DNA of 64,000 nt, taken from contig JAFRLH010000048.1 in NCBI GenBank assembly GCA_017431345.1, positions 1 to 64,000 on the forward strand, read 5' to 3'. Positions 1 to 64,000 of the stretch are shown one piece after another; the first letter of the stretch is position 1; the number at the start of each line of letters is the position of its first letter. This DNA is from Lachnospiraceae bacterium. Its GTDB lineage: Bacteria > Bacillota > Clostridia > Lachnospirales > Lachnospiraceae. Under the pieces are notes generated by a model, which was given only the letters and a program-made list of their open reading frames with translations, had not been told where the DNA came from and searched no databases. A program made the position numbers and the translations under genes.

Positions 1-45
1 GAAACGGGATGCAAATTATTCTTGCATCCCGTTTCGGCTTTTTAT
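1..45 (+). terminator. Rho-independent terminator at the window edge
   Basis: Perfect 14-bp inverted repeat (arms 1-14 and 22-35, 7-nt loop) followed on the plus strand by GGCTTTTTA. It probably ends a plus-strand gene lying left of the window. Nothing recognisable as a gene lies between it and the sigma-54 activator stop at 187. Confidence 0.75.
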
Positions 46-186
46 GCCGCAATTCGGGACAGGATCCCGCAGGACCGCACTGCATTATCTTTTGAGTTTC
101 ACCGTAGTGAACCCAGAATTCACTTTTTATTAGCTTTGGCCTCCACTGTTTTCAGAAATACTGTAGGCAGCTTAAAAATGCAAATA

Positions 187-2004
187 TTATTTTACATTCT
201 CCGGACCCGCAAATATTTCTTGCACGCCATACCGCTTCATTTTATGCTGCAGATTCTGTCTTGAAATCCCCATCTCCCTGGCCGTCCGGGAAAGATTTCC
301 CCCATTCCGGCGCAGGATGCGAAGGAGATACTGCTGCCCCGCAGCGGTGATGACCTCGTCAAACGAGCGCAGATCCGCATCGTCTGCAGGAAGCGAACCT
401 CCGGTCTGTATACCGGTCGTTTTATTTCCATCTTCCGCCCCCACCGGCTTTTCTGCCTGCACAGACCGGAGTATTTTTTCCGGCAGATCCTCCGGTATCA
501 GTATATCCTGATCCGGAGGAATAATATTCAGGGCATATTCCACGGTATGCCGCAGTTCCCGCACATTTCCCGGCCACCGGTGCCTGTCAAAGATCTCCAT
601 CACCTCCGGCGAGACAGCGTTCACATTCTTCTTAAGCTTCGGACAGAGCTCCGACAGAAAACTCCGGACCAACAGCGGGATATCTTCCCTGCGATCCCGC
701 AGCGCCGGAATACTGATCTCCACGACACCGAGCCGGTAATAAAGATCCTCCCGAAGCAGTCCCCGCTCCACTGCCTCAAGCGGGGAAATATTGATATTGG
801 TGATCACCCTTACGTCCGCAAAGATCTGTTTTGAACCTCCCACCCTGCGGAAATACCCGTCCTGCAGTACGCGGAGCAGCTTCGACTGGAGCTGTATATC
901 CATGGAATTGATCTCATCCAGAAGCAGCGTCCCGGTGCCGGCCTGTTCAAGCAGCCCCTCACGCTGTACTGCTCCCGTATACGCGCCCTTCTCTGTCCCG
1001 AAAAGGATCGACTCAAGCAGCGTCGTCGGAATAGCCGCACAGTTCACGGCGAGGAACGGTCCGGACGCGCGGGCGCCGGCATTGTGGATGCTCTGGGCAA
1101 ATAATTCCTTACCACACCCGGTCTCTCCGTACAGCATGACCGGAGAATCCGTTTTTGCCGCCTGCCTGCATCGGAAAACGGTTTTCTGCATCACCTCGCT
1201 GCCGTAAAGAATATCTTTAAAGGTATATTTTGCCGCCAGCATGTTCCGGATTTTTGACGGCGCAAATCCGGATTTTTCTTTCAGACGTTGCTGCAGTTCG
1301 ATGACCCGTCGGTTCAGCTCATCCATCTCGGTATAATCCTCCATGATGCTGACGGCGCCAAGAAGCCTTCCGTCCTTCAGGATCGGATAGTTCTGGGATA
1401 CAATCTGCAGTTCCCTTCCGTTTTCCGTCGTATAATCCTGTCTGAGGTTCAGGATCGGCTCCCGGGTCTTAAGGACCTTCGGCATCGCCAGGTAAGTATT
1501 GTTCCTGGCTTCGAAGAGTTCCTCGATGGTTCGCCCTTTCGCATCCTGAAGAGTATGTCCTTCCCGTTTCACAGCCGTATCATTGATAATGACCATCCGG
1601 CCTTTGTCATCCCAGACCGAGACTGCTTCCGGCAAAAGATTCAGCACCCTTTCCGCCATATAAAAGTGAATGCTGTCCGTAACACATCGGAATAATTCGA
1701 CACTGGCGCCTTCCGGAAGGCCTGCCGGGTGCAGTGTCCCCGAAATCCGTTCAAGATAGGTGTCAAATAAGGGTGCCTCCTGTTCTGTCCCGGATTCCTC
1801 CGGCCCCGGAACGGCTTCCGCCAGGTCCCGCCCGATCAGCTGGTGCTCCGATTCCTGCTTCAGCATCCGGCAGCCTTCTTCATTGACCGCCAGGATCTTT
1901 CCGTCCGGTCCGGCCGCTGCTGCCCCGATCCCGCAGAACGACAACAACGAAAACAACTCCCTGTAAGGAATGTGCATAACAGTGTCGGCAATTGCTCCGT
2001 ACAT
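187..2004 (-). CDS. Sigma-54-dependent transcriptional activator (PAS-AAA+-Fis HTH)
   Basis: A 605-residue enhancer-binding protein that would activate RNA polymerase-sigma54 promoters. It has two N-terminal PAS-like sensory regions (about 20-100 and 120-230; the second contains VWDDKGRMVIIND). A central AAA+ domain follows, with Walker A GETGCGKE, the sigma-54 contact loop GAYTGA, Walker B LLLDEI and the WPGNVREL motif. The C-terminal Fis-type HTH includes NLSRTAREMGISRQNLQ. The domain order is that of RocR-like regulators, which sense small metabolites through PAS rather than by phosphorylation. An AGGAGG lies 12 nt before the ATG, a rather long spacing. It is in line with the LysR and MmgE/PrpD genes upstream. 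Its target promoters are not obvious in this window. Confidence 0.93.
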   Translation of the reverse strand: MYGAIADTVMHIPYRELFSLLSFCGIGAAAAGPDGKILAVNEEGCRMLKQESEHQLIGRDLAEAVPGPEESGTEQEAPLFDTYLERISGTLHPAGLPEGASVELFRCVTDSIHFYMAERVLNLLPEAVSVWDDKGRMVIINDTAVKREGHTLQDAKGRTIEELFEARNNTYLAMPKVLKTREPILNLRQDYTTENGRELQIVSQNYPILKDGRLLGAVSIMEDYTEMDELNRRVIELQQRLKEKSGFAPSKIRNMLAAKYTFKDILYGSEVMQKTVFRCRQAAKTDSPVMLYGETGCGKELFAQSIHNAGARASGPFLAVNCAAIPTTLLESILFGTEKGAYTGAVQREGLLEQAGTGTLLLDEINSMDIQLQSKLLRVLQDGYFRRVGGSKQIFADVRVITNINISPLEAVERGLLREDLYYRLGVVEISIPALRDRREDIPLLVRSFLSELCPKLKKNVNAVSPEVMEIFDRHRWPGNVRELRHTVEYALNIIPPDQDILIPEDLPEKILRSVQAEKPVGAEDGNKTTGIQTGGSLPADDADLRSFDEVITAAGQQYLLRILRRNGGNLSRTAREMGISRQNLQHKMKRYGVQEIFAGPENVK

Positions 2005-2093
2005 CTTCGTATCAGGCCTCCTTCACCCTCTCTGATCTCCCTCAGTTCTGAAACACGCTGTCTCCGGTATATTCTGCCATTGATACAGCGTAT

Positions 2094-2131
2094 AAGGAAC
2101 GGGAAGCAGGACAGCCTGTTTCCCGTTCCCT
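2094..2131. terminator. Hairpin between LysR and sigma-54 activator
   Basis: 17-bp stem with one G.U-type mismatch and loop ACAG, starting 3 nt after the LysR stop in the minus direction. There is no strong T-run on the minus side, so it may be an imperfect terminator or attenuator. Confidence 0.5.
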
Positions 2132-2134
2132 TGT

Positions 2135-3004
2135 TTATTCTGTACTGCTGTTCGCCTGGTCGATCAGGAACTTCGTAAACAGTCTTGCCGCCCAGACCGC
2201 CTTTAAGGGCAGCACAGCGCCAATCACTCTGCATGTCCTCGGTCTGAACCGGATGATCCTGACATCCTCCGGTATCATCTGCTGCAGACTCAGGCCAGCC
2301 ATGATGGACACCCCAAGCCCTTTTGACACCATCCGGATGATCGTCGTATCATCGTCCGATCCGACCCTGATCACTTTTCCTCTCATTCTTTCGGGGATCT
2401 CCCGGAACTCTTTATTGGTATTCTGCGTTCCGATGATCATCGGATAATCAAGAAGATCATCCTCACCAACGGCATCCAGGCTTGAAATGGCAAAAGACAC
2501 TGGCGCCGCAACAAAAAAATCGTCCTGCATAATCGGATACCACTTGAAGCCCTCTGCGGCGGACTCATCCGCAAGCAGCATATCTACCTTTTCAGAGGCA
2601 AGCCATTCCATGATTTCATCCGTACCGATCATGATCTCAAACGAAATATCGGGGCAGACCTGTTCATACCGCGACAACATCTCCGGAAGCCAGGAATTCG
2701 CGATGCTCGAATAGGTTCCGATTCGGATAGTGCTGCGCCTGTCCTTCCTGATTTCCTCCGCCTTCATCTCCAGGCTCTTGAAATCCAGATCCAGCGTTCT
2801 GATCGCGGGAAGGATTCTCTCCCCCTCTTCTGTCAGAACGACGCCCCGGTTTGTACGCTTCAGTATTTTAAAGCCCAGTTCCGATTCAATCGTGTTCATT
2901 GTCTGCGTCAGGCCGGACTGCGTAGCGTTAAGGCTTTCGGCAGCCGAGTTGATGCTTCCTGTTTTCAACACCGTCAGCAGACATCTTATTTTTCTGTCGT
3001 CCAT
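2135..3004 (-). CDS. LysR-family transcriptional regulator
   Basis: A 289-residue LysR-type regulator. The N-terminal winged HTH (about 1-60) contains TGSINSAAESLNATQSGLTQ, a standard LysR recognition helix pattern. The effector-binding domain starts near residue 90 with RIGTYSSIANSWLPEML, the CysB/CynR-type fold. AGGAAGG precedes the ATG at good spacing. It lies between the MmgE/PrpD gene (upstream, same strand) and the sigma-54 activator, so it may regulate the former. The effector cannot be deduced. Confidence 0.92.
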   Translation of the reverse strand: MDDRKIRCLLTVLKTGSINSAAESLNATQSGLTQTMNTIESELGFKILKRTNRGVVLTEEGERILPAIRTLDLDFKSLEMKAEEIRKDRRSTIRIGTYSSIANSWLPEMLSRYEQVCPDISFEIMIGTDEIMEWLASEKVDMLLADESAAEGFKWYPIMQDDFFVAAPVSFAISSLDAVGEDDLLDYPMIIGTQNTNKEFREIPERMRGKVIRVGSDDDTTIIRMVSKGLGVSIMAGLSLQQMIPEDVRIIRFRPRTCRVIGAVLPLKAVWAARLFTKFLIDQANSSTE

Positions 3005-3219
3005 GAAAACCTTCCTGTCTGAACGTTCTGTCTGAAAAGGCCCTGAACAAACGGTTTCGATTTATTTTATTATACATCAGCAATGCTGCGTGTGCCACTT
3101 CTTTTTTTCAGCCCGGGGGATGCGCAGCGGCAGCTGGCTTCCGCTGCGGTTTTCAAAAAAAAGGATCTTCCATTTTCATGAAAGAATCCTCTTTTATATC
3201 AAATGTATATGTCAAAGCC

Positions 3220-4647
3220 TTATCTTCCATACTTCTGCAGAACCACATTCAGATCTGCCACAATTTCCCTGACAGGCTCATCCAGATTATCCGTCAGAAC
3301 CCTTAACGCCGCGCATTTTCCCTCTTCCTTCAGGAACGGATTCACAATCCGTTTGAACTTCTTTACGATCCATTTATGATCCACATTGTCTGTGCGTTCT
3401 CCGTTCGCGGCATACGGCCCGGTCTTGTACACAGTACCGTCGTTCAGTTCCATCTCGATCCAGGCAAGTCTCTTCTCGGGGAACTGCGCTTCCATTTCCG
3501 GATCTACATCGAAAGCAAGGCGCTTCATCATTTCCAGGACCTTCGGGTTGCCGATCGCGGCATTGCACATCTGGCTATATCCGACGTCTCCATGAACGAT
3601 CGCTGCAGCGACCGGGAATGCAATATTATACTGTGCTTCATCAGTCTCATGCGGTACGATCTTGCTGAGCGCTGCAGCAGAGGCAAATGTATGTACCGTC
3701 ACCTTCTTAATGTCTTCCGGGGCAATGCCGTGTTTCTGCATGATCTCAATAGAAGCCTGGATCGGCTGATGCGCCCAGCGGCAGCATGTATAAGGTTTAA
3801 AGTAGAGATTCATGATCTCATAGACTTCCCCTAGCGTATCCAGAAGATATTCATATTCCGGCATCTCCAGGACCTGCGTTTTGGCGCTTTCACCGGCGAT
3901 CGTATCCAGCGCAGCCAGCGTTCCGACCATGGCGCCGAAAGGAACACCGTCCTTATTCATGGACGGATATTCCACAGCCCTCATAACAGGCGTCATGGGA
4001 GCATGAAACTCTGCCATGGAGATCGCGGTCTTCATCTGTTCTTTTGTAAAACCGAATATCCTGCCGATTCCGGCAGCTGTGGATATGGCGCCGTAGGCGC
4101 CGGTGCTGTGCAGGTAATTGTAATGATCCTGCAGGGCAATTCCTGCTCTCACCGCAAGATCGTAGCAGACGACCAGCGTGGTAAGATATTCTTTATAGGT
4201 GACGTTTTTCTCAAGCGCAGCAGCCAGAACACCGCCGACAAAAGCAGTTCCCGGATGGCCCTTGATGGAATTGTGCCCGTCATCGATATCATAGGAATTA
4301 GACGCATGTCCCATGGCAAATGCGGCGCCCATAAAGCTTAAGTCTTTTTCACCGCCGGGGATCTCCAGATCTCCGCCCTTCAGATATTTTGTCAGTCTCA
4401 GACCGTTCTGAAATTGTTCGCCGTGGCTGCCGAGGATCAGCGCCAGCATCAGATCAATACCGCAGTCAACCGCTCTCTGCTGTACTTCTTCGGGAAGATC
4501 CTGCCATTTTGTATTCAGCATGAATTCTTCCATCTTATAAGTTTCATTGAAAACCATCCTGCCATCCTCCAGATCGTTTTTAACTGCCCGCCCGGGATCC
4601 TCCTTATCCGTGAACCCCATATACCTCATCGTATTCAGGCTTGTCAT
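3220..4647 (-). CDS. MmgE/PrpD family protein
   Basis: 475 residues with the MmgE/PrpD fold. The family includes 2-methylcitrate dehydratase, cis-aconitate decarboxylase and iminodisuccinate epimerase, all acting on di- or tricarboxylates. Family features visible are GSHGEQFQNGLR near residue 90, the DIDDGHNSIKGHPGT segment and YKPYTCCRWAHQPI in the second half. The frame continues 24 codons upstream to 4719, but that stretch is highly basic and unlike the family. I chose the internal ATG at 4647 with AAGAAGAGAAAG before it. The substrate is unknown. Neighbouring regulators and the catabolic cluster beyond 5299 suggest organic-acid use. Confidence 0.85.
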   Translation of the reverse strand: MTSLNTMRYMGFTDKEDPGRAVKNDLEDGRMVFNETYKMEEFMLNTKWQDLPEEVQQRAVDCGIDLMLALILGSHGEQFQNGLRLTKYLKGGDLEIPGGEKDLSFMGAAFAMGHASNSYDIDDGHNSIKGHPGTAFVGGVLAAALEKNVTYKEYLTTLVVCYDLAVRAGIALQDHYNYLHSTGAYGAISTAAGIGRIFGFTKEQMKTAISMAEFHAPMTPVMRAVEYPSMNKDGVPFGAMVGTLAALDTIAGESAKTQVLEMPEYEYLLDTLGEVYEIMNLYFKPYTCCRWAHQPIQASIEIMQKHGIAPEDIKKVTVHTFASAAALSKIVPHETDEAQYNIAFPVAAAIVHGDVGYSQMCNAAIGNPKVLEMMKRLAFDVDPEMEAQFPEKRLAWIEMELNDGTVYKTGPYAANGERTDNVDHKWIVKKFKRIVNPFLKEEGKCAALRVLTDNLDEPVREIVADLNVVLQKYGR

Positions 4648-4950
4648 CTTTCTCTTCTTTTTTATTCTAAAGCGCTTTTTCCCTCGTGTACAATTGACAG
4701 TTCTTATAACATCAATCAATGAAACCGATTGTTTGACAGCGGCTCAGCAGGGGCTCCCCGTCTCCTTTCAGGCTTTCGATCTGCGGTTTTCTGTTATAAG
4801 TTTTCATGATAACGCCATCATGTTCTTTGTCTTCCCTTCGCCTTCATTCCGCTTTATAATTTAAACCGTAAAGAGAACAGGCCTGAAACAACAAAGAGCA
4901 GATACATCCGGAAACATCTGCTGATGAATATACCGAAGGAGGCAGAGATT

Positions 4951-5055
4951 ATGAAAAGAAAACTGAGCCCTGATACTGTATACGGAATTGTCTATACAGC
5001 AGCCCTCGCAGCCATCATCATCGGCTGGAACATTGCTTCGCTGATCCTTCTGTAA
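4951..5055 (+). CDS. 34-residue single-span membrane microprotein
   Basis: ATG at 4951 follows AAGGAGG at ideal spacing. The product has a basic N-terminus (MKRKLSPDTVYG), then one hydrophobic helix (about residues 12-34) ending IASLILL. A TATAAT-like -10 lies at 4855-4860, and a 7-bp hairpin (4897-4922) sits in the leader. I recognise no family. It resembles in size the small accessory subunits of secondary transporters, but no sequence match is evident. It is paired with another microprotein 29 nt downstream, divergent from the MmgE/PrpD gene. Confidence 0.65.
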   Translation: MKRKLSPDTVYGIVYTAALAAIIIGWNIASLILL

Positions 5056-5084
5056 CAAATAGAAATCATTCGAAGGTGAATATC

Positions 5085-5180
5085 ATGGAAAACAATACTT
5101 CAAGAACCTGGATCGGAATTGCCGCAGCGGTCGTACCGTTTATCGCGATTGTCACGTATATCATTTCTACGACACTTTAA
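5085..5180 (+). CDS. 31-residue single-span membrane microprotein
   Basis: ATG at 5085 with GAAGGTG 7 nt upstream, 29 nt after the first microprotein. A short polar N-terminus (MENNTSRTWIG) is followed by one hydrophobic helix to the C-terminus (ISTTL). The length, topology and tandem arrangement match the preceding gene, though the two sequences differ. No family recognised. Transcription would run into the 37-bp inverted repeat at 5212. Confidence 0.6.
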   Translation: MENNTSRTWIGIAAAVVPFIAIVTYIISTTL

Positions 5181-5211
5181 GGATCGTGCCGAACTGAACA
5201 ATACGCTCAGT

Positions 5212-5289
5212 GCGGTAAAGCGTGGCCAGGTTCCCCGTCACATTTTCAGAATTGAAAATGTGACGGGGAACCTGGCCACGCTTTACCGC
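5212..5289. repeat. Perfect 37-bp inverted repeat with 4-nt loop
   Basis: Arms 5212-5248 and 5253-5289 are exact reverse complements around GAAT. It lies between the convergent microprotein genes and the C-GCAxxG-C-C gene. Neither side has a U-run. It could end both transcripts as a very stable stem, or be a remnant of a palindromic element. Confidence 0.9.
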
Positions 5290-5298
5290 CTTTTCCAG

Positions 5299-5805
5299 CT
5301 ACTTATCTTCCAGCAGTTCCTCGACTTCGGCGATCTTGCCGTCCGCGAGTTCCTCATCGATCATGACATTCCCGCACACGGGACAGGCCGGCAGCTGCGC
5401 GTACCCGTAAGCCCGCAGGATCTCCTCTGCCTTCTCACTGCACTCAAAGATCAGTTCCGGACATACTTTGGAAATATTTCTCTTATCCCCATGCAGAATA
5501 TCATCACAGTTCGGGCTTCCAAACCGCTCCTCGAACCAGTCCAGATACTCCTCCACCATCTCTTTTATTTCCGGCGGATCTGCTTCTTCCGGCAGTCCGC
5601 GGCCTGCGAACAGACCGAACATGGCGCAGCCGCCTGTCAGTGCCCCGCAGTTTTTTCCGCATCCGTACAGACCTCCGGCAAGTCCTGTCATGACACGCAG
5701 CAGATCCGGATTATCCTCCCCTTTCACTTCCATGCCGGTCTTCATCAGCACCTGTGAACAGTGATATCTCTGCCCCAGGAGTTCCAACACTTCCTCTTTT
5801 TTCAT
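5299..5805 (-). CDS. C-GCAxxG-C-C family redox protein with C-terminal CxxC tail
   Basis: 168 residues. The first ~130 match the C-GCAxxG-C-C family, DVU_1555-like: an N-terminal Cys in YHCSQVL, glycine/cysteine core LYGCGKNCGALTGGC and later cysteines in NCDDIL and CPELIFEC. The pattern suggests metal or disulfide redox chemistry. The last 31 residues, from LPACPVCG to the end, match the tail of the CxxC protein encoded at 20746-20991 at 30 of 31 positions. The protein therefore reads as a fusion of two families that occur near each other in molybdenum-hydroxylase loci. AGGAGG precedes the ATG. It is the last gene of the module 1 cluster. Confidence 0.82.
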   Translation of the reverse strand: MKKEEVLELLGQRYHCSQVLMKTGMEVKGEDNPDLLRVMTGLAGGLYGCGKNCGALTGGCAMFGLFAGRGLPEEADPPEIKEMVEEYLDWFEERFGSPNCDDILHGDKRNISKVCPELIFECSEKAEEILRAYGYAQLPACPVCGNVMIDEELADGKIAEVEELLEDK

Positions 5806-5922
5806 ATTTTCCTCCTTTCATCACGGGCCTCAGGACCGTGCCCGGATTCTTCTGTTTTTCACCAGACAGCAAGATGTAATCCTGTACCTGCTTTTTTGCC
5901 TCACGTACAGGCTCCCATCAGA

Positions 5923-6114
5923 TCACTTATCTTCCATCTCCTTCTCGACCTCCCGGATTTTTCCGGCGGCAAGCTCCGGAGATATATAGACCTGCCCGCA
6001 TACAGGACAGGAAGGGATCGGATGCTTCAGTTTATGGCCCATATAGAAAAAAGAAACATCGGACAGACATAGCGGTTCCCTGCATTTATGACAGATCAGT
6101 TTTTTTTCATTCAC
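5923..6114 (-). CDS. Small CxxC redox protein, DVU_1557-like (module 1)
   Basis: 63 residues starting at GTG 6114, with GGAGG 9 nt upstream. The frame stays open to a TTG at 6138, but that has no ribosome site. It holds two CxxC pairs, LICHKC and SCPVCG, and ends in the family signature ELAAGKIREVEKEMEDK. The family occurs beside molybdenum hydroxylases and I recall it as the DVU_1557 redox protein family. A zinc ribbon or rubredoxin-like metal site is likely from the paired CxxC, but the function is unproven. It follows the dicluster flavoprotein by 94 nt; paralogues are at 20746 and 35391. Confidence 0.82.
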   Translation of the reverse strand: MNEKKLICHKCREPLCLSDVSFFYMGHKLKHPIPSCPVCGQVYISPELAAGKIREVEKEMEDK

Positions 6115-6208
6115 TGCTAAATACCTCCGTCGTTTCAACAGCGCCCCTGCTGATCCGGCATACCCTTTGAAATCCCTGCCGGAAGCATGGGCGCACGGCG
6201 TGTTCAGA

Positions 6209-8485
6209 TCAGCTCCGCACGTAATGAGGATACCGCTTCTTTACACGTTTTATCTCCCTTCCCCGTTCTTCAATTTCCATTCGGTGGGAATAGATATCCT
6301 TCAATAAGAATTCTCCTTTTGCCGGAGCGTACTCCGCCCATACCGTGATATATCCCATCTGCAGGTGTGCAATCCTGAGGCCGTCTTCATCCTCCAGCCA
6401 CAGCCCCGTACGCTCAGCATACGCGATCACACTTCGCAGTTCATCCTCTGTCAGTCTCTGTCTGTTCATCTCTTCCCGGATTTCCCCGCTTATGCGCAGT
6501 ATGATATGCTGATCCGGTAATTTCACATCAATACCGTCCATGCCGAAAAACTTCTCCTGTACCATTTTTGCAGATCGTTCTCTGTTCCGCCGCCTTTTTG
6601 TAAGATCCGGCGCTTCCGGAGCCGCCTGTCTCTCCAGAAGCAGATCCAGTATGTGCCAGGCTTCCTTCCCGCGTTCAGCATAGATATCCCTGCAGTTTGT
6701 ACAATAACAGAGATAGGGCAGCTCACTTTCGGTTACGCGGCTCTGTACGATCTCCTCTTTCAGTTCCGGATTTGCCGCTTCCACATCACCGCCATAGCTG
6801 CAGCAGGGTGCTTCCCTGATGTTTTCGTGCAAAGGATGATACGCCGCCGCCATCCGGTCCAGCAGACCTGTTATGTCTTCTCTCCAGCGCGTATCATCTT
6901 TTGCCGCACACGGGTCTGCCAGCGCAAAAGTCCTGCCCGCACCGCAGACTTTCACATTCTCAATGAGAGACCAAAGGGTAACCCAGCCGATCTCAGGCAG
7001 GAAACGTTCCAGCTGCTTTCCGCAGGACGGACATGTGAGTACAAAAACCGGCCTGCCGGCTTCCTCCCAGAAATTTCTGATCTTTTCGATCATCTTTTCA
7101 TGCAGGGCCTCATCCCCTGCCCAGAAAGCCGGTGCACCGCAGCAGCTCAGCAGGATCCCGGAATCGGGTTTTGACTGCAGCAGCAATTCGTAGGCTTTTT
7201 CGGTATATGCAGGATCAGACGCGGTCAGCTGGCACCCCGGGAATAAGATGTACTCTGTTTTTCCCGTCGGAGAACATTTGCCTAAGAATGCATCTTCACT
7301 CATCGAGTGCGCCATATCCTTCAGCAGAAATCCGTGATAATAGTCAGACAGCTGCGCCTGTTCGAACATCTGATGCCTGGCCAGCATGATTTCCCGTCCG
7401 CTGTCAACGCCATACGGACATACCGCGACACAGGTCCCGCAGTCCGAACAGGCGTTGACCATCCGGTTATTCGTCTTGGGTTCGATCACATCCAGACGAA
7501 GTCCGAACTCCACTGCCGTCGCCAGCTGCGACGGATATTTCCGGTAATACCGCATAAAATCGCAGGCATCATAACAGCGGCTGCAGTCGCAGCGAAGACA
7601 CCGTCCGGCTTCCTGTTTTGCTTCCTCCGCCGTATATCCCGCATCGGAAACAGATTCCACAGCTTCCATCACTTCCATCCGCTCCGGCGGGACGAGCCTT
7701 GATTTCTGCTCCGGTTCCGGATCAAATAACGTCGTTCCGAGTTTCAGGAATTTTTCGACATCCACCGCAGCTCTTGCGCCATCCCGGATCGACTCCAGAA
7801 TATCGCAGCCCGTCAGCTGTCCGCCCAGGAAAAAGCCGTCTCTGTTTCCCGCATGAATATCAGGCCTTCCGCCGGCCGCCAGGCCGAAATCATTCCCTCC
7901 CTCTCCGGTCGCGACAAATACAGCGTCATAATCCTCCAGTTCCCGCAGAGAAGTGATCTCTCTGCCGCATTCAGCAATATAGGATCCGGCTTTGCTCTGC
8001 AGCTTAATTTCCCGCACTACCAGTTCCGGATCCGCTGCCGCGAGGAAACTGCCGCCGGTCACATCTTTCTTTTCAAAAACGGTGACCGCATAGTTCTTTG
8101 CGGAAAGCCGGATGGCAAATGCCAGACCGCACGGCCCGCCCCCGATCACGGCGACTTTCTGTGTTTTTGCAGGGAGGTTATATTTCACAGGGGCCGGAGA
8201 TCCCGACAGCCGCACTGCCGCCCGTTCCAGTTCCAGCAGCTTGACAGATTGGTCAACCCCCTTCCTCGGACATACGCCGCTGCATCTGGCATCACAGATC
8301 TCTGCTACGATTCCCGGAAACACCTCCGCCTGCTGCAGTATTTTATAGGCGCCGCGAAAGCTTCCCCTGTTCATTTTTGCGATAAAATCGCGGATCTCGG
8401 TATGAAACGGACAGACATCTGCACAAAAAGGAGGATCTCCCCGAACACACCCGCGGATATACTGACTGTTAAACCGATCTTTCAT
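6209..8485 (-). CDS. Pyridine nucleotide-disulfide oxidoreductase/dicluster-binding protein (module 1)
   Basis: 758 residues starting at ATG 8485, with AAGGAAAGGG upstream; the open frame runs on into the BCCT gene, which is not credible. Regions in order: a GltD-like N-terminal Fe-S segment (cysteines 13, 21, 25 and 64, 68, 72); an FAD/NAD Rossmann site VIGGGPCGLAF (113-123) with VATGEGG; a cysteine cluster CLRCDCSRC (296-304); a ferredoxin motif CSDCGTCVAVCP (346-357); two HdrB/GlpC-like CCG regions (FPGCQL 415, SCCGAP 448, CPSCGK 485, CCSYGG 561, CYCTNC 593); and a ~100-residue C-terminal domain. A role passing electrons from the molybdenum hydroxylase to another carrier fits, but is inferred. 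Paralogues occur at 20999 and 35636. Confidence 0.88.
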   Translation of the reverse strand: MKDRFNSQYIRGCVRGDPPFCADVCPFHTEIRDFIAKMNRGSFRGAYKILQQAEVFPGIVAEICDARCSGVCPRKGVDQSVKLLELERAAVRLSGSPAPVKYNLPAKTQKVAVIGGGPCGLAFAIRLSAKNYAVTVFEKKDVTGGSFLAAADPELVVREIKLQSKAGSYIAECGREITSLRELEDYDAVFVATGEGGNDFGLAAGGRPDIHAGNRDGFFLGGQLTGCDILESIRDGARAAVDVEKFLKLGTTLFDPEPEQKSRLVPPERMEVMEAVESVSDAGYTAEEAKQEAGRCLRCDCSRCYDACDFMRYYRKYPSQLATAVEFGLRLDVIEPKTNNRMVNACSDCGTCVAVCPYGVDSGREIMLARHQMFEQAQLSDYYHGFLLKDMAHSMSEDAFLGKCSPTGKTEYILFPGCQLTASDPAYTEKAYELLLQSKPDSGILLSCCGAPAFWAGDEALHEKMIEKIRNFWEEAGRPVFVLTCPSCGKQLERFLPEIGWVTLWSLIENVKVCGAGRTFALADPCAAKDDTRWREDITGLLDRMAAAYHPLHENIREAPCCSYGGDVEAANPELKEEIVQSRVTESELPYLCYCTNCRDIYAERGKEAWHILDLLLERQAAPEAPDLTKRRRNRERSAKMVQEKFFGMDGIDVKLPDQHIILRISGEIREEMNRQRLTEDELRSVIAYAERTGLWLEDEDGLRIAHLQMGYITVWAEYAPAKGEFLLKDIYSHRMEIEERGREIKRVKKRYPHYVRS

Positions 8486-8576
8486 ACATCCCTTTCCTTC
8501 CGCAGACAAGTATAAAAAAAGTGAAAGAATCCATTCTATCCCTGCTGTTTCTTCATGATCCCGACAAATACAGGAT

Positions 8577-8604
8577 GCCGCCGCACAGAGCGCGGCGGCT
8601 TTTT
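8577..8604 (+). terminator. Hairpin between BCCT and dicluster genes
   Basis: 8-bp GC stem (8577-8584 / 8592-8599), followed on the plus strand by five Ts. The genes here are on the minus strand, so it may act only as a weak attenuator after the BCCT gene. Confidence 0.4.
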
Positions 8605-8627
8605 CATCCTTCTGTTTCTGTCGTTTT

Positions 8628-10274
8628 TCAGTCACGATGCAGCTTGACGCCCATGGCCTCCTCGTCCTCCGGCGTAATTCTGTCCCGAATGTCGCGGAGT
8701 TCCTGCAGCCTCTCGAGATGGAGCTGCTTACTGTGTTTCTCATTAAAGTCGATGCGCAGGATCTTTAGGAATGCCACAAACATCAGCGGCAGCAGAACGA
8801 ACATCGGCAGCGTACAGATTCCCTGAATATTCTGGATGGCGCCGGCGCCTCCCGCCAGGAAGATGGACGCCATTCCGGACATGATCACCGCCCAGATAAC
8901 CCGAAGCCAGGTCGGGGGGTTCATATCGCCGCGGCACGAAAGCACCGAAATCGTGAAGTCCGCCGAATCACAGGAAGTCAGAATAAAGGTAATGATCAGG
9001 ATCAGCGTCAGCACACCGAAGACGATTGTCAGCGGCATATGCTCATACAGAGCAAAGGTGCAGCTTCCCCAGACGCCCCCGATCTGCTTCATCAGGCCGC
9101 CGTTCAGCTCGCGGTCTACAAGAACCGCCTGTGTTCCCACAATAGAGTTCCACGTGTGGGCGAACAGTGTCGGCATCAGCATCCCGCCAACGACCAGTTC
9201 CCGGATGCTGCGGCCGCGGGAGATCTTTGCGATAAAGATTCCCACGAAGGGTGTCCATGCCATGAAGAAAGCAAGAATCATGACCGGCCAGTCTCTGACG
9301 AAATCAAAACCTCCCAGTGCAGCCTGCGTGGATCCGGTTGCATCCATAAAGAACGTCATCGGGATAAAGTTCACGATCAGATCTCCCAGGCACTGGATCC
9401 AGCCTTCGATCAGATTAATCGTGTTTCCGAAGACGACGAACATGGCCAGAATAATAATACACAGACGAAGGTTCCAGTCGGACATCAGTGCCATGCCCTT
9501 GGAAAGACCGCTGTTCGTAGATGCGATCAGGATGACCGTCAGCACGATGAGAATGACCAGGCGAAGGAAAAACGTGGAGGGGATTCCGAAAATATATTCC
9601 ATACCGGACCCGATCATATTGCAGGCGAGGGAATAGGAAGCGCAGACACCTCCCAGCGTAAGAAAGATAACATATGCGTCAATAATTTTTCCCCACGAGG
9701 TCTCCCGCCTGGGCGTCCCGTCCGCATTCGGCTTTGCAAAAGCCTGGATCAGCGGGGTAGAAAAGAGGCCGCCAACGCCTCTGTTATAGGTGAAATAAGC
9801 AATGATCAGACCAACGATGATATATCCCGCCCAGGGATGCAGCGCATGATACCAGGTTGCATAATTGATACCTATACTCCAGGCTTCAGCGCTCTGCGGC
9901 GCCAGCCCGAAGGGCGGATTGTAATAGTGATCAAGTGTGACATAAATGCCGTAATAAGTGATACCGACACCCAGACCGGCGGCAAACATCATGGCGACCC
10001 AGGTGAACAGAGAATACTCCGGTTTATCATTCTGATTGGAACATAGACGGATCTTCCCGTACTTGCTGAATGCAAGAAAGGCCATTGCAAGAATAAAGAA
10101 CAGATAGCCGAGCATATAGCTCCAGCCGAAAGCGCCGTTCATAGCCGTAAAAATTCTGCTTGTAACAGCAGTAAAAGTCTCCGGCATTGTCCAATACCAG
10201 ATGATAAACAGGATCGTTACAATAAGACTGCTGAAGAAAATCACCTTATCCACTTTTTTAAAAAAACTGTTCAT
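8628..10274 (-). CDS. BCCT family transporter (betaine/carnitine/choline type)
   Basis: A 548-residue secondary transporter with about 12 hydrophobic spans. The BCCT hallmark AWTPFVGIFIAKISRGRSIR is clear, and the TM4 aromatic segment TWYHALHPWAGY is kept. In known BCCT proteins the TM8 aromatic box reads W-x-W-W-x-x-W; here the matching stretch is LAFFMAW, so two tryptophans are phenylalanine. A substrate different from glycine betaine is plausible. I preferred ATG 10274 (AAGGA 11 nt upstream) over ATG 10286, which directly abuts AAAAAGG. It lies between hydroxylase 1 and its dicluster protein on the same strand, so it probably imports the compound this cluster degrades. Confidence 0.93.
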   Translation of the reverse strand: MNSFFKKVDKVIFFSSLIVTILFIIWYWTMPETFTAVTSRIFTAMNGAFGWSYMLGYLFFILAMAFLAFSKYGKIRLCSNQNDKPEYSLFTWVAMMFAAGLGVGITYYGIYVTLDHYYNPPFGLAPQSAEAWSIGINYATWYHALHPWAGYIIVGLIIAYFTYNRGVGGLFSTPLIQAFAKPNADGTPRRETSWGKIIDAYVIFLTLGGVCASYSLACNMIGSGMEYIFGIPSTFFLRLVILIVLTVILIASTNSGLSKGMALMSDWNLRLCIIILAMFVVFGNTINLIEGWIQCLGDLIVNFIPMTFFMDATGSTQAALGGFDFVRDWPVMILAFFMAWTPFVGIFIAKISRGRSIRELVVGGMLMPTLFAHTWNSIVGTQAVLVDRELNGGLMKQIGGVWGSCTFALYEHMPLTIVFGVLTLILIITFILTSCDSADFTISVLSCRGDMNPPTWLRVIWAVIMSGMASIFLAGGAGAIQNIQGICTLPMFVLLPLMFVAFLKILRIDFNEKHSKQLHLERLQELRDIRDRITPEDEEAMGVKLHRD

Positions 10275-10399
10275 ACACGACACCATCCTTTTTCTTCAGA
10301 TCACAAATTCGATCTAAAACCCTATAATCATTCCTCCTATACAATTCCGGATCTGCATCACTGCTTCTATAATAGCATTTTAAATCGTCCTGCGGAGAC

Positions 10400-10425
10400 G
10401 GCGAATCTTTTTTAAAGGATTCGCC
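10400..10425. terminator. Hairpin after molybdenum hydroxylase 1
   Basis: 8-bp stem GGCGAATC/GATTCGCC around a 10-nt T/A-rich loop, between hydroxylase 1 and BCCT. There is no U-run in the minus direction, so it may reduce rather than stop readthrough. Confidence 0.4.
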
Positions 10426-10466
10426 GCCCGCATACACATAACAGTTAACAAACAGTCCGCTTCTGA

Positions 10467-13307
10467 TCAGACCGGATTCTCGGCAATCTCCTCCAGTTCA
10501 TCATACATATCTCCGCCGAGATAGTACTTTTCGGGCTTGTAAGGCTCTCTGCCCTCTGCGATGGCATCGATGCCGGCCTTTACTTTCTCCGGCAGCGCAG
10601 GCAGTTCATAAATTCTTACGCCGCACGCCTGATAGATGGCATTGATGACAGCCATATGCTGTGAGGACTGATAGCACTCCGAGCAGCCCGCTGAACCCCA
10701 GGGACCGGTCGGACGGGGCGTCTCAATATGAATGACGCGGATATCGTCCGGTGTATCAAGCGGATAATTGACGCCGGAGCCCTTGATGTTGGCGTGCTTC
10801 TTTACATCATGGTAATCTTCCTTCAATGCGAAGCCGATGCTGTGTGCGATTCCGCCGTAGGCCTGGCCGTTGAGATCGATCGGATGTCCGACGACACCCA
10901 CATCGTCGATCATGGTATAATGCATTACCGTCGTCTTTCCGGTCTTCATATCCACTTCCACGTCGGCGATATTCATCGCGTACATGAAGGTGGGCGTCAC
11001 GTCGATCGCACCGGTATTGGGATCCATGGGAACCAGATTCAGTCCGCCGACCTCATGATAGCCCTTGACCTTCAGCGGCTTGCCATCCGCCACCATCTCC
11101 TCGTAGGTTCTGTAGGTGCCGTCTTCCTTGCGCATATTGTCAAGCATCTGCGTTACGGCATCGATGGTGGCATGACCGACCATATAATGCATACGGGATC
11201 CGCCCGCCATACCTGTGTTCGGGCAGTCACGGCTGTCATTCAGGATCGTCTTGATCTTATCCGTCGTAATTTTATAGCCTGCCTCATTGAAAGCCTTTGC
11301 CGTGACAAGAACCGTACCGGCGTCGCCGCCCTGTCCCTGGTCTTCCCAGGTATTATAGTTAATAAACGTGCCGTCCGGCTTCATCTCCAGGAAAACGGAA
11401 GCCGAGTCTCCGTTGCCGCCGGTAACAGTAAATCCGCCGATGGCCATTCCGACCGCCCTGCGCTTTTCGGGCGTGCTCTCCGCTGCCGCCACCTTCTTCA
11501 TCTCCTCATAGATAGGACGCGCTGTTTCGAAGATCTTCGGCATCGGATACTCACGGTAAGGGAATCCGTTAATCGTATAATCCCCGGGCCTCGCAATGTT
11601 CTTCTCGCGGAAATCGAACGGATCCATACCGACTTCTTCGGCCAGCTGATCCATCAAGGCCTCCGTAACAGTGGCAGACTGCGGTGCGCCATAGCCTCTG
11701 TAGGTTGTGGCAAGCTGATGGTTTGTGTAACCCATGCGGATAATTCCGGTGGCATTGGGGATATTGTAAGGGAATCCGGGCATACGCACATAGCGGTTGA
11801 CAAGAGACTCCGCCATGTCGTGGTAGGCGCCGTGATCGCATCCCATCTCATACTCCAGGGCAGTGATCTTTCCGTCCTCGTCACAGGCGAGGCGGGCGTT
11901 TGTCCACAGCGGCGCACGTTTTCCGGCAAAATGCTGGTTCTCCTCCCAGCTCATTGTCCAGGTCACCGGCGTTTTGAGATTATATGCCGCGACAGCCGCA
12001 ATGGCATAGGAGTGCGGGTTAACGGCTGCACCAAAAGATGCGCCGGTAGGATTCTCGATAATGCGGAGCTTGTCCCGTTCGATGCCAAGTGCACCGGCAA
12101 CATAGTCCAGCGATCCGTATACATCCTGCGTCTTGCACGCTACAGTCAGCCTTCCCTCCTCATCATAGAACGCCTGCATCGTATCGGGCTCGAGATTGAG
12201 ATGGGGCTCACGTGTGGACATATAGCTGCCGCCGACCACATGTGCGGATTCTTCCATCACTTCATTGGCAAGTCTTCCATGGAACAGAGGCTGCGTGATA
12301 TAAACATTCGGCAGGCCGGGATGGATCTCGATGGCATCCGGTACAGCTGCTTCAGGGTAGGTCAGATATTCGGGCAGCGGTTCCAGATCGACTTTCACAG
12401 CCTTTGCCGCAGCACGGGCATGCTCGCGGGTATCCGCTGCGACCACGGCAACCACATCGCCGTAACGAACGATCTTCTTATCAGAAAGGACCTGCCAGGT
12501 CGGACGGTCCACTTTCGCACGGGCATGGTTCAGACCGCCGCCGATCAGATTGGTGCCGGGAACATCTTTTGCGGTAAGCACTTTGACAACACCGGGCATT
12601 TTCTCTGCTTCAGAATAATCAATGCCCTTGATATTCGCGTGATGATATTTGCAGGGCTGTACGATGGCCAGATGCAGTGTGCCGGCAGGCATCTTCAAAC
12701 CGACATCATCTCCGAAATCACATACGCCGCAGGCCTTGGCAAGCGCGACAGGTCTGGTCGGCGACGTGCCGTAATATTCACCGTTCTCAGGTTCTTTATA
12801 CATAAGGGTCTCAACCGGTTCTTCTCCCCGCATAACCTTTGCCGCAGCAATTACGGAATCCACGATCTGTACATAACCGGTACAACGGCAGACGTTATTG
12901 TTTTTCTGGAACCATTGGCGGATCTCTTCACGGGTGGGATCCGGGTTCTGTTTGAGAAGAGCGTAGGAAGACACGATGAATCCGGGCGTACAGAAACCGC
13001 ACTGCACACCGCCAAGATGGGCAAAAGCAAGCTGCAGCGGATGCGGATGCATCGGCGTTCCGATTCCCTCTATCGTAATCACTTCATCGCAATCGGCGAT
13101 TGTTTTCATTTTTTTGACACAGGAACGAACCAGCTTCCCGTTATAAATTACCGTACATGCGCCGCAGAGTCCCTTGTTGCAGCCGATTTTTGTTCCGGTC
13201 AGGCCAAGACGTCTGAGTGCGTCCGCGAGTGTATCTTTTTCCGGATCGCAGAATACAAATCTTTCCGCACCGTTGATGGTCAGCGGAATTCTCTTGATCA
13301 TAGTCAT
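10467..13307 (-). CDS. MOP-type molybdenum hydroxylase / aldehyde oxidoreductase 1
   Basis: 946 residues, xanthine oxidase superfamily, with the architecture of Desulfovibrio aldehyde oxidoreductase and no FAD domain. A plant-type 2Fe-2S domain has Cys 43, 48, 51 and 63. The second 2Fe-2S domain has Cys 103, 106, 140 and 142 (QCGFC and VCRCTGY). The Mo-pterin domain fills the rest. Near the C-terminus GSAGCSECYQ aligns with the family segment holding the catalytic Glu. GGGAGA lies 7 nt before the ATG. The family hydroxylates aldehydes or heterocycles; the substrate here is unknown. Without FAD it needs a partner, and the dicluster flavoprotein of this cluster is the obvious candidate. It also follows the tautomerase and the flavoprotein complex. 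Confidence 0.92.
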   Translation of the reverse strand: MTMIKRIPLTINGAERFVFCDPEKDTLADALRRLGLTGTKIGCNKGLCGACTVIYNGKLVRSCVKKMKTIADCDEVITIEGIGTPMHPHPLQLAFAHLGGVQCGFCTPGFIVSSYALLKQNPDPTREEIRQWFQKNNNVCRCTGYVQIVDSVIAAAKVMRGEEPVETLMYKEPENGEYYGTSPTRPVALAKACGVCDFGDDVGLKMPAGTLHLAIVQPCKYHHANIKGIDYSEAEKMPGVVKVLTAKDVPGTNLIGGGLNHARAKVDRPTWQVLSDKKIVRYGDVVAVVAADTREHARAAAKAVKVDLEPLPEYLTYPEAAVPDAIEIHPGLPNVYITQPLFHGRLANEVMEESAHVVGGSYMSTREPHLNLEPDTMQAFYDEEGRLTVACKTQDVYGSLDYVAGALGIERDKLRIIENPTGASFGAAVNPHSYAIAAVAAYNLKTPVTWTMSWEENQHFAGKRAPLWTNARLACDEDGKITALEYEMGCDHGAYHDMAESLVNRYVRMPGFPYNIPNATGIIRMGYTNHQLATTYRGYGAPQSATVTEALMDQLAEEVGMDPFDFREKNIARPGDYTINGFPYREYPMPKIFETARPIYEEMKKVAAAESTPEKRRAVGMAIGGFTVTGGNGDSASVFLEMKPDGTFINYNTWEDQGQGGDAGTVLVTAKAFNEAGYKITTDKIKTILNDSRDCPNTGMAGGSRMHYMVGHATIDAVTQMLDNMRKEDGTYRTYEEMVADGKPLKVKGYHEVGGLNLVPMDPNTGAIDVTPTFMYAMNIADVEVDMKTGKTTVMHYTMIDDVGVVGHPIDLNGQAYGGIAHSIGFALKEDYHDVKKHANIKGSGVNYPLDTPDDIRVIHIETPRPTGPWGSAGCSECYQSSQHMAVINAIYQACGVRIYELPALPEKVKAGIDAIAEGREPYKPEKYYLGGDMYDELEEIAENPV

Positions 13308-13366
13308 TTTTCAATCTCCCTGTTTTCTGTGTACTCGCTTGATCAGTTGCTGTCATCTTTGAAATT

Positions 13367-13439
13367 CCGGGCAGACAGCGGATCGTCCCGCCTCCGAATC
13401 ACCTGAGGCGCTTCTGTGGAATCTGCCGCTGCCTGCCGG
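13367..13439. other. Structured intergenic hairpin before hydroxylase 1
   Basis: Imperfect long-range hairpin (about 13 bp: CCGG, CAG and CAGCGG blocks) in the 153-nt gap between the tautomerase and hydroxylase 1. It may attenuate transcription or protect the mRNA end. No T-run. Confidence 0.35.
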
Positions 13440-13461
13440 AAGAGGTCTGTCGGACACTTGT

Positions 13462-13650
13462 TTACTTCTTATCGCAGGAAAGCACGCCGCCCTGGGCAAA
13501 ACTCTCCCCGTCGATCTCGTGGATTGTAATGGAAACAACTTCCGGTTTCACACCGATGGATTCGGTGATCGCCTCCGTGACTTTCTTCACCATGGCGCGT
13601 TTCTGGTCCAGAGTACGTCCTTTAAAGAACTCGATTGATACTTTGGGCAT
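13462..13650 (-). CDS. 4-oxalocrotonate tautomerase family protein
   Basis: 62 residues starting MPKVSIEFFKGRT, so Met removal would expose the catalytic Pro1 typical of 4-OT/MIF enzymes. Family traits are the KRAMVKKVTEAITES helix and VSITIHEIDGESFAQGG. An upstream in-frame ATG at 13659 would bury the proline, while AAAGGAGG sits 9 nt before 13650, which settles the start. It lies 20 nt after the FAD oxidase-like gene and before hydroxylase 1. It would isomerise an enol/keto intermediate or dehalogenate/hydrate a small acid; which one cannot be told. Confidence 0.88.
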   Translation of the reverse strand: MPKVSIEFFKGRTLDQKRAMVKKVTEAITESIGVKPEVVSITIHEIDGESFAQGGVLSCDKK

Positions 13651-13670
13651 GATTATCATCCTCCTTTTAT

Positions 13671-14813
13671 TCAGCTGATCGCCGGCTCTTTTACGAGTGC
13701 GCCGGTCTTAAAACGTTCGACATTCAGAATATTAATATCGATAATGGACTTCTGTCCGTTGATATACTCACTGGTGATCTTTCCGACGATCGGCGCCAGC
13801 ATGAAGCCCTTTCCGGCGCCGCAGGCGATCACATAGTTATCATATTCCGGTACGCCGCCGAGAACCGGCTGCGCATCCGGTGTGGTATCGAAATAACCGG
13901 TCCACTGTCTGACGACACGCACATCCTTCAGGAACGGCAGCTGCGTCAGAATCTTTTTCGCCATGTCGGATACGAAATTCGAGGAGTTCGGGAAATTGTA
14001 TCCGTAAGGCTCATTGGGAAGTCCGTAGCCCATCAGGAAGCCGCCGTGCTTGACCTGCAGGCAGTGCGTGCCGTGGTCAAAGGACTTGACCATCGGATTG
14101 ACTCTGGGCTCCACGGGCTCCGTAATGAGGATCTGGCGGCGCTCCGGTACGATCTGATGATTCATGCCGAGCATTCTGGCCAGAACCGCCTGATCAAATC
14201 CGGCTGCGTTCACCACGATATCGCAGTTGATGATGCCTTTATCCGTGACGACCGCTTTGATTTTGTTCTCTACCCGGATGAAGTCAACGACATTTGTATT
14301 CTGGTAAATCGTAACCCCGAGCTTTTCGGCGCCCATGGCATAGGCATAAGTCGCCTTGAAGGGATTGATGTAACCGTCTTCCGGGCAGAAGAACGCACCG
14401 ACCATGTTCTCTGTATTCAGATCCGGTACCAGCTCCTTCGCGTCTTCTCTTGAAAGCCGGACGGCCTTCACGCCCAGCTTCTGCTGCAGCTGCAGGTTTT
14501 TGTTCAGCATTTCCGCGCCGGCTTCCCGGTTCGTGATCAGAAGATATCCGCTCTGGCGGAACTCGATGTCGCCGAATCCGGACTCTTCCCCGATCTGCAG
14601 ATAAAGCTCACAGGCCGCCTTCGAGAGAAGGATGTTCATCTCCGTTCCCCACTGCTGACGGATTCCCGCGCCGCATCTGCCGGTGCTGCCGTAAGTCAGG
14701 CATTTTCTCTCCAGGAGAACTACATTCTTTATGCCGGATTTTGCGAGGAAATAAGCCGTCGCGCATCCCACGGCACCGCCGCCGATGACGACGATATCAG
14801 CATTCTTTTTCAT
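13671..14813 (-). CDS. FAD-dependent amino acid/opine dehydrogenase-like subunit (DAO fold, HcnC-like)
   Basis: 380 residues, D-amino acid/sarcosine oxidase fold. It starts with the FAD site VIGGGAVGCATAYFLAKSG, continues with GSTGRCGAGIRQQWG, and near the C-terminus has TPDAQPVLGG and CGAGKGFMLAP. In HcnABC, opine and archaeal proline dehydrogenase complexes this is the substrate-oxidising subunit that dehydrogenates a C-N bond. The four genes upstream encode the matching partners, overlapping or closely spaced. Its start overlaps the stop of the 2Fe-2S gene. Substrate inferred only: an amino acid, N-alkyl amino acid or opine. Confidence 0.87.
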   Translation of the reverse strand: MKKNADIVVIGGGAVGCATAYFLAKSGIKNVVLLERKCLTYGSTGRCGAGIRQQWGTEMNILLSKAACELYLQIGEESGFGDIEFRQSGYLLITNREAGAEMLNKNLQLQQKLGVKAVRLSREDAKELVPDLNTENMVGAFFCPEDGYINPFKATYAYAMGAEKLGVTIYQNTNVVDFIRVENKIKAVVTDKGIINCDIVVNAAGFDQAVLARMLGMNHQIVPERRQILITEPVEPRVNPMVKSFDHGTHCLQVKHGGFLMGYGLPNEPYGYNFPNSSNFVSDMAKKILTQLPFLKDVRVVRQWTGYFDTTPDAQPVLGGVPEYDNYVIACGAGKGFMLAPIVGKITSEYINGQKSIIDINILNVERFKTGALVKEPAIS

Positions 14814-15094
14814 TCGGATTCACCTCCGATTCCCGCCAGTTCCCCAAGCTTGATGGGCTTGGAAAGAGCTCTGTAGGTAGGTACGTCGACCTGATCCGGT
14901 CTGATTCCCCTGGCCTTCGCGATTTCATTGGTGACCAGCTGCCTGCAGGTCTTGCCCTGGCAGGGTCCCATCGTGCATCTGGTGCGGCGCTTCAGATCCT
15001 CAAACGACACCGCTCCGTCCGCCAGTTCCTTCAGTATTTCATCCAGTGTGACGTCCTCGCACCGGCAGATATAAGTCTTATCCTCAACGCTCAT
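14810..15094 (-). CDS. BFD-like [2Fe-2S]-binding subunit
   Basis: 94 residues with the BFD-type pattern: CRCEDVTLDEIL, then CTMGPCQGKTCRQLV (CxC ... Cx4CxxxxC spacing). Such domains sit as subunits or C-terminal domains in opine dehydrogenase and GlpA-like complexes and move electrons from the flavin. GGAGG lies 7 nt before ATG 15094; an ATG two codons upstream touches that site and is less likely. The stop overlaps the FAD subunit start by 4 nt, which argues for a translationally coupled complex. Confidence 0.85.
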   Translation of the reverse strand: MSVEDKTYICRCEDVTLDEILKELADGAVSFEDLKRRTRCTMGPCQGKTCRQLVTNEIAKARGIRPDQVDVPTYRALSKPIKLGELAGIGGESE

Positions 15095-15096
15095 GA

Positions 15097-15585
15097 TCAT
15101 CCCTCCAATCCGATATGTCTTACAATCTGCGCCTGCTCCTTCGGCACGGCAATTGTAATCACATTGGTCTTATTCAGAGCCTTCGAGTTCTGGACTTTGA
15201 TGACCCGGGCTTTTCCGACCACTTCGCCGGCACGGTCGATGGCATCGACCACCTGTCCCTCTGCGGGAAGGGGCACCAGTTCATAAGGGATCTTAATCGT
15301 CGCTTCCGTATCGCTGTAGGTCTCATCGACGATGAAGATCGCCAGTCCCGGACATCTGCTCACGCATCTTCCGCAGCCCGTGCAGCTTTCATGATCCACG
15401 CTCGGGATATGGTTGATATCTTCGAACGCCGCGACCGCACCGAAGGCGCAGGCGGTGGAGCAGGGATTGCAGGGGATCTGCTGGAAACATTCAAAGACCG
15501 CATACGGTCCTTTCTGCCGGCGTTCTATGGACGGCAGCACCTTTTCTACCATTTCGGGGGTAGCTACACCTGTCTTGTCAAACAA
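15097..15585 (-). CDS. 4Fe-4S ferredoxin-type subunit of the flavoprotein complex
   Basis: 162 residues. A cysteine set CNPCSTACAFGAV (about 39-51) and a classical motif CTGCGRCVSRCPG (about 69-81) suggest two 4Fe-4S clusters. The C-terminal half is a beta-rich segment without cysteines. Aerobic HcnABC lacks such a subunit; anaerobic versions often carry it, probably to route electrons to ferredoxin or another low-potential carrier. It lies 3 nt after the HcnB-like gene. Confidence 0.82.
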   Translation of the reverse strand: MFDKTGVATPEMVEKVLPSIERRQKGPYAVFECFQQIPCNPCSTACAFGAVAAFEDINHIPSVDHESCTGCGRCVSRCPGLAIFIVDETYSDTEATIKIPYELVPLPAEGQVVDAIDRAGEVVGKARVIKVQNSKALNKTNVITIAVPKEQAQIVRHIGLEG

Positions 15586-15588
15586 TCC

Positions 15589-16668
15589 TTACACCTCCCG
15601 CAGCTGCGCAAGCCCCTGCCTGATCTTTGCACCGGTAGGGCCGGAACGCAGTATCCTGATATCATTGACATATTCGTTATAAAGCGCTTCATAGTTATTG
15701 TCATAGCCGAGTGCCGCCGCAGCCGACAGTCCGGCGATCTTTCCTTCGATCATGGCGGCGGTTGCTTCCTCGACGCCCGATGCATCACCGGCCACATAGA
15801 TGCCTTCCGTTGTCGTCTCCATCTTCTCGTCCCTGAGGGGCACATTTCCGCCGAGCGCGGGAACATACTTCATTTTGCAGCCGACCGGCCACATCAGCTC
15901 GGTGAGCGGAGAAAGTCCTACGGAGAGACAGATGATATCGCACTCGATATTCTGCTCCGTTCCGGGAACCGGCTGGAACTTATCATCGATTTCGCAGATC
16001 ACAGCGCCTTCCACAGTCTCATCGCCGTAAGCCTTCAGTACGGTATGGGATGTCAGAATCGGCACCTGCATCCGCCGCACCTTGCTGGCATGCACCCGGT
16101 AGCCGCCGATATTCGGAAGCGCCTCCACGATGGCAGCGACCTTCACGCCGGCCTGCATCAGCTGGTAGGAAACGATCAGTCCGATGTTTCCGGAGCCGAT
16201 CATCAGAACGCGCTTTCCGGGCGTTACGCCGTAGACGTTCATCAGCGTCTGCACGGCGCCGGCGCCGTATACGCCGGGCATGTCATTGTTGGTAAACGGC
16301 AGCATCTTTTCCGATGCGCCGGTTGCCACGACCAGCTTGTCATATTTCCAGATGTCATAGGTATTCTTTTCTTCCACGCCGATCTCATTGCCGTAATAAA
16401 TCGACAGAACGGTGGAATCCATATGGACATCGATATTTTCGTTTTCAAGGATCTCTTTTTCCAGCATCGCACGGATCTCAATGCCGCGGGTTCCCGCGTT
16501 CTCCTTCTCGGAGCCGAAGAAACGGTGCGTCTGCTTGATCAGCTGTCCGCCAAGATGTTCTCTGGCACTGTCAAAAAGAGAGACCTTCGCTCCCTGGGCC
16601 GCTGCGGCGAGCGCTGCGCTCATGCCGGCAGGACCTCCGCCCACAACGGCGATTTCGGTTTTTTTCAT
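15589..16668 (-). CDS. NAD(P)/FAD-dependent oxidoreductase subunit (HcnB/opine oxidase alpha-like)
   Basis: 359 residues, two-dinucleotide-binding fold. The FAD site is AVVGGGPAGMSAALAAAAQG at the N-terminus, the second nucleotide site MIGSGNIGLIVSYQL is near residue 180, and the late FAD motif IYVAGDASGVEEA is present. This corresponds to the alpha/HcnB subunit of opine and hydrogen-cyanide synthase-type complexes, passing electrons between flavin, NAD(P) and Fe-S centres. It sits 7 nt after the 2Fe-2S subunit gene. Confidence 0.86.
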   Translation of the reverse strand: MKKTEIAVVGGGPAGMSAALAAAAQGAKVSLFDSAREHLGGQLIKQTHRFFGSEKENAGTRGIEIRAMLEKEILENENIDVHMDSTVLSIYYGNEIGVEEKNTYDIWKYDKLVVATGASEKMLPFTNNDMPGVYGAGAVQTLMNVYGVTPGKRVLMIGSGNIGLIVSYQLMQAGVKVAAIVEALPNIGGYRVHASKVRRMQVPILTSHTVLKAYGDETVEGAVICEIDDKFQPVPGTEQNIECDIICLSVGLSPLTELMWPVGCKMKYVPALGGNVPLRDEKMETTTEGIYVAGDASGVEEATAAMIEGKIAGLSAAAALGYDNNYEALYNEYVNDIRILRSGPTGAKIRQGLAQLREV

Positions 16669-16675
16669 TCTCTGG

Positions 16676-16987
16676 TCACCTCTTTTCGAATTTTCCCTTG
16701 CCTTCCTGGCGGTTTACGATCATTCCTTCCTTCAGAGGCTCCACACAAACCCTGACATTGGGTTCTCCGTTCACCTCCATGTAACAGGAAGAACAGTTTC
16801 CGATAGCACAGAAGAAACCTCTGGGACGATTGTCCTTCAGACTGTGTCTGAGAACTCTGACGCCGTTGGCATGCAGGGCCGATGCGATCGGCTCTCCCTC
16901 ATATCCTTTCAGGGTTTCTCCCTCAAATATGAATGTAACTTCCTTCTTTTCCGGAAATTCCAAAACAGGATGTTCTGAAATACGCAA
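16676..16987 (-). CDS. (2Fe-2S)-binding HcnA-like subunit, TTG start
   Basis: 103 residues from a TTG at 16987, with GGAGG 8-9 nt upstream. The frame runs further upstream into the FGE-like gene, but those residues have no family character. The 2Fe-2S ferredoxin fold has the cysteine pattern FFCAIGNCSSC plus a later RVCVEPL. It completes the set A-B-4Fe4S-BFD-C with the four genes that follow. It lies 31 nt after the FGE-like stop. Confidence 0.83.
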   Translation of the reverse strand: MRISEHPVLEFPEKKEVTFIFEGETLKGYEGEPIASALHANGVRVLRHSLKDNRPRGFFCAIGNCSSCYMEVNGEPNVRVCVEPLKEGMIVNRQEGKGKFEKR

Positions 16988-17018
16988 CTTAGCTCCCTCC
17001 TTTTTATCCGACAAGGTC

Positions 17019-18092
17019 TTACGCCTGGCTGTCATAAGCCACCCGGAATCCGATCCTCGAATCCGGGCCTCTGTGCTGATAGCCAAGTGCCAGACAGAAA
17101 ACGCCTGCTTCTTCACCCCACTGCCAACGGCCTCCGCGAAGGCCAACCCGCTCTCCGTAATTGCGGACCAGCAGTCCGTCTCTTCCGTGATCTCCGGGAT
17201 CGGCAGGGTACAGAGCCAGATATTTGAAAAGCTCCGGGACTTCCACGCCGGGCTTTGCCTCCAGTTCCTCAAACGGCATGCAGCTTACACCGTGGAGCTT
17301 TCCTTCGTCTCCGCCGGTATAAGTGATATTCTCCCGCGTGTCGCTGATGATCGGATGCCCCGCCACTCTGTGGAACGCTTGATTGTCGTCTCCGGGCTCC
17401 GTATTGTCAAAGTAAAGACCGGTATCGATCCAGCCGTCCGTGCAGCCTTCGATGTTTCCGGTACCGTAATTATTGTTCTCATGGACGAAAATCCTGCCGT
17501 TGATGAGCTTCAGGCCGTCCAGCCACTCCCAGATATTGCCGTTCAGATCGGCAATGCCCCAGGGAGAACCGTCATGGTTCCAGGAATCCGGGCCTGTTCC
17601 GGTCAGCGTCCGGTATTCTTCCGGATCTTCCGTGGCTTTCACGCCGTATTCCCAGGGACAGGTCAGGTCATTTGCATCCATGTTGTTTCCTCTGGGCATT
17701 TTTCCGGCTTTTCTGCACCAGAGGGCAATGGCGGCCCATTCGGCGTTCGTCATCAGATGCCAGCCGGGACCCTTATCGGAGCAGGCTTTCATCGCGTCGT
17801 CAAATTCGACGTCAATGACCGGATCCTGCGCCGGCAGAGAATAGGCCAGGCCGTCACGGAGAACGTTCAGATACTTGGAGATCCAGATTTCGGAACGCTC
17901 TTTTCCATCGACCACGAAAGCGGGGTGAGGGATGTGCGGCGCGCCGTCGATCACCTGATCAAGATAAAATTTGGGGATACGGACCATAACACTCGGCAGT
18001 CCGCGGCAATCGCGGATCACCGCCTGTCTGCCGCCCGAAATCGCTTCCACTGCAAATCCTGTGCTGTACTGTTCAAAATCAGCCTTTGTCAT
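17019..18092 (-). CDS. FGE/SUMF1-like protein with C-type-lectin fold, non-catalytic
   Basis: 357 residues. Conserved features of the formylglycine-generating-enzyme/C-type lectin fold are MTNAEWAAIALW, GIADLNGNIWEW and the C-terminal VGLRGGRWQWGEEAGVF followed by IGFRVAYD. The two cysteines that bind copper in true FGE, in the last RGG-W region, are absent, so formylglycine formation is unlikely. The C-terminus strongly resembles the ligand-binding end of diversity-generating retroelement target proteins, though no reverse transcriptase or template repeat is visible here. It lies between the alcohol dehydrogenase and the flavoprotein complex on the same strand. Possible roles are ligand binding or assembly; no function is assigned. 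Confidence 0.78.
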   Translation of the reverse strand: MTKADFEQYSTGFAVEAISGGRQAVIRDCRGLPSVMVRIPKFYLDQVIDGAPHIPHPAFVVDGKERSEIWISKYLNVLRDGLAYSLPAQDPVIDVEFDDAMKACSDKGPGWHLMTNAEWAAIALWCRKAGKMPRGNNMDANDLTCPWEYGVKATEDPEEYRTLTGTGPDSWNHDGSPWGIADLNGNIWEWLDGLKLINGRIFVHENNNYGTGNIEGCTDGWIDTGLYFDNTEPGDDNQAFHRVAGHPIISDTRENITYTGGDEGKLHGVSCMPFEELEAKPGVEVPELFKYLALYPADPGDHGRDGLLVRNYGERVGLRGGRWQWGEEAGVFCLALGYQHRGPDSRIGFRVAYDSQA

Positions 18093-18129
18093 TACTTCAC
18101 CCTCACTTTTTTCGTTTGTCTTATTTCAC

Positions 18130-18163
18130 AATGTCCCCTGCCTTTTCGGGGGCAGGGGACATT
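18130..18163. terminator. 13-bp hairpin between alcohol dehydrogenase and FGE-like genes
   Basis: Perfect 13-bp arms (18130-18142 / 18151-18163) with loop TTTTCGGG and no U-run. It may be an attenuator lowering expression of the genes after the alcohol dehydrogenase. Confidence 0.55.
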
Positions 18164-18211
18164 CTCAGGCATTGGTATTACCGATGTCCCGATGCACTGT
18201 CTTCAGCAAAA

Positions 18212-19423
18212 TCAATATCCTTCGTAGGCTGCCAGATAGAGCTGCTTCAGGGTCTCTCTGTTGATGACATGCGGTGCAGGATTGTTCTTCCTGGGGTTAT
18301 TCAGGCTGTTGCGGTCCGTAAAGGCCTTGTCTGCCATTTCATCGATCATATCCATCGTTACACCCGCTTCCTTTAAGGACAGCGGCATATCCAGATCCTT
18401 CATCATCATGACGAACATATCGATCGACTTCTCGGCCGCCTCGCGAAGAGACATGTTATCGGTCTTGGCGCCCATGGCCTGTGCACAGTCAGCCAGCTCC
18501 TGCATGCAGGAAGGCAGGTTCCAGCGCATACATGCAGGCATCATCAGTGCGCAGGACAGTCCATGATGCAGTCCGGCAACGCTGCTGAGCTGATGCGCTG
18601 TTGCATGAACGACGCCCAGTCCGATGATATTGAATGCGATCGCGCCGCAGCAGGAACCGACGAGCATGTTCTCACGGGCTTCCAGATTATCCGGGAAAAT
18701 ATAGGCCGTACGCAGGTTGCTGTAAATCGTCTTGACGCCCTGCAGCGCCACGCCGCGGATCGGAAGGAACGGTACATCGGAGAAGTATGCTTCGATGTTA
18801 TGTACCAGTGCATCCATTCCGGTGTATGCGGTCAGCTTGGCCGGCAGGCTGACGGTGACTTCAGGATCCAGCAGGCTGATGTCGGGCAGCAGATAGGTGC
18901 TGTATACGCTGAACTTCTGGTGTCTGGTGGTATCTGTGATAACGGCGGATGTGGAAGTCTCTGTTCCGGTACCGGCTGTAGTAGCGATCGAAACGGCGGG
19001 AAGAAGGGTATTCTTTTTGATCTTCTTGGGGCCGTCGTTTGCGCTGCTGTAGTACTGCGGATCATCGCCGCCGTGCGTATAAACTACGTTTGCAACCTTG
19101 CCGCAGTCCGTTGCGCTTCCGCCGCCGTAATATACGACTGCGTCCGGCTTGTAGGATCTCATCAGGGCTACCAGGTTAAGAACGTTCGTATCCGTCGGAT
19201 TTCCTTCGACATCGCTGAACACTTCCAGTTCATAGCCTGCATCCTTCACGATCTGCATGACTTCCTGCGCTTTCGGAAGATTTCTGAGACCGGGGTCGGT
19301 GACCATGATCACTTTCTTAGCCTTGCCATCCGTCAGATCAGCGATGTAATCTGCAGTCTTCTTGATTGCGCCAGCGCCTACAACTACATTCCAGGGCCAA
19401 AACGGGGTTTCTAAGATACTCAT
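18212..19423 (-). CDS. Iron-containing alcohol dehydrogenase
   Basis: 403 residues, group III Fe-ADH. The NAD(P) site GGGSATDCGK is near residue 100, followed by the TAGTGTETSTSAVI segment. Metal ligands are in TGMDALVHNIE and HATAHQLSSVAGLHHG (Asp plus three His). The reaction is interconversion of an alcohol and an aldehyde or ketone with NAD(P)H. It is first in the minus-strand cluster and divergent from a LysR gene 254 nt away. The aldehyde link to the hydroxylase downstream is attractive but inferred. Confidence 0.93.
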   Translation of the reverse strand: MSILETPFWPWNVVVGAGAIKKTADYIADLTDGKAKKVIMVTDPGLRNLPKAQEVMQIVKDAGYELEVFSDVEGNPTDTNVLNLVALMRSYKPDAVVYYGGGSATDCGKVANVVYTHGGDDPQYYSSANDGPKKIKKNTLLPAVSIATTAGTGTETSTSAVITDTTRHQKFSVYSTYLLPDISLLDPEVTVSLPAKLTAYTGMDALVHNIEAYFSDVPFLPIRGVALQGVKTIYSNLRTAYIFPDNLEARENMLVGSCCGAIAFNIIGLGVVHATAHQLSSVAGLHHGLSCALMMPACMRWNLPSCMQELADCAQAMGAKTDNMSLREAAEKSIDMFVMMMKDLDMPLSLKEAGVTMDMIDEMADKAFTDRNSLNNPRKNNPAPHVINRETLKQLYLAAYEGY

Positions 19424-19524
19424 CTTCTGTTCCTCCTTTTCTTGAGAAAAATGTGATGGGTTGTACAGCCGGTCTGCACTTTGACATTCGTCGAGCCGTC
19501 TGCAATTCTTTCACTTGCATTTTA

Positions 19525-19555
19525 CTAATTATATGGTATATTGTAAAATTATTAG
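19525..19555. promoter_or_regulatory. Candidate LysR operator overlapping the alcohol dehydrogenase -10
   Basis: AT-rich inverted repeat CTAAT...ATTAG in the divergent region between the alcohol dehydrogenase and the LysR gene. On the minus strand it contains TATAAT, a plausible -10. Position and symmetry fit LysR control; the exact T-N11-A site is not certain. Confidence 0.4.
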
Positions 19556-19677
19556 AAATCATCTTTAAATTCATAATTATTGATGAAGTATGTCTGTTTT
19601 TGTAACTACTTTTGTCGTCACTAAATTCTTGCTCTACTTTCTCACAAGCGGAATACAAACTGAAAGGAGCGTCCATT

Positions 19678-20634
19678 ATGGAACTGAGAACTGTACGTAC
19701 TTTCCTTTTCGTCTGTGAACTGAACAGTTTCACCCGCGCCGCCGAAAAGCTCAATTACACACAATCTACAGTCACGCTGCATATCCAGCAGCTGGAAGCC
19801 GAACTCGGCACAGCCTTATTCAACCGGATCAACCGGAAAATCAGCTTAACCGAACAGGGCCGCAAGTTTTATGAATATGCCAGTGAACTGCTTCAAATCG
19901 AGGAGCAGGCAAAACAGGCTGTCTCAGGCGACGGGAAGATCACCGGAACACTGCGTTTCGGCGTGATCCAGTCGCTCCTCACTGAGTATCTTATTAAAAT
20001 TCTTCCCCGATTCAGAGAACGCTTCCCGGAGATAAAGCTGGATGTTACGGCCGATATCTCCACCAATCTCCTCAGGCGCCTGAAACAGAATGAATTTGAT
20101 CTTATCATGATGGTAAGCCGTCCCATCTGGGACAAGGACGTGGAATGTCTATGTTATGCACCGGAGCCCGTCGGTCTTACCGTCTCATCCAGAAACCCGC
20201 TTGCCGGCAGAGTATCCGTCTCTCTGGAAGAAGCTCTCTCACAGCCCTTTATACTCCCGGAAACGCCCTCTCTTTTCAGAGATCCGCTGGACGATCTTGT
20301 TGCAAAACATAATCTGGATCTGAATACCACGATTCAGATCAACGACACGCGCGCCATTGCCGAATTTGTGGAAGCAGACGCCGGAATCAGCCTTCTACCG
20401 GAATATGCCGTGCGTCAGTATCTTAACCGGGGGACGATCACCTCTCTCTGGGTACCTGATCTCGCAGTTTCCTACTGCACCAGAGTGCTGAAACACAAGC
20501 ATCGCTGGATGTCTCCGCAGATGAAAGGCATGCAGGATCTGATCGCCGAAAGCACAACGCCCTACGAGGACAAGTATTACCGTCTGTTCCACCGCTGGCC
20601 GGCGGAACAGCCCGGAAGCGGAAGATCACAGTAG
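19678..20634 (+). CDS. LysR-family transcriptional regulator (divergent from catabolic cluster)
   Basis: 318 residues from ATG 19678, with AAAGGAGC upstream. An in-frame ATG at 19612 would add 22 residues with no homology. The LysR HTH includes NSFTRAAEKLNYTQSTVTLH, followed by LGTALFNRINRKISLTEQG, and an effector domain begins near residue 90 (LRFGVIQSLLTEYLI). Its divergent position makes it the likely regulator of the alcohol dehydrogenase-hydroxylase 1 cluster. A bidirectional terminator follows at 20711. Confidence 0.93.
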   Translation: MELRTVRTFLFVCELNSFTRAAEKLNYTQSTVTLHIQQLEAELGTALFNRINRKISLTEQGRKFYEYASELLQIEEQAKQAVSGDGKITGTLRFGVIQSLLTEYLIKILPRFRERFPEIKLDVTADISTNLLRRLKQNEFDLIMMVSRPIWDKDVECLCYAPEPVGLTVSSRNPLAGRVSVSLEEALSQPFILPETPSLFRDPLDDLVAKHNLDLNTTIQINDTRAIAEFVEADAGISLLPEYAVRQYLNRGTITSLWVPDLAVSYCTRVLKHKHRWMSPQMKGMQDLIAESTTPYEDKYYRLFHRWPAEQPGSGRSQ

Positions 20635-20710
20635 GTTCGGAAAGCATTGATTCCGCTCATCCCATACTTCATTTTTTCTGATCAGTACTGTTTTCCGGTA
20701 TTTTTCCCAA

Positions 20711-20741
20711 AAAAAGAACATCGCCGCGCGATGTTCTTTTT
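20711..20741. terminator. Bidirectional terminator between LysR and module 2
   Basis: 14-bp arms with loop CGC, bounded by A-run and T-run on either side, between two convergent genes. It ends both the LysR transcript and the module 2 transcript. Confidence 0.85.
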
Positions 20742-20745
20742 ACTT

Positions 20746-20991
20746 CTACTTGTCCTCCAGCAGTTCCTCCACCTCGGCGATCTTGCCTGCCGCGAGCTCC
20801 TCGTCAATCATGACATTTCCACAGACCGGGCAGGCCGGAAGGGATGCATGAAAGGGATGCTCCAGATATGTGAAATGGATCTCTTTTAACATCAGCGGCA
20901 CCCCGCACTTTTTGCAGACATAGCGGCCGGCTGCTTTTTTGCTTCTCTCCTCCACCTCTGCGGCGGTCTTCAGATTCTGCAGTTCGTCCAT
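20746..20991 (-). CDS. Small CxxC redox protein, DVU_1557-like (module 2)
   Basis: 81 residues. A short helical N-terminus precedes two CxxC pairs (YVCKKCG and PACPVCG) and the tail MIDEELAAGKIAEVEELLED. A paired-CxxC metal site is likely. The tail is nearly identical to the end of the C-GCAxxG-C-C protein at 5299. It lies 7 nt after the dicluster flavoprotein and shares its operon. Function unproven; probably a redox or maturation accessory of the molybdenum hydroxylase. Confidence 0.84.
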   Translation of the reverse strand: MDELQNLKTAAEVEERSKKAAGRYVCKKCGVPLMLKEIHFTYLEHPFHASLPACPVCGNVMIDEELAAGKIAEVEELLEDK

Positions 20992-20998
20992 CCCGAAT

Positions 20999-23302
20999 TC
21001 ACCCCTCGATCTTCATCCTGTGCGCGTATGCGCCTAGCAGGCGGTACCTGCCGTCCTCTTTCCGGTATCTGACCCAGTACGTCATATTGCCGAGCATCCG
21101 GTGGCCGATCAGACACTTCGCTTCCGTATCCTCGATCGTATCCCCGTCCTCTTCCAGGGAAAGCACTACATTCTGCAGGTCATCCCAGATCAGACGCTGT
21201 TTCTCCAGTTTTCCGGACAATTCTTCATCCGGCGCAAAGAAGCGGTCATTGCCGGGCATATTCTCACCCCCAAACAATTCTTTCAGATCGGAAATCTCCG
21301 GCATCCCGTTCTCAATATACTGCTTCAGCGCCAGTCTGGCCCTGCGCCGTGCATTTGCGCCATGCGGTGCGCGATGACCGTCATTCAGGTCCAGGATCAG
21401 ATCCAGAATATGCACCGTCTCTTTCCCTTTCGCGGCGAAGGTATCCCGGCAGTTCACGCAATAGGTGATGTACGGCTCTTCAGCGGCAAACGCGCGCTTC
21501 TTCGCAAGCCAGTCCGTGTATCTGGGATTTGCCAGATCCGTATGTCCGCCGTAGGAGCAGCAGACCGTCTCTTCATCCGTTTCAGCCAGATGATATCCGC
21601 CCGCGGCGGCAATGTCTCTCACACTCTGCTGCAAAGAATCCCGGCCCCTGGAAGAACACGGATCAAATACCTGCCAGATGCTCCCGCCGCCGCTTCGTTT
21701 CGGAACGGTTTTATGCTCCGCCAGATATTCATACAGCGAAACGGCTTCGATCTCCGGGAGAAATTTCTCAAACATTTTGAGGCAGCTCGGACAGGACAGG
21801 ATAAAAACAGGCCTGCCTGCCAACTCCCACGTATTTCTGATCTGCGAGAGCGCCTCCTCATGCGCCTGCGGTGCCGATGCCCAGAGCGCGGGCGCTCCGC
21901 AGCAGGAGACCATAAGGCCGGTCTGCGGCTCGATGGTCTTTAAAAGCCGGAAGGATTCCGTCACATACCGGGGATCGGATCCGCCGGTCTGACATCCCGG
22001 GAAGAAAAGAAACGGATTGCCGTTTTCCTCATCTGTTATCGTGACCGACGCTTCGTTCATCGAGAAATCCAGATCCCGGAGCCAGTATTCATGCCATGCC
22101 CACGGCATGGTCTCCTTGGCCGTCATCAGCGCATGGCTTTTCAGCAGATAGCTGTCAATATCGATCCCTGACGGACAGACGTCCGTACAGTATCCGCAGT
22201 GATTGCAGCTCCCGATGATCCTTGTCGCGACCGTTCCGTTTCCGTCGAGCGTTCCCGGCCTGACGGAAACATAGACTTCCGCGCTGAGCCGTTTAGGCCC
22301 CCTTCTGTAATACTCCATCAGTCCGCAGCCGCGCCCGCAGGCATCGCAGCGGCACTGCGCGCACCGTCCTGCCTCTTCTATGGCTTCCTCTTTGGTAAAT
22401 TCCCCGTCATCAGAGGGTTCCACAGCAGGTTTTTCTTTAAAGAAACGCTCCGCAAGCACGATGGAACTCTGCGCTTTCTTTTCCGGTACCCGCATGACAC
22501 CGGTCTGAAAATATCCTTCGATCAGTGCCGCGGTCTGCATTCCCTGCGCGAGCGCTTCCATGGGAGCCGCGCCGGTGATCCGCCCGCCGAAATAAATACC
22601 GGGCACTTCCGATGCACAGATGCCGGATGCCCCCGCGGGCAGAATGCCGAAATCATCTCCGCCTTCTCCGGTGGCGATATAGACCGCATGATAACCGTCC
22701 GCAAGCAGACTGACCGGATCCGTGATCCGTTCATTATAATGCCAGTCGCAGTTCTCATACATGAACTGTCTGGCAATCTCTTCATCCACCAGTTCAGCAC
22801 CGGCCTGCTCTCTGATGCATCCGCCGGGTACGCCTGTCATTTCAAAAACAGAGACCTGATATTTCAGATTCAGGAGACGCAGCGCGCACCCGAGTCCGCT
22901 CATCCCGGCGCCGACTACGGCGATTTTTTCCGCACGCCCGGGCATATTGATCCGGTTCGGTTTCGTGTTCAGGGTATATTTAAGCAGTGCCCGCTCAAGA
23001 CGCGGCAGATCGATCGCGCCGCCTCTGTTCTTCATAACGCAGTTTGATCTGCAGGGCGCATCACAGCACTGTGAAACGATAAAAGGAAAACCGACCGCAT
23101 TATAAAACCGCCGGTAGGCTCCGTTGATCTGCCCCTTCTTCAGCCGTCCCATGATATCCCTGATATCCATGCGGAAGGGACAGCGCACCGTGCAGTCCGG
23201 CAGCTCTTCTTCAATGCACGTTTCAAGGCGGCTGCGTTCGTCCAGCCAGGCTGTTTCAATTGTATTCTTCATTTCTCCGGATGGTCTGTCAGGCTGACTC
23301 AT
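20999..23302 (-). CDS. Pyridine nucleotide-disulfide oxidoreductase/dicluster-binding protein (module 2)
   Basis: 767 residues from ATG 23302, with AGGAGG 5 nt upstream; a GTG two codons earlier touches the ribosome site. Same architecture as the module 1 protein: N-terminal Fe-S segment (CTVRCPF, CCDAPCRSNC), FAD site VVGAGMSGLGCALRL, middle cysteines CAQCRCDACGRGC, ferredoxin motif CNHCGYCTDVCPSG, then CCG-type motifs FPGCQTGG, CCGAPALW, CPSCLK, CCSYGG and CVNCRD, and a C-terminal domain ending near AHRMKIEG. It sits between hydroxylase 2 and the CxxC gene. A cytoplasmic electron-transfer partner of the hydroxylase is the best inference. Confidence 0.88.
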   Translation of the reverse strand: MSQPDRPSGEMKNTIETAWLDERSRLETCIEEELPDCTVRCPFRMDIRDIMGRLKKGQINGAYRRFYNAVGFPFIVSQCCDAPCRSNCVMKNRGGAIDLPRLERALLKYTLNTKPNRINMPGRAEKIAVVGAGMSGLGCALRLLNLKYQVSVFEMTGVPGGCIREQAGAELVDEEIARQFMYENCDWHYNERITDPVSLLADGYHAVYIATGEGGDDFGILPAGASGICASEVPGIYFGGRITGAAPMEALAQGMQTAALIEGYFQTGVMRVPEKKAQSSIVLAERFFKEKPAVEPSDDGEFTKEEAIEEAGRCAQCRCDACGRGCGLMEYYRRGPKRLSAEVYVSVRPGTLDGNGTVATRIIGSCNHCGYCTDVCPSGIDIDSYLLKSHALMTAKETMPWAWHEYWLRDLDFSMNEASVTITDEENGNPFLFFPGCQTGGSDPRYVTESFRLLKTIEPQTGLMVSCCGAPALWASAPQAHEEALSQIRNTWELAGRPVFILSCPSCLKMFEKFLPEIEAVSLYEYLAEHKTVPKRSGGGSIWQVFDPCSSRGRDSLQQSVRDIAAAGGYHLAETDEETVCCSYGGHTDLANPRYTDWLAKKRAFAAEEPYITYCVNCRDTFAAKGKETVHILDLILDLNDGHRAPHGANARRRARLALKQYIENGMPEISDLKELFGGENMPGNDRFFAPDEELSGKLEKQRLIWDDLQNVVLSLEEDGDTIEDTEAKCLIGHRMLGNMTYWVRYRKEDGRYRLLGAYAHRMKIEG

Positions 23303-23340
23303 GGGCACCTCCTGATTTCTGGTTCATGAACTTCGAAAAG

Positions 23341-23370
23341 CCGGGCAGAACGGTATTCCGTACTGCCCGG
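23341..23370 (-). terminator. Terminator or attenuator after hydroxylase 2
   Basis: 13-bp stem with one A/A mismatch (23341-23353 / 23358-23370), followed in the minus direction by CTTTTCG. It lies between hydroxylase 2 and its dicluster protein, so readthrough would set their ratio. Confidence 0.6.
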
Positions 23371-23420
23371 TCTTCAATATTACCGATCGGTTAAATCGTC
23401 TTCCGTACCGCAGGGAACGA

Positions 23421-26342
23421 TCAGACGAATCTGGTCTTGCTGGTGCCCAGCGGGTTGAAGTAATCCGCAGTTCCTTCAGGATAAGGATTGTCCTTGATCT
23501 CCTGCAGCTCTTCATACAGATCCATGCCGAGGAAGTATTTCTCAGGCGCATAAGGCTTCTCACCGTTGGCGATCGCATCCAGGCCGGCCTTGATCTTGGC
23601 AGGCGTTGCGGGGATCTCGTGTATACGGACGCCGCAGGCGTTGTAGATCGCGTTCAGAACGGCAACATGTCCGGAGGACTGGAAAGCCTCGGAAGCACCG
23701 GAGGAACCGAAAGGACCCGCCTCATCGGGACGCTCGTAGTGGATGATGTCGAACTTGTCAGGGATATCCTTGATCGCAGGTACGCCGCAGGCTGCAATGT
23801 TCTTATGCTTGTTTACATCCTCATAGATCTCGCTGAGGGCGAAACCGATGCTGTGGGAGATACCGCCGTAAGCCTGTCCGTTAACGGCTGCGAGGTTGCC
23901 GACCTTACCTACATCATCAACGCAGGTGAAGCCGATGCAGGTAGCCTTGCCGGTCTTGGTATCCACTTCCACCTCTGCCAGGTTCAGTGCATAGGTGTAG
24001 GACGGCGTGGGATCTCCGATACCGGTATTGGGATCCAGGTTGCAGATGCCGGGGATCGAGGTGCAGGACCATCTTCCTTCATAGCTGGTCTCGATTCCTT
24101 CCGCGACCATCTCATCATAAGTCCTGTATGTTCCGTCTTCCTTGCGCATGGCATCCAGCAGCAGTTTGGCAGCTTCAATCGTAGCATGGCCGCTCATGAA
24201 GTGCGTACGGCTGGCGCCGGACATACCGGAGTCAGGGCAGAGCTTGGTGTCGTTCTGTACCAGTCTGATCTGTTCGGGTTTGAGGCCGAGAGGCTTCAGG
24301 GCTTCCAGGGTAAGCATCATGGATCCGATGTCGCCGCCCTGGCCGAGTTCCTGATACGTATCATATTTGGTGACGGTATTGTCAGGATTCAGTTCGAAAC
24401 GGACTTTGGACTGGTCCGTAGCACCTTCTGTGACGTTGAAACCGCCCCATGCGAGGCCTACGCCGCGTCTCTTCTCGGGGGTATCATACTTCTTCGCATC
24501 GGCAACGGCCTTCTCATAGATGGGCTTCATGATCTTCATCATCTCTTCCATCGGATACTGACGGAAAGGATAGCTGTTGATGTTGTCCTGGCCTTCTCTC
24601 GCGATATTTCTCCATCTGAACTCGAACGGATCGATACCGGCCTTTTCTGCCAGCATATCCATCAGCGCCTCGGACAGGGAATAAGCCTGCGGTGAACCAT
24701 AGGAACGATAAGCGGTTCCGAAGTTGTGGTTGGTATTGGCTACGCGGCAGAGACCTGCCACGTTCGGTACATAGTAAGGGAAGAATGCGAATCTGGCCTG
24801 CTTGGTCATGCAGTCGTCACCGCCCCAGGAATAGGCGCCGTGATCAAGACCGAATTCGAATTCCACAGCGGTCAGCTTGCCGTTCTCATCACAGGCAGCG
24901 CGTCCGTTGGAGTGGCAGGGGCAGCGCTTTCCGGAGAAATGCTGATGCTCTTCATAAGTCATATGCAGGGCGACGGGATCGTTGCCTGTGCAGATGCAGG
25001 CAGCGCCGGCCAGACCCAGGTCACCGGCATTGGTGGACCATCCGAAGGATGCGCCGGTAGGGTTCATCAGAACACGGATCTTGTCCTGCGGTACGCCGAG
25101 GGCATCACCGACACGGGCGATGGAGGTATAAACACCCTGGCTCTTGCACTGGAAGGTCAGCATATCATCTTCATCATAGTAAGCCTGGACTGTGCAGCCT
25201 TCGATCGAAAGATGCGGCTCACGGGACGAATAGAAGCTTCCGCCAACGGCATAAGGCGCTTCATCGATCAGATCGCTTACCTTATGGGCATCCTCCAGAC
25301 CAACGCCCTTCAGGACGGGCTGGCGGGCGAATACATTGGGCGTATCCTCATGGACTCTTTCCGCAGTGGGAAGGCAGGCCTCCAGGAAATTCATGGCTGC
25401 GGGGAGTTTCTCGATATCTACAGTAACTTTCTTCGCTGCTTCTCTTGCATGGCGCTCGGTATCAGCGACGACAAGGGCTACAACATCGCCCCAGCGATAG
25501 ATCTTATCTTCCGCCAGAACGGTTCTGGAGCACTTCATGACCGTCGAGCTTACGTGCCAGTTTGCTTCCGCCAGTTCGTTGCCCGCGCCGGTTGCTTTCA
25601 GATCAGCAGCCGTAACGATCTTTACAACGCCGGGCATCTTCTCGGCTTCTTCCTTGTGAATGGCAAGGAGTTTTGCATGATGCGCGACACGGGGCTGTAC
25701 GGGTACAGCGTGACGCATCTCAGCAGGCATCTTCAGCGCCTGATCCTCACCATAATCCCAGACACCGCAGACCTTCGCAAGCGAGGTGGGTCTGGCCAGC
25801 GGACGTCCGTAGTTGTTGCCGTCCTCAGCAGGTTTTACGGTAATATCTTCGATCGTACATTCACCGCGCATGACCTTTGCGGCTGCCATTACAGCATCTA
25901 CGATCTGCTTGTAGCCTGTGCAGCGGCAGATGTTTCTGGACTTCTGGAACCAGTCACGCACTTCTTCACGCGTGGGATCCGTATTCTTCTGCAGCAGCGC
26001 ATAGGCAGATACGATAAAGCCGGGGATACAGAATCCGCACTGTACAGCGCCGCACTGCATGAAGGCTGCCTGAATGGGATGGAGATTGGTAGGTGTTCCG
26101 ATTCCTTCTACGGTAATGACTTCACTATATTCCGGGATCTTCGCGACCTTTTTTGTACAGGAACGAACGAGCTCACCGTTAAGGATAACCGTACATGAAC
26201 CGCAGACACCGGTGCCGCAGCCGACTTTTACGCTGGTGCATCCGATCCTTCTGAGCACATCTGAAAGTGTGTCATATTCGGGATCACATGCAAAAACTCT
26301 GTTGGCTCCGTTGATATTCAGCCACATCTTTTTCAGTTTCAT
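23421..26342 (-). CDS. MOP-type molybdenum hydroxylase / aldehyde oxidoreductase 2
   Basis: 973 residues. The first 2Fe-2S domain (GCGTGVCGSCTV and RSCTKK), second 2Fe-2S domain (QCGFCIPG and ICRCTGY) and Mo-pterin domain appear in order, with no FAD domain. GSSGASEAFQ near the C-terminus aligns with the catalytic Glu segment of the family. AGGAGG lies 8 nt before the ATG. It reads as closer to hydroxylase 3 than to hydroxylase 1 (shared LACDEDG/RAACDENG, YSWGGDD and AFGTAYRSYGSPQAY-type stretches). The substrate is unknown. It leads the three-gene module 2. Confidence 0.92.
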   Translation of the reverse strand: MKLKKMWLNINGANRVFACDPEYDTLSDVLRRIGCTSVKVGCGTGVCGSCTVILNGELVRSCTKKVAKIPEYSEVITVEGIGTPTNLHPIQAAFMQCGAVQCGFCIPGFIVSAYALLQKNTDPTREEVRDWFQKSRNICRCTGYKQIVDAVMAAAKVMRGECTIEDITVKPAEDGNNYGRPLARPTSLAKVCGVWDYGEDQALKMPAEMRHAVPVQPRVAHHAKLLAIHKEEAEKMPGVVKIVTAADLKATGAGNELAEANWHVSSTVMKCSRTVLAEDKIYRWGDVVALVVADTERHAREAAKKVTVDIEKLPAAMNFLEACLPTAERVHEDTPNVFARQPVLKGVGLEDAHKVSDLIDEAPYAVGGSFYSSREPHLSIEGCTVQAYYDEDDMLTFQCKSQGVYTSIARVGDALGVPQDKIRVLMNPTGASFGWSTNAGDLGLAGAACICTGNDPVALHMTYEEHQHFSGKRCPCHSNGRAACDENGKLTAVEFEFGLDHGAYSWGGDDCMTKQARFAFFPYYVPNVAGLCRVANTNHNFGTAYRSYGSPQAYSLSEALMDMLAEKAGIDPFEFRWRNIAREGQDNINSYPFRQYPMEEMMKIMKPIYEKAVADAKKYDTPEKRRGVGLAWGGFNVTEGATDQSKVRFELNPDNTVTKYDTYQELGQGGDIGSMMLTLEALKPLGLKPEQIRLVQNDTKLCPDSGMSGASRTHFMSGHATIEAAKLLLDAMRKEDGTYRTYDEMVAEGIETSYEGRWSCTSIPGICNLDPNTGIGDPTPSYTYALNLAEVEVDTKTGKATCIGFTCVDDVGKVGNLAAVNGQAYGGISHSIGFALSEIYEDVNKHKNIAACGVPAIKDIPDKFDIIHYERPDEAGPFGSSGASEAFQSSGHVAVLNAIYNACGVRIHEIPATPAKIKAGLDAIANGEKPYAPEKYFLGMDLYEELQEIKDNPYPEGTADYFNPLGTSKTRFV

Positions 26343-26509
26343 ACAGAAAACCTCCTGCTCATATAATTATTCGTTTATTATCATAAAATAAATATTCGGT
26401 TTTGTATAATCAGCATAATTAATCAATTTAATCGAGCATTTTGATATTATTCATCGTTTTTTTGTATGGTTATATTATCTGCAAAATAACGCCGTCTTCT
26501 CTCCCGCGG

Positions 26510-27103
26510 TTATCCGAACAGTGATTCCGCCATACCGGCAAATCCCATAAATGTCATACTGGTCAGCGCCGCAGCCACCAGTGTAATCGGCAGCCCTTCA
26601 AAAGCCTTTGGCGGACGGGCTTTCTCCAGCGCCTTCCTGACGCCGCAGAAGAGCACTAGCGCGAGGCCGAATCCGATCCCGGCCGAAAAACCGTCCGCGC
26701 AGGATTCCGCAAGCGTATAGGTATTGTCGATATTCAGGATCGTGACCGCCAGCACCGCACAGTTGGTCGTGATCAGCGGAAGATAGATGCCCAGGGCTTT
26801 GTACAGTCCTTTCATATATTTCTTCAGTACGATTTCAACGAACTGGACAAGCGAAGCGATCACAAGGATAAAAATGATCGTCCTCATATATTCCAGGTGC
26901 ATCGGGATCATCACTTTGTTGTAGATTGCCCAGGTGGCCGCGGACGCGATCGTCATGACAAACGTTACTGCCCCCGCCATGCCCAGACAGGAATCCAGTT
27001 TTTTCGATACGCCGAGGAAGGGACAGATTCCCAGGAATTTTACCAGGACGTAATTCTCGGCAAAGATCATGGTAAAGATGATCATCAGGATTCTCGAAGC
27101 CAT
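26510..27103 (-). CDS. rnfA: Electron transport complex subunit RnfA
   Basis: 197 residues, about six membrane spans. The family hallmark NYVLVKFLGICPFLG places Cys27, with a second Cys in TNCAVL, the pair that binds a membrane-embedded 2Fe-2S cluster together with RnfE. RnfA is an integral membrane part of the ferredoxin:NAD+ oxidoreductase that pumps Na+ or H+. Its start overlaps the RnfE stop by one base and it is last in the operon B-C-D-G-E-A. Confidence 0.95.
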   Translation of the reverse strand: MASRILMIIFTMIFAENYVLVKFLGICPFLGVSKKLDSCLGMAGAVTFVMTIASAATWAIYNKVMIPMHLEYMRTIIFILVIASLVQFVEIVLKKYMKGLYKALGIYLPLITTNCAVLAVTILNIDNTYTLAESCADGFSAGIGFGLALVLFCGVRKALEKARPPKAFEGLPITLVAAALTSMTFMGFAGMAESLFG

Positions 27104-27771
27104 CAGGTCTTACACTCCTTTCCGCATTCCGCGCAGTTCGCGCCGCAGTTCCCGCAGCCCATTTCGGGCTTATAGACTTTATTTCTCTTTTCATTCACCT
27201 TGACCAGGATGGCAATGGCGGTTCCGAACACCAGGAAGCCGCCGGGCGTCTGTGAAATGATGCCGATCTGATACCCTTCGGGAATGATCCGGATATCGAA
27301 CAGCGTGCCGTTCCCGACCAGCTCACGGACCGCAGCCATCAGAACAATGACCATCGTATAACCGAGTCCCATTCCCAGGCCGTCCAGCAGGCTGTCGAAC
27401 ATGCCGTGACTGCTGGCGAACATTTCTGCGCGGCCCAGCACAATGCAGTTCACGACGATCAGCGGCAGGAAGACGCCCAGCGCACTGTACAGCTCCGGCA
27501 GGAATGCTTCCACGACCATTTCGACCAGGGTGACGAAAGTAGCGATGACAACGATAAAACAGGGGATTCTGACCTTGTCCGGAATCACTTTCCTCAGCAG
27601 GGAAATCACGAAGTTCGAACAGACCAGGACAAACGTCAGGGCTGCGCCCATACCGAGCGATCCCTTCATGGTGACGGAAATGGCCAGTACGGAGCAGCAG
27701 CCCAGTAGCTGGATCAGTACCGGATTTTCCCTGAACAGGCCATTGGTGAAAACAGACAGTCTCTCTTTCAT
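27103..27771 (-). CDS. rnfE: Electron transport complex subunit RnfE
   Basis: 222 residues, membrane protein homologous to RnfA. It has NPVLIQLLGCCSVLA (Cys 25 and 26) and VNCIVLGRAEMFA. The C-terminal tail is cysteine-rich (CGNCGANCAECGKEC), longer than usual, and could hold an extra metal site. The start overlaps the RnfG stop by 4 nt. Confidence 0.95.
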   Translation of the reverse strand: MKERLSVFTNGLFRENPVLIQLLGCCSVLAISVTMKGSLGMGAALTFVLVCSNFVISLLRKVIPDKVRIPCFIVVIATFVTLVEMVVEAFLPELYSALGVFLPLIVVNCIVLGRAEMFASSHGMFDSLLDGLGMGLGYTMVIVLMAAVRELVGNGTLFDIRIIPEGYQIGIISQTPGGFLVFGTAIAILVKVNEKRNKVYKPEMGCGNCGANCAECGKECKT

Positions 27772-28334
27772 TGTCCGGCCTCCTTAATCTCCCGAAAAGC
27801 ATTGATGATGGCATCGATATCCGCTTTCATTGCGGTGCTGGAATAGGTTGCGCCGGAAATGCCGTCAATGTTTCCGGGATCTTCATTTCCGATATACTGG
27901 TCCAGGTAAGCGGCAGTCCCGACTTTGGTGCCGACGCCCTGGGTTTCCGAAGACGCGTCGACCATGATGCCGACGATCATCCCGTCCGGATTCAGTCCGA
28001 CAGTGGCGGCGACATTGCCGCCGTACCCTTTGTTTTCCGCGCTCAGCACATAACCCGCGCCGCCGTCTTCTTTATAAGCTCCCGTAATGCCCAGCGCTTC
28101 CGTATCACAGTCAACCCGCGTGAAGGAGGCTGCGCCGGGCAGGACGGCGATCCTGGCTTCCTGCGCCATTTTTTCCTTCATCATCCGGATCATCGGCTCG
28201 GTAACGCCGTGCGTATATCCCAGGAGGGCCGCTGACACCAGGCAGATGCATCCGAGGACGGTAAAGGGATACAGCATGTCATGCACAAAATCTTTTTCAT
28301 GCCTGCCTGTTTCAGGCATCTCTGTCTTAGCCAT
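27768..28334 (-). CDS. rnfG: Electron transport complex subunit RnfG (FMN-binding)
   Basis: 188 residues with one N-terminal membrane helix and an FMN-binding domain. The flavinylation site is DGISGATYSS, covalent FMN on Thr ~163, attached by ApbE. ATG 28334 overlaps the end of RnfD by 8 nt; an ATG six codons upstream lies deeper in rnfD. It carries electrons on the outer side of the membrane. Confidence 0.94.
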   Translation of the reverse strand: MAKTEMPETGRHEKDFVHDMLYPFTVLGCICLVSAALLGYTHGVTEPMIRMMKEKMAQEARIAVLPGAASFTRVDCDTEALGITGAYKEDGGAGYVLSAENKGYGGNVAATVGLNPDGMIVGIMVDASSETQGVGTKVGTAAYLDQYIGNEDPGNIDGISGATYSSTAMKADIDAIINAFREIKEAGQ

Positions 28335-29256
28335 TTTTCTTGATCTCCCCAATCGGTTTATGCATGGTAAGCCCGTCGATATACGGCACGAGCAGGTTCA
28401 TGATCAGAATGGCGAATGTCACCCCTTCGGTATAGTTCGCATAGACGCGGATCAGCGCGGTGATCAGGCCGCAGCCGATCCCGAAAAGGATCTTCCCTTT
28501 ATCGGTGAGCGGAGAAGTGACGTAGTCGGTCGCCATGTAAAACGCGCCCAGGACGGCGCCTCCGGCAAACAGCGACATGCCTGCGCCTTCCATCCCGAAC
28601 AGAGCGGAAAATACCAGAAGGGAAAGAAGATAACACAGGGGGATCCAGATCGCGATCACACGCCGGATCAGCAGATACGCTCCGCCGATCAGCAGGGCCA
28701 GGATACAGGTCTCACCGATGACGCCCCCGTGATTGCCGAGAAAAAGTACCATAAAATTGTCCGGTACAAGAACGGATTTTTCCGCAAGAGGCGTGGCGCC
28801 GGACAGCGCATCAATCCCGTTGGCCGGATATCTGTAATTCGTCATGCTGCCGGTGAAGGAAAACATGAGCACGATACGTCCGACCAGGGCCGGATTCATA
28901 AAATTGCGTCCGAGTCCGCCGAACAGCATCTTGACGACGATGATCGCGAAAACGTCACCCACGATCAGCTGCCATACCGGCATATCATACGGGACGTTGA
29001 ATGCCAGCAGGATGCCGGTAACCGCGGCCGAGAGGTCACTGACCGTAACCGGCTGATGCAGGCATTTTTCCCACAGGAACTCAGCGAACACGCATACGCC
29101 TGCAGAGACAAGCGTCAAAAGGATCGTGCGCGGTCCGAAAAGGATGACGGATGCGATCATTGCCGGACAGAGCGCGAGGATGACATCCAGCATGATCCGC
29201 TGCGTGGAGTTTTCCGATCTGATATGCGGAGAAATGCCGACGATGAAATTGCCCAT
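28327..29256 (-). CDS. rnfD: Electron transport complex subunit RnfD (FMN-binding)
   Basis: 309 residues, multispan. It starts MGNFIVGISPHIRSENSTQR, typical of RnfD, with the covalent FMN site ALSGATPLAEK at Thr155. ATG 29256 has AGGTGA 7 nt upstream; the open frame extends into rnfC but without family features. The gap to rnfC is 7 nt. Confidence 0.95.
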   Translation of the reverse strand: MGNFIVGISPHIRSENSTQRIMLDVILALCPAMIASVILFGPRTILLTLVSAGVCVFAEFLWEKCLHQPVTVSDLSAAVTGILLAFNVPYDMPVWQLIVGDVFAIIVVKMLFGGLGRNFMNPALVGRIVLMFSFTGSMTNYRYPANGIDALSGATPLAEKSVLVPDNFMVLFLGNHGGVIGETCILALLIGGAYLLIRRVIAIWIPLCYLLSLLVFSALFGMEGAGMSLFAGGAVLGAFYMATDYVTSPLTDKGKILFGIGCGLITALIRVYANYTEGVTFAILIMNLLVPYIDGLTMHKPIGEIKKNG

Positions 29257-29263
29257 CTGTGGA

Positions 29264-30733
29264 TCACCTTCTTTTCTTATCTTTCCTGCGGGGCAGGAAG
29301 AGGATCCTGCCTCCGGCACTGCTGTTCTTTTCCGTCCCGGAAGGCTCTTTTCCGGTGCTTTCCCCCTCAGCCTGTTCCGCTTCGGCTTTTGCCGCGGCTC
29401 TTGCCGCGGCTTCCTCTACAGCCGCCTTTTTCTTCGCGTCGTCCGCCCTGACCAGGGCCTTTCCGAGCTTGTTGCTTTCCACCAGTTCCCGTTTTGCGGG
29501 ACATACATAAGCGCAGCAGCCGCATTCCATACAGAGATTGACTTTCAGCTTCCGGAGCATATCGCAGTTCCTGTTTTCACAGGCGTTATACAGTTCCACG
29601 GGCATCAGGTTGAACGGACAGACATCGATGCATTTCCCGCAGCGGATGCAGGCAGTCTGTTCCGGAATCCGGGCATCCTTTTCATTGAAAGCCAGCGTGG
29701 CATTCGTGGATTTTAAGACGGGCTGGTCCAGGTCCGGAACGGCAATTCCCATCATCGGGCCGCCGTACAGGACTTTTTTGGGCTCTTCCTTAAAACCGCC
29801 GCAGGCATTGTAAAGATCCCTTAAAGCTGTCCCGATCGGGGCGATGATATTGGCAGGCTCCTTTACAGCGGAGCCGTCGACAGTGACTGTCTTTTCCACG
29901 AGCGGCATTCCCGTCCTGATATAATGCGCGATCACGGCAAGCGTCGTGCAGTTGATGACAATTGCGCCGGCATCGATCGGAAGCTTTCCTTCCATGACGA
30001 TCCGTCCGGTCGTATTATAGATCAGCACTTTCTCCGCGCCCTGCGGATAGGTGGACGGAAGGATCCTGAGCTCGACCCCCGAAACCCCCGATGTGCGGAT
30101 CCGTTCCTTAAAGCTTTCGATGTTCCTCGTGTTGATATCTTCGATCGCAATGATGATTTGTTTCGCCTGCATGTATTTTTTCAGCAGCAGGATGCCTTCA
30201 AAGACTTCATCGCCGCGCTCGAAAAGCGTGCTCGTATCCGATGTGTTGTACGGCTCGCATTCTGCCGCGTTGACGATAATAACTTCACATTGATCGAGCG
30301 ATTTGATATTCAGCTTGACCATTGTCGGGAAGGAAGCGCCTCCCAGACCGACCGCGCCGCAGTCGGCCACAGCCTGGATAAAGCTTTTAAAATCATGGAC
30401 GTCCGGCGGCGCCAGTCCTTCGTAAGGTTCCTGAAGGCCGTCTGTCTCAATGGTGATCAGGGGAACATACTGCCCCATGGAATTGACGGTCGTGCCGATT
30501 TTTTTAACTTTTCCGGAGACGCTCGAATGGATCGGCGCTCCCACATAGCCTCCCGCTTCGGCGATCAGCTGCCCCACCTTCACTGTTTTGCCGGCGCTGA
30601 CGACAGGCTTTGACGGCGGCCCGATATTCATGGACATGGGGATGTTCACGAATGCCGGGACGTCCATCCTTCGGGCAGGCATATATGCGGTATTCTTATG
30701 ATGCGGTACTGAAAGGGACTTCAATTGTTTCAT
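29264..30733 (-). CDS. rnfC: Electron transport complex subunit RnfC
   Basis: 489 residues from ATG 30733 with AGGAGG 5 nt upstream. Contains the barrel-sandwich N-terminus, the NAD/FMN-binding SLBB region (VGLGGASFPT, NAAECEPYNTSDT) and two 4Fe-4S motifs (CIRCGKCIDVCPFN and CMECGCCAYVCPAK). It ends in a lysine/alanine/glutamate-rich tail of about 60 residues that may form a coiled coil. RnfC is the cytoplasmic subunit that exchanges electrons with NAD. A 165-nt gap with a hairpin separates it from rnfB. Confidence 0.95.
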   Translation of the reverse strand: MKQLKSLSVPHHKNTAYMPARRMDVPAFVNIPMSMNIGPPSKPVVSAGKTVKVGQLIAEAGGYVGAPIHSSVSGKVKKIGTTVNSMGQYVPLITIETDGLQEPYEGLAPPDVHDFKSFIQAVADCGAVGLGGASFPTMVKLNIKSLDQCEVIIVNAAECEPYNTSDTSTLFERGDEVFEGILLLKKYMQAKQIIIAIEDINTRNIESFKERIRTSGVSGVELRILPSTYPQGAEKVLIYNTTGRIVMEGKLPIDAGAIVINCTTLAVIAHYIRTGMPLVEKTVTVDGSAVKEPANIIAPIGTALRDLYNACGGFKEEPKKVLYGGPMMGIAVPDLDQPVLKSTNATLAFNEKDARIPEQTACIRCGKCIDVCPFNLMPVELYNACENRNCDMLRKLKVNLCMECGCCAYVCPAKRELVESNKLGKALVRADDAKKKAAVEEAAARAAAKAEAEQAEGESTGKEPSGTEKNSSAGGRILFLPRRKDKKRR

Positions 30734-30815
30734 ACCTACCTCCTGCAGCTTATTCCTGCATACAGGCCGCGGATCCCGGTCTGACAGGACAGGGATTTCC
30801 CCGGATTGTGTGAGA

Positions 30816-30843
30816 CCCGGAAGATTCCGCAGAGTCTTCCGGG
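30816..30843. terminator. Hairpin between rnfB and rnfC
   Basis: 9-bp stem CCCGGAAGA/TCTTCCGGG with a 10-nt loop in the 165-nt gap. No U-run; it may stabilise the rnfB end or attenuate readthrough to rnfC. Confidence 0.45.
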
Positions 30844-30898
30844 CCGTATACGCTAAAACACCATGCATGTGTCTTCTTCTTAAAACATTTCAGGCAGA

Positions 30899-31726
30899 TC
30901 AGCCGACACGTCTGAAGGTCAGCAGCGAAGTGAAATCTCCTTCCACGATCGCTTTGGTAGGGCAGACTTCCGTACAGTGCCCGCAGTTGATGCACTTATG
31001 CTGATCGATTATGGACAGATTGTTCTTAATGGTGATCGCACCGGTAGGGCATTCCTTCTCGCACTTATGGCATCCGATGCAGCCGGCTTTGCAGGCCGGA
31101 CGCACATGGGACCCGGCCAGGGTGTTTCTGCAGCCTTCCACCGTACGCACGGTATCCGGAAGCAGGGAAATAATGCCCTTGGGGCAGATATCCGCGCACA
31201 TTCCGCAGCCGATGCATTCGGACGCATTGATATGCGCCAGATCATCTTTAATGGTGATGGCTCCCTGCGGGCAGACAGTGGCGCAGTCGCCGAATCCCAG
31301 GCAGGCGAAGGTGCAGAGTTTTTTGCCGCCGAAAAGAAGGTTCGCACCGGCGCAGGAAGAAATGCCTTTGTACTCTTCCTTTACGCTTGCGGTATGGCAG
31401 TCTCCCTGGCAGTGCATGACGGCGACCATGGAAACGACCTCCTCTGCTTCTTTTCCGAGCAGGGCTGCGATCTCAGCGGCGGCTTTTTCTCCGCCGGGGA
31501 CGCATTTCCCGGTCTTCTCTTCATTGCCCGCCGCGATCTCGGCAGCGTAATGATCGCAGCCTGCGTATCCGCAGGCGCCGCAGTTCGCGCCCGGAAGACA
31601 GGCCCGGATCTTTTCAGCGGTTTCATCGACAGGAACAAACATATACCTTGCAGCGATGACGAGGATCGCTGCGCACACAGCAGAAACGGAACATAGAACA
31701 ACGACGGCAATTCCTACTTCAGACAT
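30899..31726 (-). CDS. rnfB: Electron transport complex subunit RnfB
   Basis: 275 residues. An N-terminal membrane helix (about 5-27) is followed by the Fe-S domain LPGANCGACGYAGCDHYA and several 4Fe-4S motifs (CTFACLGFGDCATVC, CIGCGMCADICP, CIGCHKCEKECP, CINCGHCTEVCP). RnfB is the entry point for electrons from ferredoxin. In most Clostridia rnfB is the last gene of rnfCDGEAB; here it comes first on the same strand. Confidence 0.95.
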   Translation of the reverse strand: MSEVGIAVVVLCSVSAVCAAILVIAARYMFVPVDETAEKIRACLPGANCGACGYAGCDHYAAEIAAGNEEKTGKCVPGGEKAAAEIAALLGKEAEEVVSMVAVMHCQGDCHTASVKEEYKGISSCAGANLLFGGKKLCTFACLGFGDCATVCPQGAITIKDDLAHINASECIGCGMCADICPKGIISLLPDTVRTVEGCRNTLAGSHVRPACKAGCIGCHKCEKECPTGAITIKNNLSIIDQHKCINCGHCTEVCPTKAIVEGDFTSLLTFRRVG

Positions 31727-31964
31727 TTTTTTGCCTCCTTTTTCAGCAGCAGGGATCCGGTTTCCGGCAGATTCCGTAAATCTATCATTATGAGTGCAGA
31801 TACAAACAGCGTGTCAGTCGTTATGTTTTACTGACAAAATGTTAACACAGTATTCTCCGGATGAAAAATTAATAGGAATAATGCTGCTTATCAGATTTGC
31901 TAATTGATATTTATTTATCAATATATTTGATCATGCCTGTCAAAAAGACTGTTTGCCGGCGGTT

Positions 31965-31994
31965 TTGACAAACAGAAAGAAGCCCTTTTATAAT
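31965..31994 (+). promoter_or_regulatory. SigA promoter of apbE with overlapping inverted repeat
   Basis: TTGACA (31965-31970), an 18-nt spacer and TATAAT (31989-31994), with GGAGG at 32001 and ATG at 32011. CTGTTTG (31949-31955) and CAAACAG (31969-31975) form an inverted repeat over the -35, a possible operator. The rest of the 284-nt gap to rnfB is AT-rich. Confidence 0.8.
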
Positions 31995-32010
31995 ACAAAC
32001 GGAGGATTCT

Positions 32011-33060
32011 ATGATAAGGAAGACATTTGCAGCCATACTGGTTTTTACTGCGGTATCTCTCCTGTGCTCCGGATGCAGCCCGGTGAAAGAACCGGCCGGA
32101 GCGCATGCGGGAAACGCCGGGGAAGCGTCGCGGGAACTGTTCGCTATGGACACTTTTATGAGCATTGTGACTTACGGTGATGCCGCGGAAGAGGCGGCTG
32201 ATGCCGCCGCGGGGGAGATCGCGAGACTGGATTCCCTTTTCTCCGTCGGTATAGCGGACAGCGACATCGCGGTATTGAACTGCGAAAAAAAAGCCGCTGT
32301 TTCCGGGGAAACAATGGAACTGATCGAAAGATCCGCAGCAATCAGCCGATCCACGGACGGCGCCTTTGAACCCACGGTTTACCCGCTGATGGAAGCCTGG
32401 GGATTTCCGTCAGGCAATTACAGGATCCCGTCCGACGACGAACTGGAAAAGCTGCTGGAGAATGTGGATGTCAGCAGGATCCGGACGGATCCCGCATCCG
32501 GAACGGTATCTTTTACCTCGGCACAGACAGCCATCGACCTGGGCGGCATCGCGAAGGGATACACCTCTGCCAGGCTTATGGATCTCTTCCGGGAATACGG
32601 GCTCGTTTCAGCCAAGGTAAGCCTGGGCGGCAATATTCAGGTACTGGGAAAAAAGCCGGACGGAACCCGCTGGAAGATCGGCATAGAAGACGCCTCCGGG
32701 AATGGAACGCTGGCAGGCGTGATCGAAACGGAGGACAGTGCTGTTGTCACCTCCGGCGATTATGAGCGGTATTTTGAAGAAAACGGGGTGCGCTATCATC
32801 ATATCCTTGATCCGGAAACAGGATATCCGGCAAGGAGCGGACTGGCGGGCGTAACAATCATCAGTTCTGACGGAACACTGGCCGATGCGCTGTCAACGGC
32901 GCTGTTCGTAATGGGAAGTGAAAAAGCCGAAGAATACTGGCGGGAACATGCGGATGAATTTGACATGATCCTGCAAAAAACTGACGGAACGCTTTCCGTC
33001 AGCGAAGGTATAGAGGACCGTTTCACCGGGAACCGGGAAACACAGGTGATCAGAAGATGA
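32011..33060 (+). CDS. apbE: FAD:protein FMN transferase ApbE (lipoprotein)
   Basis: 349 residues. A signal peptide ends in lipobox-like LLCSGC, so the enzyme is anchored outside the membrane. ApbE features are AMDTFMSI near the start, IDLGGIAKGY, LGGNIQVLG and HHILDPETGYPA with the TSGDYERYF loop. It transfers FMN from FAD to threonine in SGAT sites, which both RnfG and RnfD display nearby. It is divergent from rnfB and overlaps the next gene by 4 nt. Confidence 0.95.
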   Translation: MIRKTFAAILVFTAVSLLCSGCSPVKEPAGAHAGNAGEASRELFAMDTFMSIVTYGDAAEEAADAAAGEIARLDSLFSVGIADSDIAVLNCEKKAAVSGETMELIERSAAISRSTDGAFEPTVYPLMEAWGFPSGNYRIPSDDELEKLLENVDVSRIRTDPASGTVSFTSAQTAIDLGGIAKGYTSARLMDLFREYGLVSAKVSLGGNIQVLGKKPDGTRWKIGIEDASGNGTLAGVIETEDSAVVTSGDYERYFEENGVRYHHILDPETGYPARSGLAGVTIISSDGTLADALSTALFVMGSEKAEEYWREHADEFDMILQKTDGTLSVSEGIEDRFTGNRETQVIRR

Positions 33061-33548
33061 AAACAGGCGGTATTGCTGAATATGGTCTTCTTGGCTCGCT
33101 GGCCATGGTGCTCAGCTATGTGGAGTCGCAGATGCCGGTCTTTTTTGCCGTCCCCGGAATGAAGCTCGGGCTGACAAATCTGGTTGTTCTCCTTGCGCTT
33201 TACCGCCGGGGGGAACGGGCCGCATTTGCCGTGAACATCGTCAGGATCGTCCTGACGGCTTTTACTTTCGGAAGCCTGTCGGCCATGCTCTACAGCCTGG
33301 CGGGCGGGATCGTCAGCTTTCTTGTGATGGTACTCTGCCGCAGGAGCGGAAAGTTCAGCATGACGGGCGTCAGTATTGCCGGCGGGGTGTCCCACAATAT
33401 CGGCCAGACTGCTGTGGCAGTGTTTGTCCTGGAGACCGCGCAGCTTGCATATTATCTGCCGTTTCTTATGATTGCCGGGACTGCCGCGGGGTTTGCCGTC
33501 GGACTGACAGGAAGTCTGGTCGCGAAACGTCTGCCGGCGGGATCCTGA
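33057..33548 (+). CDS. Gx transporter family protein
   Basis: 163 residues, five to six hydrophobic spans, typical of the Gx transporter family (once called heptaprenyl diphosphate synthase component I). It has VPGMKLGLTNLVVLLAL and GGVSHNIGQTAVA. The family is ECF-S-like and often lies with apbE, NusG-II and polyprenyl synthase genes; the substrate is unknown. The ATGA overlap with apbE indicates co-translation. Confidence 0.87.
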   Translation: MKTGGIAEYGLLGSLAMVLSYVESQMPVFFAVPGMKLGLTNLVVLLALYRRGERAAFAVNIVRIVLTAFTFGSLSAMLYSLAGGIVSFLVMVLCRRSGKFSMTGVSIAGGVSHNIGQTAVAVFVLETAQLAYYLPFLMIAGTAAGFAVGLTGSLVAKRLPAGS

Positions 33549-33615
33549 AGCCGGAAACGGTCTGCGGACGTGCCTGCAGAATTACGGCACAGTTTGTGAA
33601 AACGGAGCAGCGGAC

Positions 33616-33978
33616 ATGAAAAAAGCAGACATTATTCTTGCCGCTGCCGTCATTATCCTATCGATAATCCTGATCGGAGCCAGGATCTTCACCCGTACCG
33701 AAGGCGGACTGGCGGTCGTAACGGAAGACGGCAGGGAGACAGGCAGATACAGCCTTCAGAAGGATCTGGAGAAAGACATCTCCGGCATATACGGGACCAA
33801 CCGGCTTGTAATAAAAGACAGGGCAGCCTTCGTTGCCGAAGCAGACTGCCCTGATAAGCTGTGTGTCCATCAGAAAAAGATCCGGTATAACGGAGAAATG
33901 ATCGTATGCCTTCCGCACAGGCTTGTCATCAGAATCGAAAGCGGCGATGCGCCGGAAGTGGATGATACGGCACGGTGA
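33616..33978 (+). CDS. NusG domain II-containing protein
   Basis: 120 residues: an N-terminal membrane helix (about 4-24), then a NusG domain II beta-barrel with the cysteine signature CPDKLCVHQ and IVCLPHRLVIRI. This extracellular family commonly accompanies apbE and Rnf-related genes; its role is not established. It lies 67 nt after the Gx gene and converges with the radical SAM gene. Confidence 0.87.
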   Translation: MKKADIILAAAVIILSIILIGARIFTRTEGGLAVVTEDGRETGRYSLQKDLEKDISGIYGTNRLVIKDRAAFVAEADCPDKLCVHQKKIRYNGEMIVCLPHRLVIRIESGDAPEVDDTAR

Positions 33979-34044
33979 AATCGTTCCTGAACCGGGAAAT
34001 CCGCTGAATACTGCAGATCTTCTTATGATTTTTCTCTCTGCAGA

Positions 34045-35340
34045 TCAGATGTAGGTGATGCAGAACGGTCTGATCCTGCCGTCCTTATACACATGCAGGC
34101 TGCACTGCATAAGCCTCTCCATGTCCAGATTCCAGGCATCCTGAAATGCCATGGATGTAAGCGTAAACGAATACCGTTTCACTCTGTTGATAAAAGTGTC
34201 CATATCTGACATATCTGGCTCCGCACTTTCCGCCGTCTCCGGTCTTTCTGCGGCTGCCGCACTCCATCTTCTCCCGACGAACTCCCGGTTCATCTCCGCC
34301 GGATCGGTCTCCGGTTCCGGCGCTCCGCAGCAGCAGGAACGCTTCTTTGAAAGCGGCAGAAGGGTCCTGTCAGGCATCACAATGAAATCTCCGTGAAAGC
34401 CGCATAAAGGATGGTCGCAGCAGGACGGGATCAGGTTCCGCATGTTCACCAGCCCCCCGCTCTGTTTTGCAAGTTCCCATATCATCTGATCCAGTGTGAA
34501 TCTGTCCTCTGCCTTCGGCTCGTACGGAATCCTCCCGAAGAAGCTCACCGGCTGAAAATGGATTCCCCGCACAATGGGCGAACGGGCGATCCCGAAGCGC
34601 AGGATCTCTCCGATCTCCTGCTCATTCACGCCCGGCACGATCACCGGTACCAGCGTCACACCGATCCCGTATTTGCCGCAGTTCTCAATCGCTTTCTTTT
34701 TGATCTCCATCATCGGACGTCTGCGCAGCTTCAGATAGACATCCTCATTTACGCCGTCAAAGGACAGAAAAACGATATCCAGGCCGGCTTCCGCCAGTTC
34801 CTTCACGTACGCTTCATCCTGCGCCAGCCGCAGGCCGTTCGTGTTCACCTGCACATATTTGCAGCCGGCGGTCTTTGCGAACCGGATGATCTCAGGAAGA
34901 TCGTCCCTGAGCGTCGGTTCCCCGCCCGAGAGCTGCAGAAACGTCTTTCCGGGGACTGTAAGATCCAGGATCCAGGCTTTCACCTGCCCGGCAGACGGAT
35001 CTTCCCTGCTGCGCGAAGGCGCAAAGCAGAATGCACAGTTCATATTGCAGCGTTCCGTCACTTCCAGCAGCGTACAGCAGGTATCCCTTCGGTGGCTGCT
35101 GCATTCCCCGATACCGGGACAGGATGCGCAGTTCCTGCTCTCCTCTTCCGTGACCGGCCGGATCTTTCCTTTCCACTGGTCCGGATCCAGATATCCCTTC
35201 CATAACGGCGCAAAAAACTTCCCGTGCTCCGGGCATTTCTTGCCCAGCACGATCCCTTTTCCTTTTCTGCGCCACAGCGCAGGGATCCGTTTTCTGCACA
35301 CAGGGCAGATGCTCCAGGTCTTTTCAAGTTCCGCGGACAT
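34045..35340 (-). CDS. trsS: Radical SAM protein, TrsS-like (cysteine form)
   Basis: 431 residues. An N-terminal zinc-type segment (ICPVCRKRIP, KKCPEHGKF) precedes the radical SAM motif CNMNCAFC (Cx3Cx2C) near residue 96. QLSGGEPTLRDDLPE follows, a usual SAM-contact GGE. Additional cysteines include SCCDHPLCG and RSCCCGAPE near the C-terminus. The family I recall as radical SAM (seleno)protein TrsS has members with selenocysteine and occurs in these hydroxylase loci; here the positions read as Cys, with no in-frame TGA. ATG 35340 was chosen over the adjacent TTG 35343. It follows the module 3 CxxC gene by 50 nt. The reaction is unknown; cofactor or hydroxylase maturation is inferred. Confidence 0.78.
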   Translation of the reverse strand: MSAELEKTWSICPVCRKRIPALWRRKGKGIVLGKKCPEHGKFFAPLWKGYLDPDQWKGKIRPVTEEESRNCASCPGIGECSSHRRDTCCTLLEVTERCNMNCAFCFAPSRSREDPSAGQVKAWILDLTVPGKTFLQLSGGEPTLRDDLPEIIRFAKTAGCKYVQVNTNGLRLAQDEAYVKELAEAGLDIVFLSFDGVNEDVYLKLRRRPMMEIKKKAIENCGKYGIGVTLVPVIVPGVNEQEIGEILRFGIARSPIVRGIHFQPVSFFGRIPYEPKAEDRFTLDQMIWELAKQSGGLVNMRNLIPSCCDHPLCGFHGDFIVMPDRTLLPLSKKRSCCCGAPEPETDPAEMNREFVGRRWSAAAAERPETAESAEPDMSDMDTFINRVKRYSFTLTSMAFQDAWNLDMERLMQCSLHVYKDGRIRPFCITYI

Positions 35341-35390
35341 CAATGACTGCCTCTCTTTCTGTTCCTGTGCCGGTCAGAAGAACACCCGGT

Positions 35391-35636
35391 CTATTTATCC
35401 TCAAAGTTCTTTTCCACTTCCGCCATCTTGCCGAGCGCCAGGTCTTCCGGGATGAACACTTCCTTACAGACCGGGCACCGCAGCAGCTTTGTATGAAAGC
35501 CGTGACCGAAATACTCGAAATAGGTTTCCGCCGGTTCCAGCGCCGCGCTGCATTTTCTGCAGATCAGCGCTGTGTCTGTCTTCACATCCGGCTTGTAATC
35601 TTCAGGATTCATGGATGCTTTTTTCATTTCGTCCAT
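35391..35636 (-). CDS. Small CxxC redox protein, DVU_1557-like (module 3)
   Basis: 81 residues. LICRKCSAALEPAETYFEYF gives the first CxxC and RCPVCKE the second, and the tail is EDLALGKMAEVEKNFEDK. The second of two tandem ATGs (35636) is better spaced from GGAGG; it overlaps the dicluster stop by one base. A metal-binding redox accessory is the likely role, by family and context. Confidence 0.84.
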   Translation of the reverse strand: MDEMKKASMNPEDYKPDVKTDTALICRKCSAALEPAETYFEYFGHGFHTKLLRCPVCKEVFIPEDLALGKMAEVEKNFEDK

Positions 35637-37876
35637 CATTCCCCCTCCAGATTCATTCTGTGCGCATAGCCGCCGTGAAGGATCGGAATGCCTCCGGGCA
35701 CGGGCTCGTACACAGCCCAGTATGTCATGTTCTGAATCTTCTTATGACCGGTCACATAGCCTGTTTCCTTCGAAACGATGCCTCTTCCCTCCGCTTCCAG
35801 CGTCTCCACGACTTCTTCCATATCGGAGATCAGGATATGCATGTCCGACAATCTCTGCTCCAGTTCCTGGGAAACGATGAGCTTCACTTCTTCTTTCCTT
35901 TCCGTCCCGGTCAGAGCATCTGCCAGGATCATCCTGTTCTTTCTTCTGGCGGTAACGGTCGGCGCGGGACGCTTTTCATCACCGATCCCGAACAGGATAT
36001 CGAAGAGATGCACGGCATCCTTATCCTGTCCCGCAAAGGTATCCCTGCAGTTCGCGCAGTAACACAGATACGGCAGATCGGACGCAGCTGTCCTCTCCTG
36101 AATGACCCGCTTTGCGTAATCCGGTGCAGCGATCGAATACTGTCCGCCGTAACTGCAGCAGTTCGCATACTTACCGTTGCCGGGGATCTCTGCAAAACAG
36201 ATGCCGGCCTTCTCCAGGATCTTCCTTACGTTTTCCTGCAGTTCCGGTTCCTGTCTGCTGGCACACGGATCGAACAGCGCGAACCGTTTTCCGGCAGCGC
36301 ACTCTCCGGCACCTTCCGGAAGCCCCCAGGCAAGCATCAGTTCTTCGATGAACACGCCCGGGATCTCCGGCAGGAACTGCCGGAACATCTTTCTGCAGGT
36401 CGGACACGCAAAGACAAGCTTCGGCTTTCCGAGCCGCTCCCATTCCCCGCGCAGCTTCTGCAGATGTTCCGTATGTTTTTCGCGCTCCACAGCCCAGTGC
36501 GCCGGCGCACCGCAGCAGTTCAGGAACAGGGCTGTATCCGGCTTATGGGAACGCAGCCAGTCCAGCGCTTCCGTCACATAAGAGGGATCCGAGGCACCCA
36601 GCTGGCAGCCCGGGAAAAACGCATAATCACATTGACCAGCCGGCATCTCCGTCAGCGCGCCGGGGCCTGCAGCGTTCTCCATATCCCGCAGCCAGTAATC
36701 ATGGAACGCCCACGGCATCGCGTCCGTTTCCTTCAGGCCTCTGTGGCTCTGCCACAGGAAATCGCCCATGTCGATCCGCTCCGGACAGACATCCTTACAC
36801 AGGCCGCACTGGTCGCAGGAAGCGATCCTCCTGGTCGCCCAGCGGCCGTCGTTCGCGAGCGTGGACGGGCGGACTGTAATATAGGATTCCTCGTACAGCC
36901 TGCCGGGCGTCTTCTTCTGGATCCTCATCAGGTCGCATTCCCGCATGCAGATATCGCATGAGCACCGGATGCATCTCTTTGCTTCCCTTACGACTTCGTC
37001 TTTTGTAAAACCGTTTTCAGGATCCTCAGCCGTTACAGGCTCTGTATGCGCCAGATGCGCCGGATCCATCACCAGTCCGGTATCCTTCACGGGAAATGGT
37101 TCGTTCATCAGCTGTATCTTGATATAGCGTTCCAGCGCCATGGATGCCCTGAGTCCCTGCGCAAGCGCTGTGACCGGATCCGCACCGGTCAGTGCGCCGC
37201 CGAGAAACACACCCGGCATATTGGATGCGAACGCGCCGCCGGAGTCCTGTTTGAGGCCGAAATCATCGCCGCCCGCGCCGGTCGCGACATACACAGCATC
37301 ATATTCGCGCTTTAATACGGCTATATCGCTGATCCTTGTATTCAGCCGGATGTCCGGCTCCTCGAACTGAAACTGGTTTTTGATATCCTCATCAAAGATT
37401 TCCGGATCCATCAACTCCCTGGCGGCTCCGCCGAGATGATCCGACGCCTCAAACAGTGTTACCCGGTATTTTTTCTGGCACAGTTTGAGCGCGCAGCCAA
37501 GTCCCGATAAGCCTCCGCCGACAACAGCAGCGGTCTGCGGTTTGGCAGGCATATTAAAAGCATTCGGGGATTTCCGCCTGGTCTGCTTTAAAGTTGCTGC
37601 TTCAAGCGCTCCCATCTGAACAGCGCCGCCGACATGCTTCAGGATACAGGAATTCTCGCACGGCCGGCTGCAGATCCTGGATACGATCTCGGGAAAACCG
37701 ACCGCGGTCTGATAGCCGCGGTAGACGGCGCTCACCCTGCCGGCGGACCATTTGGTGATCATGTCGGCGATGTCCAGATGGAACGGACAGGCGACACGGC
37801 AGAACGGAGGCTCGTCCTGCAGGCATTTTGTTTTGAATATCTCCCCGTAGGATTCAAGAAATCTGGTATCTTCCAT
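35636..37876 (-). CDS. Pyridine nucleotide-disulfide oxidoreductase/dicluster-binding protein (module 3)
   Basis: 746 residues from ATG 37876 with GGGAG 5 nt upstream; the longer frame includes the terminator region and is rejected. Order of motifs: N-terminal Fe-S (PPFCRVACPFH, ICSRPCENSC), FAD site VVGGGLSGLGCALKL, CIRCSCDICMREC, ferredoxin motif CDQCGLCKDVCPE, CCG-type motifs FPGCQLGAS, CCGAPAHW, CPTCRK, CCSYGGQ and CANCRD, and the C-terminal domain. Nearly all cysteines are shared with the other two copies. It links hydroxylase 3 to the CxxC and TrsS-like genes. Confidence 0.88.
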   Translation of the reverse strand: MEDTRFLESYGEIFKTKCLQDEPPFCRVACPFHLDIADMITKWSAGRVSAVYRGYQTAVGFPEIVSRICSRPCENSCILKHVGGAVQMGALEAATLKQTRRKSPNAFNMPAKPQTAAVVGGGLSGLGCALKLCQKKYRVTLFEASDHLGGAARELMDPEIFDEDIKNQFQFEEPDIRLNTRISDIAVLKREYDAVYVATGAGGDDFGLKQDSGGAFASNMPGVFLGGALTGADPVTALAQGLRASMALERYIKIQLMNEPFPVKDTGLVMDPAHLAHTEPVTAEDPENGFTKDEVVREAKRCIRCSCDICMRECDLMRIQKKTPGRLYEESYITVRPSTLANDGRWATRRIASCDQCGLCKDVCPERIDMGDFLWQSHRGLKETDAMPWAFHDYWLRDMENAAGPGALTEMPAGQCDYAFFPGCQLGASDPSYVTEALDWLRSHKPDTALFLNCCGAPAHWAVEREKHTEHLQKLRGEWERLGKPKLVFACPTCRKMFRQFLPEIPGVFIEELMLAWGLPEGAGECAAGKRFALFDPCASRQEPELQENVRKILEKAGICFAEIPGNGKYANCCSYGGQYSIAAPDYAKRVIQERTAASDLPYLCYCANCRDTFAGQDKDAVHLFDILFGIGDEKRPAPTVTARRKNRMILADALTGTERKEEVKLIVSQELEQRLSDMHILISDMEEVVETLEAEGRGIVSKETGYVTGHKKIQNMTYWAVYEPVPGGIPILHGGYAHRMNLEGE

Positions 37877-37934
37877 AATCTCTCCCGGCGCCGGACGCGC
37901 CGCCCTCCCCTGAAGGGAAAGGCATTTTTGCAAA

Positions 37935-37959
37935 GACCCGCGGGATGATCCCGCGGGTC
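37935..37959 (-). terminator. Strong hairpin after hydroxylase 3
   Basis: Perfect 11-bp GC-rich stem with loop TGA, 54 nt after the hydroxylase stop; followed in the minus direction by TTTGC. Partial termination would leave the dicluster gene at lower expression. Confidence 0.65.
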
Positions 37960-38013
37960 AATTGTATCATTGTTTGGCCGCATAAACAACGCGACAATTT
38001 GGTTGACAGACAA

Positions 38014-40941
38014 TCAGAACGGTCTCTCTGCGTCCGGATCGTCCAGGGATACATAGAATCCCTCGTTCTTGTTGAACGGTACGGGGTTCGCCTTGATGTC
38101 TTCCAGACGCTCGTACATATCCGGTCCGAGATAGTACTTCTTCGGCTCGTAAGGCTTTTCACCGCGTGCGATCGCGTCCATACCGGCTTTGATCTTCGCG
38201 GGCGTTGCGGGCTGCTCATGGACACGGACGCCGGTCGCGTTATAGATCGCGTTCAGCACCGCGCAGTGAGGAGAAGCCTGGAATGCTTCCGAAGCGCCCG
38301 AGCTTCCGAACGGGCCGGACTCGATCGTGTCATCCATGTGGATGATCGTGATGTTGTCAGGCGTATCCTTGATATAAGGAACGCCGGCGCCAAGCATGTT
38401 CGCGTTCTTCTTTACATCATCGTAATCCTCGGTCAGGGCAAATCCGATACCGTGGGACACACCTGAATATGCCTGGCCGTTGACAGCCTGGATGTTTCCT
38501 ACACGGCCTACATGATCCACACAGGTGAATCCGATGCAGGTCGCCTTGCCGGTCTTCGCGTCTACTTCGACTTCCGCCAGGTTCAGGCAGTAGGTATAAG
38601 CCGGTGAAGGATCGCCGATACCGGTGTTGGGATCGGGCCTTACAAGGTCGGGATCGATGGAATTCTCATGTCTTCCGATATACTTGGTCGGGATGCCCTC
38701 ATCCACCATCTCCTGATAGGTACGGTATGTGCCGTCTTCCTTCTTCATCGCTGCAAGCAGCTTTTCGCCGGCGATCTTTGTTGCAAGTCCGCTCATATAG
38801 AAGGAACGGGAGGCGCCTGCCATGCCGGAATCCGGGCAGAGCTTGGTATCGTTCTGCACAAGCTGGATATCCTCGGGCGTAAGGTGCAGCGGCTTTAATG
38901 CTTCCAGGGTTACCATGACAGAACCGACAGATCCTCCCTGTCCCATTGCATGCCAGGTATCATATTTCCAGATCTTTCCGTCTTCCTTCAGCTCGATCGC
39001 CACTTCGGACGCATCCGCTTCGCCTTCGGTGACATTGAATCCGCCCCATGCGATACCCACGCCGCGGAGCTTTTCGGGAGTAGACTCAGCCTTCGCTCTG
39101 GCTTTCGCCTCCTCATAGATCGGGCGCATGGTATCCATCATGGCTTCCATCGGATACTGCTTGAACGCATAGCTGTTGATATTTGTATCTCCCGGACGGG
39201 CGATATTCTTATATCTGAAATCGAAAGGATCCATTCCGAGCTCTTCCGCCATCATATCCATCAGCGGCTCGGACAGCGTATAAGCCTGCGGCGAACCATA
39301 GGAGCGGTAAGCAGTACCGAATGCATGGTTTACGTTGGCTACGCGGACAAGGCCTGCCACATTGGGAACATTGTAAGGCCAGAATGTGAAGCGGGCGGGC
39401 TTGGTCATGACATCGTCACCGCCCCAGGAATAGGCGCCGTGATCCAGGCCTACATCGAACTCGGCAGCAATGATGCGGCCGTCTTCATCGCAGGCAAGGC
39501 GTCCGTTCGAATAGGACGGGCATCTCTTGCCGGAGAAGTGCTGATGCTCTTCGTAGGACATCGACAGGGATACAGGCTCACCGGTGATGATCGTCGCAGC
39601 AAATGCAAGGGCGATATCGCCTGCATTGGTGGACCATCCGAAGCTGGCGCCGGTCGGGTTCATGATGATGCGGTATTTGTCGCGCGGCACCCCGAAGCAG
39701 TTGGAGCCGATACGGCCGATCGAGGAATAGGTGCACTGGGACTTGCACTGTGCAGTAAGCATACCGTCGTCGCCCCAGTAAGTCTGGCAGACGCAGCCTT
39801 CGATCGAAAGGTGCGGTTCACGGGTGGAATGGAAGCTTCCCTCTACCACATGAGGAGCATTGTCGATCAGCTCGCGGACATTTTCCGGATCCTCAAGGCC
39901 TGCGCCCTTCATGACAGGCTGTTCCGCGAAAATATTGTCTGTATCTTCATGGATGCGCATTGCGTCGGGCATGGCTGCATCCAGATAGCTGGTGTATTCA
40001 GGCAGCTTTTCAAGGTCGACAGTGACCTTCGCGGCGGCAGCACGGGCTTCTTTATTGGTGCGGGCTACAACAACAGCCACGACATCGCCGTAACGGAAGA
40101 TCTTCTCATCCTGCAGCACTTTACGGGAAGGCTTCAGGACAGTGCTTCTCTCATGGAAATTGCCCTCTGCCATCAGGTTCGTTCCGCCGATCGCATAGAT
40201 GTCCTTCGCGGTAATCACTTTTACGACGCCGGGCATCTTCTCGGCTTCTTCGGTATGGATGCCGAGGATTTTCGCGTGATGGGCAGCTCTCGGCTGTACA
40301 ACGGCAGCGAACAGGGTTCCTTCCGGCATCTTCATAGCCTGGTCATCGCCGTAATCGGTAAGGCCGGTGACTTTGCCCAGGGCATCGGGACGTACGATAC
40401 CGGTTCCGTAATATTCTCCGTCTTCCGGTGTCTTGTACATGATATCCTCGATGGCGCACTCACCGCGCATGACCTTCGCAGCGGCCATGACAGCATCAAC
40501 GATCTGCTTGTATCCGGTGCAGCGGCAGACGTTCCTGGTCTTCTGGAACCAGTCACGGACCTGCTCACGGGTGGGATCAGGATTCTCCTGCAGCAGCTGG
40601 TAAGCGGAAACGATGAATCCGGGCACGCAGAAACCGCACTGTACGGCGCCGCAGTGCATCCATGCGACCTGCAGGGGATGCAGATGCTGAGGGGTGCCGA
40701 TGCCTTCGATCGTGGTGATCTTCGCATATTCGGGAACGGCCGTGATCTTCCTGGTGCAGGAACGGATCACCTTTCCGTCAAGAATAACGGAGCAGGAACC
40801 GCAGACGCCGGTGCCGCAGCCGACCTTTACGCCGGTAAGGCCGAGTCTTCTCAGTACGTCAGAGAGCTTGTCGTTCTCGGGATCGCACATGAAAACACGG
40901 TCGACGCCGTTGATGTTCAGGAACATTTTCCTAAGAATCAT
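38014..40941 (-). CDS. MOP-type molybdenum hydroxylase / aldehyde oxidoreductase 3
   Basis: 975 residues with two 2Fe-2S domains (GCGTGVCGSCSV plus RSCTRK; QCGFCVPG plus VCRCTGY) and the Mo-pterin domain, no FAD domain. GSSGASEAFQ carries the expected catalytic Glu. AAGGAGG lies 8-9 nt before the ATG. It reads as closer to hydroxylase 2 than to hydroxylase 1. It heads module 3. The substrate is unknown; aldehydes, purines or other N-heterocycles are possible for the family. Confidence 0.92.
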   Translation of the reverse strand: MILRKMFLNINGVDRVFMCDPENDKLSDVLRRLGLTGVKVGCGTGVCGSCSVILDGKVIRSCTRKITAVPEYAKITTIEGIGTPQHLHPLQVAWMHCGAVQCGFCVPGFIVSAYQLLQENPDPTREQVRDWFQKTRNVCRCTGYKQIVDAVMAAAKVMRGECAIEDIMYKTPEDGEYYGTGIVRPDALGKVTGLTDYGDDQAMKMPEGTLFAAVVQPRAAHHAKILGIHTEEAEKMPGVVKVITAKDIYAIGGTNLMAEGNFHERSTVLKPSRKVLQDEKIFRYGDVVAVVVARTNKEARAAAAKVTVDLEKLPEYTSYLDAAMPDAMRIHEDTDNIFAEQPVMKGAGLEDPENVRELIDNAPHVVEGSFHSTREPHLSIEGCVCQTYWGDDGMLTAQCKSQCTYSSIGRIGSNCFGVPRDKYRIIMNPTGASFGWSTNAGDIALAFAATIITGEPVSLSMSYEEHQHFSGKRCPSYSNGRLACDEDGRIIAAEFDVGLDHGAYSWGGDDVMTKPARFTFWPYNVPNVAGLVRVANVNHAFGTAYRSYGSPQAYTLSEPLMDMMAEELGMDPFDFRYKNIARPGDTNINSYAFKQYPMEAMMDTMRPIYEEAKARAKAESTPEKLRGVGIAWGGFNVTEGEADASEVAIELKEDGKIWKYDTWHAMGQGGSVGSVMVTLEALKPLHLTPEDIQLVQNDTKLCPDSGMAGASRSFYMSGLATKIAGEKLLAAMKKEDGTYRTYQEMVDEGIPTKYIGRHENSIDPDLVRPDPNTGIGDPSPAYTYCLNLAEVEVDAKTGKATCIGFTCVDHVGRVGNIQAVNGQAYSGVSHGIGFALTEDYDDVKKNANMLGAGVPYIKDTPDNITIIHMDDTIESGPFGSSGASEAFQASPHCAVLNAIYNATGVRVHEQPATPAKIKAGMDAIARGEKPYEPKKYYLGPDMYERLEDIKANPVPFNKNEGFYVSLDDPDAERPF

Positions 40942-41439
40942 GAGAGTATCCTCCTTGTGAATTAGATTTCATCTTAAATTGATTATTTTTCAGTCCTGCC
41001 GCCCAAAAATTCACTATATATGAATCAACTGCAATGGACATCCGGCAGCCTTCAGGTTGATTTACCTATTACAAAATACAGGAAACCTATCGGAAAGTCA
41101 ATGATTTATCATAAATTTATCCATGTTTTTCGTTATTTATTTTTTAAAATAACGTGAAATTTATGCAGCAATTTTTATTTTATATTCATTTTAATATATT
41201 TATATTTCATTATTTCGAATTTACTGATTCTTTCTTATAATATAAGCGGAATTTTTCGCTGTGTTTCACCCTTTCATGTCATGTCATTATCTTATGGCGG
41301 CGCATTCTCCGCAGAAGCAGAAAACAGGCATTCCGGATAAAATCCGGCCATGCCTGTTTCCGTTATTTACTATTCCATTTTAAAACCGTGAATTCCGCAT
41401 TGTTTCAGGTGAAATACTGCCGATCCGTTCCGGAAGCGT
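40942..41439. other. AT-rich intergenic region between module 3 and the tungsten enzyme operon
   Basis: 498 nt without a gene. The left part carries the hydroxylase 3 leader and ribosome site. 41050-41270 is strongly AT-rich with no clear promoter pair I would defend. The right part carries the terminator at 41321. Confidence 0.6.
41321..41360. terminator. Terminator of the tungsten AOR operon
   Basis: Long stem (about 15 bp with a small internal mismatch) around TAAA, 80 nt after the MoaD-like stop in the minus direction. Confidence 0.6.
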
Positions 41440-41637
41440 TCAGCCGCCGCCCAGCAGATGGATCACTTCCAGATCATCCGATGCCGCAAGCTTCGTGTCA
41501 GCATACTCTTCCGGCCATACGACCTTCTTATTGAGTTTCACAACAAGCTTCGGCCAGGTAAACTGGTTCTCTTCGATCACATCTTTCACTGACATGCCCT
41601 CGCGGAAGTTCTTATACTCCCGGTGATTCAGCATCAT
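41440..41637 (-). CDS. MoaD/ThiS-like sulfur carrier protein
   Basis: 65 residues with a beta-grasp pattern and the C-terminal LLGGG. The Gly-Gly end is where a ThiF/MoeB enzyme would adenylate and load sulfur. KVVWPEEYADTKLAASDDLE resembles ThiS/MoaD. It lies 17 nt after the tungsten AOR gene, and such carriers commonly accompany AOR. The ThiF/MoeB at 53154 is a likely partner. No MoaE is visible here, so a role in tungstopterin assembly or AOR maturation is inferred. Confidence 0.85.
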   Translation of the reverse strand: MMLNHREYKNFREGMSVKDVIEENQFTWPKLVVKLNKKVVWPEEYADTKLAASDDLEVIHLLGGG

Positions 41638-41654
41638 AGTATCACCTTCCTTAA

Positions 41655-43865
41655 TTACTGCAGCGGTTCCACGATCTCCAGAAGCTCAGGCAGATCCATT
41701 CCCAGCTCCTTCAGGTGCGCGATGGTCGGAACGCCGTTCAGTGTCCATCCGCGCTTGGGATAAACTGCATCGATCAGCGTCTGATACTGATCCTCGCGGT
41801 ACTTTCTGGTCGCTGCCATTCTTTCCTGCAGGGACATGCTCTTTACCTGCTCTTCGGTATAGCCGGCCAGCTCCACGAGCTGCGTATCATAACGCTCTTC
41901 TCTCCAGAGATATTCATCTTCAAACACCGGACCGGCGCTGCGGTACGGGATCGCATCGTTCGCTCTGAGGCCCTTGCCCATGCGGATATTGAAGATACGC
42001 TGGAAATTGTAGACTCTCTCGGACTGCCTGATCATGCCGGGGATGTCCAGCTTGTTTCCGGTAACACCATAATACAGATTCAGATAATTTTCAACATGTT
42101 CGGGGACCATCTTGGGATCGTCTGTCAGCGCGTTGTCCGCCGGGACGACATCGTTCCAGGGCAGCTTGCAGAGACCCATCAGTCCGAACCATGTACGGAA
42201 CATCGGATAGAAGTACAGCGCTTCCGCCTTGTCTTCGAACGTAGGGATCTGGTTGTTCACCTGATCCATGAAGATCAGCCAGGCTTCGTCATGCTGCGGT
42301 CCCTTGTTCGTCAGACCATAGCCGCCCTGCTGTGCAAGAGATTCCTTCGCGGAATACTCGGAATACTCCAGGCCTTTCTGCTCCATGCTGAAATCATTCA
42401 TCTCCTGCAGATCGCCCCAGCCCATCTGTGCGAAGTATTCTTTCTGCTTGTGGCTTCCGAGCGCAGCGATCTTTCCGAAGCCTTCATTTCTCGCCATCTG
42501 ATGCATCATCTCAAGATCGGCTTCCGCGTTGCCCCAGGTCAGCTCCAGGCCGCCCGTTCTTTCCTTATTCAGGATGCCGCGCTCATAGCACTCCATCAGG
42601 AAGGCTGTCATGGTGCCGTAGGAGATCGTATCCAGGCCGTAGGTGTCACAGTAGAAGTTGATCTCCAGGACTGCCTGCGGATCATAGATGCCGCAGTTCG
42701 GGCCGAGACCGGCAGCGCTCTCATACTCGGGGCCGTCCACGCAGACACGCTGTCCCTTATAAGGACCGGTCTTCAGCAGGAAATGATCGGACGCCTTCGC
42801 GCAGGCCATGGAGCAGCCGTACCAGCAGCCGTCCGCCGCACCCTGGGTAAGCCAGTCGCGTTTGAATACGGCAGCCGTCATCTCATCGATGCCGGGCGCA
42901 TCCCCGAACTTGTAGTTGTTTGTGGGAACGATATCATAATCAGCCAGCGTGCGGAGCGAATAGGCTGTACCAACGCCTCTCATATCATTCTGCTTGGCAT
43001 CATTGTTCGCGATCTCGCGGTGGAACCGGAGACCGGTCTTGTTGACCACGCCGATATCATAGCAGTTGTTCAGATTTCCCTTTACACCGCTGATCTTGCA
43101 GACGAGGGCCTTGATCTTCTTGTTCCTGAATACTCTTCCGATGCCTCCGCGGCCGGCCTGTTTCAGCCTGGTCACACCACGGCGGGGATCGTAGAACGAG
43201 AAGTTCAGCATGCCGAGGTTCGAGTGATCTGCGGCGGAACCGGCTGCGGCAACGGCAATGTTCTTCTTGTCGTTCTCATCATCCGCGTAAAGCGAAGTCA
43301 GCTCTTCGCAGAGGATATGCGCATCAAAATGCTCCAGCGGGGCTTCTTCAAAGGAAATGGTACCCTTTGTCGCATCGATCACAACGATAACATCCTTCTC
43401 TGATTTTCCCTTGATCTCCAGCGCATCGAATCCGGCGAACTTCAGATACGGTCCGAAGAAGCCGCCGACATTGGAATCGATCGGGATATCCGTCATGGGA
43501 GAAATGGTGCAGATCAGGGTCTTCCCGGTGCCGCCGTACTGGGTAATGCCGGCGATCGGTCCTGCAGACATGACGATTTCATTCTCGGGAGAATCCCATC
43601 TGGTGGAAGGATTGACGGCGTCCCACAGATAGCGCAGGCAGTAGCCTTTACCGCCGATGAACTTCTCTTTTACTTCCGCGGGAATATCCGCGATCCTGGC
43701 AGATTTCTCTCCGACATCGATCGTCAGAATCTTATCGGTGTATCCGCGATACAGTTCTTTTTTCTTATAATCAAAGGAGCTGAGCGTCACATGACTCCTG
43801 CGCAGTTCCTCAAGTTCCTCTGCGGAAGGCGCCTGATAGCGCGGTACATTGCAAATATGGATCAT
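41655..43865 (-). CDS. aor: Tungsten aldehyde:ferredoxin oxidoreductase (AOR family)
   Basis: 736 residues from ATG 43865, with GGAGGAGA upstream; the frame extends into the ferredoxin gene but without homology. AOR features: ILTIDVGEKSARI start, GGKGYCLRYLW, the 4Fe-4S ligands GCWYGCSMACAKASDH (Cx3Cx3C) and the fourth Cys in LMGLCKLPWND. The ~50-residue lead before the AOR domain (APSAEELEELRRSH) is unusual. The enzyme oxidises aldehydes to acids with ferredoxin, or the reverse. Its polyferredoxin is immediately upstream and the tungstate transporter is next door. Confidence 0.93.
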   Translation of the reverse strand: MIHICNVPRYQAPSAEELEELRRSHVTLSSFDYKKKELYRGYTDKILTIDVGEKSARIADIPAEVKEKFIGGKGYCLRYLWDAVNPSTRWDSPENEIVMSAGPIAGITQYGGTGKTLICTISPMTDIPIDSNVGGFFGPYLKFAGFDALEIKGKSEKDVIVVIDATKGTISFEEAPLEHFDAHILCEELTSLYADDENDKKNIAVAAAGSAADHSNLGMLNFSFYDPRRGVTRLKQAGRGGIGRVFRNKKIKALVCKISGVKGNLNNCYDIGVVNKTGLRFHREIANNDAKQNDMRGVGTAYSLRTLADYDIVPTNNYKFGDAPGIDEMTAAVFKRDWLTQGAADGCWYGCSMACAKASDHFLLKTGPYKGQRVCVDGPEYESAAGLGPNCGIYDPQAVLEINFYCDTYGLDTISYGTMTAFLMECYERGILNKERTGGLELTWGNAEADLEMMHQMARNEGFGKIAALGSHKQKEYFAQMGWGDLQEMNDFSMEQKGLEYSEYSAKESLAQQGGYGLTNKGPQHDEAWLIFMDQVNNQIPTFEDKAEALYFYPMFRTWFGLMGLCKLPWNDVVPADNALTDDPKMVPEHVENYLNLYYGVTGNKLDIPGMIRQSERVYNFQRIFNIRMGKGLRANDAIPYRSAGPVFEDEYLWREERYDTQLVELAGYTEEQVKSMSLQERMAATRKYREDQYQTLIDAVYPKRGWTLNGVPTIAHLKELGMDLPELLEIVEPLQ

Positions 43866-43882
43866 AGCTGTTCTCCTCCTTC

Positions 43883-44281
43883 TCAGTCTTCCACCAGGGA
43901 CAGTGCGCCGGTGGGGCAAATCTTTACGCAGATGCCGCAGGCGATGCATTTGCTCGGTTCCTGACGGGCATCATCCTGTACCATGACCTGCTCCGGACAG
44001 AATCCGACGCACATCAGACATCCGACACACTCTTTTTTCCGGATCATATAGACACCCTTCGCATTCGGCTGAATGACGCAGGTATTGCAGACCTCAGAAC
44101 ATTTTCCGCACTGATTGCAGATATGGATCGCAGCCTTATACTCTCCGCTCTCATCCCAGCCGTCTTCCACTCTGAGACATGCATAAGCGGGATCTTCCTT
44201 CTTGTAATAGGCCTTTGCACAGGCAAGCTCACACTGATGGCAGCCCACGCACAAGGCTTCGTTTTTCTCGAGGCGTTTCAT
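43883..44281 (-). CDS. Polyferredoxin subunit of AOR (four 4Fe-4S motifs)
   Basis: 132 residues with four cysteine motifs in order: CVGCHQCELAC, CNQCGKCSEVC, CVGCLMCVGFCP and CIACGICVKICP. The arrangement is like AorB/HycB-type electron-transfer subunits. It lies 17 nt upstream of the AOR gene and would pass electrons between AOR and ferredoxin or a quinone-independent acceptor. Confidence 0.9.
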   Translation of the reverse strand: MKRLEKNEALCVGCHQCELACAKAYYKKEDPAYACLRVEDGWDESGEYKAAIHICNQCGKCSEVCNTCVIQPNAKGVYMIRKKECVGCLMCVGFCPEQVMVQDDARQEPSKCIACGICVKICPTGALSLVED

Positions 44282-44431
44282 GATTCCCTCCTTACAGACA
44301 AGGTATTATTTCATATAATATAATAGTCTGTTTCCAGACAGATGAAGTATAGCAGATTACGGCATAAGCAAGCAGTTCATACACGAAACTTCTTATTCCA
44401 ATATCGCATAAGAGCACTGCAAATAAAGCAC

Positions 44432-44460
44432 AAAAAAAGAGCGCTGACCAATCGGTCAGC
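44432..44460 (-). terminator. Terminator of the tup operon
   Basis: 7-bp stem (44443-44449 / 44454-44460) overlapping the TupC stop codon, followed in the minus direction by GCTC and seven Ts (44432-44438). A textbook intrinsic terminator. Confidence 0.88.
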
Positions 44461-45112
44461 CCCCGTAAAAGTCCAGAAAATTTTTCAGTGCTCCGGTTTC
44501 GGGACTGGGAAGACGCGCGCTGCACGGTCCGTCTTCTGCAAGCGCTCCCTCTTTCAGGAACAGCAGCCTGTCCCCCATGCGCTCCGCCTGCTTAATGCTG
44601 TGCGTGATCAGCAGCACCGCAGCGCCTGTCTCCTTTTTATAATCGAGGATTGCTTTCTCGGCAAGCATGGTCGATTCCATGTCCATCGCCGCAGACGGTT
44701 CGTCCAGGATCAGAAGATCGAAAGGCTTCATCAATACTCTTGCCAGCGCCATGCGCGCCGACTCTCCGCCGGAGAGCTTGTCTGCTCCTGCTTTCCGGAG
44801 ATCCGTAAGCCTCAGCGCTGCAAGAAGCCTTTCCTCCCGTTCGCGGTCGTCTGCGGCGATCCGCAGATTCTTTTCCGTGCTCATCCGGAATGCATATGCC
44901 CGCTGCGGCAGATAGCCGACATGACAGGATTCCGCGAGCGGCGCTGTCTTTCCGTCCGCATCCAGCACACCGGCCAGGATCTTCGCCCATGTCGATTTAC
45001 CGCTGCCGTTCGATCCGAGCATTACATGCACGGTATCTGTTTCAAAGACGATCTCCGGCATATTCAGGACAATGCGTCCTCCGTAGGTTTTTGAAACGGC
45101 ATTTGTTTTCAT
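44456..45112 (-). CDS. tupC: Tungstate ABC transporter ATP-binding protein TupC
   Basis: 218 residues from ATG 45112, overlapping the permease stop by 4 nt. Walker A GSNGSGKST, signature LSGGESARMALAR, Walker B LLILDEPSAAMD and H-loop LLITHS. The longer upstream frame falls inside the permease and is rejected. Specificity for tungstate is taken from the neighbouring TupA and the tungsten enzyme. The protein ends inside its own terminator. Confidence 0.92.
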   Translation of the reverse strand: MKTNAVSKTYGGRIVLNMPEIVFETDTVHVMLGSNGSGKSTWAKILAGVLDADGKTAPLAESCHVGYLPQRAYAFRMSTEKNLRIAADDREREERLLAALRLTDLRKAGADKLSGGESARMALARVLMKPFDLLILDEPSAAMDMESTMLAEKAILDYKKETGAAVLLITHSIKQAERMGDRLLFLKEGALAEDGPCSARLPSPETGALKNFLDFYGG

Positions 45113-45795
45113 TCTGAGACCATCCTCTGCAGCACTGTGACCAGGATATTTACGATCAGCGACAAGGTCATCAGGATCAGCCCGAGTGCCACGCCGAGTG
45201 TGAAATTTCCGCGGTTGGTATACATCATGATCGCTGTAGTCATCACGTTGGTCTTCCACGCGATCGCGCCGCCGACCATGGAAATGGCGCCGACTTCAGC
45301 GATCGCACGCGCAAAGGCAAGCAGGTATGTCGAACAGATGACATAGGCGCATTCATTCATCAGAAGCAGCAGCGTCTTCCCGGATGACAGCCCGAGCCCT
45401 TTTGCCGTCTCCCTGACCGGACCGGCTATCCCGGAGACAAAATTCTCCATGTTTCCGATCACGATCGGCGTGATTAGCACCACCTGCGCAAGGATCATGA
45501 GATTGACCGTAAATAACAGCTTATAATGCCGGAACGGCCCGACGCCGGAGAACAGCATGTAAAAGAGCAGACCGCAGACGACCGGGGGCATCCCCATCAG
45601 CGTCCGGTTGATCACGATCAGAGGCGTTTTCCCGCGGAACACGGCTGCACCAAGGAGCAGTCCGAGCGGCACCCCGATCGCAAGCGCAATCAGAGAGCTT
45701 GACAAACTCATCCTGGCTGTGACCAGAAGGATATTGATCAGCTCTCTGTCTCCGGAAAGGATCAGTTCTATCGCTTTGATGACCGCTGTACGCAC
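45109..45795 (-). CDS. tupB: Tungstate ABC transporter permease TupB
   Basis: 228 residues from GTG 45795, with GGGAG 8 nt upstream. An in-frame ATG at 45870 lies within a dispersed repeat and adds 25 residues rich in polar and Cys positions, so it is less likely. There are about five membrane spans, and the ABC-coupling segment is ETAKGLGLSSGKTLLLL. MGMPPVVCGLLFYMLFSGVG matches TupB-type permeases. It lies between TupA and TupC in transcription order. Confidence 0.9.
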   Translation of the reverse strand: MRTAVIKAIELILSGDRELINILLVTARMSLSSSLIALAIGVPLGLLLGAAVFRGKTPLIVINRTLMGMPPVVCGLLFYMLFSGVGPFRHYKLLFTVNLMILAQVVLITPIVIGNMENFVSGIAGPVRETAKGLGLSSGKTLLLLMNECAYVICSTYLLAFARAIAEVGAISMVGGAIAWKTNVMTTAIMMYTNRGNFTLGVALGLILMTLSLIVNILVTVLQRMVSE

Positions 45796-45863
45796 GCTGT
45801 ATGCTCCCTGCACATAGTTTTTCTGCAAAAAGCAGATGCTCCGACAGCATTTACCAATATTAT

Positions 45864-45982
45864 TTGTCATTCTGAGGACAGCCTGCTGTCCGAAGAATCC
45901 ACCGCTTTACAGTATCGGTTTTTGTAAAACCGCCTGTTTCAGGGCGAAGATCCTTCGTCGCATCACTCCTCCGGATGACAAC
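45864..45982. repeat. Dispersed intergenic repeat, copy A
   Basis: Begins TTGTCATTCTGAGGAC and ends with CTCCGGATGACAACG, so the ends are roughly inverted, with internal GAAGATCCTTCG. Its right half, read on the minus strand, resembles the copy at 61294. It lies between tupB and tupA. Confidence 0.65.
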
Positions 45983-46023
45983 GGTGTGTACAATGCTGCC
46001 GGAACTGTCTGTTGATTATTTAA

Positions 46024-47142
46024 TTACTCGATGACACCCTTATTGTTGTAGAATGTCAGATAGGTCGCCTTATCCGTAAGGATGTAAGCATGCATCTCTT
46101 CCGCCATGACAAGGCAGGCGCCCATACCGGCGTTCGCAGATACATACCAGTCTGTATAATCGGCAAAGGATTCCGCTTCTTCGGTGATGCCAAGCTCTTC
46201 CGGCCACAGGGAGAGTTCCTTGGTATGGGTACCGGAACCGTCTCCGCGGGATACGAACTGGAACTTGCCGTCGGCGATCGCTTTAAAGGCATCCGCAGCT
46301 GTCTCGCAGTCAGCGACTTTTGCAGGATCCTCGGAAGGTCCGCACAGGACGAAATAGTTATAAAGGAAGCTTACTCTTTCCGCCTCAAAGCCTTCCACAA
46401 TGCGGGCAAAGCCTTTTTCCACGAATTCTTCTTCCTTGGCTTTTGCATGCACCAAGATCAGATCCGCATTGCCGCTTTCTGCAGCCGCGATGGCTTTTCC
46501 TGTTCCGGCAGACTGGACTTCTACCGTGTAGCCGTACTTCTCTTCAAATACGGGAAGAAGGGTTCCGAGCAGGCCGGAGTCATTTACGGAAGTCGTAGTG
46601 GAAAGACGGATGACTTTGTTCTCCTCGGTCGCAGGCGCGATCTCGCACTCATGGATGGGAGCCTCATCAAGCACGTAGAACAGGCTGTCGCCGTATTCTT
46701 CCTGGCCGAAAGCTGCCGCCATGTCAATGGCCTCCTGTGTAAGCAGCCAGTGGATCAGGGCATCCGCGCCTTCGGTATTCACGGCAACATCTTCTACGGG
46801 CGTGCCGTTCTCGTCAGCGAAAGGAGCCTCGGGATTGACAGCAATAACAGTATAGGTGTTCTTCATGCTGTCGTCCGCTTCCTTAAGAATGGTAAGGTCT
46901 ACGGGGTTCTCTGTTTCTGCAGCCGCTTCTGTCTCGGCAGCTTCGGTTTCGGCGGCTTCCGTTTCGGGAGCCTCTGTTTCTGCTGCGGCTTCTGTCTCAG
47001 GTGCTTCGGTCTCGGCCGGCGCTTCCGTTACGGCCTCTGTCTCCGCAGCGGCAGTGGTCTCTGCGGGCTGGCTCTGTCCGCATGCGGTAAGCATGCCGAA
47101 CGCCATCAGCGCCGCAAGGAGCAATGCGATCGTTCTTTTCAT
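46024..47142 (-). CDS. tupA: Tungstate-binding lipoprotein TupA, circularly permuted
   Basis: 372 residues. A signal peptide with lipobox MLTAC (Cys21) is followed by a Glu/Thr/Ala-rich linker (about 24-80). In usual TupA the mature protein begins with the TTTS motif and ends with a segment like EGDDSLKNFYSVIATNP...PLFVIDA. Here that terminal segment comes first (residues ~82-162: KEADDSMKNTYTVIAVNP to DSLFYVLDE). The normal start, RLSTTTSVNDSGLL, follows at ~179. The chain stops right after YILTDKATYLTFYNN, where the moved segment would normally follow. Ligand residues such as TTTS, GTGKA and SRGDGSGT are present, so it should still bind the oxyanion. Confidence 0.88.
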   Translation of the reverse strand: MKRTIALLLAALMAFGMLTACGQSQPAETTAAAETEAVTEAPAETEAPETEAAAETEAPETEAAETEAAETEAAAETENPVDLTILKEADDSMKNTYTVIAVNPEAPFADENGTPVEDVAVNTEGADALIHWLLTQEAIDMAAAFGQEEYGDSLFYVLDEAPIHECEIAPATEENKVIRLSTTTSVNDSGLLGTLLPVFEEKYGYTVEVQSAGTGKAIAAAESGNADLILVHAKAKEEEFVEKGFARIVEGFEAERVSFLYNYFVLCGPSEDPAKVADCETAADAFKAIADGKFQFVSRGDGSGTHTKELSLWPEELGITEEAESFADYTDWYVSANAGMGACLVMAEEMHAYILTDKATYLTFYNNKGVIE

Positions 47143-47526
47143 AATGTGCCTCCTGTTTTCGGTTTCCCATATTTTTCGGTTCCTCTGCCTGTTTTCAGAG
47201 AAACCGGAGATTACAGTAGTGAATTATAGCAATCAGCATATACTTATTCAACCGTTATTTCATATAATTTATACTTTATATTACAATTGCGAAAGAATGA
47301 CCGTGCAATATTGCGTTGGATTGTGATATGATTTATGATAATAGTGACAAAATAGTGCATGCGGCATCGTCCTTTTCGTTTCTGTTCGGCGGAATCTGCA
47401 CTGTTCCGTTATTCTGATCCGGAATAATTCATCTTTTTCCCGAACGTACGCAGATTCAAAATTATGCTATTATGAATTTCCGAAAAGGAATACAAAATCA
47501 ACCTGTTGTTCCGGGAGGGAACTTTC
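47143..47526. other. Divergent regulatory region tupA / moeA
   Basis: 384 nt between the tungstate transporter and the cofactor operon. AT-rich around 47221-47300, it holds the tupA promoter. No clear promoter pair is seen for moeA beyond a TATTAT-like -10 near 47470, and no ModE-type palindrome with correct spacing. Confidence 0.55.
47223..47251 (-). promoter_or_regulatory. SigA promoter of tupA
   Basis: Minus strand TTGAAT (47246-47251), 17-nt spacer, TATAAT (47223-47228), about 80 nt upstream of the tupA start, which has AGGAGG. Confidence 0.75.
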
Positions 47527-48747
47527 ATGTTTACCGTAAAGACACCTGAAGAAACATTTTCTGTCATAGAAGCCGAATTCAGACCGTTCCTGCCGGCAGA
47601 AACGGTTTCGCTATCCGAGTGCTGCGGCCGCATTCTCGCGGAAGATATCCTTTCCTCCGAATATGTGCCGGGCTTTACGCGGTCAACGGTCGACGGATAT
47701 GCCGTAAAAGCTTCCGATACATTCGGATGCTCGGATTCGATCCCCGCGCTCCTCACTCTCTCCGGCGAGATCCTGATGGGGGAAGAAGCTTCCGTACCTC
47801 TGACGCCGGGCTGCTGCTTCGCAGTCCCGACCGGCGGCGCAGTCCCGGAAGGGGCTGACGCTGTCGTCATGATCGAATACACAGAAAATTACGGAGACGG
47901 CATGATCGGTATTGAAAAGCCGGCTTCTCCCGGGATGAACATGATCTATAAAGGCGACGATCTTGTCCCGGGAAAAACCGTGCTCCCCGCCGGCCGCCGG
48001 ATCACGGTTTCCGATATCGGCGCACTGGCTTCCCTCGGGATCACACGGATTCCGGTTCGCAGACGGCTCCTGGCCGGCATCATTTCTACCGGAGACGAGC
48101 TTGTGCCGGTCGAAGAGACGCCGGAAGGCGGACAGATCCGGGATGTCAACACGCATATGCTCGATGCGCTGTGCCGCGAAATGGGTATGGATACCCGCCT
48201 GTACGGGATCGTAAACGATCAGGCCGAACTGCTCTCTGCCGTTCTGGAGAAAGCAATTGCCGAATGCGATCTGGTGCTCATCTCCGGCGGCAGTTCCGTC
48301 GGTGCCAGAGATGCCGCCTCTGCGGTGATCGAAAAACACGGCAGCATCCTCTTCCACGGGATCGCCATGAAACCCGGCAAGCCGACCATTCTCGGAAAAG
48401 CCGGAAACAAGCCGGTCTTCGGGCTTCCAGGACATCCTGTAGCCGCCTTTTTCATCACCAAACTCTATGTACGGCACGCCGCAGCGGTGCTGACCGGTGC
48501 AGACTATGCTGTCCGCACGACGCCTGCCATTCTGACGGAAGCGCTCAGCACGAATCACGGGCGAAGCGAAACACTCGGCGTAAGGCTTTCCGAACAGGAC
48601 GGGAAGCTGTATGCGGCTCCTGTACATACCAAATCCGGACTGATCTCAGCACTGGCCGGGACCGATGGATACATCACCATCTCGCGGGACTGTGAAGGAC
48701 TTCCCGCCGGCGCTGCAGTAAATGTTTCTTTCTATTCTGTCAACTGA
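47527..48747 (+). CDS. moeA: Molybdopterin molybdenumtransferase MoeA
   Basis: 406 residues from ATG 47527 with GGGAGGG upstream; a TTG seven codons earlier overlaps the ribosome site. MoeA motifs: TRSTVDGYAVKASDT, STGDELVPVEE, SGGSSVGARDA and GLPGHPVAAF. It inserts metal into adenylylated molybdopterin. First gene of the plus-strand cofactor operon; the second MoeA follows after 30 nt. Confidence 0.93.
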   Translation: MFTVKTPEETFSVIEAEFRPFLPAETVSLSECCGRILAEDILSSEYVPGFTRSTVDGYAVKASDTFGCSDSIPALLTLSGEILMGEEASVPLTPGCCFAVPTGGAVPEGADAVVMIEYTENYGDGMIGIEKPASPGMNMIYKGDDLVPGKTVLPAGRRITVSDIGALASLGITRIPVRRRLLAGIISTGDELVPVEETPEGGQIRDVNTHMLDALCREMGMDTRLYGIVNDQAELLSAVLEKAIAECDLVLISGGSSVGARDAASAVIEKHGSILFHGIAMKPGKPTILGKAGNKPVFGLPGHPVAAFFITKLYVRHAAAVLTGADYAVRTTPAILTEALSTNHGRSETLGVRLSEQDGKLYAAPVHTKSGLISALAGTDGYITISRDCEGLPAGAAVNVSFYSVN

Positions 48748-48777
48748 TCTGATTAAACGATTGCAAGGAGGCCTGCT

Positions 48778-50688
48778 ATGGCATTTCAATATCTTACAAA
48801 TGTACCGCTTGATGAAGCGCGTGAAGCTTATAAGGAAGCACTGCTGACAGAGGGATTCGGCGCCGGAACAGAGACCGTTCCCGTGACAGGATCCTGCGGA
48901 AGGATCACATCGGAACCCGTCTATGCCGCGATCTGCGCACCGCACTATCCCGCGAGCGCAATGGACGGCATCGCCCTGAAAGCCGGGCTCACATTCGGTG
49001 CCGGCGAGACCACGCCCGCAACACTCACGTCCGACCAGTTCATCGTCGTCGATACCGGAGACCCGGTCCCGGAAGGATGTGATGCCGTCGTCATGATCGA
49101 AGATGTGATCAGACAGGAGGACGGCACCGTACGGCTTTACGCGCCCGCGGCTCCCTGGCAGCATATCCGGCAGATCGGGGAGGATATCTGCGCGGGCGAA
49201 ATGATCCTGCCTTCCTATACGGAGATTTCACCTGCCGCGATCGGTTCGATGATTGCCGGAGGTGTGACCGAGGTATCCGTTCTGGAAAAACCTGTTGTCG
49301 GAATCATACCCACCGGAGATGAGATCGTGCCGCCCACGCCCGATCCCGCGCCCGGAGATATCCTCGAATTCAATTCCTCCATTTTTTCCGGCATGCTGGA
49401 TGGCTGGAAGGCGGTTCCACGCACCTATCCCATCGTAAAGGACAATAAGGAAGCGATCCGGGAAGCCCTTCAGAACGCGCTTGCAGAATGCGATATCGTA
49501 CTTCTGAACGCCGGCTCCTCCGCCGGTAGGGAGGATTATTCCACAGAGGTGATCGCATCCCTCGGCACAGTCCTCTTTCACGGCATTGCCATCAAGCCCG
49601 GAAAGCCTGCGATCCTCGCCGCATGCAGCCGGAAGCCCGTGATCGGCGTCCCCGGCTATCCCGTATCGGGAATCATCGTTCTTGAACAGTTCCTGAAGCC
49701 GCTGATCGACTGCTGGTACCATACTGCACCGGCCCCGCAGGAAACATGCACCGCCGTTCTTTCAAAAAATGTCGTATCCGGCCTGAAATACCGCGAATAC
49801 GTCCGCGTCCGCATGGGCGAAGTCGGCGGAAAGATCATGGCGTCCCCGCTCGGGCGCGGAAGCGGCGTGGTCTCCTCCTTCATGAAAGCAGACGGGATCA
49901 TGGAGATTCCCCAGGGTGTCGAAGGATACGAAGCCGGAAGCGAAATCACAGTGAGACTTCTGAAAAAGCGCGAAGAACTCTCCCGCACACTGGTCGCCAT
50001 CGGCAGCCACGATCCGCTGCTGGACGAGATCTCCGACCTTCTGCATGCATCCGATCCGTCGCTGCATATGAGTTCAACACATGTCGGCTCGATGGGCGGC
50101 ATCATGGCCGTAAAGCGCGGAGAAACGCATATTGCAGGCGTGCATCTCCTGAATGAAAGCGACGGCGTTTACAACACTGCCTATATAAAGAGATATTTCC
50201 CGAAGGGCGGCGTACGGCTGGTAGAGTGCGTCGGCAGGAAGCAGGGACTGATGCTGCAGGCCGGAAATCCGAAGAATATAAAGGGAATAGGCGATCTGAC
50301 ACAGCCGGACGTTCGTTATGTCAACCGTCAGAAGGGTTCCGGTACCCGGATCCTGATCGATTATCTGTGCAAAAAAGAGGGCATAGAGACCGGCAGGATC
50401 TACGGATATGACCGTGAGGAGTTCACGCATACCTCTGTCGCGGCGCAGATCGCATCCGGTACGGCTGATGCGGGCATGGGGATCTTCTCTGCCGCGAAGC
50501 TGTACGATCTGGATTTCCTCCCGGTCTGCATGGAACAGTATGACCTGCTGATCCCGGACGAAGCATGGGATACGGATCTGGTAAAGAAGCTTCTGGAGAT
50601 TCTGAAAAGCGATGTCTTCCGGAAACGTCTGGAAGCATTGGGCGGCTATGAACTCAATCATCCGGGGGAAGTAAGGGAGCATTTCTGA
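48778..50688 (+). CDS. MoeA fused to a periplasmic-binding-like (PBP/LysR-substrate) domain
   Basis: 636 residues. Residues ~1-395 are MoeA (SAMDGIALKAG, PTGDEIVPP, NAGSSAGREDYS, GVPGYPVSG). Residues ~400-620 form a PBP-like domain (IGSHDPLLDEISDLL, then KGSGTRILIDYL and GTADAGMGIF) like the molybdate-binding domain fused to some MoeA and ModE-type proteins. That domain probably binds oxyanion or a cofactor intermediate. The SAMDG in place of the usual STVDG is minor. AGGAGG precedes the ATG. The stop overlaps the next start. Confidence 0.9.
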   Translation: MAFQYLTNVPLDEAREAYKEALLTEGFGAGTETVPVTGSCGRITSEPVYAAICAPHYPASAMDGIALKAGLTFGAGETTPATLTSDQFIVVDTGDPVPEGCDAVVMIEDVIRQEDGTVRLYAPAAPWQHIRQIGEDICAGEMILPSYTEISPAAIGSMIAGGVTEVSVLEKPVVGIIPTGDEIVPPTPDPAPGDILEFNSSIFSGMLDGWKAVPRTYPIVKDNKEAIREALQNALAECDIVLLNAGSSAGREDYSTEVIASLGTVLFHGIAIKPGKPAILAACSRKPVIGVPGYPVSGIIVLEQFLKPLIDCWYHTAPAPQETCTAVLSKNVVSGLKYREYVRVRMGEVGGKIMASPLGRGSGVVSSFMKADGIMEIPQGVEGYEAGSEITVRLLKKREELSRTLVAIGSHDPLLDEISDLLHASDPSLHMSSTHVGSMGGIMAVKRGETHIAGVHLLNESDGVYNTAYIKRYFPKGGVRLVECVGRKQGLMLQAGNPKNIKGIGDLTQPDVRYVNRQKGSGTRILIDYLCKKEGIETGRIYGYDREEFTHTSVAAQIASGTADAGMGIFSAAKLYDLDFLPVCMEQYDLLIPDEAWDTDLVKKLLEILKSDVFRKRLEALGGYELNHPGEVREHF

Positions 50689-52103
50689 TGAAGAAATACG
50701 ATGTGATCATCATCGGCGCCGGTGTCCTCGGATGTTTCCTGGCGCGTTCCTTAAGGCGTTACCGGCTCTCCGTTCTTGTGCTGGAAAAGGCAGACGACGT
50801 CTGCACCGGGATCTCCCGCGGCGGCAGCGGGATCATTTACGCCGGCTATGACATGAAGCCGGGCACCAGGAAAGCGCGGATGACGACCGATGCCTGCATC
50901 CGGTTCCCGGAACTGTGCCGGACGCTCGGCGTAAAATACAGGAATCCCGGCTCGCTGATCGTCAGCTTCGGAGAGAACGCTGACAGATCACTCAGGGATA
51001 AGCTTGAACGCGGGATGGAAAACGGCGTGCCGGGACTGCGGCTGCTGGACCGTGCGGAAACGCTGGCCATGGAGCCGCTGCTGTCAGAGAATGTATCGAG
51101 CGCGCTTTATGCACCCGGTACATGCACGGTCGATCCCTGGGAACTCGGCATTGCAGCTTACGAAAACGCAGTATCCAACGGCGCCCGGTTTGTTTTTGAG
51201 CAGGCGGCCGATTCCATTGTACGTAGACCGGACGGTTTTTCCGTAACTGCCGCCGGCAATGAATACGCTTGCCGCATACTGGTCAACTGTGCCGGTACCG
51301 CTGCAGGTGATGTGCATGAATTGATATCCGAACCATCTGTCCGTATCCGGAAAGCAGCGGCTGACTATATCGTGCTCGAAGACAACGTTTCTCCTGCCGT
51401 ATCCCATGTCCTGTTCCATGAAACAGAGGACGGCAGCAAAGGGCTCACACTCATTCCTACCGCCCACGGAAATATGATGATCGGCCAGACAGAACGCGAA
51501 ACGGACGCGCCCGGAGATCCGACTGACCAGACAGGTCTCTCCCGTCTTCGGGAACTTTGCAGAGAGGTCGTTCCGGGGCTTCCTGCGGATAAGATCATGC
51601 GGACATTTGCCATTAATCGTCCGAATCCGTACAGTGTAAAACGTTCCGGCGGCGAATGGGTTCCGGCCGGAAAGGGCCATTTCGATTTTTCGATCCTGGA
51701 GGAAGACGGCTTTTTCAGCCTGATCGGTGTGAAAACGCCGGGTCTGACCTGCAGCAATGAGCTGGCAGAGGATCTGACAGACAGGATCCTGGCGTTTCTC
51801 GGAGACGTGACGGCGAATCCGGCATATGATCCGGTCAGAAAACGGCCCATAGTTGTGAGCGAGCTGAGTGCAGAGGAGCGGGACGAAGTGATCAAGCGGG
51901 ATCCCGCTTACGGCAGGATCGTGTGTACCTGCAGGGATATCTCGGAAGGGGAAATCCGCGACGCCGTAAAGCGCGGCGCCCGCACGCTGAAAGGCATTAA
52001 ATACCGTACCGGTGCCATGATGGGAAACTGCCAGGGCAGCCGGTGTATGCAGCAATTGTTAAATGAGCAAAGTATCCTGTTTCAGGCACAGTCTGGTTCC
52101 TGA
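50688..52103 (+). CDS. FAD-dependent oxidoreductase with C-terminal BFD-like [2Fe-2S] domain (GlpA-like)
   Basis: 471 residues. N-terminal FAD site IIGAGVLGCFLARSL, DAO-type fold with SRGGSGIIYAGYD, and a C-terminal BFD-like domain (CTCRDISEGEIRDAV, then GNCQGSRCMQQLL). This architecture resembles anaerobic glycerol-3-phosphate dehydrogenase-like proteins. The start overlaps the MoeA-PBP stop by one base, so it is co-translated with cofactor genes. Its substrate is unknown; its presence here may mean a redox step in cofactor or sulfur handling, or simply catabolism sharing an operon. Confidence 0.85.
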   Translation: MKKYDVIIIGAGVLGCFLARSLRRYRLSVLVLEKADDVCTGISRGGSGIIYAGYDMKPGTRKARMTTDACIRFPELCRTLGVKYRNPGSLIVSFGENADRSLRDKLERGMENGVPGLRLLDRAETLAMEPLLSENVSSALYAPGTCTVDPWELGIAAYENAVSNGARFVFEQAADSIVRRPDGFSVTAAGNEYACRILVNCAGTAAGDVHELISEPSVRIRKAAADYIVLEDNVSPAVSHVLFHETEDGSKGLTLIPTAHGNMMIGQTERETDAPGDPTDQTGLSRLRELCREVVPGLPADKIMRTFAINRPNPYSVKRSGGEWVPAGKGHFDFSILEEDGFFSLIGVKTPGLTCSNELAEDLTDRILAFLGDVTANPAYDPVRKRPIVVSELSAEERDEVIKRDPAYGRIVCTCRDISEGEIRDAVKRGARTLKGIKYRTGAMMGNCQGSRCMQQLLNEQSILFQAQSGS

Positions 52104-52126
52104 AACGTCACCCGAAAATACCTCCC

Positions 52127-52182
52127 GTCATCCTGCATGCTGAACGCGGTGGATCCTTCGCTGCAGGCAGCTCAGGATGACA
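52127..52182. repeat. Dispersed intergenic repeat, copy B
   Basis: Runs from GTCATCCTGC to CAGGATGACAAA, with imperfectly inverted ends and the GGATCCTTCGC core. It resembles copies at 45864 and 61294. Confidence 0.6.
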
Positions 52183-52232
52183 AACCAAGTTAATCACCCG
52201 ACGATAAAAGAAGAAACTGTATGTAATATTCC

Positions 52233-53150
52233 ATGAAAGAACTCACCTGTGACATCTTCATAACAGGCGCCGGCGCCGCGGGAATGGCTGCGGCTCTTTC
52301 CGCATGCCATGAAGGCGCCGACGTGATCCTCGCCGAGCATGATGATCTGCCCGGCGGGATCCTGAACCGCTGCATCCATCAAGGTTTCGGGCTTGGTTAT
52401 TTCGGCGAAGACCTCACCGGCCAGGAATACGCTGCGCGCTTCCGCGACCGTCTGCGCAGTTCCGATGTCCGACTGTTCACAGGCACCACGGTACTGTCCG
52501 TATCCGATGACCGCACCGCGCTCATGACCTCCGCAGACGGGCTGCACCAGGTCCATTTCAGCGCCTGCATCCTTGCCTCCGGCAGCACGGAAAGGAATCT
52601 CTCTTCCATCCCTGTCGCCGGCACCCGGCCTGCCGGTGTGCTCACCGCCGGCTGTCTGCAGGGCATGATGAACCTCGGCGGATATACGGAGACCGGAGAT
52701 CACATCGTCATTCTCGGGAGCGGGAATGTCGGGCAGATCATGGGCAGACAGCTGATCCGGGCAGGGAAGACCGTCATTGCCATGATCGAGCAGGAAGAGC
52801 ATCCCGGCGGACTCGCCCGCAATCACCGCGAATGCATTGAAGCATACCATATTCCCCTGCGCCTCCATTCCACGATCACCGAAATACACGGCACGGATCA
52901 TATTTCCGCCGTGACTGTAAAAGATCTGCACAGCGGGAAGACAGAAATCCTGAAATGTGATACACTGATCACAGCGCTTGGTCTGATCCCCGACCGGTCG
53001 CCTGCCGCAGGTCTTTACAGGAACGGGACTTTTCCCGGCTGGCTGTCTCTTTGCGGGAACTGCGACACGATCTATGACATTGCCGACTCCCTGACCGCGC
53101 AGGCCGAACAGACCGGAAAAAGGGTCTGCAGATCCCTCAGCAGGAGGTGA
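52233..53150 (+). CDS. NAD(P)/FAD-dependent oxidoreductase (GlpB-like, short)
   Basis: 305 residues. FAD site ITGAGAAGMAAALSACHEG, second nucleotide site ILGSGNVGQIMGRQL, and CGNCDTIYDIADSL near the end. In many Firmicutes a GlpA-like BFD flavoprotein is followed by a ~415-residue FAD protein and a DUF1667 protein. This one is shorter and no DUF1667 gene follows. It has a weak ribosome site and a 129-nt gap with a repeat before it, so expression may be low. It overlaps nothing and lies 3 nt before moeB. Confidence 0.82.
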   Translation: MKELTCDIFITGAGAAGMAAALSACHEGADVILAEHDDLPGGILNRCIHQGFGLGYFGEDLTGQEYAARFRDRLRSSDVRLFTGTTVLSVSDDRTALMTSADGLHQVHFSACILASGSTERNLSSIPVAGTRPAGVLTAGCLQGMMNLGGYTETGDHIVILGSGNVGQIMGRQLIRAGKTVIAMIEQEEHPGGLARNHRECIEAYHIPLRLHSTITEIHGTDHISAVTVKDLHSGKTEILKCDTLITALGLIPDRSPAAGLYRNGTFPGWLSLCGNCDTIYDIADSLTAQAEQTGKRVCRSLSRR

Positions 53151-53153
53151 ATC

Positions 53154-53906
53154 ATGTTATCCAACAATGAACTGGAAAGATATTCCAGACAGATGCTGAT
53201 CGAAGACATCGGCTTTGCCGGTCAGAAAAAACTGAAAGCAGGACGGGTGCTCGTCATCGGCGCCGGAGGCCTCGGTTCCTCCGCCCTCATGTATCTGGCT
53301 GCCGCCGGCGTGGGCACGATCGGCATTGCGGATTTTGACTGCGTCGATCTCTCCAACCTGCAGCGCCAGATCGTTCATACCACGGACAGGATCGGCGTTC
53401 CCAAGACCGAATCGGCAAAGAAAACGCTCGGGGCACTGAACCCCGAGGTCAATATTGTGACGATCAACGAAATGATAACGCCGGATAACATCAGCAGCTT
53501 CATTGCCGGTTACGATATCGTACTGGACTGCACAGACCGTATGGCAAACAAGCTGATGATCAACGACGCCTGTGTAAAAGCAGAAAAGCCTTTTGTCCAT
53601 GCCGGCGTGCTGGGCGTATCTGGCCAGATCATGACCTGGATCCCCGGGAATTATCCCTGCTTCCGATGCCTTACCGGCAATGAGCCGGCGGATGACTCCT
53701 GTGCGACCTGTTCGGTCATGGGCGTACTGGGCGCAGCGGTCGGCGTCGCCGGCTGCATTGAAGCTGCGGAGGCCATCAAGTTCCTGACCGGCGCCGGCGA
53801 TCTGCTCACCGGCCGTGTCCTCTTCTTTGATCTCTTCGCCCAGGATTTCACAGTGCTCGATATCCCGGAGAAATCACCTTACTGCAGCGCCTGCGGGAAC
53901 CAATAA
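53154..53906 (+). CDS. ThiF/MoeB/HesA family adenylyltransferase
   Basis: 250 residues. ATP site VIGAGGLGSSALMYLAAAGVG, the NLQRQIVH segment, and zinc cysteines CFRC and CSAC. It would adenylate the C-terminal glycine of a MoaD/ThiS-like carrier; the LLGGG-ending protein at 41440 is the only one in the window. AGGAGG precedes the ATG. Last gene of the operon before a terminator. Confidence 0.92.
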   Translation: MLSNNELERYSRQMLIEDIGFAGQKKLKAGRVLVIGAGGLGSSALMYLAAAGVGTIGIADFDCVDLSNLQRQIVHTTDRIGVPKTESAKKTLGALNPEVNIVTINEMITPDNISSFIAGYDIVLDCTDRMANKLMINDACVKAEKPFVHAGVLGVSGQIMTWIPGNYPCFRCLTGNEPADDSCATCSVMGVLGAAVGVAGCIEAAEAIKFLTGAGDLLTGRVLFFDLFAQDFTVLDIPEKSPYCSACGNQ

Positions 53907-53931
53907 GGACGGCCTTTCAGCCGTCCTTTTT
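53905..53931. terminator. Terminator of the cofactor operon
   Basis: 9-bp stem around CTTTCA followed by five Ts on the plus strand, overlapping the moeB-like stop and the convergent rhodanese stop. Confidence 0.85.
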
Positions 53932-54259
53932 ACTGTCTTCCTGTTCTCTTTTTCATCGCATAATAAGCAGCAAATCCACCGTTCAGCGTGGTCACGTCAT
54001 AGCCCTTCTCCGCCATGATCTCTCCGGCGAGCCGGCTCAGCTTCCCGATCTGGCAGACCAGCAGCACCGGTTTATCCATGGGAATGGCATCCGCTTCGGC
54101 GAACCACCTTGAGAACGGTATGTTTACCGCTCCCTGAAGCTGCAGCTCCGGCGGAACACCTTCCTCCCTCATATCCACTACGGTATATGCCGACAGTTCT
54201 TTCTCTCCAAGTTCTGCCGGCTCCATGAACTTCAGTTCCATCTCTTTTTCACCGCTCAT
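53930..54259 (-). CDS. Rhodanese-like domain protein
   Basis: 109 residues, single rhodanese domain. VVDMREEGVPPELQLQGAVN is the start and the active-site loop is VCQIGKLS with the catalytic Cys. It could supply persulfide sulfur for the sulfur-carrier system encoded nearby, an inference from context. The start overlaps the upstream LysR stop (ATGA). Confidence 0.88.
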   Translation of the reverse strand: MSGEKEMELKFMEPAELGEKELSAYTVVDMREEGVPPELQLQGAVNIPFSRWFAEADAIPMDKPVLLVCQIGKLSRLAGEIMAEKGYDVTTLNGGFAAYYAMKKRTGRQ

Positions 54260-55146
54260 TCTGCTATGTCTTTGATATCCGCGCAGCTGGCCACAAAACG
54301 GCAGAATTCTTCCGCAAGTTCCGACAGATGCTTTTTCCGTTTGAAGCAGATATGGATCTGTCTTGCGAACCTCCTGCTGACCAGCGGCAGAAGCCAGATC
54401 TTCCTGTCATTCCGGTAAAGCTCCGCATTCTCCGCGGAAACGAAGCCGCAGCACATTCCTTCTGCGATCATCTTCCTCTTCAGCGGCTCGCTGTCAACGA
54501 TATTGATGCTGCCGGTCTCTATCATCAGCGCCCGGCAGATCTCCAGGGGATGTTCATAGTTCCCGCTGCCGTCCCGCAGGAACACCATATCCCTTCCGCT
54601 CAGATACTTATTGGATACCGCTTCTCTCCCCACGAGCGGATCACCGTCCGGCACTGCCAGATAATATTCTTCCGTATAAAGAGCATACCCTTTAAACTTC
54701 CTGTATTTCCTGCTGTCCGGATAGATCATGACATCATATTCACTGATATCCGGGCGGTCGTTCCCGGCCAGCGAGCTGTCTATATCGAAAACGGCTTCCG
54801 GATGCATTTCCCGGAAATCCGCCATCCAGGAAAGCAGCGGTCCCGGTTCTCCTTCCACGCCGATCCTGATCCGGGTATCATTCTTCATGTCATACTGCCG
54901 CAGACGCTCCACGGATTCATCATATTCCGCCAGGATCTTCTGACAGCTCTCGCGGAAATAATCTCCCGCTTCATTCAGGCGCAGCGTTTTCCCTTTCCGG
55001 TCAAAAAGCTGCACGCCGAGTTCTTTTTCGAGTGAAGCGATATTTTTGGAGAGCGAAGACTGTGTAATATACAATGCGTTCGCCGCCGCCGACAGATTCT
55101 CCATCTGCGCCGCGATGCTGAAATACCGAAGCTGTGCGATCGTCAT
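54256..55146 (-). CDS. LysR-family transcriptional regulator of the cofactor island
   Basis: 296 residues from ATG 55146. The frame is open another 33 codons upstream, but the HTH begins right at MTIAQLRYFSIAAQ, as LysR proteins do. Helix NLSAAANALYITQSSLSKNI, then LGVQLFDRKGKTLRLNEAG. The effector domain starts near residue 90. It is translationally coupled to the rhodanese gene. Control of Mo/W or sulfur genes is plausible from location only. Confidence 0.9.
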   Translation of the reverse strand: MTIAQLRYFSIAAQMENLSAAANALYITQSSLSKNIASLEKELGVQLFDRKGKTLRLNEAGDYFRESCQKILAEYDESVERLRQYDMKNDTRIRIGVEGEPGPLLSWMADFREMHPEAVFDIDSSLAGNDRPDISEYDVMIYPDSRKYRKFKGYALYTEEYYLAVPDGDPLVGREAVSNKYLSGRDMVFLRDGSGNYEHPLEICRALMIETGSINIVDSEPLKRKMIAEGMCCGFVSAENAELYRNDRKIWLLPLVSRRFARQIHICFKRKKHLSELAEEFCRFVASCADIKDIAE

Positions 55147-55330
55147 AGGATATTCCCTCTCATCAGAACATATATGCCTCCGGAAAAGAATTTCTTCTTT
55201 CCTGATCCATGGCATGATTATACTGAAAATCACCGTTCCTGACAAACATCCGGCAGTATCTCATATTCCATTTTGGAATAACCACGCGCATAATACAGCA
55301 GCATCCGGTCCTTTTCTTACCATGCAGTTC

Positions 55331-56434
55331 TCACACATCCTGTACCAGAACATCCAGAATTCCGCCGCACACAGAGGTGCTTTGTCCGCCGTTTTTCCCG
55401 TTCAGATCAATATGCCGTACGATGGTCTTCCCGGTACCGATGATCTTCTTCGCTTCCGCGATGATCATTGCCTCTTTCGCGCCGCCGCCGATGCTGCCTG
55501 CGATCTTTCCGTCTTCATAGATGACCATCTTCGCGCCGGCCCCCCTCGGGACAGATCCTTCCGTGCGCATGATCGTAGCGACTGCTTTCGGCGTGAGCGG
55601 TTCTTCTGCAATCAGTCTGATCACTGCAGGATCCAGGTCCGTCCGCATTCCTGCCGCATAATTGCCGCGTCCTTTTCTTTTCACGGAGATGAGTTCCGCC
55701 AGGATGGAGATCGTTATTTCCTCCGGGGTGACGCCGCCGATATCCAGTCCGATGGGCGAGCTGACTCTGTCCAGTCTTTCCGCCGGTATCCCTTGCGCGA
55801 TCATTTTCTCCCTGACATAATTGATCTTTTTCTTTGATCCCAGCATTCCGACATAAGCGGGTTCCGTACCGCTAAGGACTTCCAGAAGACAATCGGCATC
55901 GTGGGAATGTCCGCGGGTCATGATGCAGACAAGATCCTGTTCCCGGATCTTCAGTTCCCGGATGGCATGAATGAAATCGTCACAGACGATCTGACAGGCC
56001 CACGGAAAACGATCCTCATTCGCGAAATCCGCACGGTCATCCACGGCGACCGTTGTAAAACCGCAGCGCGCAGCCATTTCGACCAGACAGCACCCGACAT
56101 GTCCTCCGCCCAGAACGATCAGTCTTTCTTCCGGGAAAAACGGTTCCAGAAAGACATGTTTTTCCCCGTCCGGATGATACACCGGTCTGCCGCTTGCGCG
56201 CATGAACAAATGCTCCGCATCAGCATCCTCTCCGAGATCCAGCGGCAGCACCTCCTGCTCCAGATTTGATGCATTGCCCCCTGCATCCATATCAAAGGCG
56301 GTACGCATGACAGCGCATTTATTATCCGCGAGCAGGGCTTCCACATCCGGATATCTGTTCATTTTTGTCTCCTTCTCTTTCAAAATCCTGTCAATATCTT
56401 CGTTGGCAAGTATATTAATCATACGACTTCTCAT
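55331..56434 (-). CDS. XdhC-type accessory protein with inverted domain order
   Basis: About 367 residues. XdhC proteins help insert sulfurated molybdenum cofactor into hydroxylases. Usually the XdhC/CoxI domain (GSxPR, GSIGGG) comes first and the Rossmann domain second. Here the Rossmann part is first (LIVLGGGHVGCCLVEMAARC, TRGHSHDADCLLEVL, GLDIGGVTPEEI, ending near 265). The CoxI part is last (IMRTEGSVPRGAGAKMVI, IAGSIGGGAKEAM). Ribosome sites exist both for ATG 56434 and for ATG 56362 (AAGGAGA); the shorter form starts MNRYPDVEALL. It would serve the three hydroxylases. A hairpin separates it from the upstream molybdopterin-binding gene. Confidence 0.87.
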   Translation of the reverse strand: MRSRMINILANEDIDRILKEKETKMNRYPDVEALLADNKCAVMRTAFDMDAGGNASNLEQEVLPLDLGEDADAEHLFMRASGRPVYHPDGEKHVFLEPFFPEERLIVLGGGHVGCCLVEMAARCGFTTVAVDDRADFANEDRFPWACQIVCDDFIHAIRELKIREQDLVCIMTRGHSHDADCLLEVLSGTEPAYVGMLGSKKKINYVREKMIAQGIPAERLDRVSSPIGLDIGGVTPEEITISILAELISVKRKGRGNYAAGMRTDLDPAVIRLIAEEPLTPKAVATIMRTEGSVPRGAGAKMVIYEDGKIAGSIGGGAKEAMIIAEAKKIIGTGKTIVRHIDLNGKNGGQSTSVCGGILDVLVQDV

Positions 56435-56470
56435 CATTCCCTCCGATCCAGGATTTTATTTGAACAAAGA

Positions 56471-56499
56471 ACAGAGCAGTTCTGTTTCCGCTGCTCTGT
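56471..56499 (-). terminator. Hairpin after the molybdopterin-binding protein gene
   Basis: 9-bp stem ACAGAGCAG/CTGCTCTGT, followed in the minus direction by TTCTTTGTTC. Probable terminator or attenuator upstream of the XdhC gene. Confidence 0.55.
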
Positions 56500-56518
56500 C
56501 CTGCTGTACATTTCCCTT

Positions 56519-57538
56519 TTATTTTCCGAATCCGCAGTTCGGCCACACGCACGTCTCACAGTTCAGGCAGAGACCGCCCATGCCGAGCTTATACAGATCC
56601 TCTTTTTCCACTCTCACATCCGCCAATACCTTCGGCAGTACCAGATCAAAGATCGTGCGCCTTGCATACATTACACAGCCGGGCAGTCCCATGATCGGAA
56701 TACCGGCCTTCGTGTAAGCCAGCAGGAACATCGCCCCCGGCAGCACCGGCGCGCCATAGGAAATGATCTCCGCGCCTGTATTCTTGATCGCAGTCGGCGT
56801 GGTATCATCCGGATCCACGCTCATACCGCCGGTACACAATACCATATCAGCGCCCTTCGCGATATAGCTTTCGATCTCCGCCGTGATCTTTTCCGGATCA
56901 TCCCCGAGAATGGTCTGTCCGATCACTTCGGTATCATATTCCGCCAGCTTCGCCCGGATCGCCGGTCCGAATTTATCCTGGATCCTGCCGAGGAATACTT
57001 CCGACCCGGTGGTGACAATGCCGACTTTCTTATGATAATAAGGATGCAGCGCAAACAGCGGGGTATCCCCGGCCGTTTCTTTCGCCTTCTCCATTTTCTC
57101 TTTTTCAATAACGAGCGGGATCACGCGCATGCCTGCCAGCTTGTCGCCTTTCTTCACCGGGAAGTTGCCGTGTCTGGTCGCGATCATCATTTCGCCGAGA
57201 GAATTCACGGCGATCAGGCGTTCTTCATCGATCGTGAACAGGCCGTCGCATTCAGCGATCAGCTCGATCTTTCCTTCCTTCGGTTCCGTGGCGCGCATGT
57301 GCTCATTGATGCTGATATCACGGAGGACAGCTGCTGCTTCATCCTCATGGTACATGTTCTCATCCTTCTCCCAGACATACAGGTGTTCTTTGCCGATCGA
57401 AAGAAGAACAGGAATGTCTTCCTCCTGCACGATATGTCCTTTTCTGAAAACAGCATCCTTCGTAACGCCGGGAATGATCTGGGTAAGATCATGGCAGAGC
57501 ACATGGCCGACAGCATCCGTTGTATTGATCAGCTTCAT
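56519..57538 (-). CDS. MoeA/CinA-like molybdopterin-binding protein with C-terminal cysteine tail
   Basis: 339 residues. The N-terminal third resembles the MoeA linker domains (NTTDAVGHVLCHDLTQI). The MoCF-binding domain holds VGIVTTGSEVFLGRI, CTGGMSVDPDDTTPTAI and GLPGCVMYARRTIFD. The end CLNCETCVWPNCGFGK has four cysteines, a likely Fe-S or zinc site. Such short MoeA-like proteins are found in loci for (selenium-dependent) molybdenum hydroxylases. It is upstream of XdhC on the same strand. Confidence 0.87.
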   Translation of the reverse strand: MKLINTTDAVGHVLCHDLTQIIPGVTKDAVFRKGHIVQEEDIPVLLSIGKEHLYVWEKDENMYHEDEAAAVLRDISINEHMRATEPKEGKIELIAECDGLFTIDEERLIAVNSLGEMMIATRHGNFPVKKGDKLAGMRVIPLVIEKEKMEKAKETAGDTPLFALHPYYHKKVGIVTTGSEVFLGRIQDKFGPAIRAKLAEYDTEVIGQTILGDDPEKITAEIESYIAKGADMVLCTGGMSVDPDDTTPTAIKNTGAEIISYGAPVLPGAMFLLAYTKAGIPIMGLPGCVMYARRTIFDLVLPKVLADVRVEKEDLYKLGMGGLCLNCETCVWPNCGFGK

Positions 57539-57610
57539 AATGACCTCCGGAGAGCGATATTTTTTTAAAAAACTAACGCTATTCTATCACAGAATCCGGT
57601 CAAGTCAAGA

Positions 57611-57642
57611 GCAGCCGGGAACGATTCTTTGTCCCCGGCTGC
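57611..57642. terminator. Hairpin terminator between sensor kinase and molybdopterin-binding gene
   Basis: 9-bp stem GCAGCCGGG/CCCGGCTGC with TTTTCTTT on the plus side, close to the kinase stop at 57649. Confidence 0.6.
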
Positions 57643-57648
57643 TTTTCT

Positions 57649-60582
57649 TTATGCTTTTATAAGGCTCTCCAGCGTTGCGAACAGCGCTTCCGGCTCCACC
57701 GGTTTGCTCAGGTGGGCGTTCAGCCCCGCCTGCATGCTCCGCTGTACGTCTTCGTCAAATGCATTCGCTGTCAGTGCGATGATCGGGACGGATCTGGCAT
57801 CCTCCCTGTCAAGCGCGCGGATCCGGCGGGTTGCTTCCAGTCCGTCCATCACCGGCATGCGCATATCCATCAGCACAGCATCGTAATGCCCCATTTCAGA
57901 ATGTCTGAACATGTCTACAGCGATCTCCCCGTTCTCTGCAAGATCTGCTTCCATATCCCGCATGGAAAGGATCATCAGGATGATCTCCGCATTGACCGAT
58001 ACATCCTCTGCCAGCAGCACCCTCCTGCCGGCAAGATCTGCGGTTTCCGTGATCAGGCGGGCGTTCTTCTTTTTGAACGCTTCCCGGAACTCATCCAGCA
58101 CCGTGCCTGCGAACAGCGGCTTTGCCACGAAGGTATCCACGCCCGCTTCCGCCGCCTCGTCAGCGATATCATCCCAGCTGTAGGATGTCAGAATGATCAC
58201 AGGAGTCTCATCCCCGACAGCCTGATGAATCCGGCGGGTCGTTTCCAGGCCATCCATTTCCGGCATCTTCCAGTCGACCAGGATCAGGTCGTAAGGTTCC
58301 CTTCTGGCATGACGGACCCTGACCATCTCTATGCCGTCTTCTCCTGTCAGTGCCTTTTCACAGGAAATGCCCACCTGGCCGAGAACGATCTGCGCATGAT
58401 CGCAGGCGATCGGATCATCATCGATCACCAGCACGCACATTTCATGCGGGTGCGGCAGGCCGGCTTCCAGTTCTGCTCTCTCGTGTTCCGCACAGCCCAG
58501 CGTGATCGTGACATCGAACGTGGATCCTCTGCCCTTCTCGCTCTTTACTTCGATATGGCCGTTCATGAGCTCGACAATGCTCTTTGTGATCGGCATACCG
58601 AGACCGGTGCTGCCGTATCTGTTCGTATTGGAGGAGTCCTCCTGCGAGAACGGCTCAAAGATCTTCGGCAGATAGTCGCTGCTCATGCCGATGCCTGTAT
58701 CGCTGACGGTAAAATGCAGTGTCGCTTTGCCGTCCATTCTGGCTTTTTCTTCAACGACAAATGTCACAGTGCCGCCTTCCGGCGTAAATTTGACCGCATT
58801 TCCGAGAATATTGATCATGATCTGCCGGATCTTCATATCATCCCCGATATAGTATTCCGCAGCTTTTCCTTTCATCCGGCATTCATATTTCAGCCCCTTG
58901 TCCCTGCACTGACCGCTGATGATGGTATTGACATGTTCCATGGTCCTCGCAAAGGAAAATTCCTCGTGCCGGATCACCATGCGGCCGGATTCGATCCGCG
59001 ACATATCCAGGATGTCATTGATGATCCCGAGCAGGTGATGCGCCGAAGTACCGATCTTTTCCAGATAATCCCTGGTGCTTTCGGAGATCGTTTCATCTGC
59101 CAGCGCGATCTTATCCAGACCGATGATCGCGTTCATCGGGGTGCGGATCTCATGGCTCATATTCGAAAGAAAGATCGTCTTCGCCTTGTTCGCATCTTCC
59201 GCGGCGGCAAGCGCCTCGGCAAGCTCATGGCTCCTGGCCATGGCTTCCCGCATTTCATGGTCGATGACTGTAAATCCTACGCCTGCAGCGTGCACTTTGT
59301 TGTCATCGCGGTGTCCCGGATGACGGACGCCTGCCATACGCAGCATCTCATAATATTCCCTGCCGTCTCTCCTTGCCAGATACCGGTATGCCATGATGGA
59401 TTCATTCGTGAGCGTTTCACGAACATAATCCGGATCAATGAACTGAAGGAAGCCTTTTTTATATTCCTCATCTACATACTGCTCACAGTAATTGATGAAC
59501 CTTGCGTGATACGGGAAATGGACACCCTCAGGGGTCTGATAAGGATCATTTTCGTCCGCCCGGTAGCATACTGCGTCATCCGTGTCCAGATCGATATGGT
59601 AGACGCTGCGGTAATCCGACGCCATGGCCGTGATCATACTGTCCAGCTCTTTCTGCAGCTTTTCCTTCTCCCGCAGCTGTCCCTGCAGCGCCAGTTTTTC
59701 TTCCCCGGTCCGTTTCGCATCTTCCAGCGCGGTTTGCATCGCCAGTTTTCTCCGGACACTTTCTTCCACATCCTTAAAGCCCATAGTAACGCCGGTCCGG
59801 CCGCCCGGCATCTTCACTTTCCCAAAATCGATGCGGTAATACCTGCGTCCGGATGCAAGCGCCCGGATAAAGAATACGGAAAACTGGTCTTTTGTTTCGA
59901 ACTGTTTCAGGATGTAAGGCAGGCTGATCTGCTCCTGCATACGCTCCTGATCTTCCTCTGCGACCATGGTAGCAACATATTCCGCCTTGGTATCGGTATA
60001 ACGCGCATGGCTGAGCGCATTGCGTATGGCTTCCGCGTGCGCCTCATCCATGTCGGTATGATAAAGCGAGCAGCTCTCTGTAACAACATCATTGATGAGC
60101 CAGACTGTGTTGTAGGTGTTCGTCAGGGCTGCGATCACAGCATCCCTGACAGCAGTATCATTCTCCCGCTGTTCCCGCTCCTGTGTTATATCCGAGATAA
60201 AGGCCGTGTAAAAGCCGCCGATATTCCCTGTTTCCGTATAACGGCCGTGATCTCCGGCAAACCGGATTTCCCCGTCTTTTCGGAAAAAACGGAATTCAAC
60301 ATGATCTGTCCGGTCTTCGTTCGCCTGCACCTGTGCTTCGGCAGACTTTACAACGTTCTCATAATCTTCCGGGTGTACCATGCCCTTGAAGGTACCGCCT
60401 GTCAGTTCCCTGAATTCATCCTGATCCCTGCATCCGTAGATGGTGTACAGGGCTTTGTTGGCATAGAGGACCTCACCGGGTTCCTCCCTCCGGTAAATAA
60501 AAAAGCCGCCGGGTATATCGCCTCCGATCTCTTTTATCACGGAAAGGGTCTGTTTGTTCAGTTCAAATTGTCCTGTCGGCAT
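57649..60582 (-). CDS. Hybrid sensor histidine kinase (PAS, HisKA, HATPase, two receiver domains)
   Basis: 977 residues, no obvious membrane span, so a cytoplasmic sensor. PAS domains in the first ~440 residues (GGFFIYRREEPGEVLYANKA and others) include a short coiled coil near 285-320. HisKA has the phospho-acceptor in MSHEIRTPMNAIIGLDKI (~480). HATPase has N box ILGNAVKFTPEGG and G boxes DTGIGMSSDYL and GSTGLGMPI. Receiver 1 has LILVDWKMPEMDG and receiver 2 AVLMDMRMPVMDG. No DNA-binding domain and no separate response regulator adjacent. A ribosome site AGGAGG lies upstream of the ATG. The signal is unknown. Confidence 0.93.
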   Translation of the reverse strand: MPTGQFELNKQTLSVIKEIGGDIPGGFFIYRREEPGEVLYANKALYTIYGCRDQDEFRELTGGTFKGMVHPEDYENVVKSAEAQVQANEDRTDHVEFRFFRKDGEIRFAGDHGRYTETGNIGGFYTAFISDITQEREQRENDTAVRDAVIAALTNTYNTVWLINDVVTESCSLYHTDMDEAHAEAIRNALSHARYTDTKAEYVATMVAEEDQERMQEQISLPYILKQFETKDQFSVFFIRALASGRRYYRIDFGKVKMPGGRTGVTMGFKDVEESVRRKLAMQTALEDAKRTGEEKLALQGQLREKEKLQKELDSMITAMASDYRSVYHIDLDTDDAVCYRADENDPYQTPEGVHFPYHARFINYCEQYVDEEYKKGFLQFIDPDYVRETLTNESIMAYRYLARRDGREYYEMLRMAGVRHPGHRDDNKVHAAGVGFTVIDHEMREAMARSHELAEALAAAEDANKAKTIFLSNMSHEIRTPMNAIIGLDKIALADETISESTRDYLEKIGTSAHHLLGIINDILDMSRIESGRMVIRHEEFSFARTMEHVNTIISGQCRDKGLKYECRMKGKAAEYYIGDDMKIRQIMINILGNAVKFTPEGGTVTFVVEEKARMDGKATLHFTVSDTGIGMSSDYLPKIFEPFSQEDSSNTNRYGSTGLGMPITKSIVELMNGHIEVKSEKGRGSTFDVTITLGCAEHERAELEAGLPHPHEMCVLVIDDDPIACDHAQIVLGQVGISCEKALTGEDGIEMVRVRHARREPYDLILVDWKMPEMDGLETTRRIHQAVGDETPVIILTSYSWDDIADEAAEAGVDTFVAKPLFAGTVLDEFREAFKKKNARLITETADLAGRRVLLAEDVSVNAEIILMILSMRDMEADLAENGEIAVDMFRHSEMGHYDAVLMDMRMPVMDGLEATRRIRALDREDARSVPIIALTANAFDEDVQRSMQAGLNAHLSKPVEPEALFATLESLIKA

Positions 60583-60710
60583 CTGTTCCGTCCTCCTGAG
60601 AAAATATGGGCTTTTTCCCCTGCAGAGAAGGGAGCCGTCTCCTCCTCGGTATAATCAACAAAAGTATACCTGCGCCGTGTTCAAGATGCAATTGTTTCTT
60701 TCCTGCTGAC

Positions 60711-60761
60711 AAAAAAACTGTCATCCTTCACAGACACAGCTGCTTCCGGTGACAGTTTTTT
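60711..60761. terminator. Terminator of idi
   Basis: Stem of 12-13 bp (60711-60723 / 60750-60761) with A and T runs on both sides and a long loop, directly before the idi stop codon side. Works in both directions. Confidence 0.8.
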
Positions 60762-60762
60762 C

Positions 60763-61263
60763 TCATTTCAGTGCTATGCGCAATGCGGTAAAGAACCACG
60801 GCGCATATTTTTCAGGATGCGCTTCAATATCACCCTTAAGCCATTCTACATCCACTGCTTTCATCTCCTGCGCTTCTTCCGGATCAGGAGAAAATGCACC
60901 GCCGTATTCTCCGACAAAAACATGGTCGTATTCATATTCCGCCAGACCGTCATCAAAGGGAGCATAATAGATGAAGGAACCCGCCTCTTTTACCGGGCAT
61001 TCGATGCCGGCTTCTTCTTTCAGTCTTCGCTGTACAGCTTCTTCCAGCGTTTCGCCTGCACGGGGGTGGGAGCAGCAGGTGTTGGCCCATTTCCCGCCGG
61101 AATGGTATTTATGGTCCGCGCGCCGCTGGATGATCACTTTACCGCCGTTAAAGATGAAAACGGAAAAAGCTCTGTGCAGCAGGTGTTTCTGATGCACCTC
61201 GAGTTTCCCCATGCTGCCGGTTTCCTGATCGTCATAATCCACAAGAATGAGTTGATCTTCCAT
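60763..61263 (-). CDS. idi: Type 1 isopentenyl-diphosphate delta-isomerase
   Basis: 166 residues, Nudix fold. The type 1 IDI signatures TCCSHPRAGET (catalytic Cys) and EYEYDHVFVGEY (catalytic Glu and metal ligand) are present, with RRLKEEAGIECP as the Nudix helix. It interconverts IPP and DMAPP. Type 1 enzymes are less common in Firmicutes than type 2, so transfer is possible. It has no metabolic neighbours here. Confidence 0.92.
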   Translation of the reverse strand: MEDQLILVDYDDQETGSMGKLEVHQKHLLHRAFSVFIFNGGKVIIQRRADHKYHSGGKWANTCCSHPRAGETLEEAVQRRLKEEAGIECPVKEAGSFIYYAPFDDGLAEYEYDHVFVGEYGGAFSPDPEEAQEMKAVDVEWLKGDIEAHPEKYAPWFFTALRIALK

Positions 61264-61293
61264 CTTCTTCTCCCGTCTTCCTTTTATACAATA

Positions 61294-61347
61294 CCGTCAC
61301 CCGGAGGAACGAAGTGACGAAGGGTCCCCGTTCTGCCAGTATGACAA
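61294..61347. repeat. Dispersed intergenic repeat, copy C
   Basis: CCGTCACCCGGAGGAACGAA to AGTATGACAAA. It resembles the minus-strand reading of copy A (GTCATCCGGAGGAGTGATG...), including a GACGAAGG core. It lies between idi and the MATE gene. Confidence 0.6.
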
Positions 61348-61360
61348 ATACGATTCTTTC

Positions 61361-62713
61361 TTATATTGCTCTTTTCTCTTTCCACTTCCCGCTCTTAAAC
61401 CGCCATATAAATGCGCAGGATCTTGCTGTCCAGTCGGAGATCATCGCCATCCACACGCCGATGATCTGGAAGTTCAGCAGAATGCCGAACAGGATCGCCG
61501 CGCCAACACGGAAGATGAACATCGATACCATGCCGACCTTCATCGTATAAGCCGCGTCTCCGGTCGCACGCAGTCCGTTGGCCAGATTGAACGAAGTCGG
61601 ATGGATGAAGCAGGCGCAGACATTGTGGATCGTTACCAGCGTATACGCATATTTTACCGCTTCCGGGGAAAGATCATACAGCCCGAGGATCCGGTGCAGG
61701 AAGATCTGCATGATGATCGTGATCGCTATATTGCCCATATAGGAGATCTTCAGGATCCGTTTCATATAATATTTTGCCTGTTCATACTCTCCCGCACCGA
61801 CGCACTGACCGATCACGGTAACACAGGCCAAATTGTTTCCGCTGCAGACCATGATCGCGATCGTGCCGACCGACAGTGCCGCGCTGCTGGCTGCGATCTG
61901 ATGGGTGCCGAACATGGACACAATACTGGTGACCAGGATCCTTCCGAGCGCGAACAGACCGTTCTCGATGCTGTTCGGAACAGCAATGTGAAGCACGCGT
62001 CTTATATGCTCTTTATCTACCCGGAAGATCGAGGAGAGCGATACCCGGATCTGCTGTCCCTTCATGAACAGCATGCCTGTCATCAGGAAACATGCTGCCA
62101 TTCTGGAAAGCAGCGTAGGGACTGCAACACCGTCAACGCCCGCATGCAGGACGAAGATTCCGATCGCGTTTCCGACAACATTGATGATGTTCATGATAAT
62201 GGAAACGACCATTGTATGGGTGGTCTTTTTCATGGAACGGAACAGCGCCGCGGAAGCATTGTATAATCCGAGGAACGGATAGGAGCAGGCTGTGATCAGG
62301 ATATATCTGACAGCTGCCCTGCGTACATCCTCTTCAATGCTGGGATAGAACAGCCCGATGATCTGTGACCGCAGGACCAGTGAGAACACCATCATCAGCA
62401 TGGATCCGATCAGCGCGATCAGCATCAGCTGACCGGCGGATTCATTCGCCTGCTTCTGGTCCCGGTGACCGATATACTGGGAGACGACAACAGCACCGCC
62501 TGTGCCCAGTGCAGCAAGGAACGTGCTCACCAGGAAGGTATACATGTCCACCAGCGATACGCCGGACATGGCTGCTTCTCCGGCGTAGGATACCATCATG
62601 GTATCGGCAACACCGACAAAGAACGCCAGTGCCTGTTCGATCACGAGCGGTACAATTAATTTATAAAGATCCTGATCGGAAAACATGCGCTTTCCGACTG
62701 CTGCTTCATTCAT
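61361..62713 (-). CDS. MATE family efflux transporter
   Basis: 450 residues, about 12 membrane spans in two repeats. DLYKLIVPLVIEQALAFFVG at the start and GTGGAVVVSQYIG in TM2 are typical of the MATE family (NorM/DinF). It exports cationic compounds with Na+ or H+; the substrate is unknown. GGAGG precedes the ATG. No linked regulator. Confidence 0.92.
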   Translation of the reverse strand: MNEAAVGKRMFSDQDLYKLIVPLVIEQALAFFVGVADTMMVSYAGEAAMSGVSLVDMYTFLVSTFLAALGTGGAVVVSQYIGHRDQKQANESAGQLMLIALIGSMLMMVFSLVLRSQIIGLFYPSIEEDVRRAAVRYILITACSYPFLGLYNASAALFRSMKKTTHTMVVSIIMNIINVVGNAIGIFVLHAGVDGVAVPTLLSRMAACFLMTGMLFMKGQQIRVSLSSIFRVDKEHIRRVLHIAVPNSIENGLFALGRILVTSIVSMFGTHQIAASSAALSVGTIAIMVCSGNNLACVTVIGQCVGAGEYEQAKYYMKRILKISYMGNIAITIIMQIFLHRILGLYDLSPEAVKYAYTLVTIHNVCACFIHPTSFNLANGLRATGDAAYTMKVGMVSMFIFRVGAAILFGILLNFQIIGVWMAMISDWTARSCAFIWRFKSGKWKEKRAI

Positions 62714-62762
62714 TCTGTTCCTCCAGGGCAGTCATTCCGGCTGTCATTCTGCTGTGTCATGC

Positions 62763-62861
62763 GCAAATCTTTGCTGTTTTCCTGCGTCTCCTGCCATATT
62801 GCCGTGCCATAAGCAAACCTGTGCTGTTTTCCTGCGTCTTCTGCCTTTTTGGTGCACATAA
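62763..62861. repeat. Two direct copies of a ~49-bp repeat
   Basis: Copies at 62763-62811 and 62813-62861 share GCTGTTTTCCTGCGTCT and a CTGCC...G-GTGC-ATA pattern. They lie upstream of the MATE gene in a 590-nt gene-free gap that runs to 63303. Confidence 0.75.
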
Positions 62862-62879
62862 TCCCGTTTTTGAATCATT

Positions 62880-62904
62880 TATGGTCTCAGGTAGTGCATA
62901 GAAT
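62880..62904. repeat. Inverted copy of the downstream 42-bp unit
   Basis: The reverse complement reads ATTCTATGCAC-ACCT-AGACCATA, matching the junction of units 2 and 3 of the tandem array at 63063. It and the array could form a long-range stem. Confidence 0.6.
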
Positions 62905-63062
62905 AGTGAATTCAAGAGCTTTATGGTCTGTTAATCTGTCATTTTATGCCGAATAAGAGTGTAAAAAGTCTGAAAAACGGATCCTAAAACCGCACAAACA
63001 CACTTACTGTGCACAAGCACAAGACCATAAATAATTAAAAAGTACTGAACCATGCACGCATT

Positions 63063-63187
63063 CAGACCATAATCTTGTCAATAACCTGATTCTGTGCACA
63101 CTCTCAAAACATATCCTGTCAGCAACCTGATTCTATGCACTCCCTCAGACCATAATCCTGTCATAAATCCGATTCTGTGCACGCCTT
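63063..63187. repeat. Three tandem degenerate ~42-bp repeats
   Basis: Units 63063-63104, 63105-63145 and 63146-63187, each carrying CCTGATTCTGTGCAC-like and CAGACCATAATC-like parts, with a partial fourth starting CAGATCG. Spacing is too close and too degenerate for CRISPR, and there are no unique spacers. Confidence 0.8.
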
Positions 63188-63303
63188 CAGATCGTGGTCA
63201 GACAATTTCCGCTATCCCAAACACAAATCACTGCAAATGAATCTTATCTTCCCTGCCTTCATGTGCTATACTGAAGTCATCCTCATATACGGAGATACGC
63301 AAA

Positions 63304-64000
63304 ATGCTTTATATCATTTACAATCCCAATTCCGGCCACGGTGCCGAAAGCGCCGCTGAATTAAAAGGGCTGCTCACCGCTTCCGGAACACCTTACAGTA
63401 TCCTGCACGCGGATACCCCCGCAGACCTGTCCGGCCTGACAGCTGCCGATTCAGTCATTATCATCGGCGGAGACGGCAGCATCAACCGCTTCGTGAACAT
63501 GATCCCGAAGGACTTCCCTGCGCCGATCATCCTGATGCCGTCCGGCTCCGGCAACGATTTTGCCAGGGGAACCGGGGTAAAGAAAGGCGCTGCAAGCGCA
63601 CTGGCCATTTACCGGTCCGCTTCTGCAGTCAGACGGCTCGACACAGGTGTCGCACAGCCGGCCGGCCGGGCACCGAAGAAATTCGCCGTCAGCTGCGGGA
63701 TCGGGTACGACGCCGCGGTCTGTTCCATGATCAATTCCGGCAGGCTCAAGAAGCTTCTCAGCCCATACGGTCTCGGCACGATCGCTTATATCCTGAACGG
63801 CGTCAAAGGCATCTTTACGTATAAAAGAGCCAACGCTTGGCTGACTCTTCCCGATCAAAGAATACGTCTTAAAAATCTTGCTTTTCTTTCCTGCCACTGC
63901 CTTCCCTATGAAGGAGGCGGTTTCGCATTCGCGCCGGATGCGGATGTCTGCGACGGCATGATCGATATCACTGCAGTCACTGCGGCAAACCGGTTTATTT
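63304..64000 (+). CDS. Diacylglycerol kinase catalytic domain / YegS-like lipid kinase (partial, runs off the right edge)
   Basis: At least 232 residues, no stop before the window end. MLYIIYNPNSGHGAESAAEL at the N-terminus, the nucleotide site IIIGGDGSINRFVN, MPSGSGNDFARGTG and the metal-site region CGIGYDAAVC are all family features. It phosphorylates diacylglycerol or related lipids. GGAG lies 9 nt before the ATG and a TATACT -10 candidate is at 63268. The repeat array is immediately upstream. Confidence 0.92.
   Translation, partial: MLYIIYNPNSGHGAESAAELKGLLTASGTPYSILHADTPADLSGLTAADSVIIIGGDGSINRFVNMIPKDFPAPIILMPSGSGNDFARGTGVKKGAASALAIYRSASAVRRLDTGVAQPAGRAPKKFAVSCGIGYDAAVCSMINSGRLKKLLSPYGLGTIAYILNGVKGIFTYKRANAWLTLPDQRIRLKNLAFLSCHCLPYEGGGFAFAPDADVCDGMIDITAVTAANRFI

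Follow-up and report, generated by a model that had tools for sequence, protein, structure and literature searches.

The window, i.e., the whole stretch of 64 kb of DNA from a Lachnospiraceae bacterium that was analyzed here, contains three copies of a three-gene module, each in the order hydroxylase, flavoprotein, CxxC protein, with all nine genes on the minus strand (Table 1). The earlier note had recognized these modules; their order and coordinates were indeed recovered, and all nine genes score above the curated NCBIfam cut-offs, i.e., 1100 bits for NF045668 (molybdopterin-dependent aldehyde oxidoreductase), which the three window hydroxylases exceed only just, 530 bits for NF045663 (diclust_near_Sec), and 60 bits for NF045645 (DVU_1557). 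The additional genes it had assigned to module 1 (a BCCT transporter and a C-GCAxxG-C-C protein) and to module 3 (a TrsS-like radical SAM enzyme) are likewise present. The start of the module 1 flavoprotein lies very probably at 8485 (758 aa, with a good ribosome-binding site) instead of at 8743 as given before, and the gene does, therefore, not overlap with that of the BCCT transporter. In module 3 the start of the CxxC gene and the stop of the flavoprotein gene overlap by 4 bases.

Table 1. Features of the three modules in the window, their neighbouring genes, and the fourth module of the genome (L027).
Feature	Position	Strand	Evidence
C-GCAxxG-C-C protein (NF045669, DVU_1555 family)	5299..5805	-	137.3 bits; 48.7 bits to NF045645 positions 29-60
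Module 1 CxxC protein (NF045645)	5923..6138	-	71 bits, Pfam 80.9; ends EDK
Module 1 flavoprotein (NF045663)	6209..8485	-	638.7 bits; start revised from 8743
BCCT-family transporter inside module 1	8628..10286	-	PF02028 407 bits; NF047988 383 bits, below equivalog cut-off of 650
Module 1 molybdenum hydroxylase, AOR family (NF045668)	10467..13307	-	1116 bits; domain matches
Module 2 CxxC protein (NF045645)	20746..20991	-	83.9 bits; ends EDK
Module 2 flavoprotein (NF045663)	20999..23308	-	629.5 bits; alignment
Module 2 molybdenum hydroxylase, AOR family (NF045668)	23421..26342	-	1106.2 bits; domain matches
Rnf complex genes rnfA, E, G, D, C, B (rising coordinate)	26510..31726	-	Between modules 2 and 3
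Radical SAM enzyme TrsS (NF045646)	34045..35343	-	507.6 bits, cut-off 490; ends at TGA
Module 3 CxxC protein (NF045645/PF24292 DUF7479)	35391..35639	-	80.8 bits, Pfam 85.3; ends EDK
Module 3 flavoprotein (NF045663)	35636..37933	-	696.5 bits; alignment, Cys counts, structure model and matches
Module 3 molybdenum hydroxylase, AOR family (NF045668)	38014..40941	-	1126.8 bits; Fer2, Fer2_2, Ald_Xan_dh_C, MoCoBD_1 and 2
XdhC-like factor, related to AOR maturation factor family (NF045664)	55331..56437	-	277.5 bits, below cut-off of 350
Fourth module CxxC gene (L027, contig C86)	7349-7531		
Fourth module flavoprotein (L027, contig C86)	7528-9843		
Fourth module hydroxylase (L027, contig C86)	9892-12726		

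The genome possesses four modules in total, the fourth being located on another contig. A fifth AOR-family hydroxylase (contig C48; 1141 bits, above the NF045668 cut-off) has no flavoprotein or CxxC match in the surrounding 17 kb, and the earlier claim that each hydroxylase needs its own flavoprotein is, therefore, too strong; as a copy of the module 3 enzyme (91.8% identity) it could share the flavoprotein of that module. The four module hydroxylases are 47-68% identical to each other; each of those from modules 1, 2, and C86 is more closely related to a protein of another genome than to the other three. Among the 391 Clostridia genomes searched, the flavoprotein and the CxxC protein score above their cut-offs in the same 16, which represent 11 genera, a count inflated by kinship. 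The partner genes are not found mostly away from hydroxylases: an AOR-type hydroxylase lies beside them in 76 of 80 loci, and in 23 of 24 among the places listed. In one genome (G184) the hydroxylase listed is 26 kb away from the flavoprotein (two of six hydroxylase candidates scored), and at locus L091 the 5.1 kb of upstream DNA contains no hydroxylase match. Hydroxylase, flavoprotein, and CxxC gene form a real and widely conserved module.

The set has already been catalogued, since NCBIfam provides a named model for each module part and for the wider DVU_1551-1559/Trs cluster (NF045645, NF045646, NF045663-NF045669). At a Fusibacter locus (L109) nine models of this cluster match in a single run, all above cut-off, and in such canonical clusters XdhC-like, NTP transferase (MocA-like), TrsS, methyltransferase, and ligase genes adjoin the module genes. 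In the genome studied here, by contrast, the set is scattered, with several modules, only one TrsS above cut-off, and the TrsM methyltransferase and ligase fused in a 657-codon frame on contig C60. A search for selB gave no match above cut-off in this genome, whose listed completeness is 96.9%, so that the TGA of TrsS is most likely a stop; reading through it gains only about 3 bits, and a selenoprotein TrsS with Sec decoding is not supported. The view that the set is biochemically undescribed holds for the flavoprotein and the CxxC protein, for which no description was found in the literature searched (a scope that excluded Haft and Tolstoy, 2025), but not for the set as a whole, with every part named by NCBIfam and the hydroxylase family characterized in Desulfovibrio (PMC10223205). 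The unexpected features are those of the partner proteins, and these can be tested.

Each window hydroxylase has two [2Fe-2S] and two Moco domains. As noted earlier, FAD is lacking: the domain search gave no FAD domain match, and the alignment to 1SIJ has no large insert. In all these respects they resemble the AOR of D. gigas (Mop/AOR; PDB 1SIJ, 1VLB), which they match over the full length (profile 2.5e-288 over 7-920). Of 69 module hydroxylases, 68 have Glu at the position of its catalytic Glu869 and one (L106) has a gap; the window modules retain both this residue and the equivalent of Arg533. In the D. gigas enzyme, Phe425 and Tyr535 sandwich benzaldehyde (PMC4726530). The Tyr535 equivalent is conserved in the three window modules, but Phe425, Phe494, and Leu497 are replaced by Thr, Gly, and Asp in modules 2 and 3 and by Val, Met, and Ser in module 1; with Phe425 replaced in all three, an aromatic aldehyde specificity of the D. 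gigas type is not supported. The pockets differ from that of D. gigas AOR while the catalytic residues are unchanged. The electron partner tested for the latter is flavodoxin, through which a chain runs in vitro (PMC10223205), whereas the modules described here have an adjacent flavoprotein.

In this flavoprotein, Fe-S and FAD parts of the GltD type are followed by an HdrC-like dicluster, two CCG sites of the HdrB type, and a C-terminal domain of ~105 residues without a coherent Pfam match. The structure model of the module 3 protein has a pLDDT of 93.9 and ranks closest, by Z, to subunits of the bifurcating transhydrogenases NfnABC and StnABC. Of the mixture of NAD/FAD, ferredoxin, and CCG parts proposed previously, the GltD-type Fe-S/FAD part and the HdrB-like CCG end stand, but none of the 82 sequences compared has the NAD(P)H domain of NfnB/GltD and of the GltD-like subunits of StnABC/NfnABC (alignment and structure-match spans); its position in the FAD domain is taken by 10-60 residues vs. 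199 in the GltD-type protein of the same genome. An NfnB/GltD-type NAD(P)H-dependent identity was rejected on this ground, and the annotation “pyridine nucleotide-disulfide oxidoreductase” for this family is misleading. In the five sequences shown, one N-terminal cluster cysteine of GltD is replaced. The FAD-site Asp of GltD is not retained in them either, so that FAD binding is presumed. HdrB is characterized by two CCG motifs of five cysteines each, and all ten (C443, C473, C474, C510, and C513; C557, C592, C593, C626, and C629) are present in 82 of 82 flavoproteins; HdrB also has heterodisulfide reductase activity and two non-cubane clusters. HdrC/HdrB, EtfD, and LutA have the dicluster and both five-cysteine motifs in common with the flavoprotein, which differs from them in being a single chain with a GltD-type flavin domain in front and in its additional C-terminal domain. 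In profile searches the dicluster and CCG part matches EtfD best (3e-20), followed by HdrC (about 3e-4) and, weakly, HdrB (E 0.0012); its best structural matches are EtfD and LutA. The divergence of flavoprotein and hydroxylase is correlated (r 0.82).

The observed gene content, order, co-occurrence, domain make-up, NAD(P)H-domain loss, conserved ligands, and pocket changes are, in our view, best explained if the module combines an AOR-family molybdenum hydroxylase with a soluble electron outlet of its own, which makes no direct use of NAD(P) and has an HdrB-like end, a reading to which we give about an even chance. An aldehyde-type (or related) substrate would be oxidized at the molybdenum site, and the electrons would leave singly via the two [2Fe-2S] clusters of the hydroxylase, enter the flavoprotein at its GltD-type N-terminal [4Fe-4S] clusters and FAD, and pass along the HdrC-like [4Fe-4S] pair to the HdrB-like tail, where the two CCG sites may reduce either a small carrier or an acceptor of the thiol/disulfide type. 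The C-terminal domain and the DUF7479 (CxxC) protein would act together, probably as a docking unit or a carrier. A single helper set (TrsS, the TrsM-ligase fusion, and the XdhC-like factor) may serve every module in trans, and the modules would differ mainly in their substrate pocket, with different hydroxylases on a common electron chassis. Cofactors, direction, partner binding, acceptor, and the role of the helpers are what we infer in this scheme. Against an electron outlet speak the transfer from the D. gigas enzyme to flavodoxin in vitro without a module flavoprotein (PMC10223205), the C48 hydroxylase without a nearby flavoprotein, the 26-kb distance in G184, and L091 without an upstream hydroxylase, as well as the loss of the FAD-site Asp and the weakness of the only HdrB similarity (E 0.0012).

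The flavoprotein could also be an analogue of HdrABC in a single chain and bifurcate or confurcate: its FAD would split electron pairs from the hydroxylase, one branch running via the N-terminal clusters to ferredoxin and the other to a disulfide at the HdrB-like end, and Rnf would use the ferredoxin. The structural closeness to NfnABC and StnABC subunits, the HdrC and HdrB similarity with two complete CCG motifs, and the rnf genes between modules 2 and 3 are consistent with this, but we consider it unlikely. With the NAD(P)H domain the hydride donor site has disappeared, and none of the 80 related loci contains an RnfC match, so that the rnf link is local; the Rnf genes are a possible ferredoxin:NAD link outside the module. 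Furthermore, the potential of aldehyde oxidation is low enough for ferredoxin, which makes electron splitting unnecessary. Since canonical clusters are full of maturation genes, flavoprotein and CxxC protein could instead be factors that mature or protect the hydroxylase, by inserting its cofactor, by sulfuration, or by reactivation, and that provide no electron outlet. The CxxC protein being weakly closer to a small zinc finger than to a carrier, and the ability of D. gigas AOR to use flavodoxin (PMC10223205), fit this idea. It seems, however, rather improbable, because each of the four modules has its own flavoprotein while TrsS is single in the genome, flavoprotein and hydroxylase co-diverge, and a continuous chain of Fe-S/FAD motifs is typical of electron transfer. 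Electron transfer to quinone has been proposed for EtfD- and LutA-type proteins, and the similarity of the dicluster and CCG part to these proteins, in both sequence and structure, would allow the same for the CCG end; this is quite improbable since hydropathy indicates no membrane-spanning stretch in the flavoprotein (highest 19-residue means 1.40-1.53, where 1.6 is the usual limit), although it may be a peripheral protein. Molybdenum hydroxylases are common in the genome (nine PF02738 matches), and the lone C48 hydroxylase is a recent copy of that of module 3. That the repeats represent a coincidence of common redox genes or a very recent local duplication is almost certainly wrong, being contradicted by the identical order in many other genomes, the co-occurrence of both partners, and the low mutual identity of the module hydroxylases, three of which have closer relatives elsewhere.

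Whichever way the electrons leave, the CxxC protein has features of its own. Its four cysteines, in two CxxC pairs, are invariant in 61 aligned sequences; the structure model (pLDDT 70) gives no match at E 0.001, the best of its weak matches being the MqsA/ZifS zinc fingers. In 77 of 78 sequences it terminates in E-D/E/S-K with nothing beyond, and no conserved last residue of that kind was found in the hydroxylase, flavoprotein, TrsS, and C-GCAxxG families. The last 31-32 residues of the C-GCAxxG-C-C protein correspond to the second half of a CxxC protein and end in EDK; compared with the module 2 tail, 13 of the 32 codons differ synonymously and 1 non-synonymously. Moreover, the flavoprotein C-terminal domain and the DUF7479 protein can also be encoded by separate genes that lie side by side. 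Two genomes have such a pair in a hydroxylase-free stretch next to a TrsM-like gene, joined in one of them by TrsS and ligase genes; both genomes have ordinary modules elsewhere. The conservation of the tail, its grafting onto the C-GCAxxG protein, the stand-alone pair near these genes, and the fact that multi-module genomes can have a single TrsS (G000, G090, G328, and G346) lead us to suggest, as a long shot, that the DUF7479 protein is a cofactor carrier, the C-terminal end of which would be modified or activated by TrsS, TrsM, and the AMP-forming ligase, and which would dock on the flavoprotein C-terminal domain and take electrons at the HdrB-like end. Such a carrier can be likened to the ribosomally made redox cofactors that serve other dehydrogenases.

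In-vitro work on D. gigas has led to the view that flavin-free aldehyde oxidoreductases deliver their electrons to flavodoxin (PMC10223205). The flavoprotein, which is nearly always adjacent to the hydroxylase, no longer has an NAD(P)H domain, and possesses an HdrB-like end, is another strong candidate, open to direct testing. Both the conserved tail of the DUF7479 protein and its portable pairing with the C-terminal domain point to a shared step, which may also work outside molybdenum hydroxylases.

Database searches show the observation of the earlier note to be correct, and firmer than could be told from sequence alone. The nine genes it had assigned to three modules on the minus strand of the window, each with a molybdenum hydroxylase, a flavoprotein and a small CxxC protein, are all present where it had placed them and score above the curated NCBIfam cut-offs, although the start of the flavoprotein of module 1 very probably has to be moved to position 8485, the single clear correction of coordinates. 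NCBIfam assigns the hydroxylases to the molybdopterin-dependent aldehyde oxidoreductase (AOR) family and the flavoproteins to diclust_near_Sec, while the small proteins belong to the DVU_1557 family and to Pfam DUF7479. The gene set is an already named system, present here in an expanded, multi-module form. New are the absence of an NAD(P)H domain from the flavoprotein, its unclassified C-terminal domain, for which the CxxC protein is a partner, the conserved C-terminal end of this partner, and the diversified pockets of the hydroxylases.

In Fusibacter sp. 3D3 (locus L109) a single run of nine genes, all above cut-off, encodes the hydroxylase, the flavoprotein, DVU_1557, the DVU_1556 methyltransferase and the DVU_1555 C-GCAxxG-C-C protein, followed by an XdhC-like AOR maturation factor, the DVU_1551 NTP transferase, the radical SAM enzyme TrsS and the DVU_1553 ligase. 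This differs from the genome studied here, where TrsS and the C-GCAxxG-C-C protein are encoded in the window, whereas methyltransferase and ligase are fused on another contig (C60; see table); the ligase part scores above cut-off and the methyltransferase part slightly under it (148 vs. 155 bits). The fusion adjoins genes that, by eye, resemble those of tryptophan synthesis. The earlier note knew of no biochemical description of this set, and for the partner proteins none was found in the literature searched, which did not cover Haft and Tolstoy (2025), although the set itself has already been named. The available parts of a 2026 review (PMC13188914) count TrsS as a selenoprotein family, with Haft and Tolstoy (2025) as source, and neither these nor the available parts of PMC10920352, PMC11784015 and PMC10102598 give a function for the partner genes. 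Selenocysteine in the TrsS of the window is unsupported: since no selB above cut-off was found in the genome, the TGA at which the gene ends is probably a true stop, albeit in a family of selenoprotein type; the TrsS model runs a few residues further. The TrsS gene of another genome (G157, contig C203) also has an inner TGA.

Querying a collection of 84,980 species with the flavoprotein gave 178 confirmed loci; of the 80 best, 76 encode an AOR-type hydroxylase on the same strand within 3 kb of the flavoprotein. Of the other four, L062 and L089 have 0.75 and 1.4 kb of upstream DNA, L086 begins at the contig edge, and L091 alone has a sizeable upstream stretch (5.1 kb). The CxxC gene lies directly downstream of the flavoprotein at 67 of these best 80 loci; of the remaining 13, the contig ends there in three (L067, L087, L089) and two (L074, L080) carry the CxxC gene elsewhere in the locus. 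One contig (L076) holds two complete modules, head to head. The check proposed in the earlier note, whether flavoprotein and CxxC genes flank hydroxylases, also came out in favour across 391 Clostridia genomes, in which loci were not chosen by the flavoprotein. Flavoprotein and CxxC protein occur above cut-off in the same 16 genomes; the AOR family does so in 15 of them, with a partial match in the sixteenth. TrsS is likewise above cut-off in 15 of these genomes, and the 375 others have no such TrsS. One genome (G101) has the module with no TrsS among the matches listed. Below cut-off, partial flavoprotein matches occur in 8 more genomes, TrsS-type matches (341–365 bits) in 4 more, and in one more (G199) an AOR-type match that contains internal stops and scores 520 bits. 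A hydroxylase lies within 3 kb of an above-cut-off flavoprotein at 23 of the 24 places listed, the exception being G184, where 2 of 6 candidates were scored and the listed hydroxylase is 26 kb away, and none of the 27 CxxC genes is more than 0.8 kb away from a flavoprotein. In these searches the best few candidates per genome were scored, copy numbers being lower bounds, and the 16 genomes, which represent 11 genera, are therefore not independent. Together, the neighbourhood and co-occurrence counts rule out a chance grouping of the module genes. Across 69 modules, with loci without a full upstream hydroxylase left out, the distances among hydroxylases correlate with those among flavoproteins at 0.82 (label shuffles at most 0.13), and those of the CxxC protein correlate at 0.56 with the hydroxylase and 0.66 with the flavoprotein over 59 modules (shuffles at most 0.14), shared ancestry contributing to all of these values.

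The draft genome (3.27 Mb), of whose contig C54 the window forms bases 1–64000, contains a fourth module on contig C86 and a lone AOR-family hydroxylase on contig C48. The latter shares 91.8% identity with the hydroxylase of module 3 and may therefore share the partners of module 3; no flavoprotein or CxxC match was found in the 17 kb of DNA around it. The same DNA also holds a weak BCCT-like gene. The four module hydroxylases are 47–68% identical to one another. For modules 1, 2 and C86 the hydroxylase has its nearest relative in another genome and not in its own, and on this ground a recent tandem duplication of these three modules is rejected. The nearest relative of the module 3 hydroxylase is the C48 copy, followed by hydroxylases of other genomes (89.8%). 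For the module 3 flavoprotein, the closest named relatives, at 88 and 83% identity, belong to MAGs of uncultured Lachnospiraceae.

A BCCT transporter, which the earlier note had added to module 1, is unsupported as a fixed part of it: a BCCT match occurs in 2 of the best 80 of 178 loci (L038, L040), neither among the nearest relatives of module 1 (L069, L076), many loci being short. An Rnf complex is also encoded in the window, but as a fixed neighbour it is equally unsupported, with no RnfC match in the best 80 of 178 loci. Other genes are listed in the table; the frame of the FGE-sulfatase domain protein overlaps a gene called at 16676–17272; the start of one or the other is probably misplaced.

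Coordinates of features in the window, on other contigs of the same genome and at related loci
Sequence	Positions	Feature
Window	5299–5505	Part of the C-GCAxxG-C-C protein of module 1 that includes the C-terminal half of a CxxC protein
Window	13671–17272	Split sarcosine-oxidase-like or GlpA-like set: FAD subunit, [2Fe-2S] and 4Fe-4S proteins, second FAD subunit
Window	17019–18092	FGE-sulfatase domain protein (PF03781, 38 bits)
Window	34045–34047	TGA at the end of TrsS
Window	41655–57538	Molybdenum/tungsten island: tungsten-type aldehyde ferredoxin oxidoreductase, TupA/TupB-like tungstate transport, two MoeA-type genes, MoeB, further molybdopterin-synthesis domain protein, XdhC-like gene
Window	50688–53150	Set like that of 13671–17272
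L028 (contig C48)	7169–10150	Lone AOR-family hydroxylase
L155 (contig C60)	5783–7753	Fusion of methyltransferase (DVU_1556 type) and AMP-forming ligase (DVU_1553 type), one frame, 657 codons
L076	1161–12473	Two complete modules
L153	3605–10856	Lone-domain cluster
L154	1–5301	Lone-domain cluster

The HdrB and GltD cluster motifs of the flavoprotein were recognized with patterns that we take to be those of the families, and its conservation was counted with 4 partial sequences of 86 left out. Structure prediction had an alignment of 75 rows as input; the flavin domain fills the 50 structure matches listed by VIA-align, where the absence of HdrB chains is uninformative. The C-terminal domain has no PDB match and no coherent Pfam match (28 members). 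It is encoded as a stand-alone protein in three genomes. The G296 copy is flanked by a full flavoprotein on one side and the CxxC gene on the other, and the cluster further comprises hydroxylase, TrsS and C-GCAxxG genes. In G111 (L153) and G244 (L154) it adjoins a divergent gene of the DUF7479 family (46.6 and 40.1 bits in Pfam, vs. 27), with no hydroxylase match in the 12–14 kb of DNA around it; both genomes also have ordinary hydroxylase modules on other contigs. Both loci encode a DVU_1556-like (TrsM-like) methyltransferase (84 and 101 bits, under the cut-off of 155) and a dihydrolipoyl-dehydrogenase-like enzyme, L153 further having two TrsS-type genes and a DVU_1553 ligase, and L154 an acyl-CoA dehydratase activase, a 2-hydroxyglutaryl-CoA dehydratase-type protein and a truncated protein of this type under its cut-off. 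Therefore, the C-terminal domain and the CxxC protein are portable as a pair, and a molybdenum enzyme next to the CxxC protein is not required.

In the 61 of 79 CxxC matches that were aligned, four cysteines, Y43, E76, E80 and K82 are invariant. Directly before the stop codon the sequence reads EDK in 70, EEK in 6 and ESK in 1, i.e., in 77 of 78 proteins (L099 is the exception); a tail-only match left out of this count also ends in EDK. The last residue is unconserved in the other proteins, the commonest one accounting for 18 of 69 hydroxylases, 18 of 69 flavoproteins, 6 of 37 C-GCAxxG proteins and 6 of 36 TrsS. The C-GCAxxG-C-C protein of module 1 carries the CxxC tail including the EDK end, and because this differs from the tail of the module 2 CxxC protein by 13 synonymous and 1 non-synonymous of 32 codons, selection seems to have maintained it, and it does not look like a recent copy. 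The structure model of the CxxC protein is poor (pLDDT 70); a fold search gave nothing at E 0.001, the best, non-significant matches being the zinc fingers of MqsA and ZifS, and a sequence search against the PDB gave chance-level LIM and cytochrome matches only.

On the most likely reading, electrons would leave the substrate at the molybdenum site and pass the two [2Fe-2S] clusters of the hydroxylase, steps which follow from its family. They would then enter the flavoprotein at its clusters of GltD type and its FAD, and go on to its dicluster and finally its CCG sites; we infer this hand-over and order from gene order and protein anatomy. A thiol/disulfide-type acceptor or carrier at the end of the path is our guess, with the CxxC protein putatively docked at the C-terminal domain. 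Against such an outlet count the chain through flavodoxin described for the AOR of D. gigas (in the available part of PMC10223205) and the lone C48 hydroxylase with no flavoprotein nearby. Electron bifurcation instead of a plain outlet, at which the earlier note had hinted, a maturation role of the partner proteins and a quinone as acceptor all stand as rivals. Because the flavoprotein is missing the NAD(P)H domain, a direct transfer from it to NAD(P) is rejected.

The hydroxylases match D. gigas AOR across its whole length; we take Phe494 and Leu497 of that enzyme to be pocket positions and likewise assume the numbering of its Arg533. At Phe425, Phe494 and Leu497, 15 of the 69 module hydroxylases have Phe-Phe-Leu and 18, including those of modules 2 and 3, Thr-Gly-Asp, while module 1 has Val-Met-Ser and the C86 module Cys-Asp-Pro. 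TrsS is encoded in the same locus for 13 of the 15 Phe-Phe-Leu hydroxylases vs. 19 of 51 others outside the window. The equivalent of Glu869 (see the available part of PMC3877041) is present in 68 of 69, the remaining one being gapped. According to the available part of PMC4726530, Phe425 and Tyr535 sandwich benzaldehyde in D. gigas AOR, and a replacement in this pocket has been tied to hydrophilic substrates in another enzyme. Given this role of the pocket and the diversity of its residues, the modules look like one electron chassis that may serve different substrate pockets.
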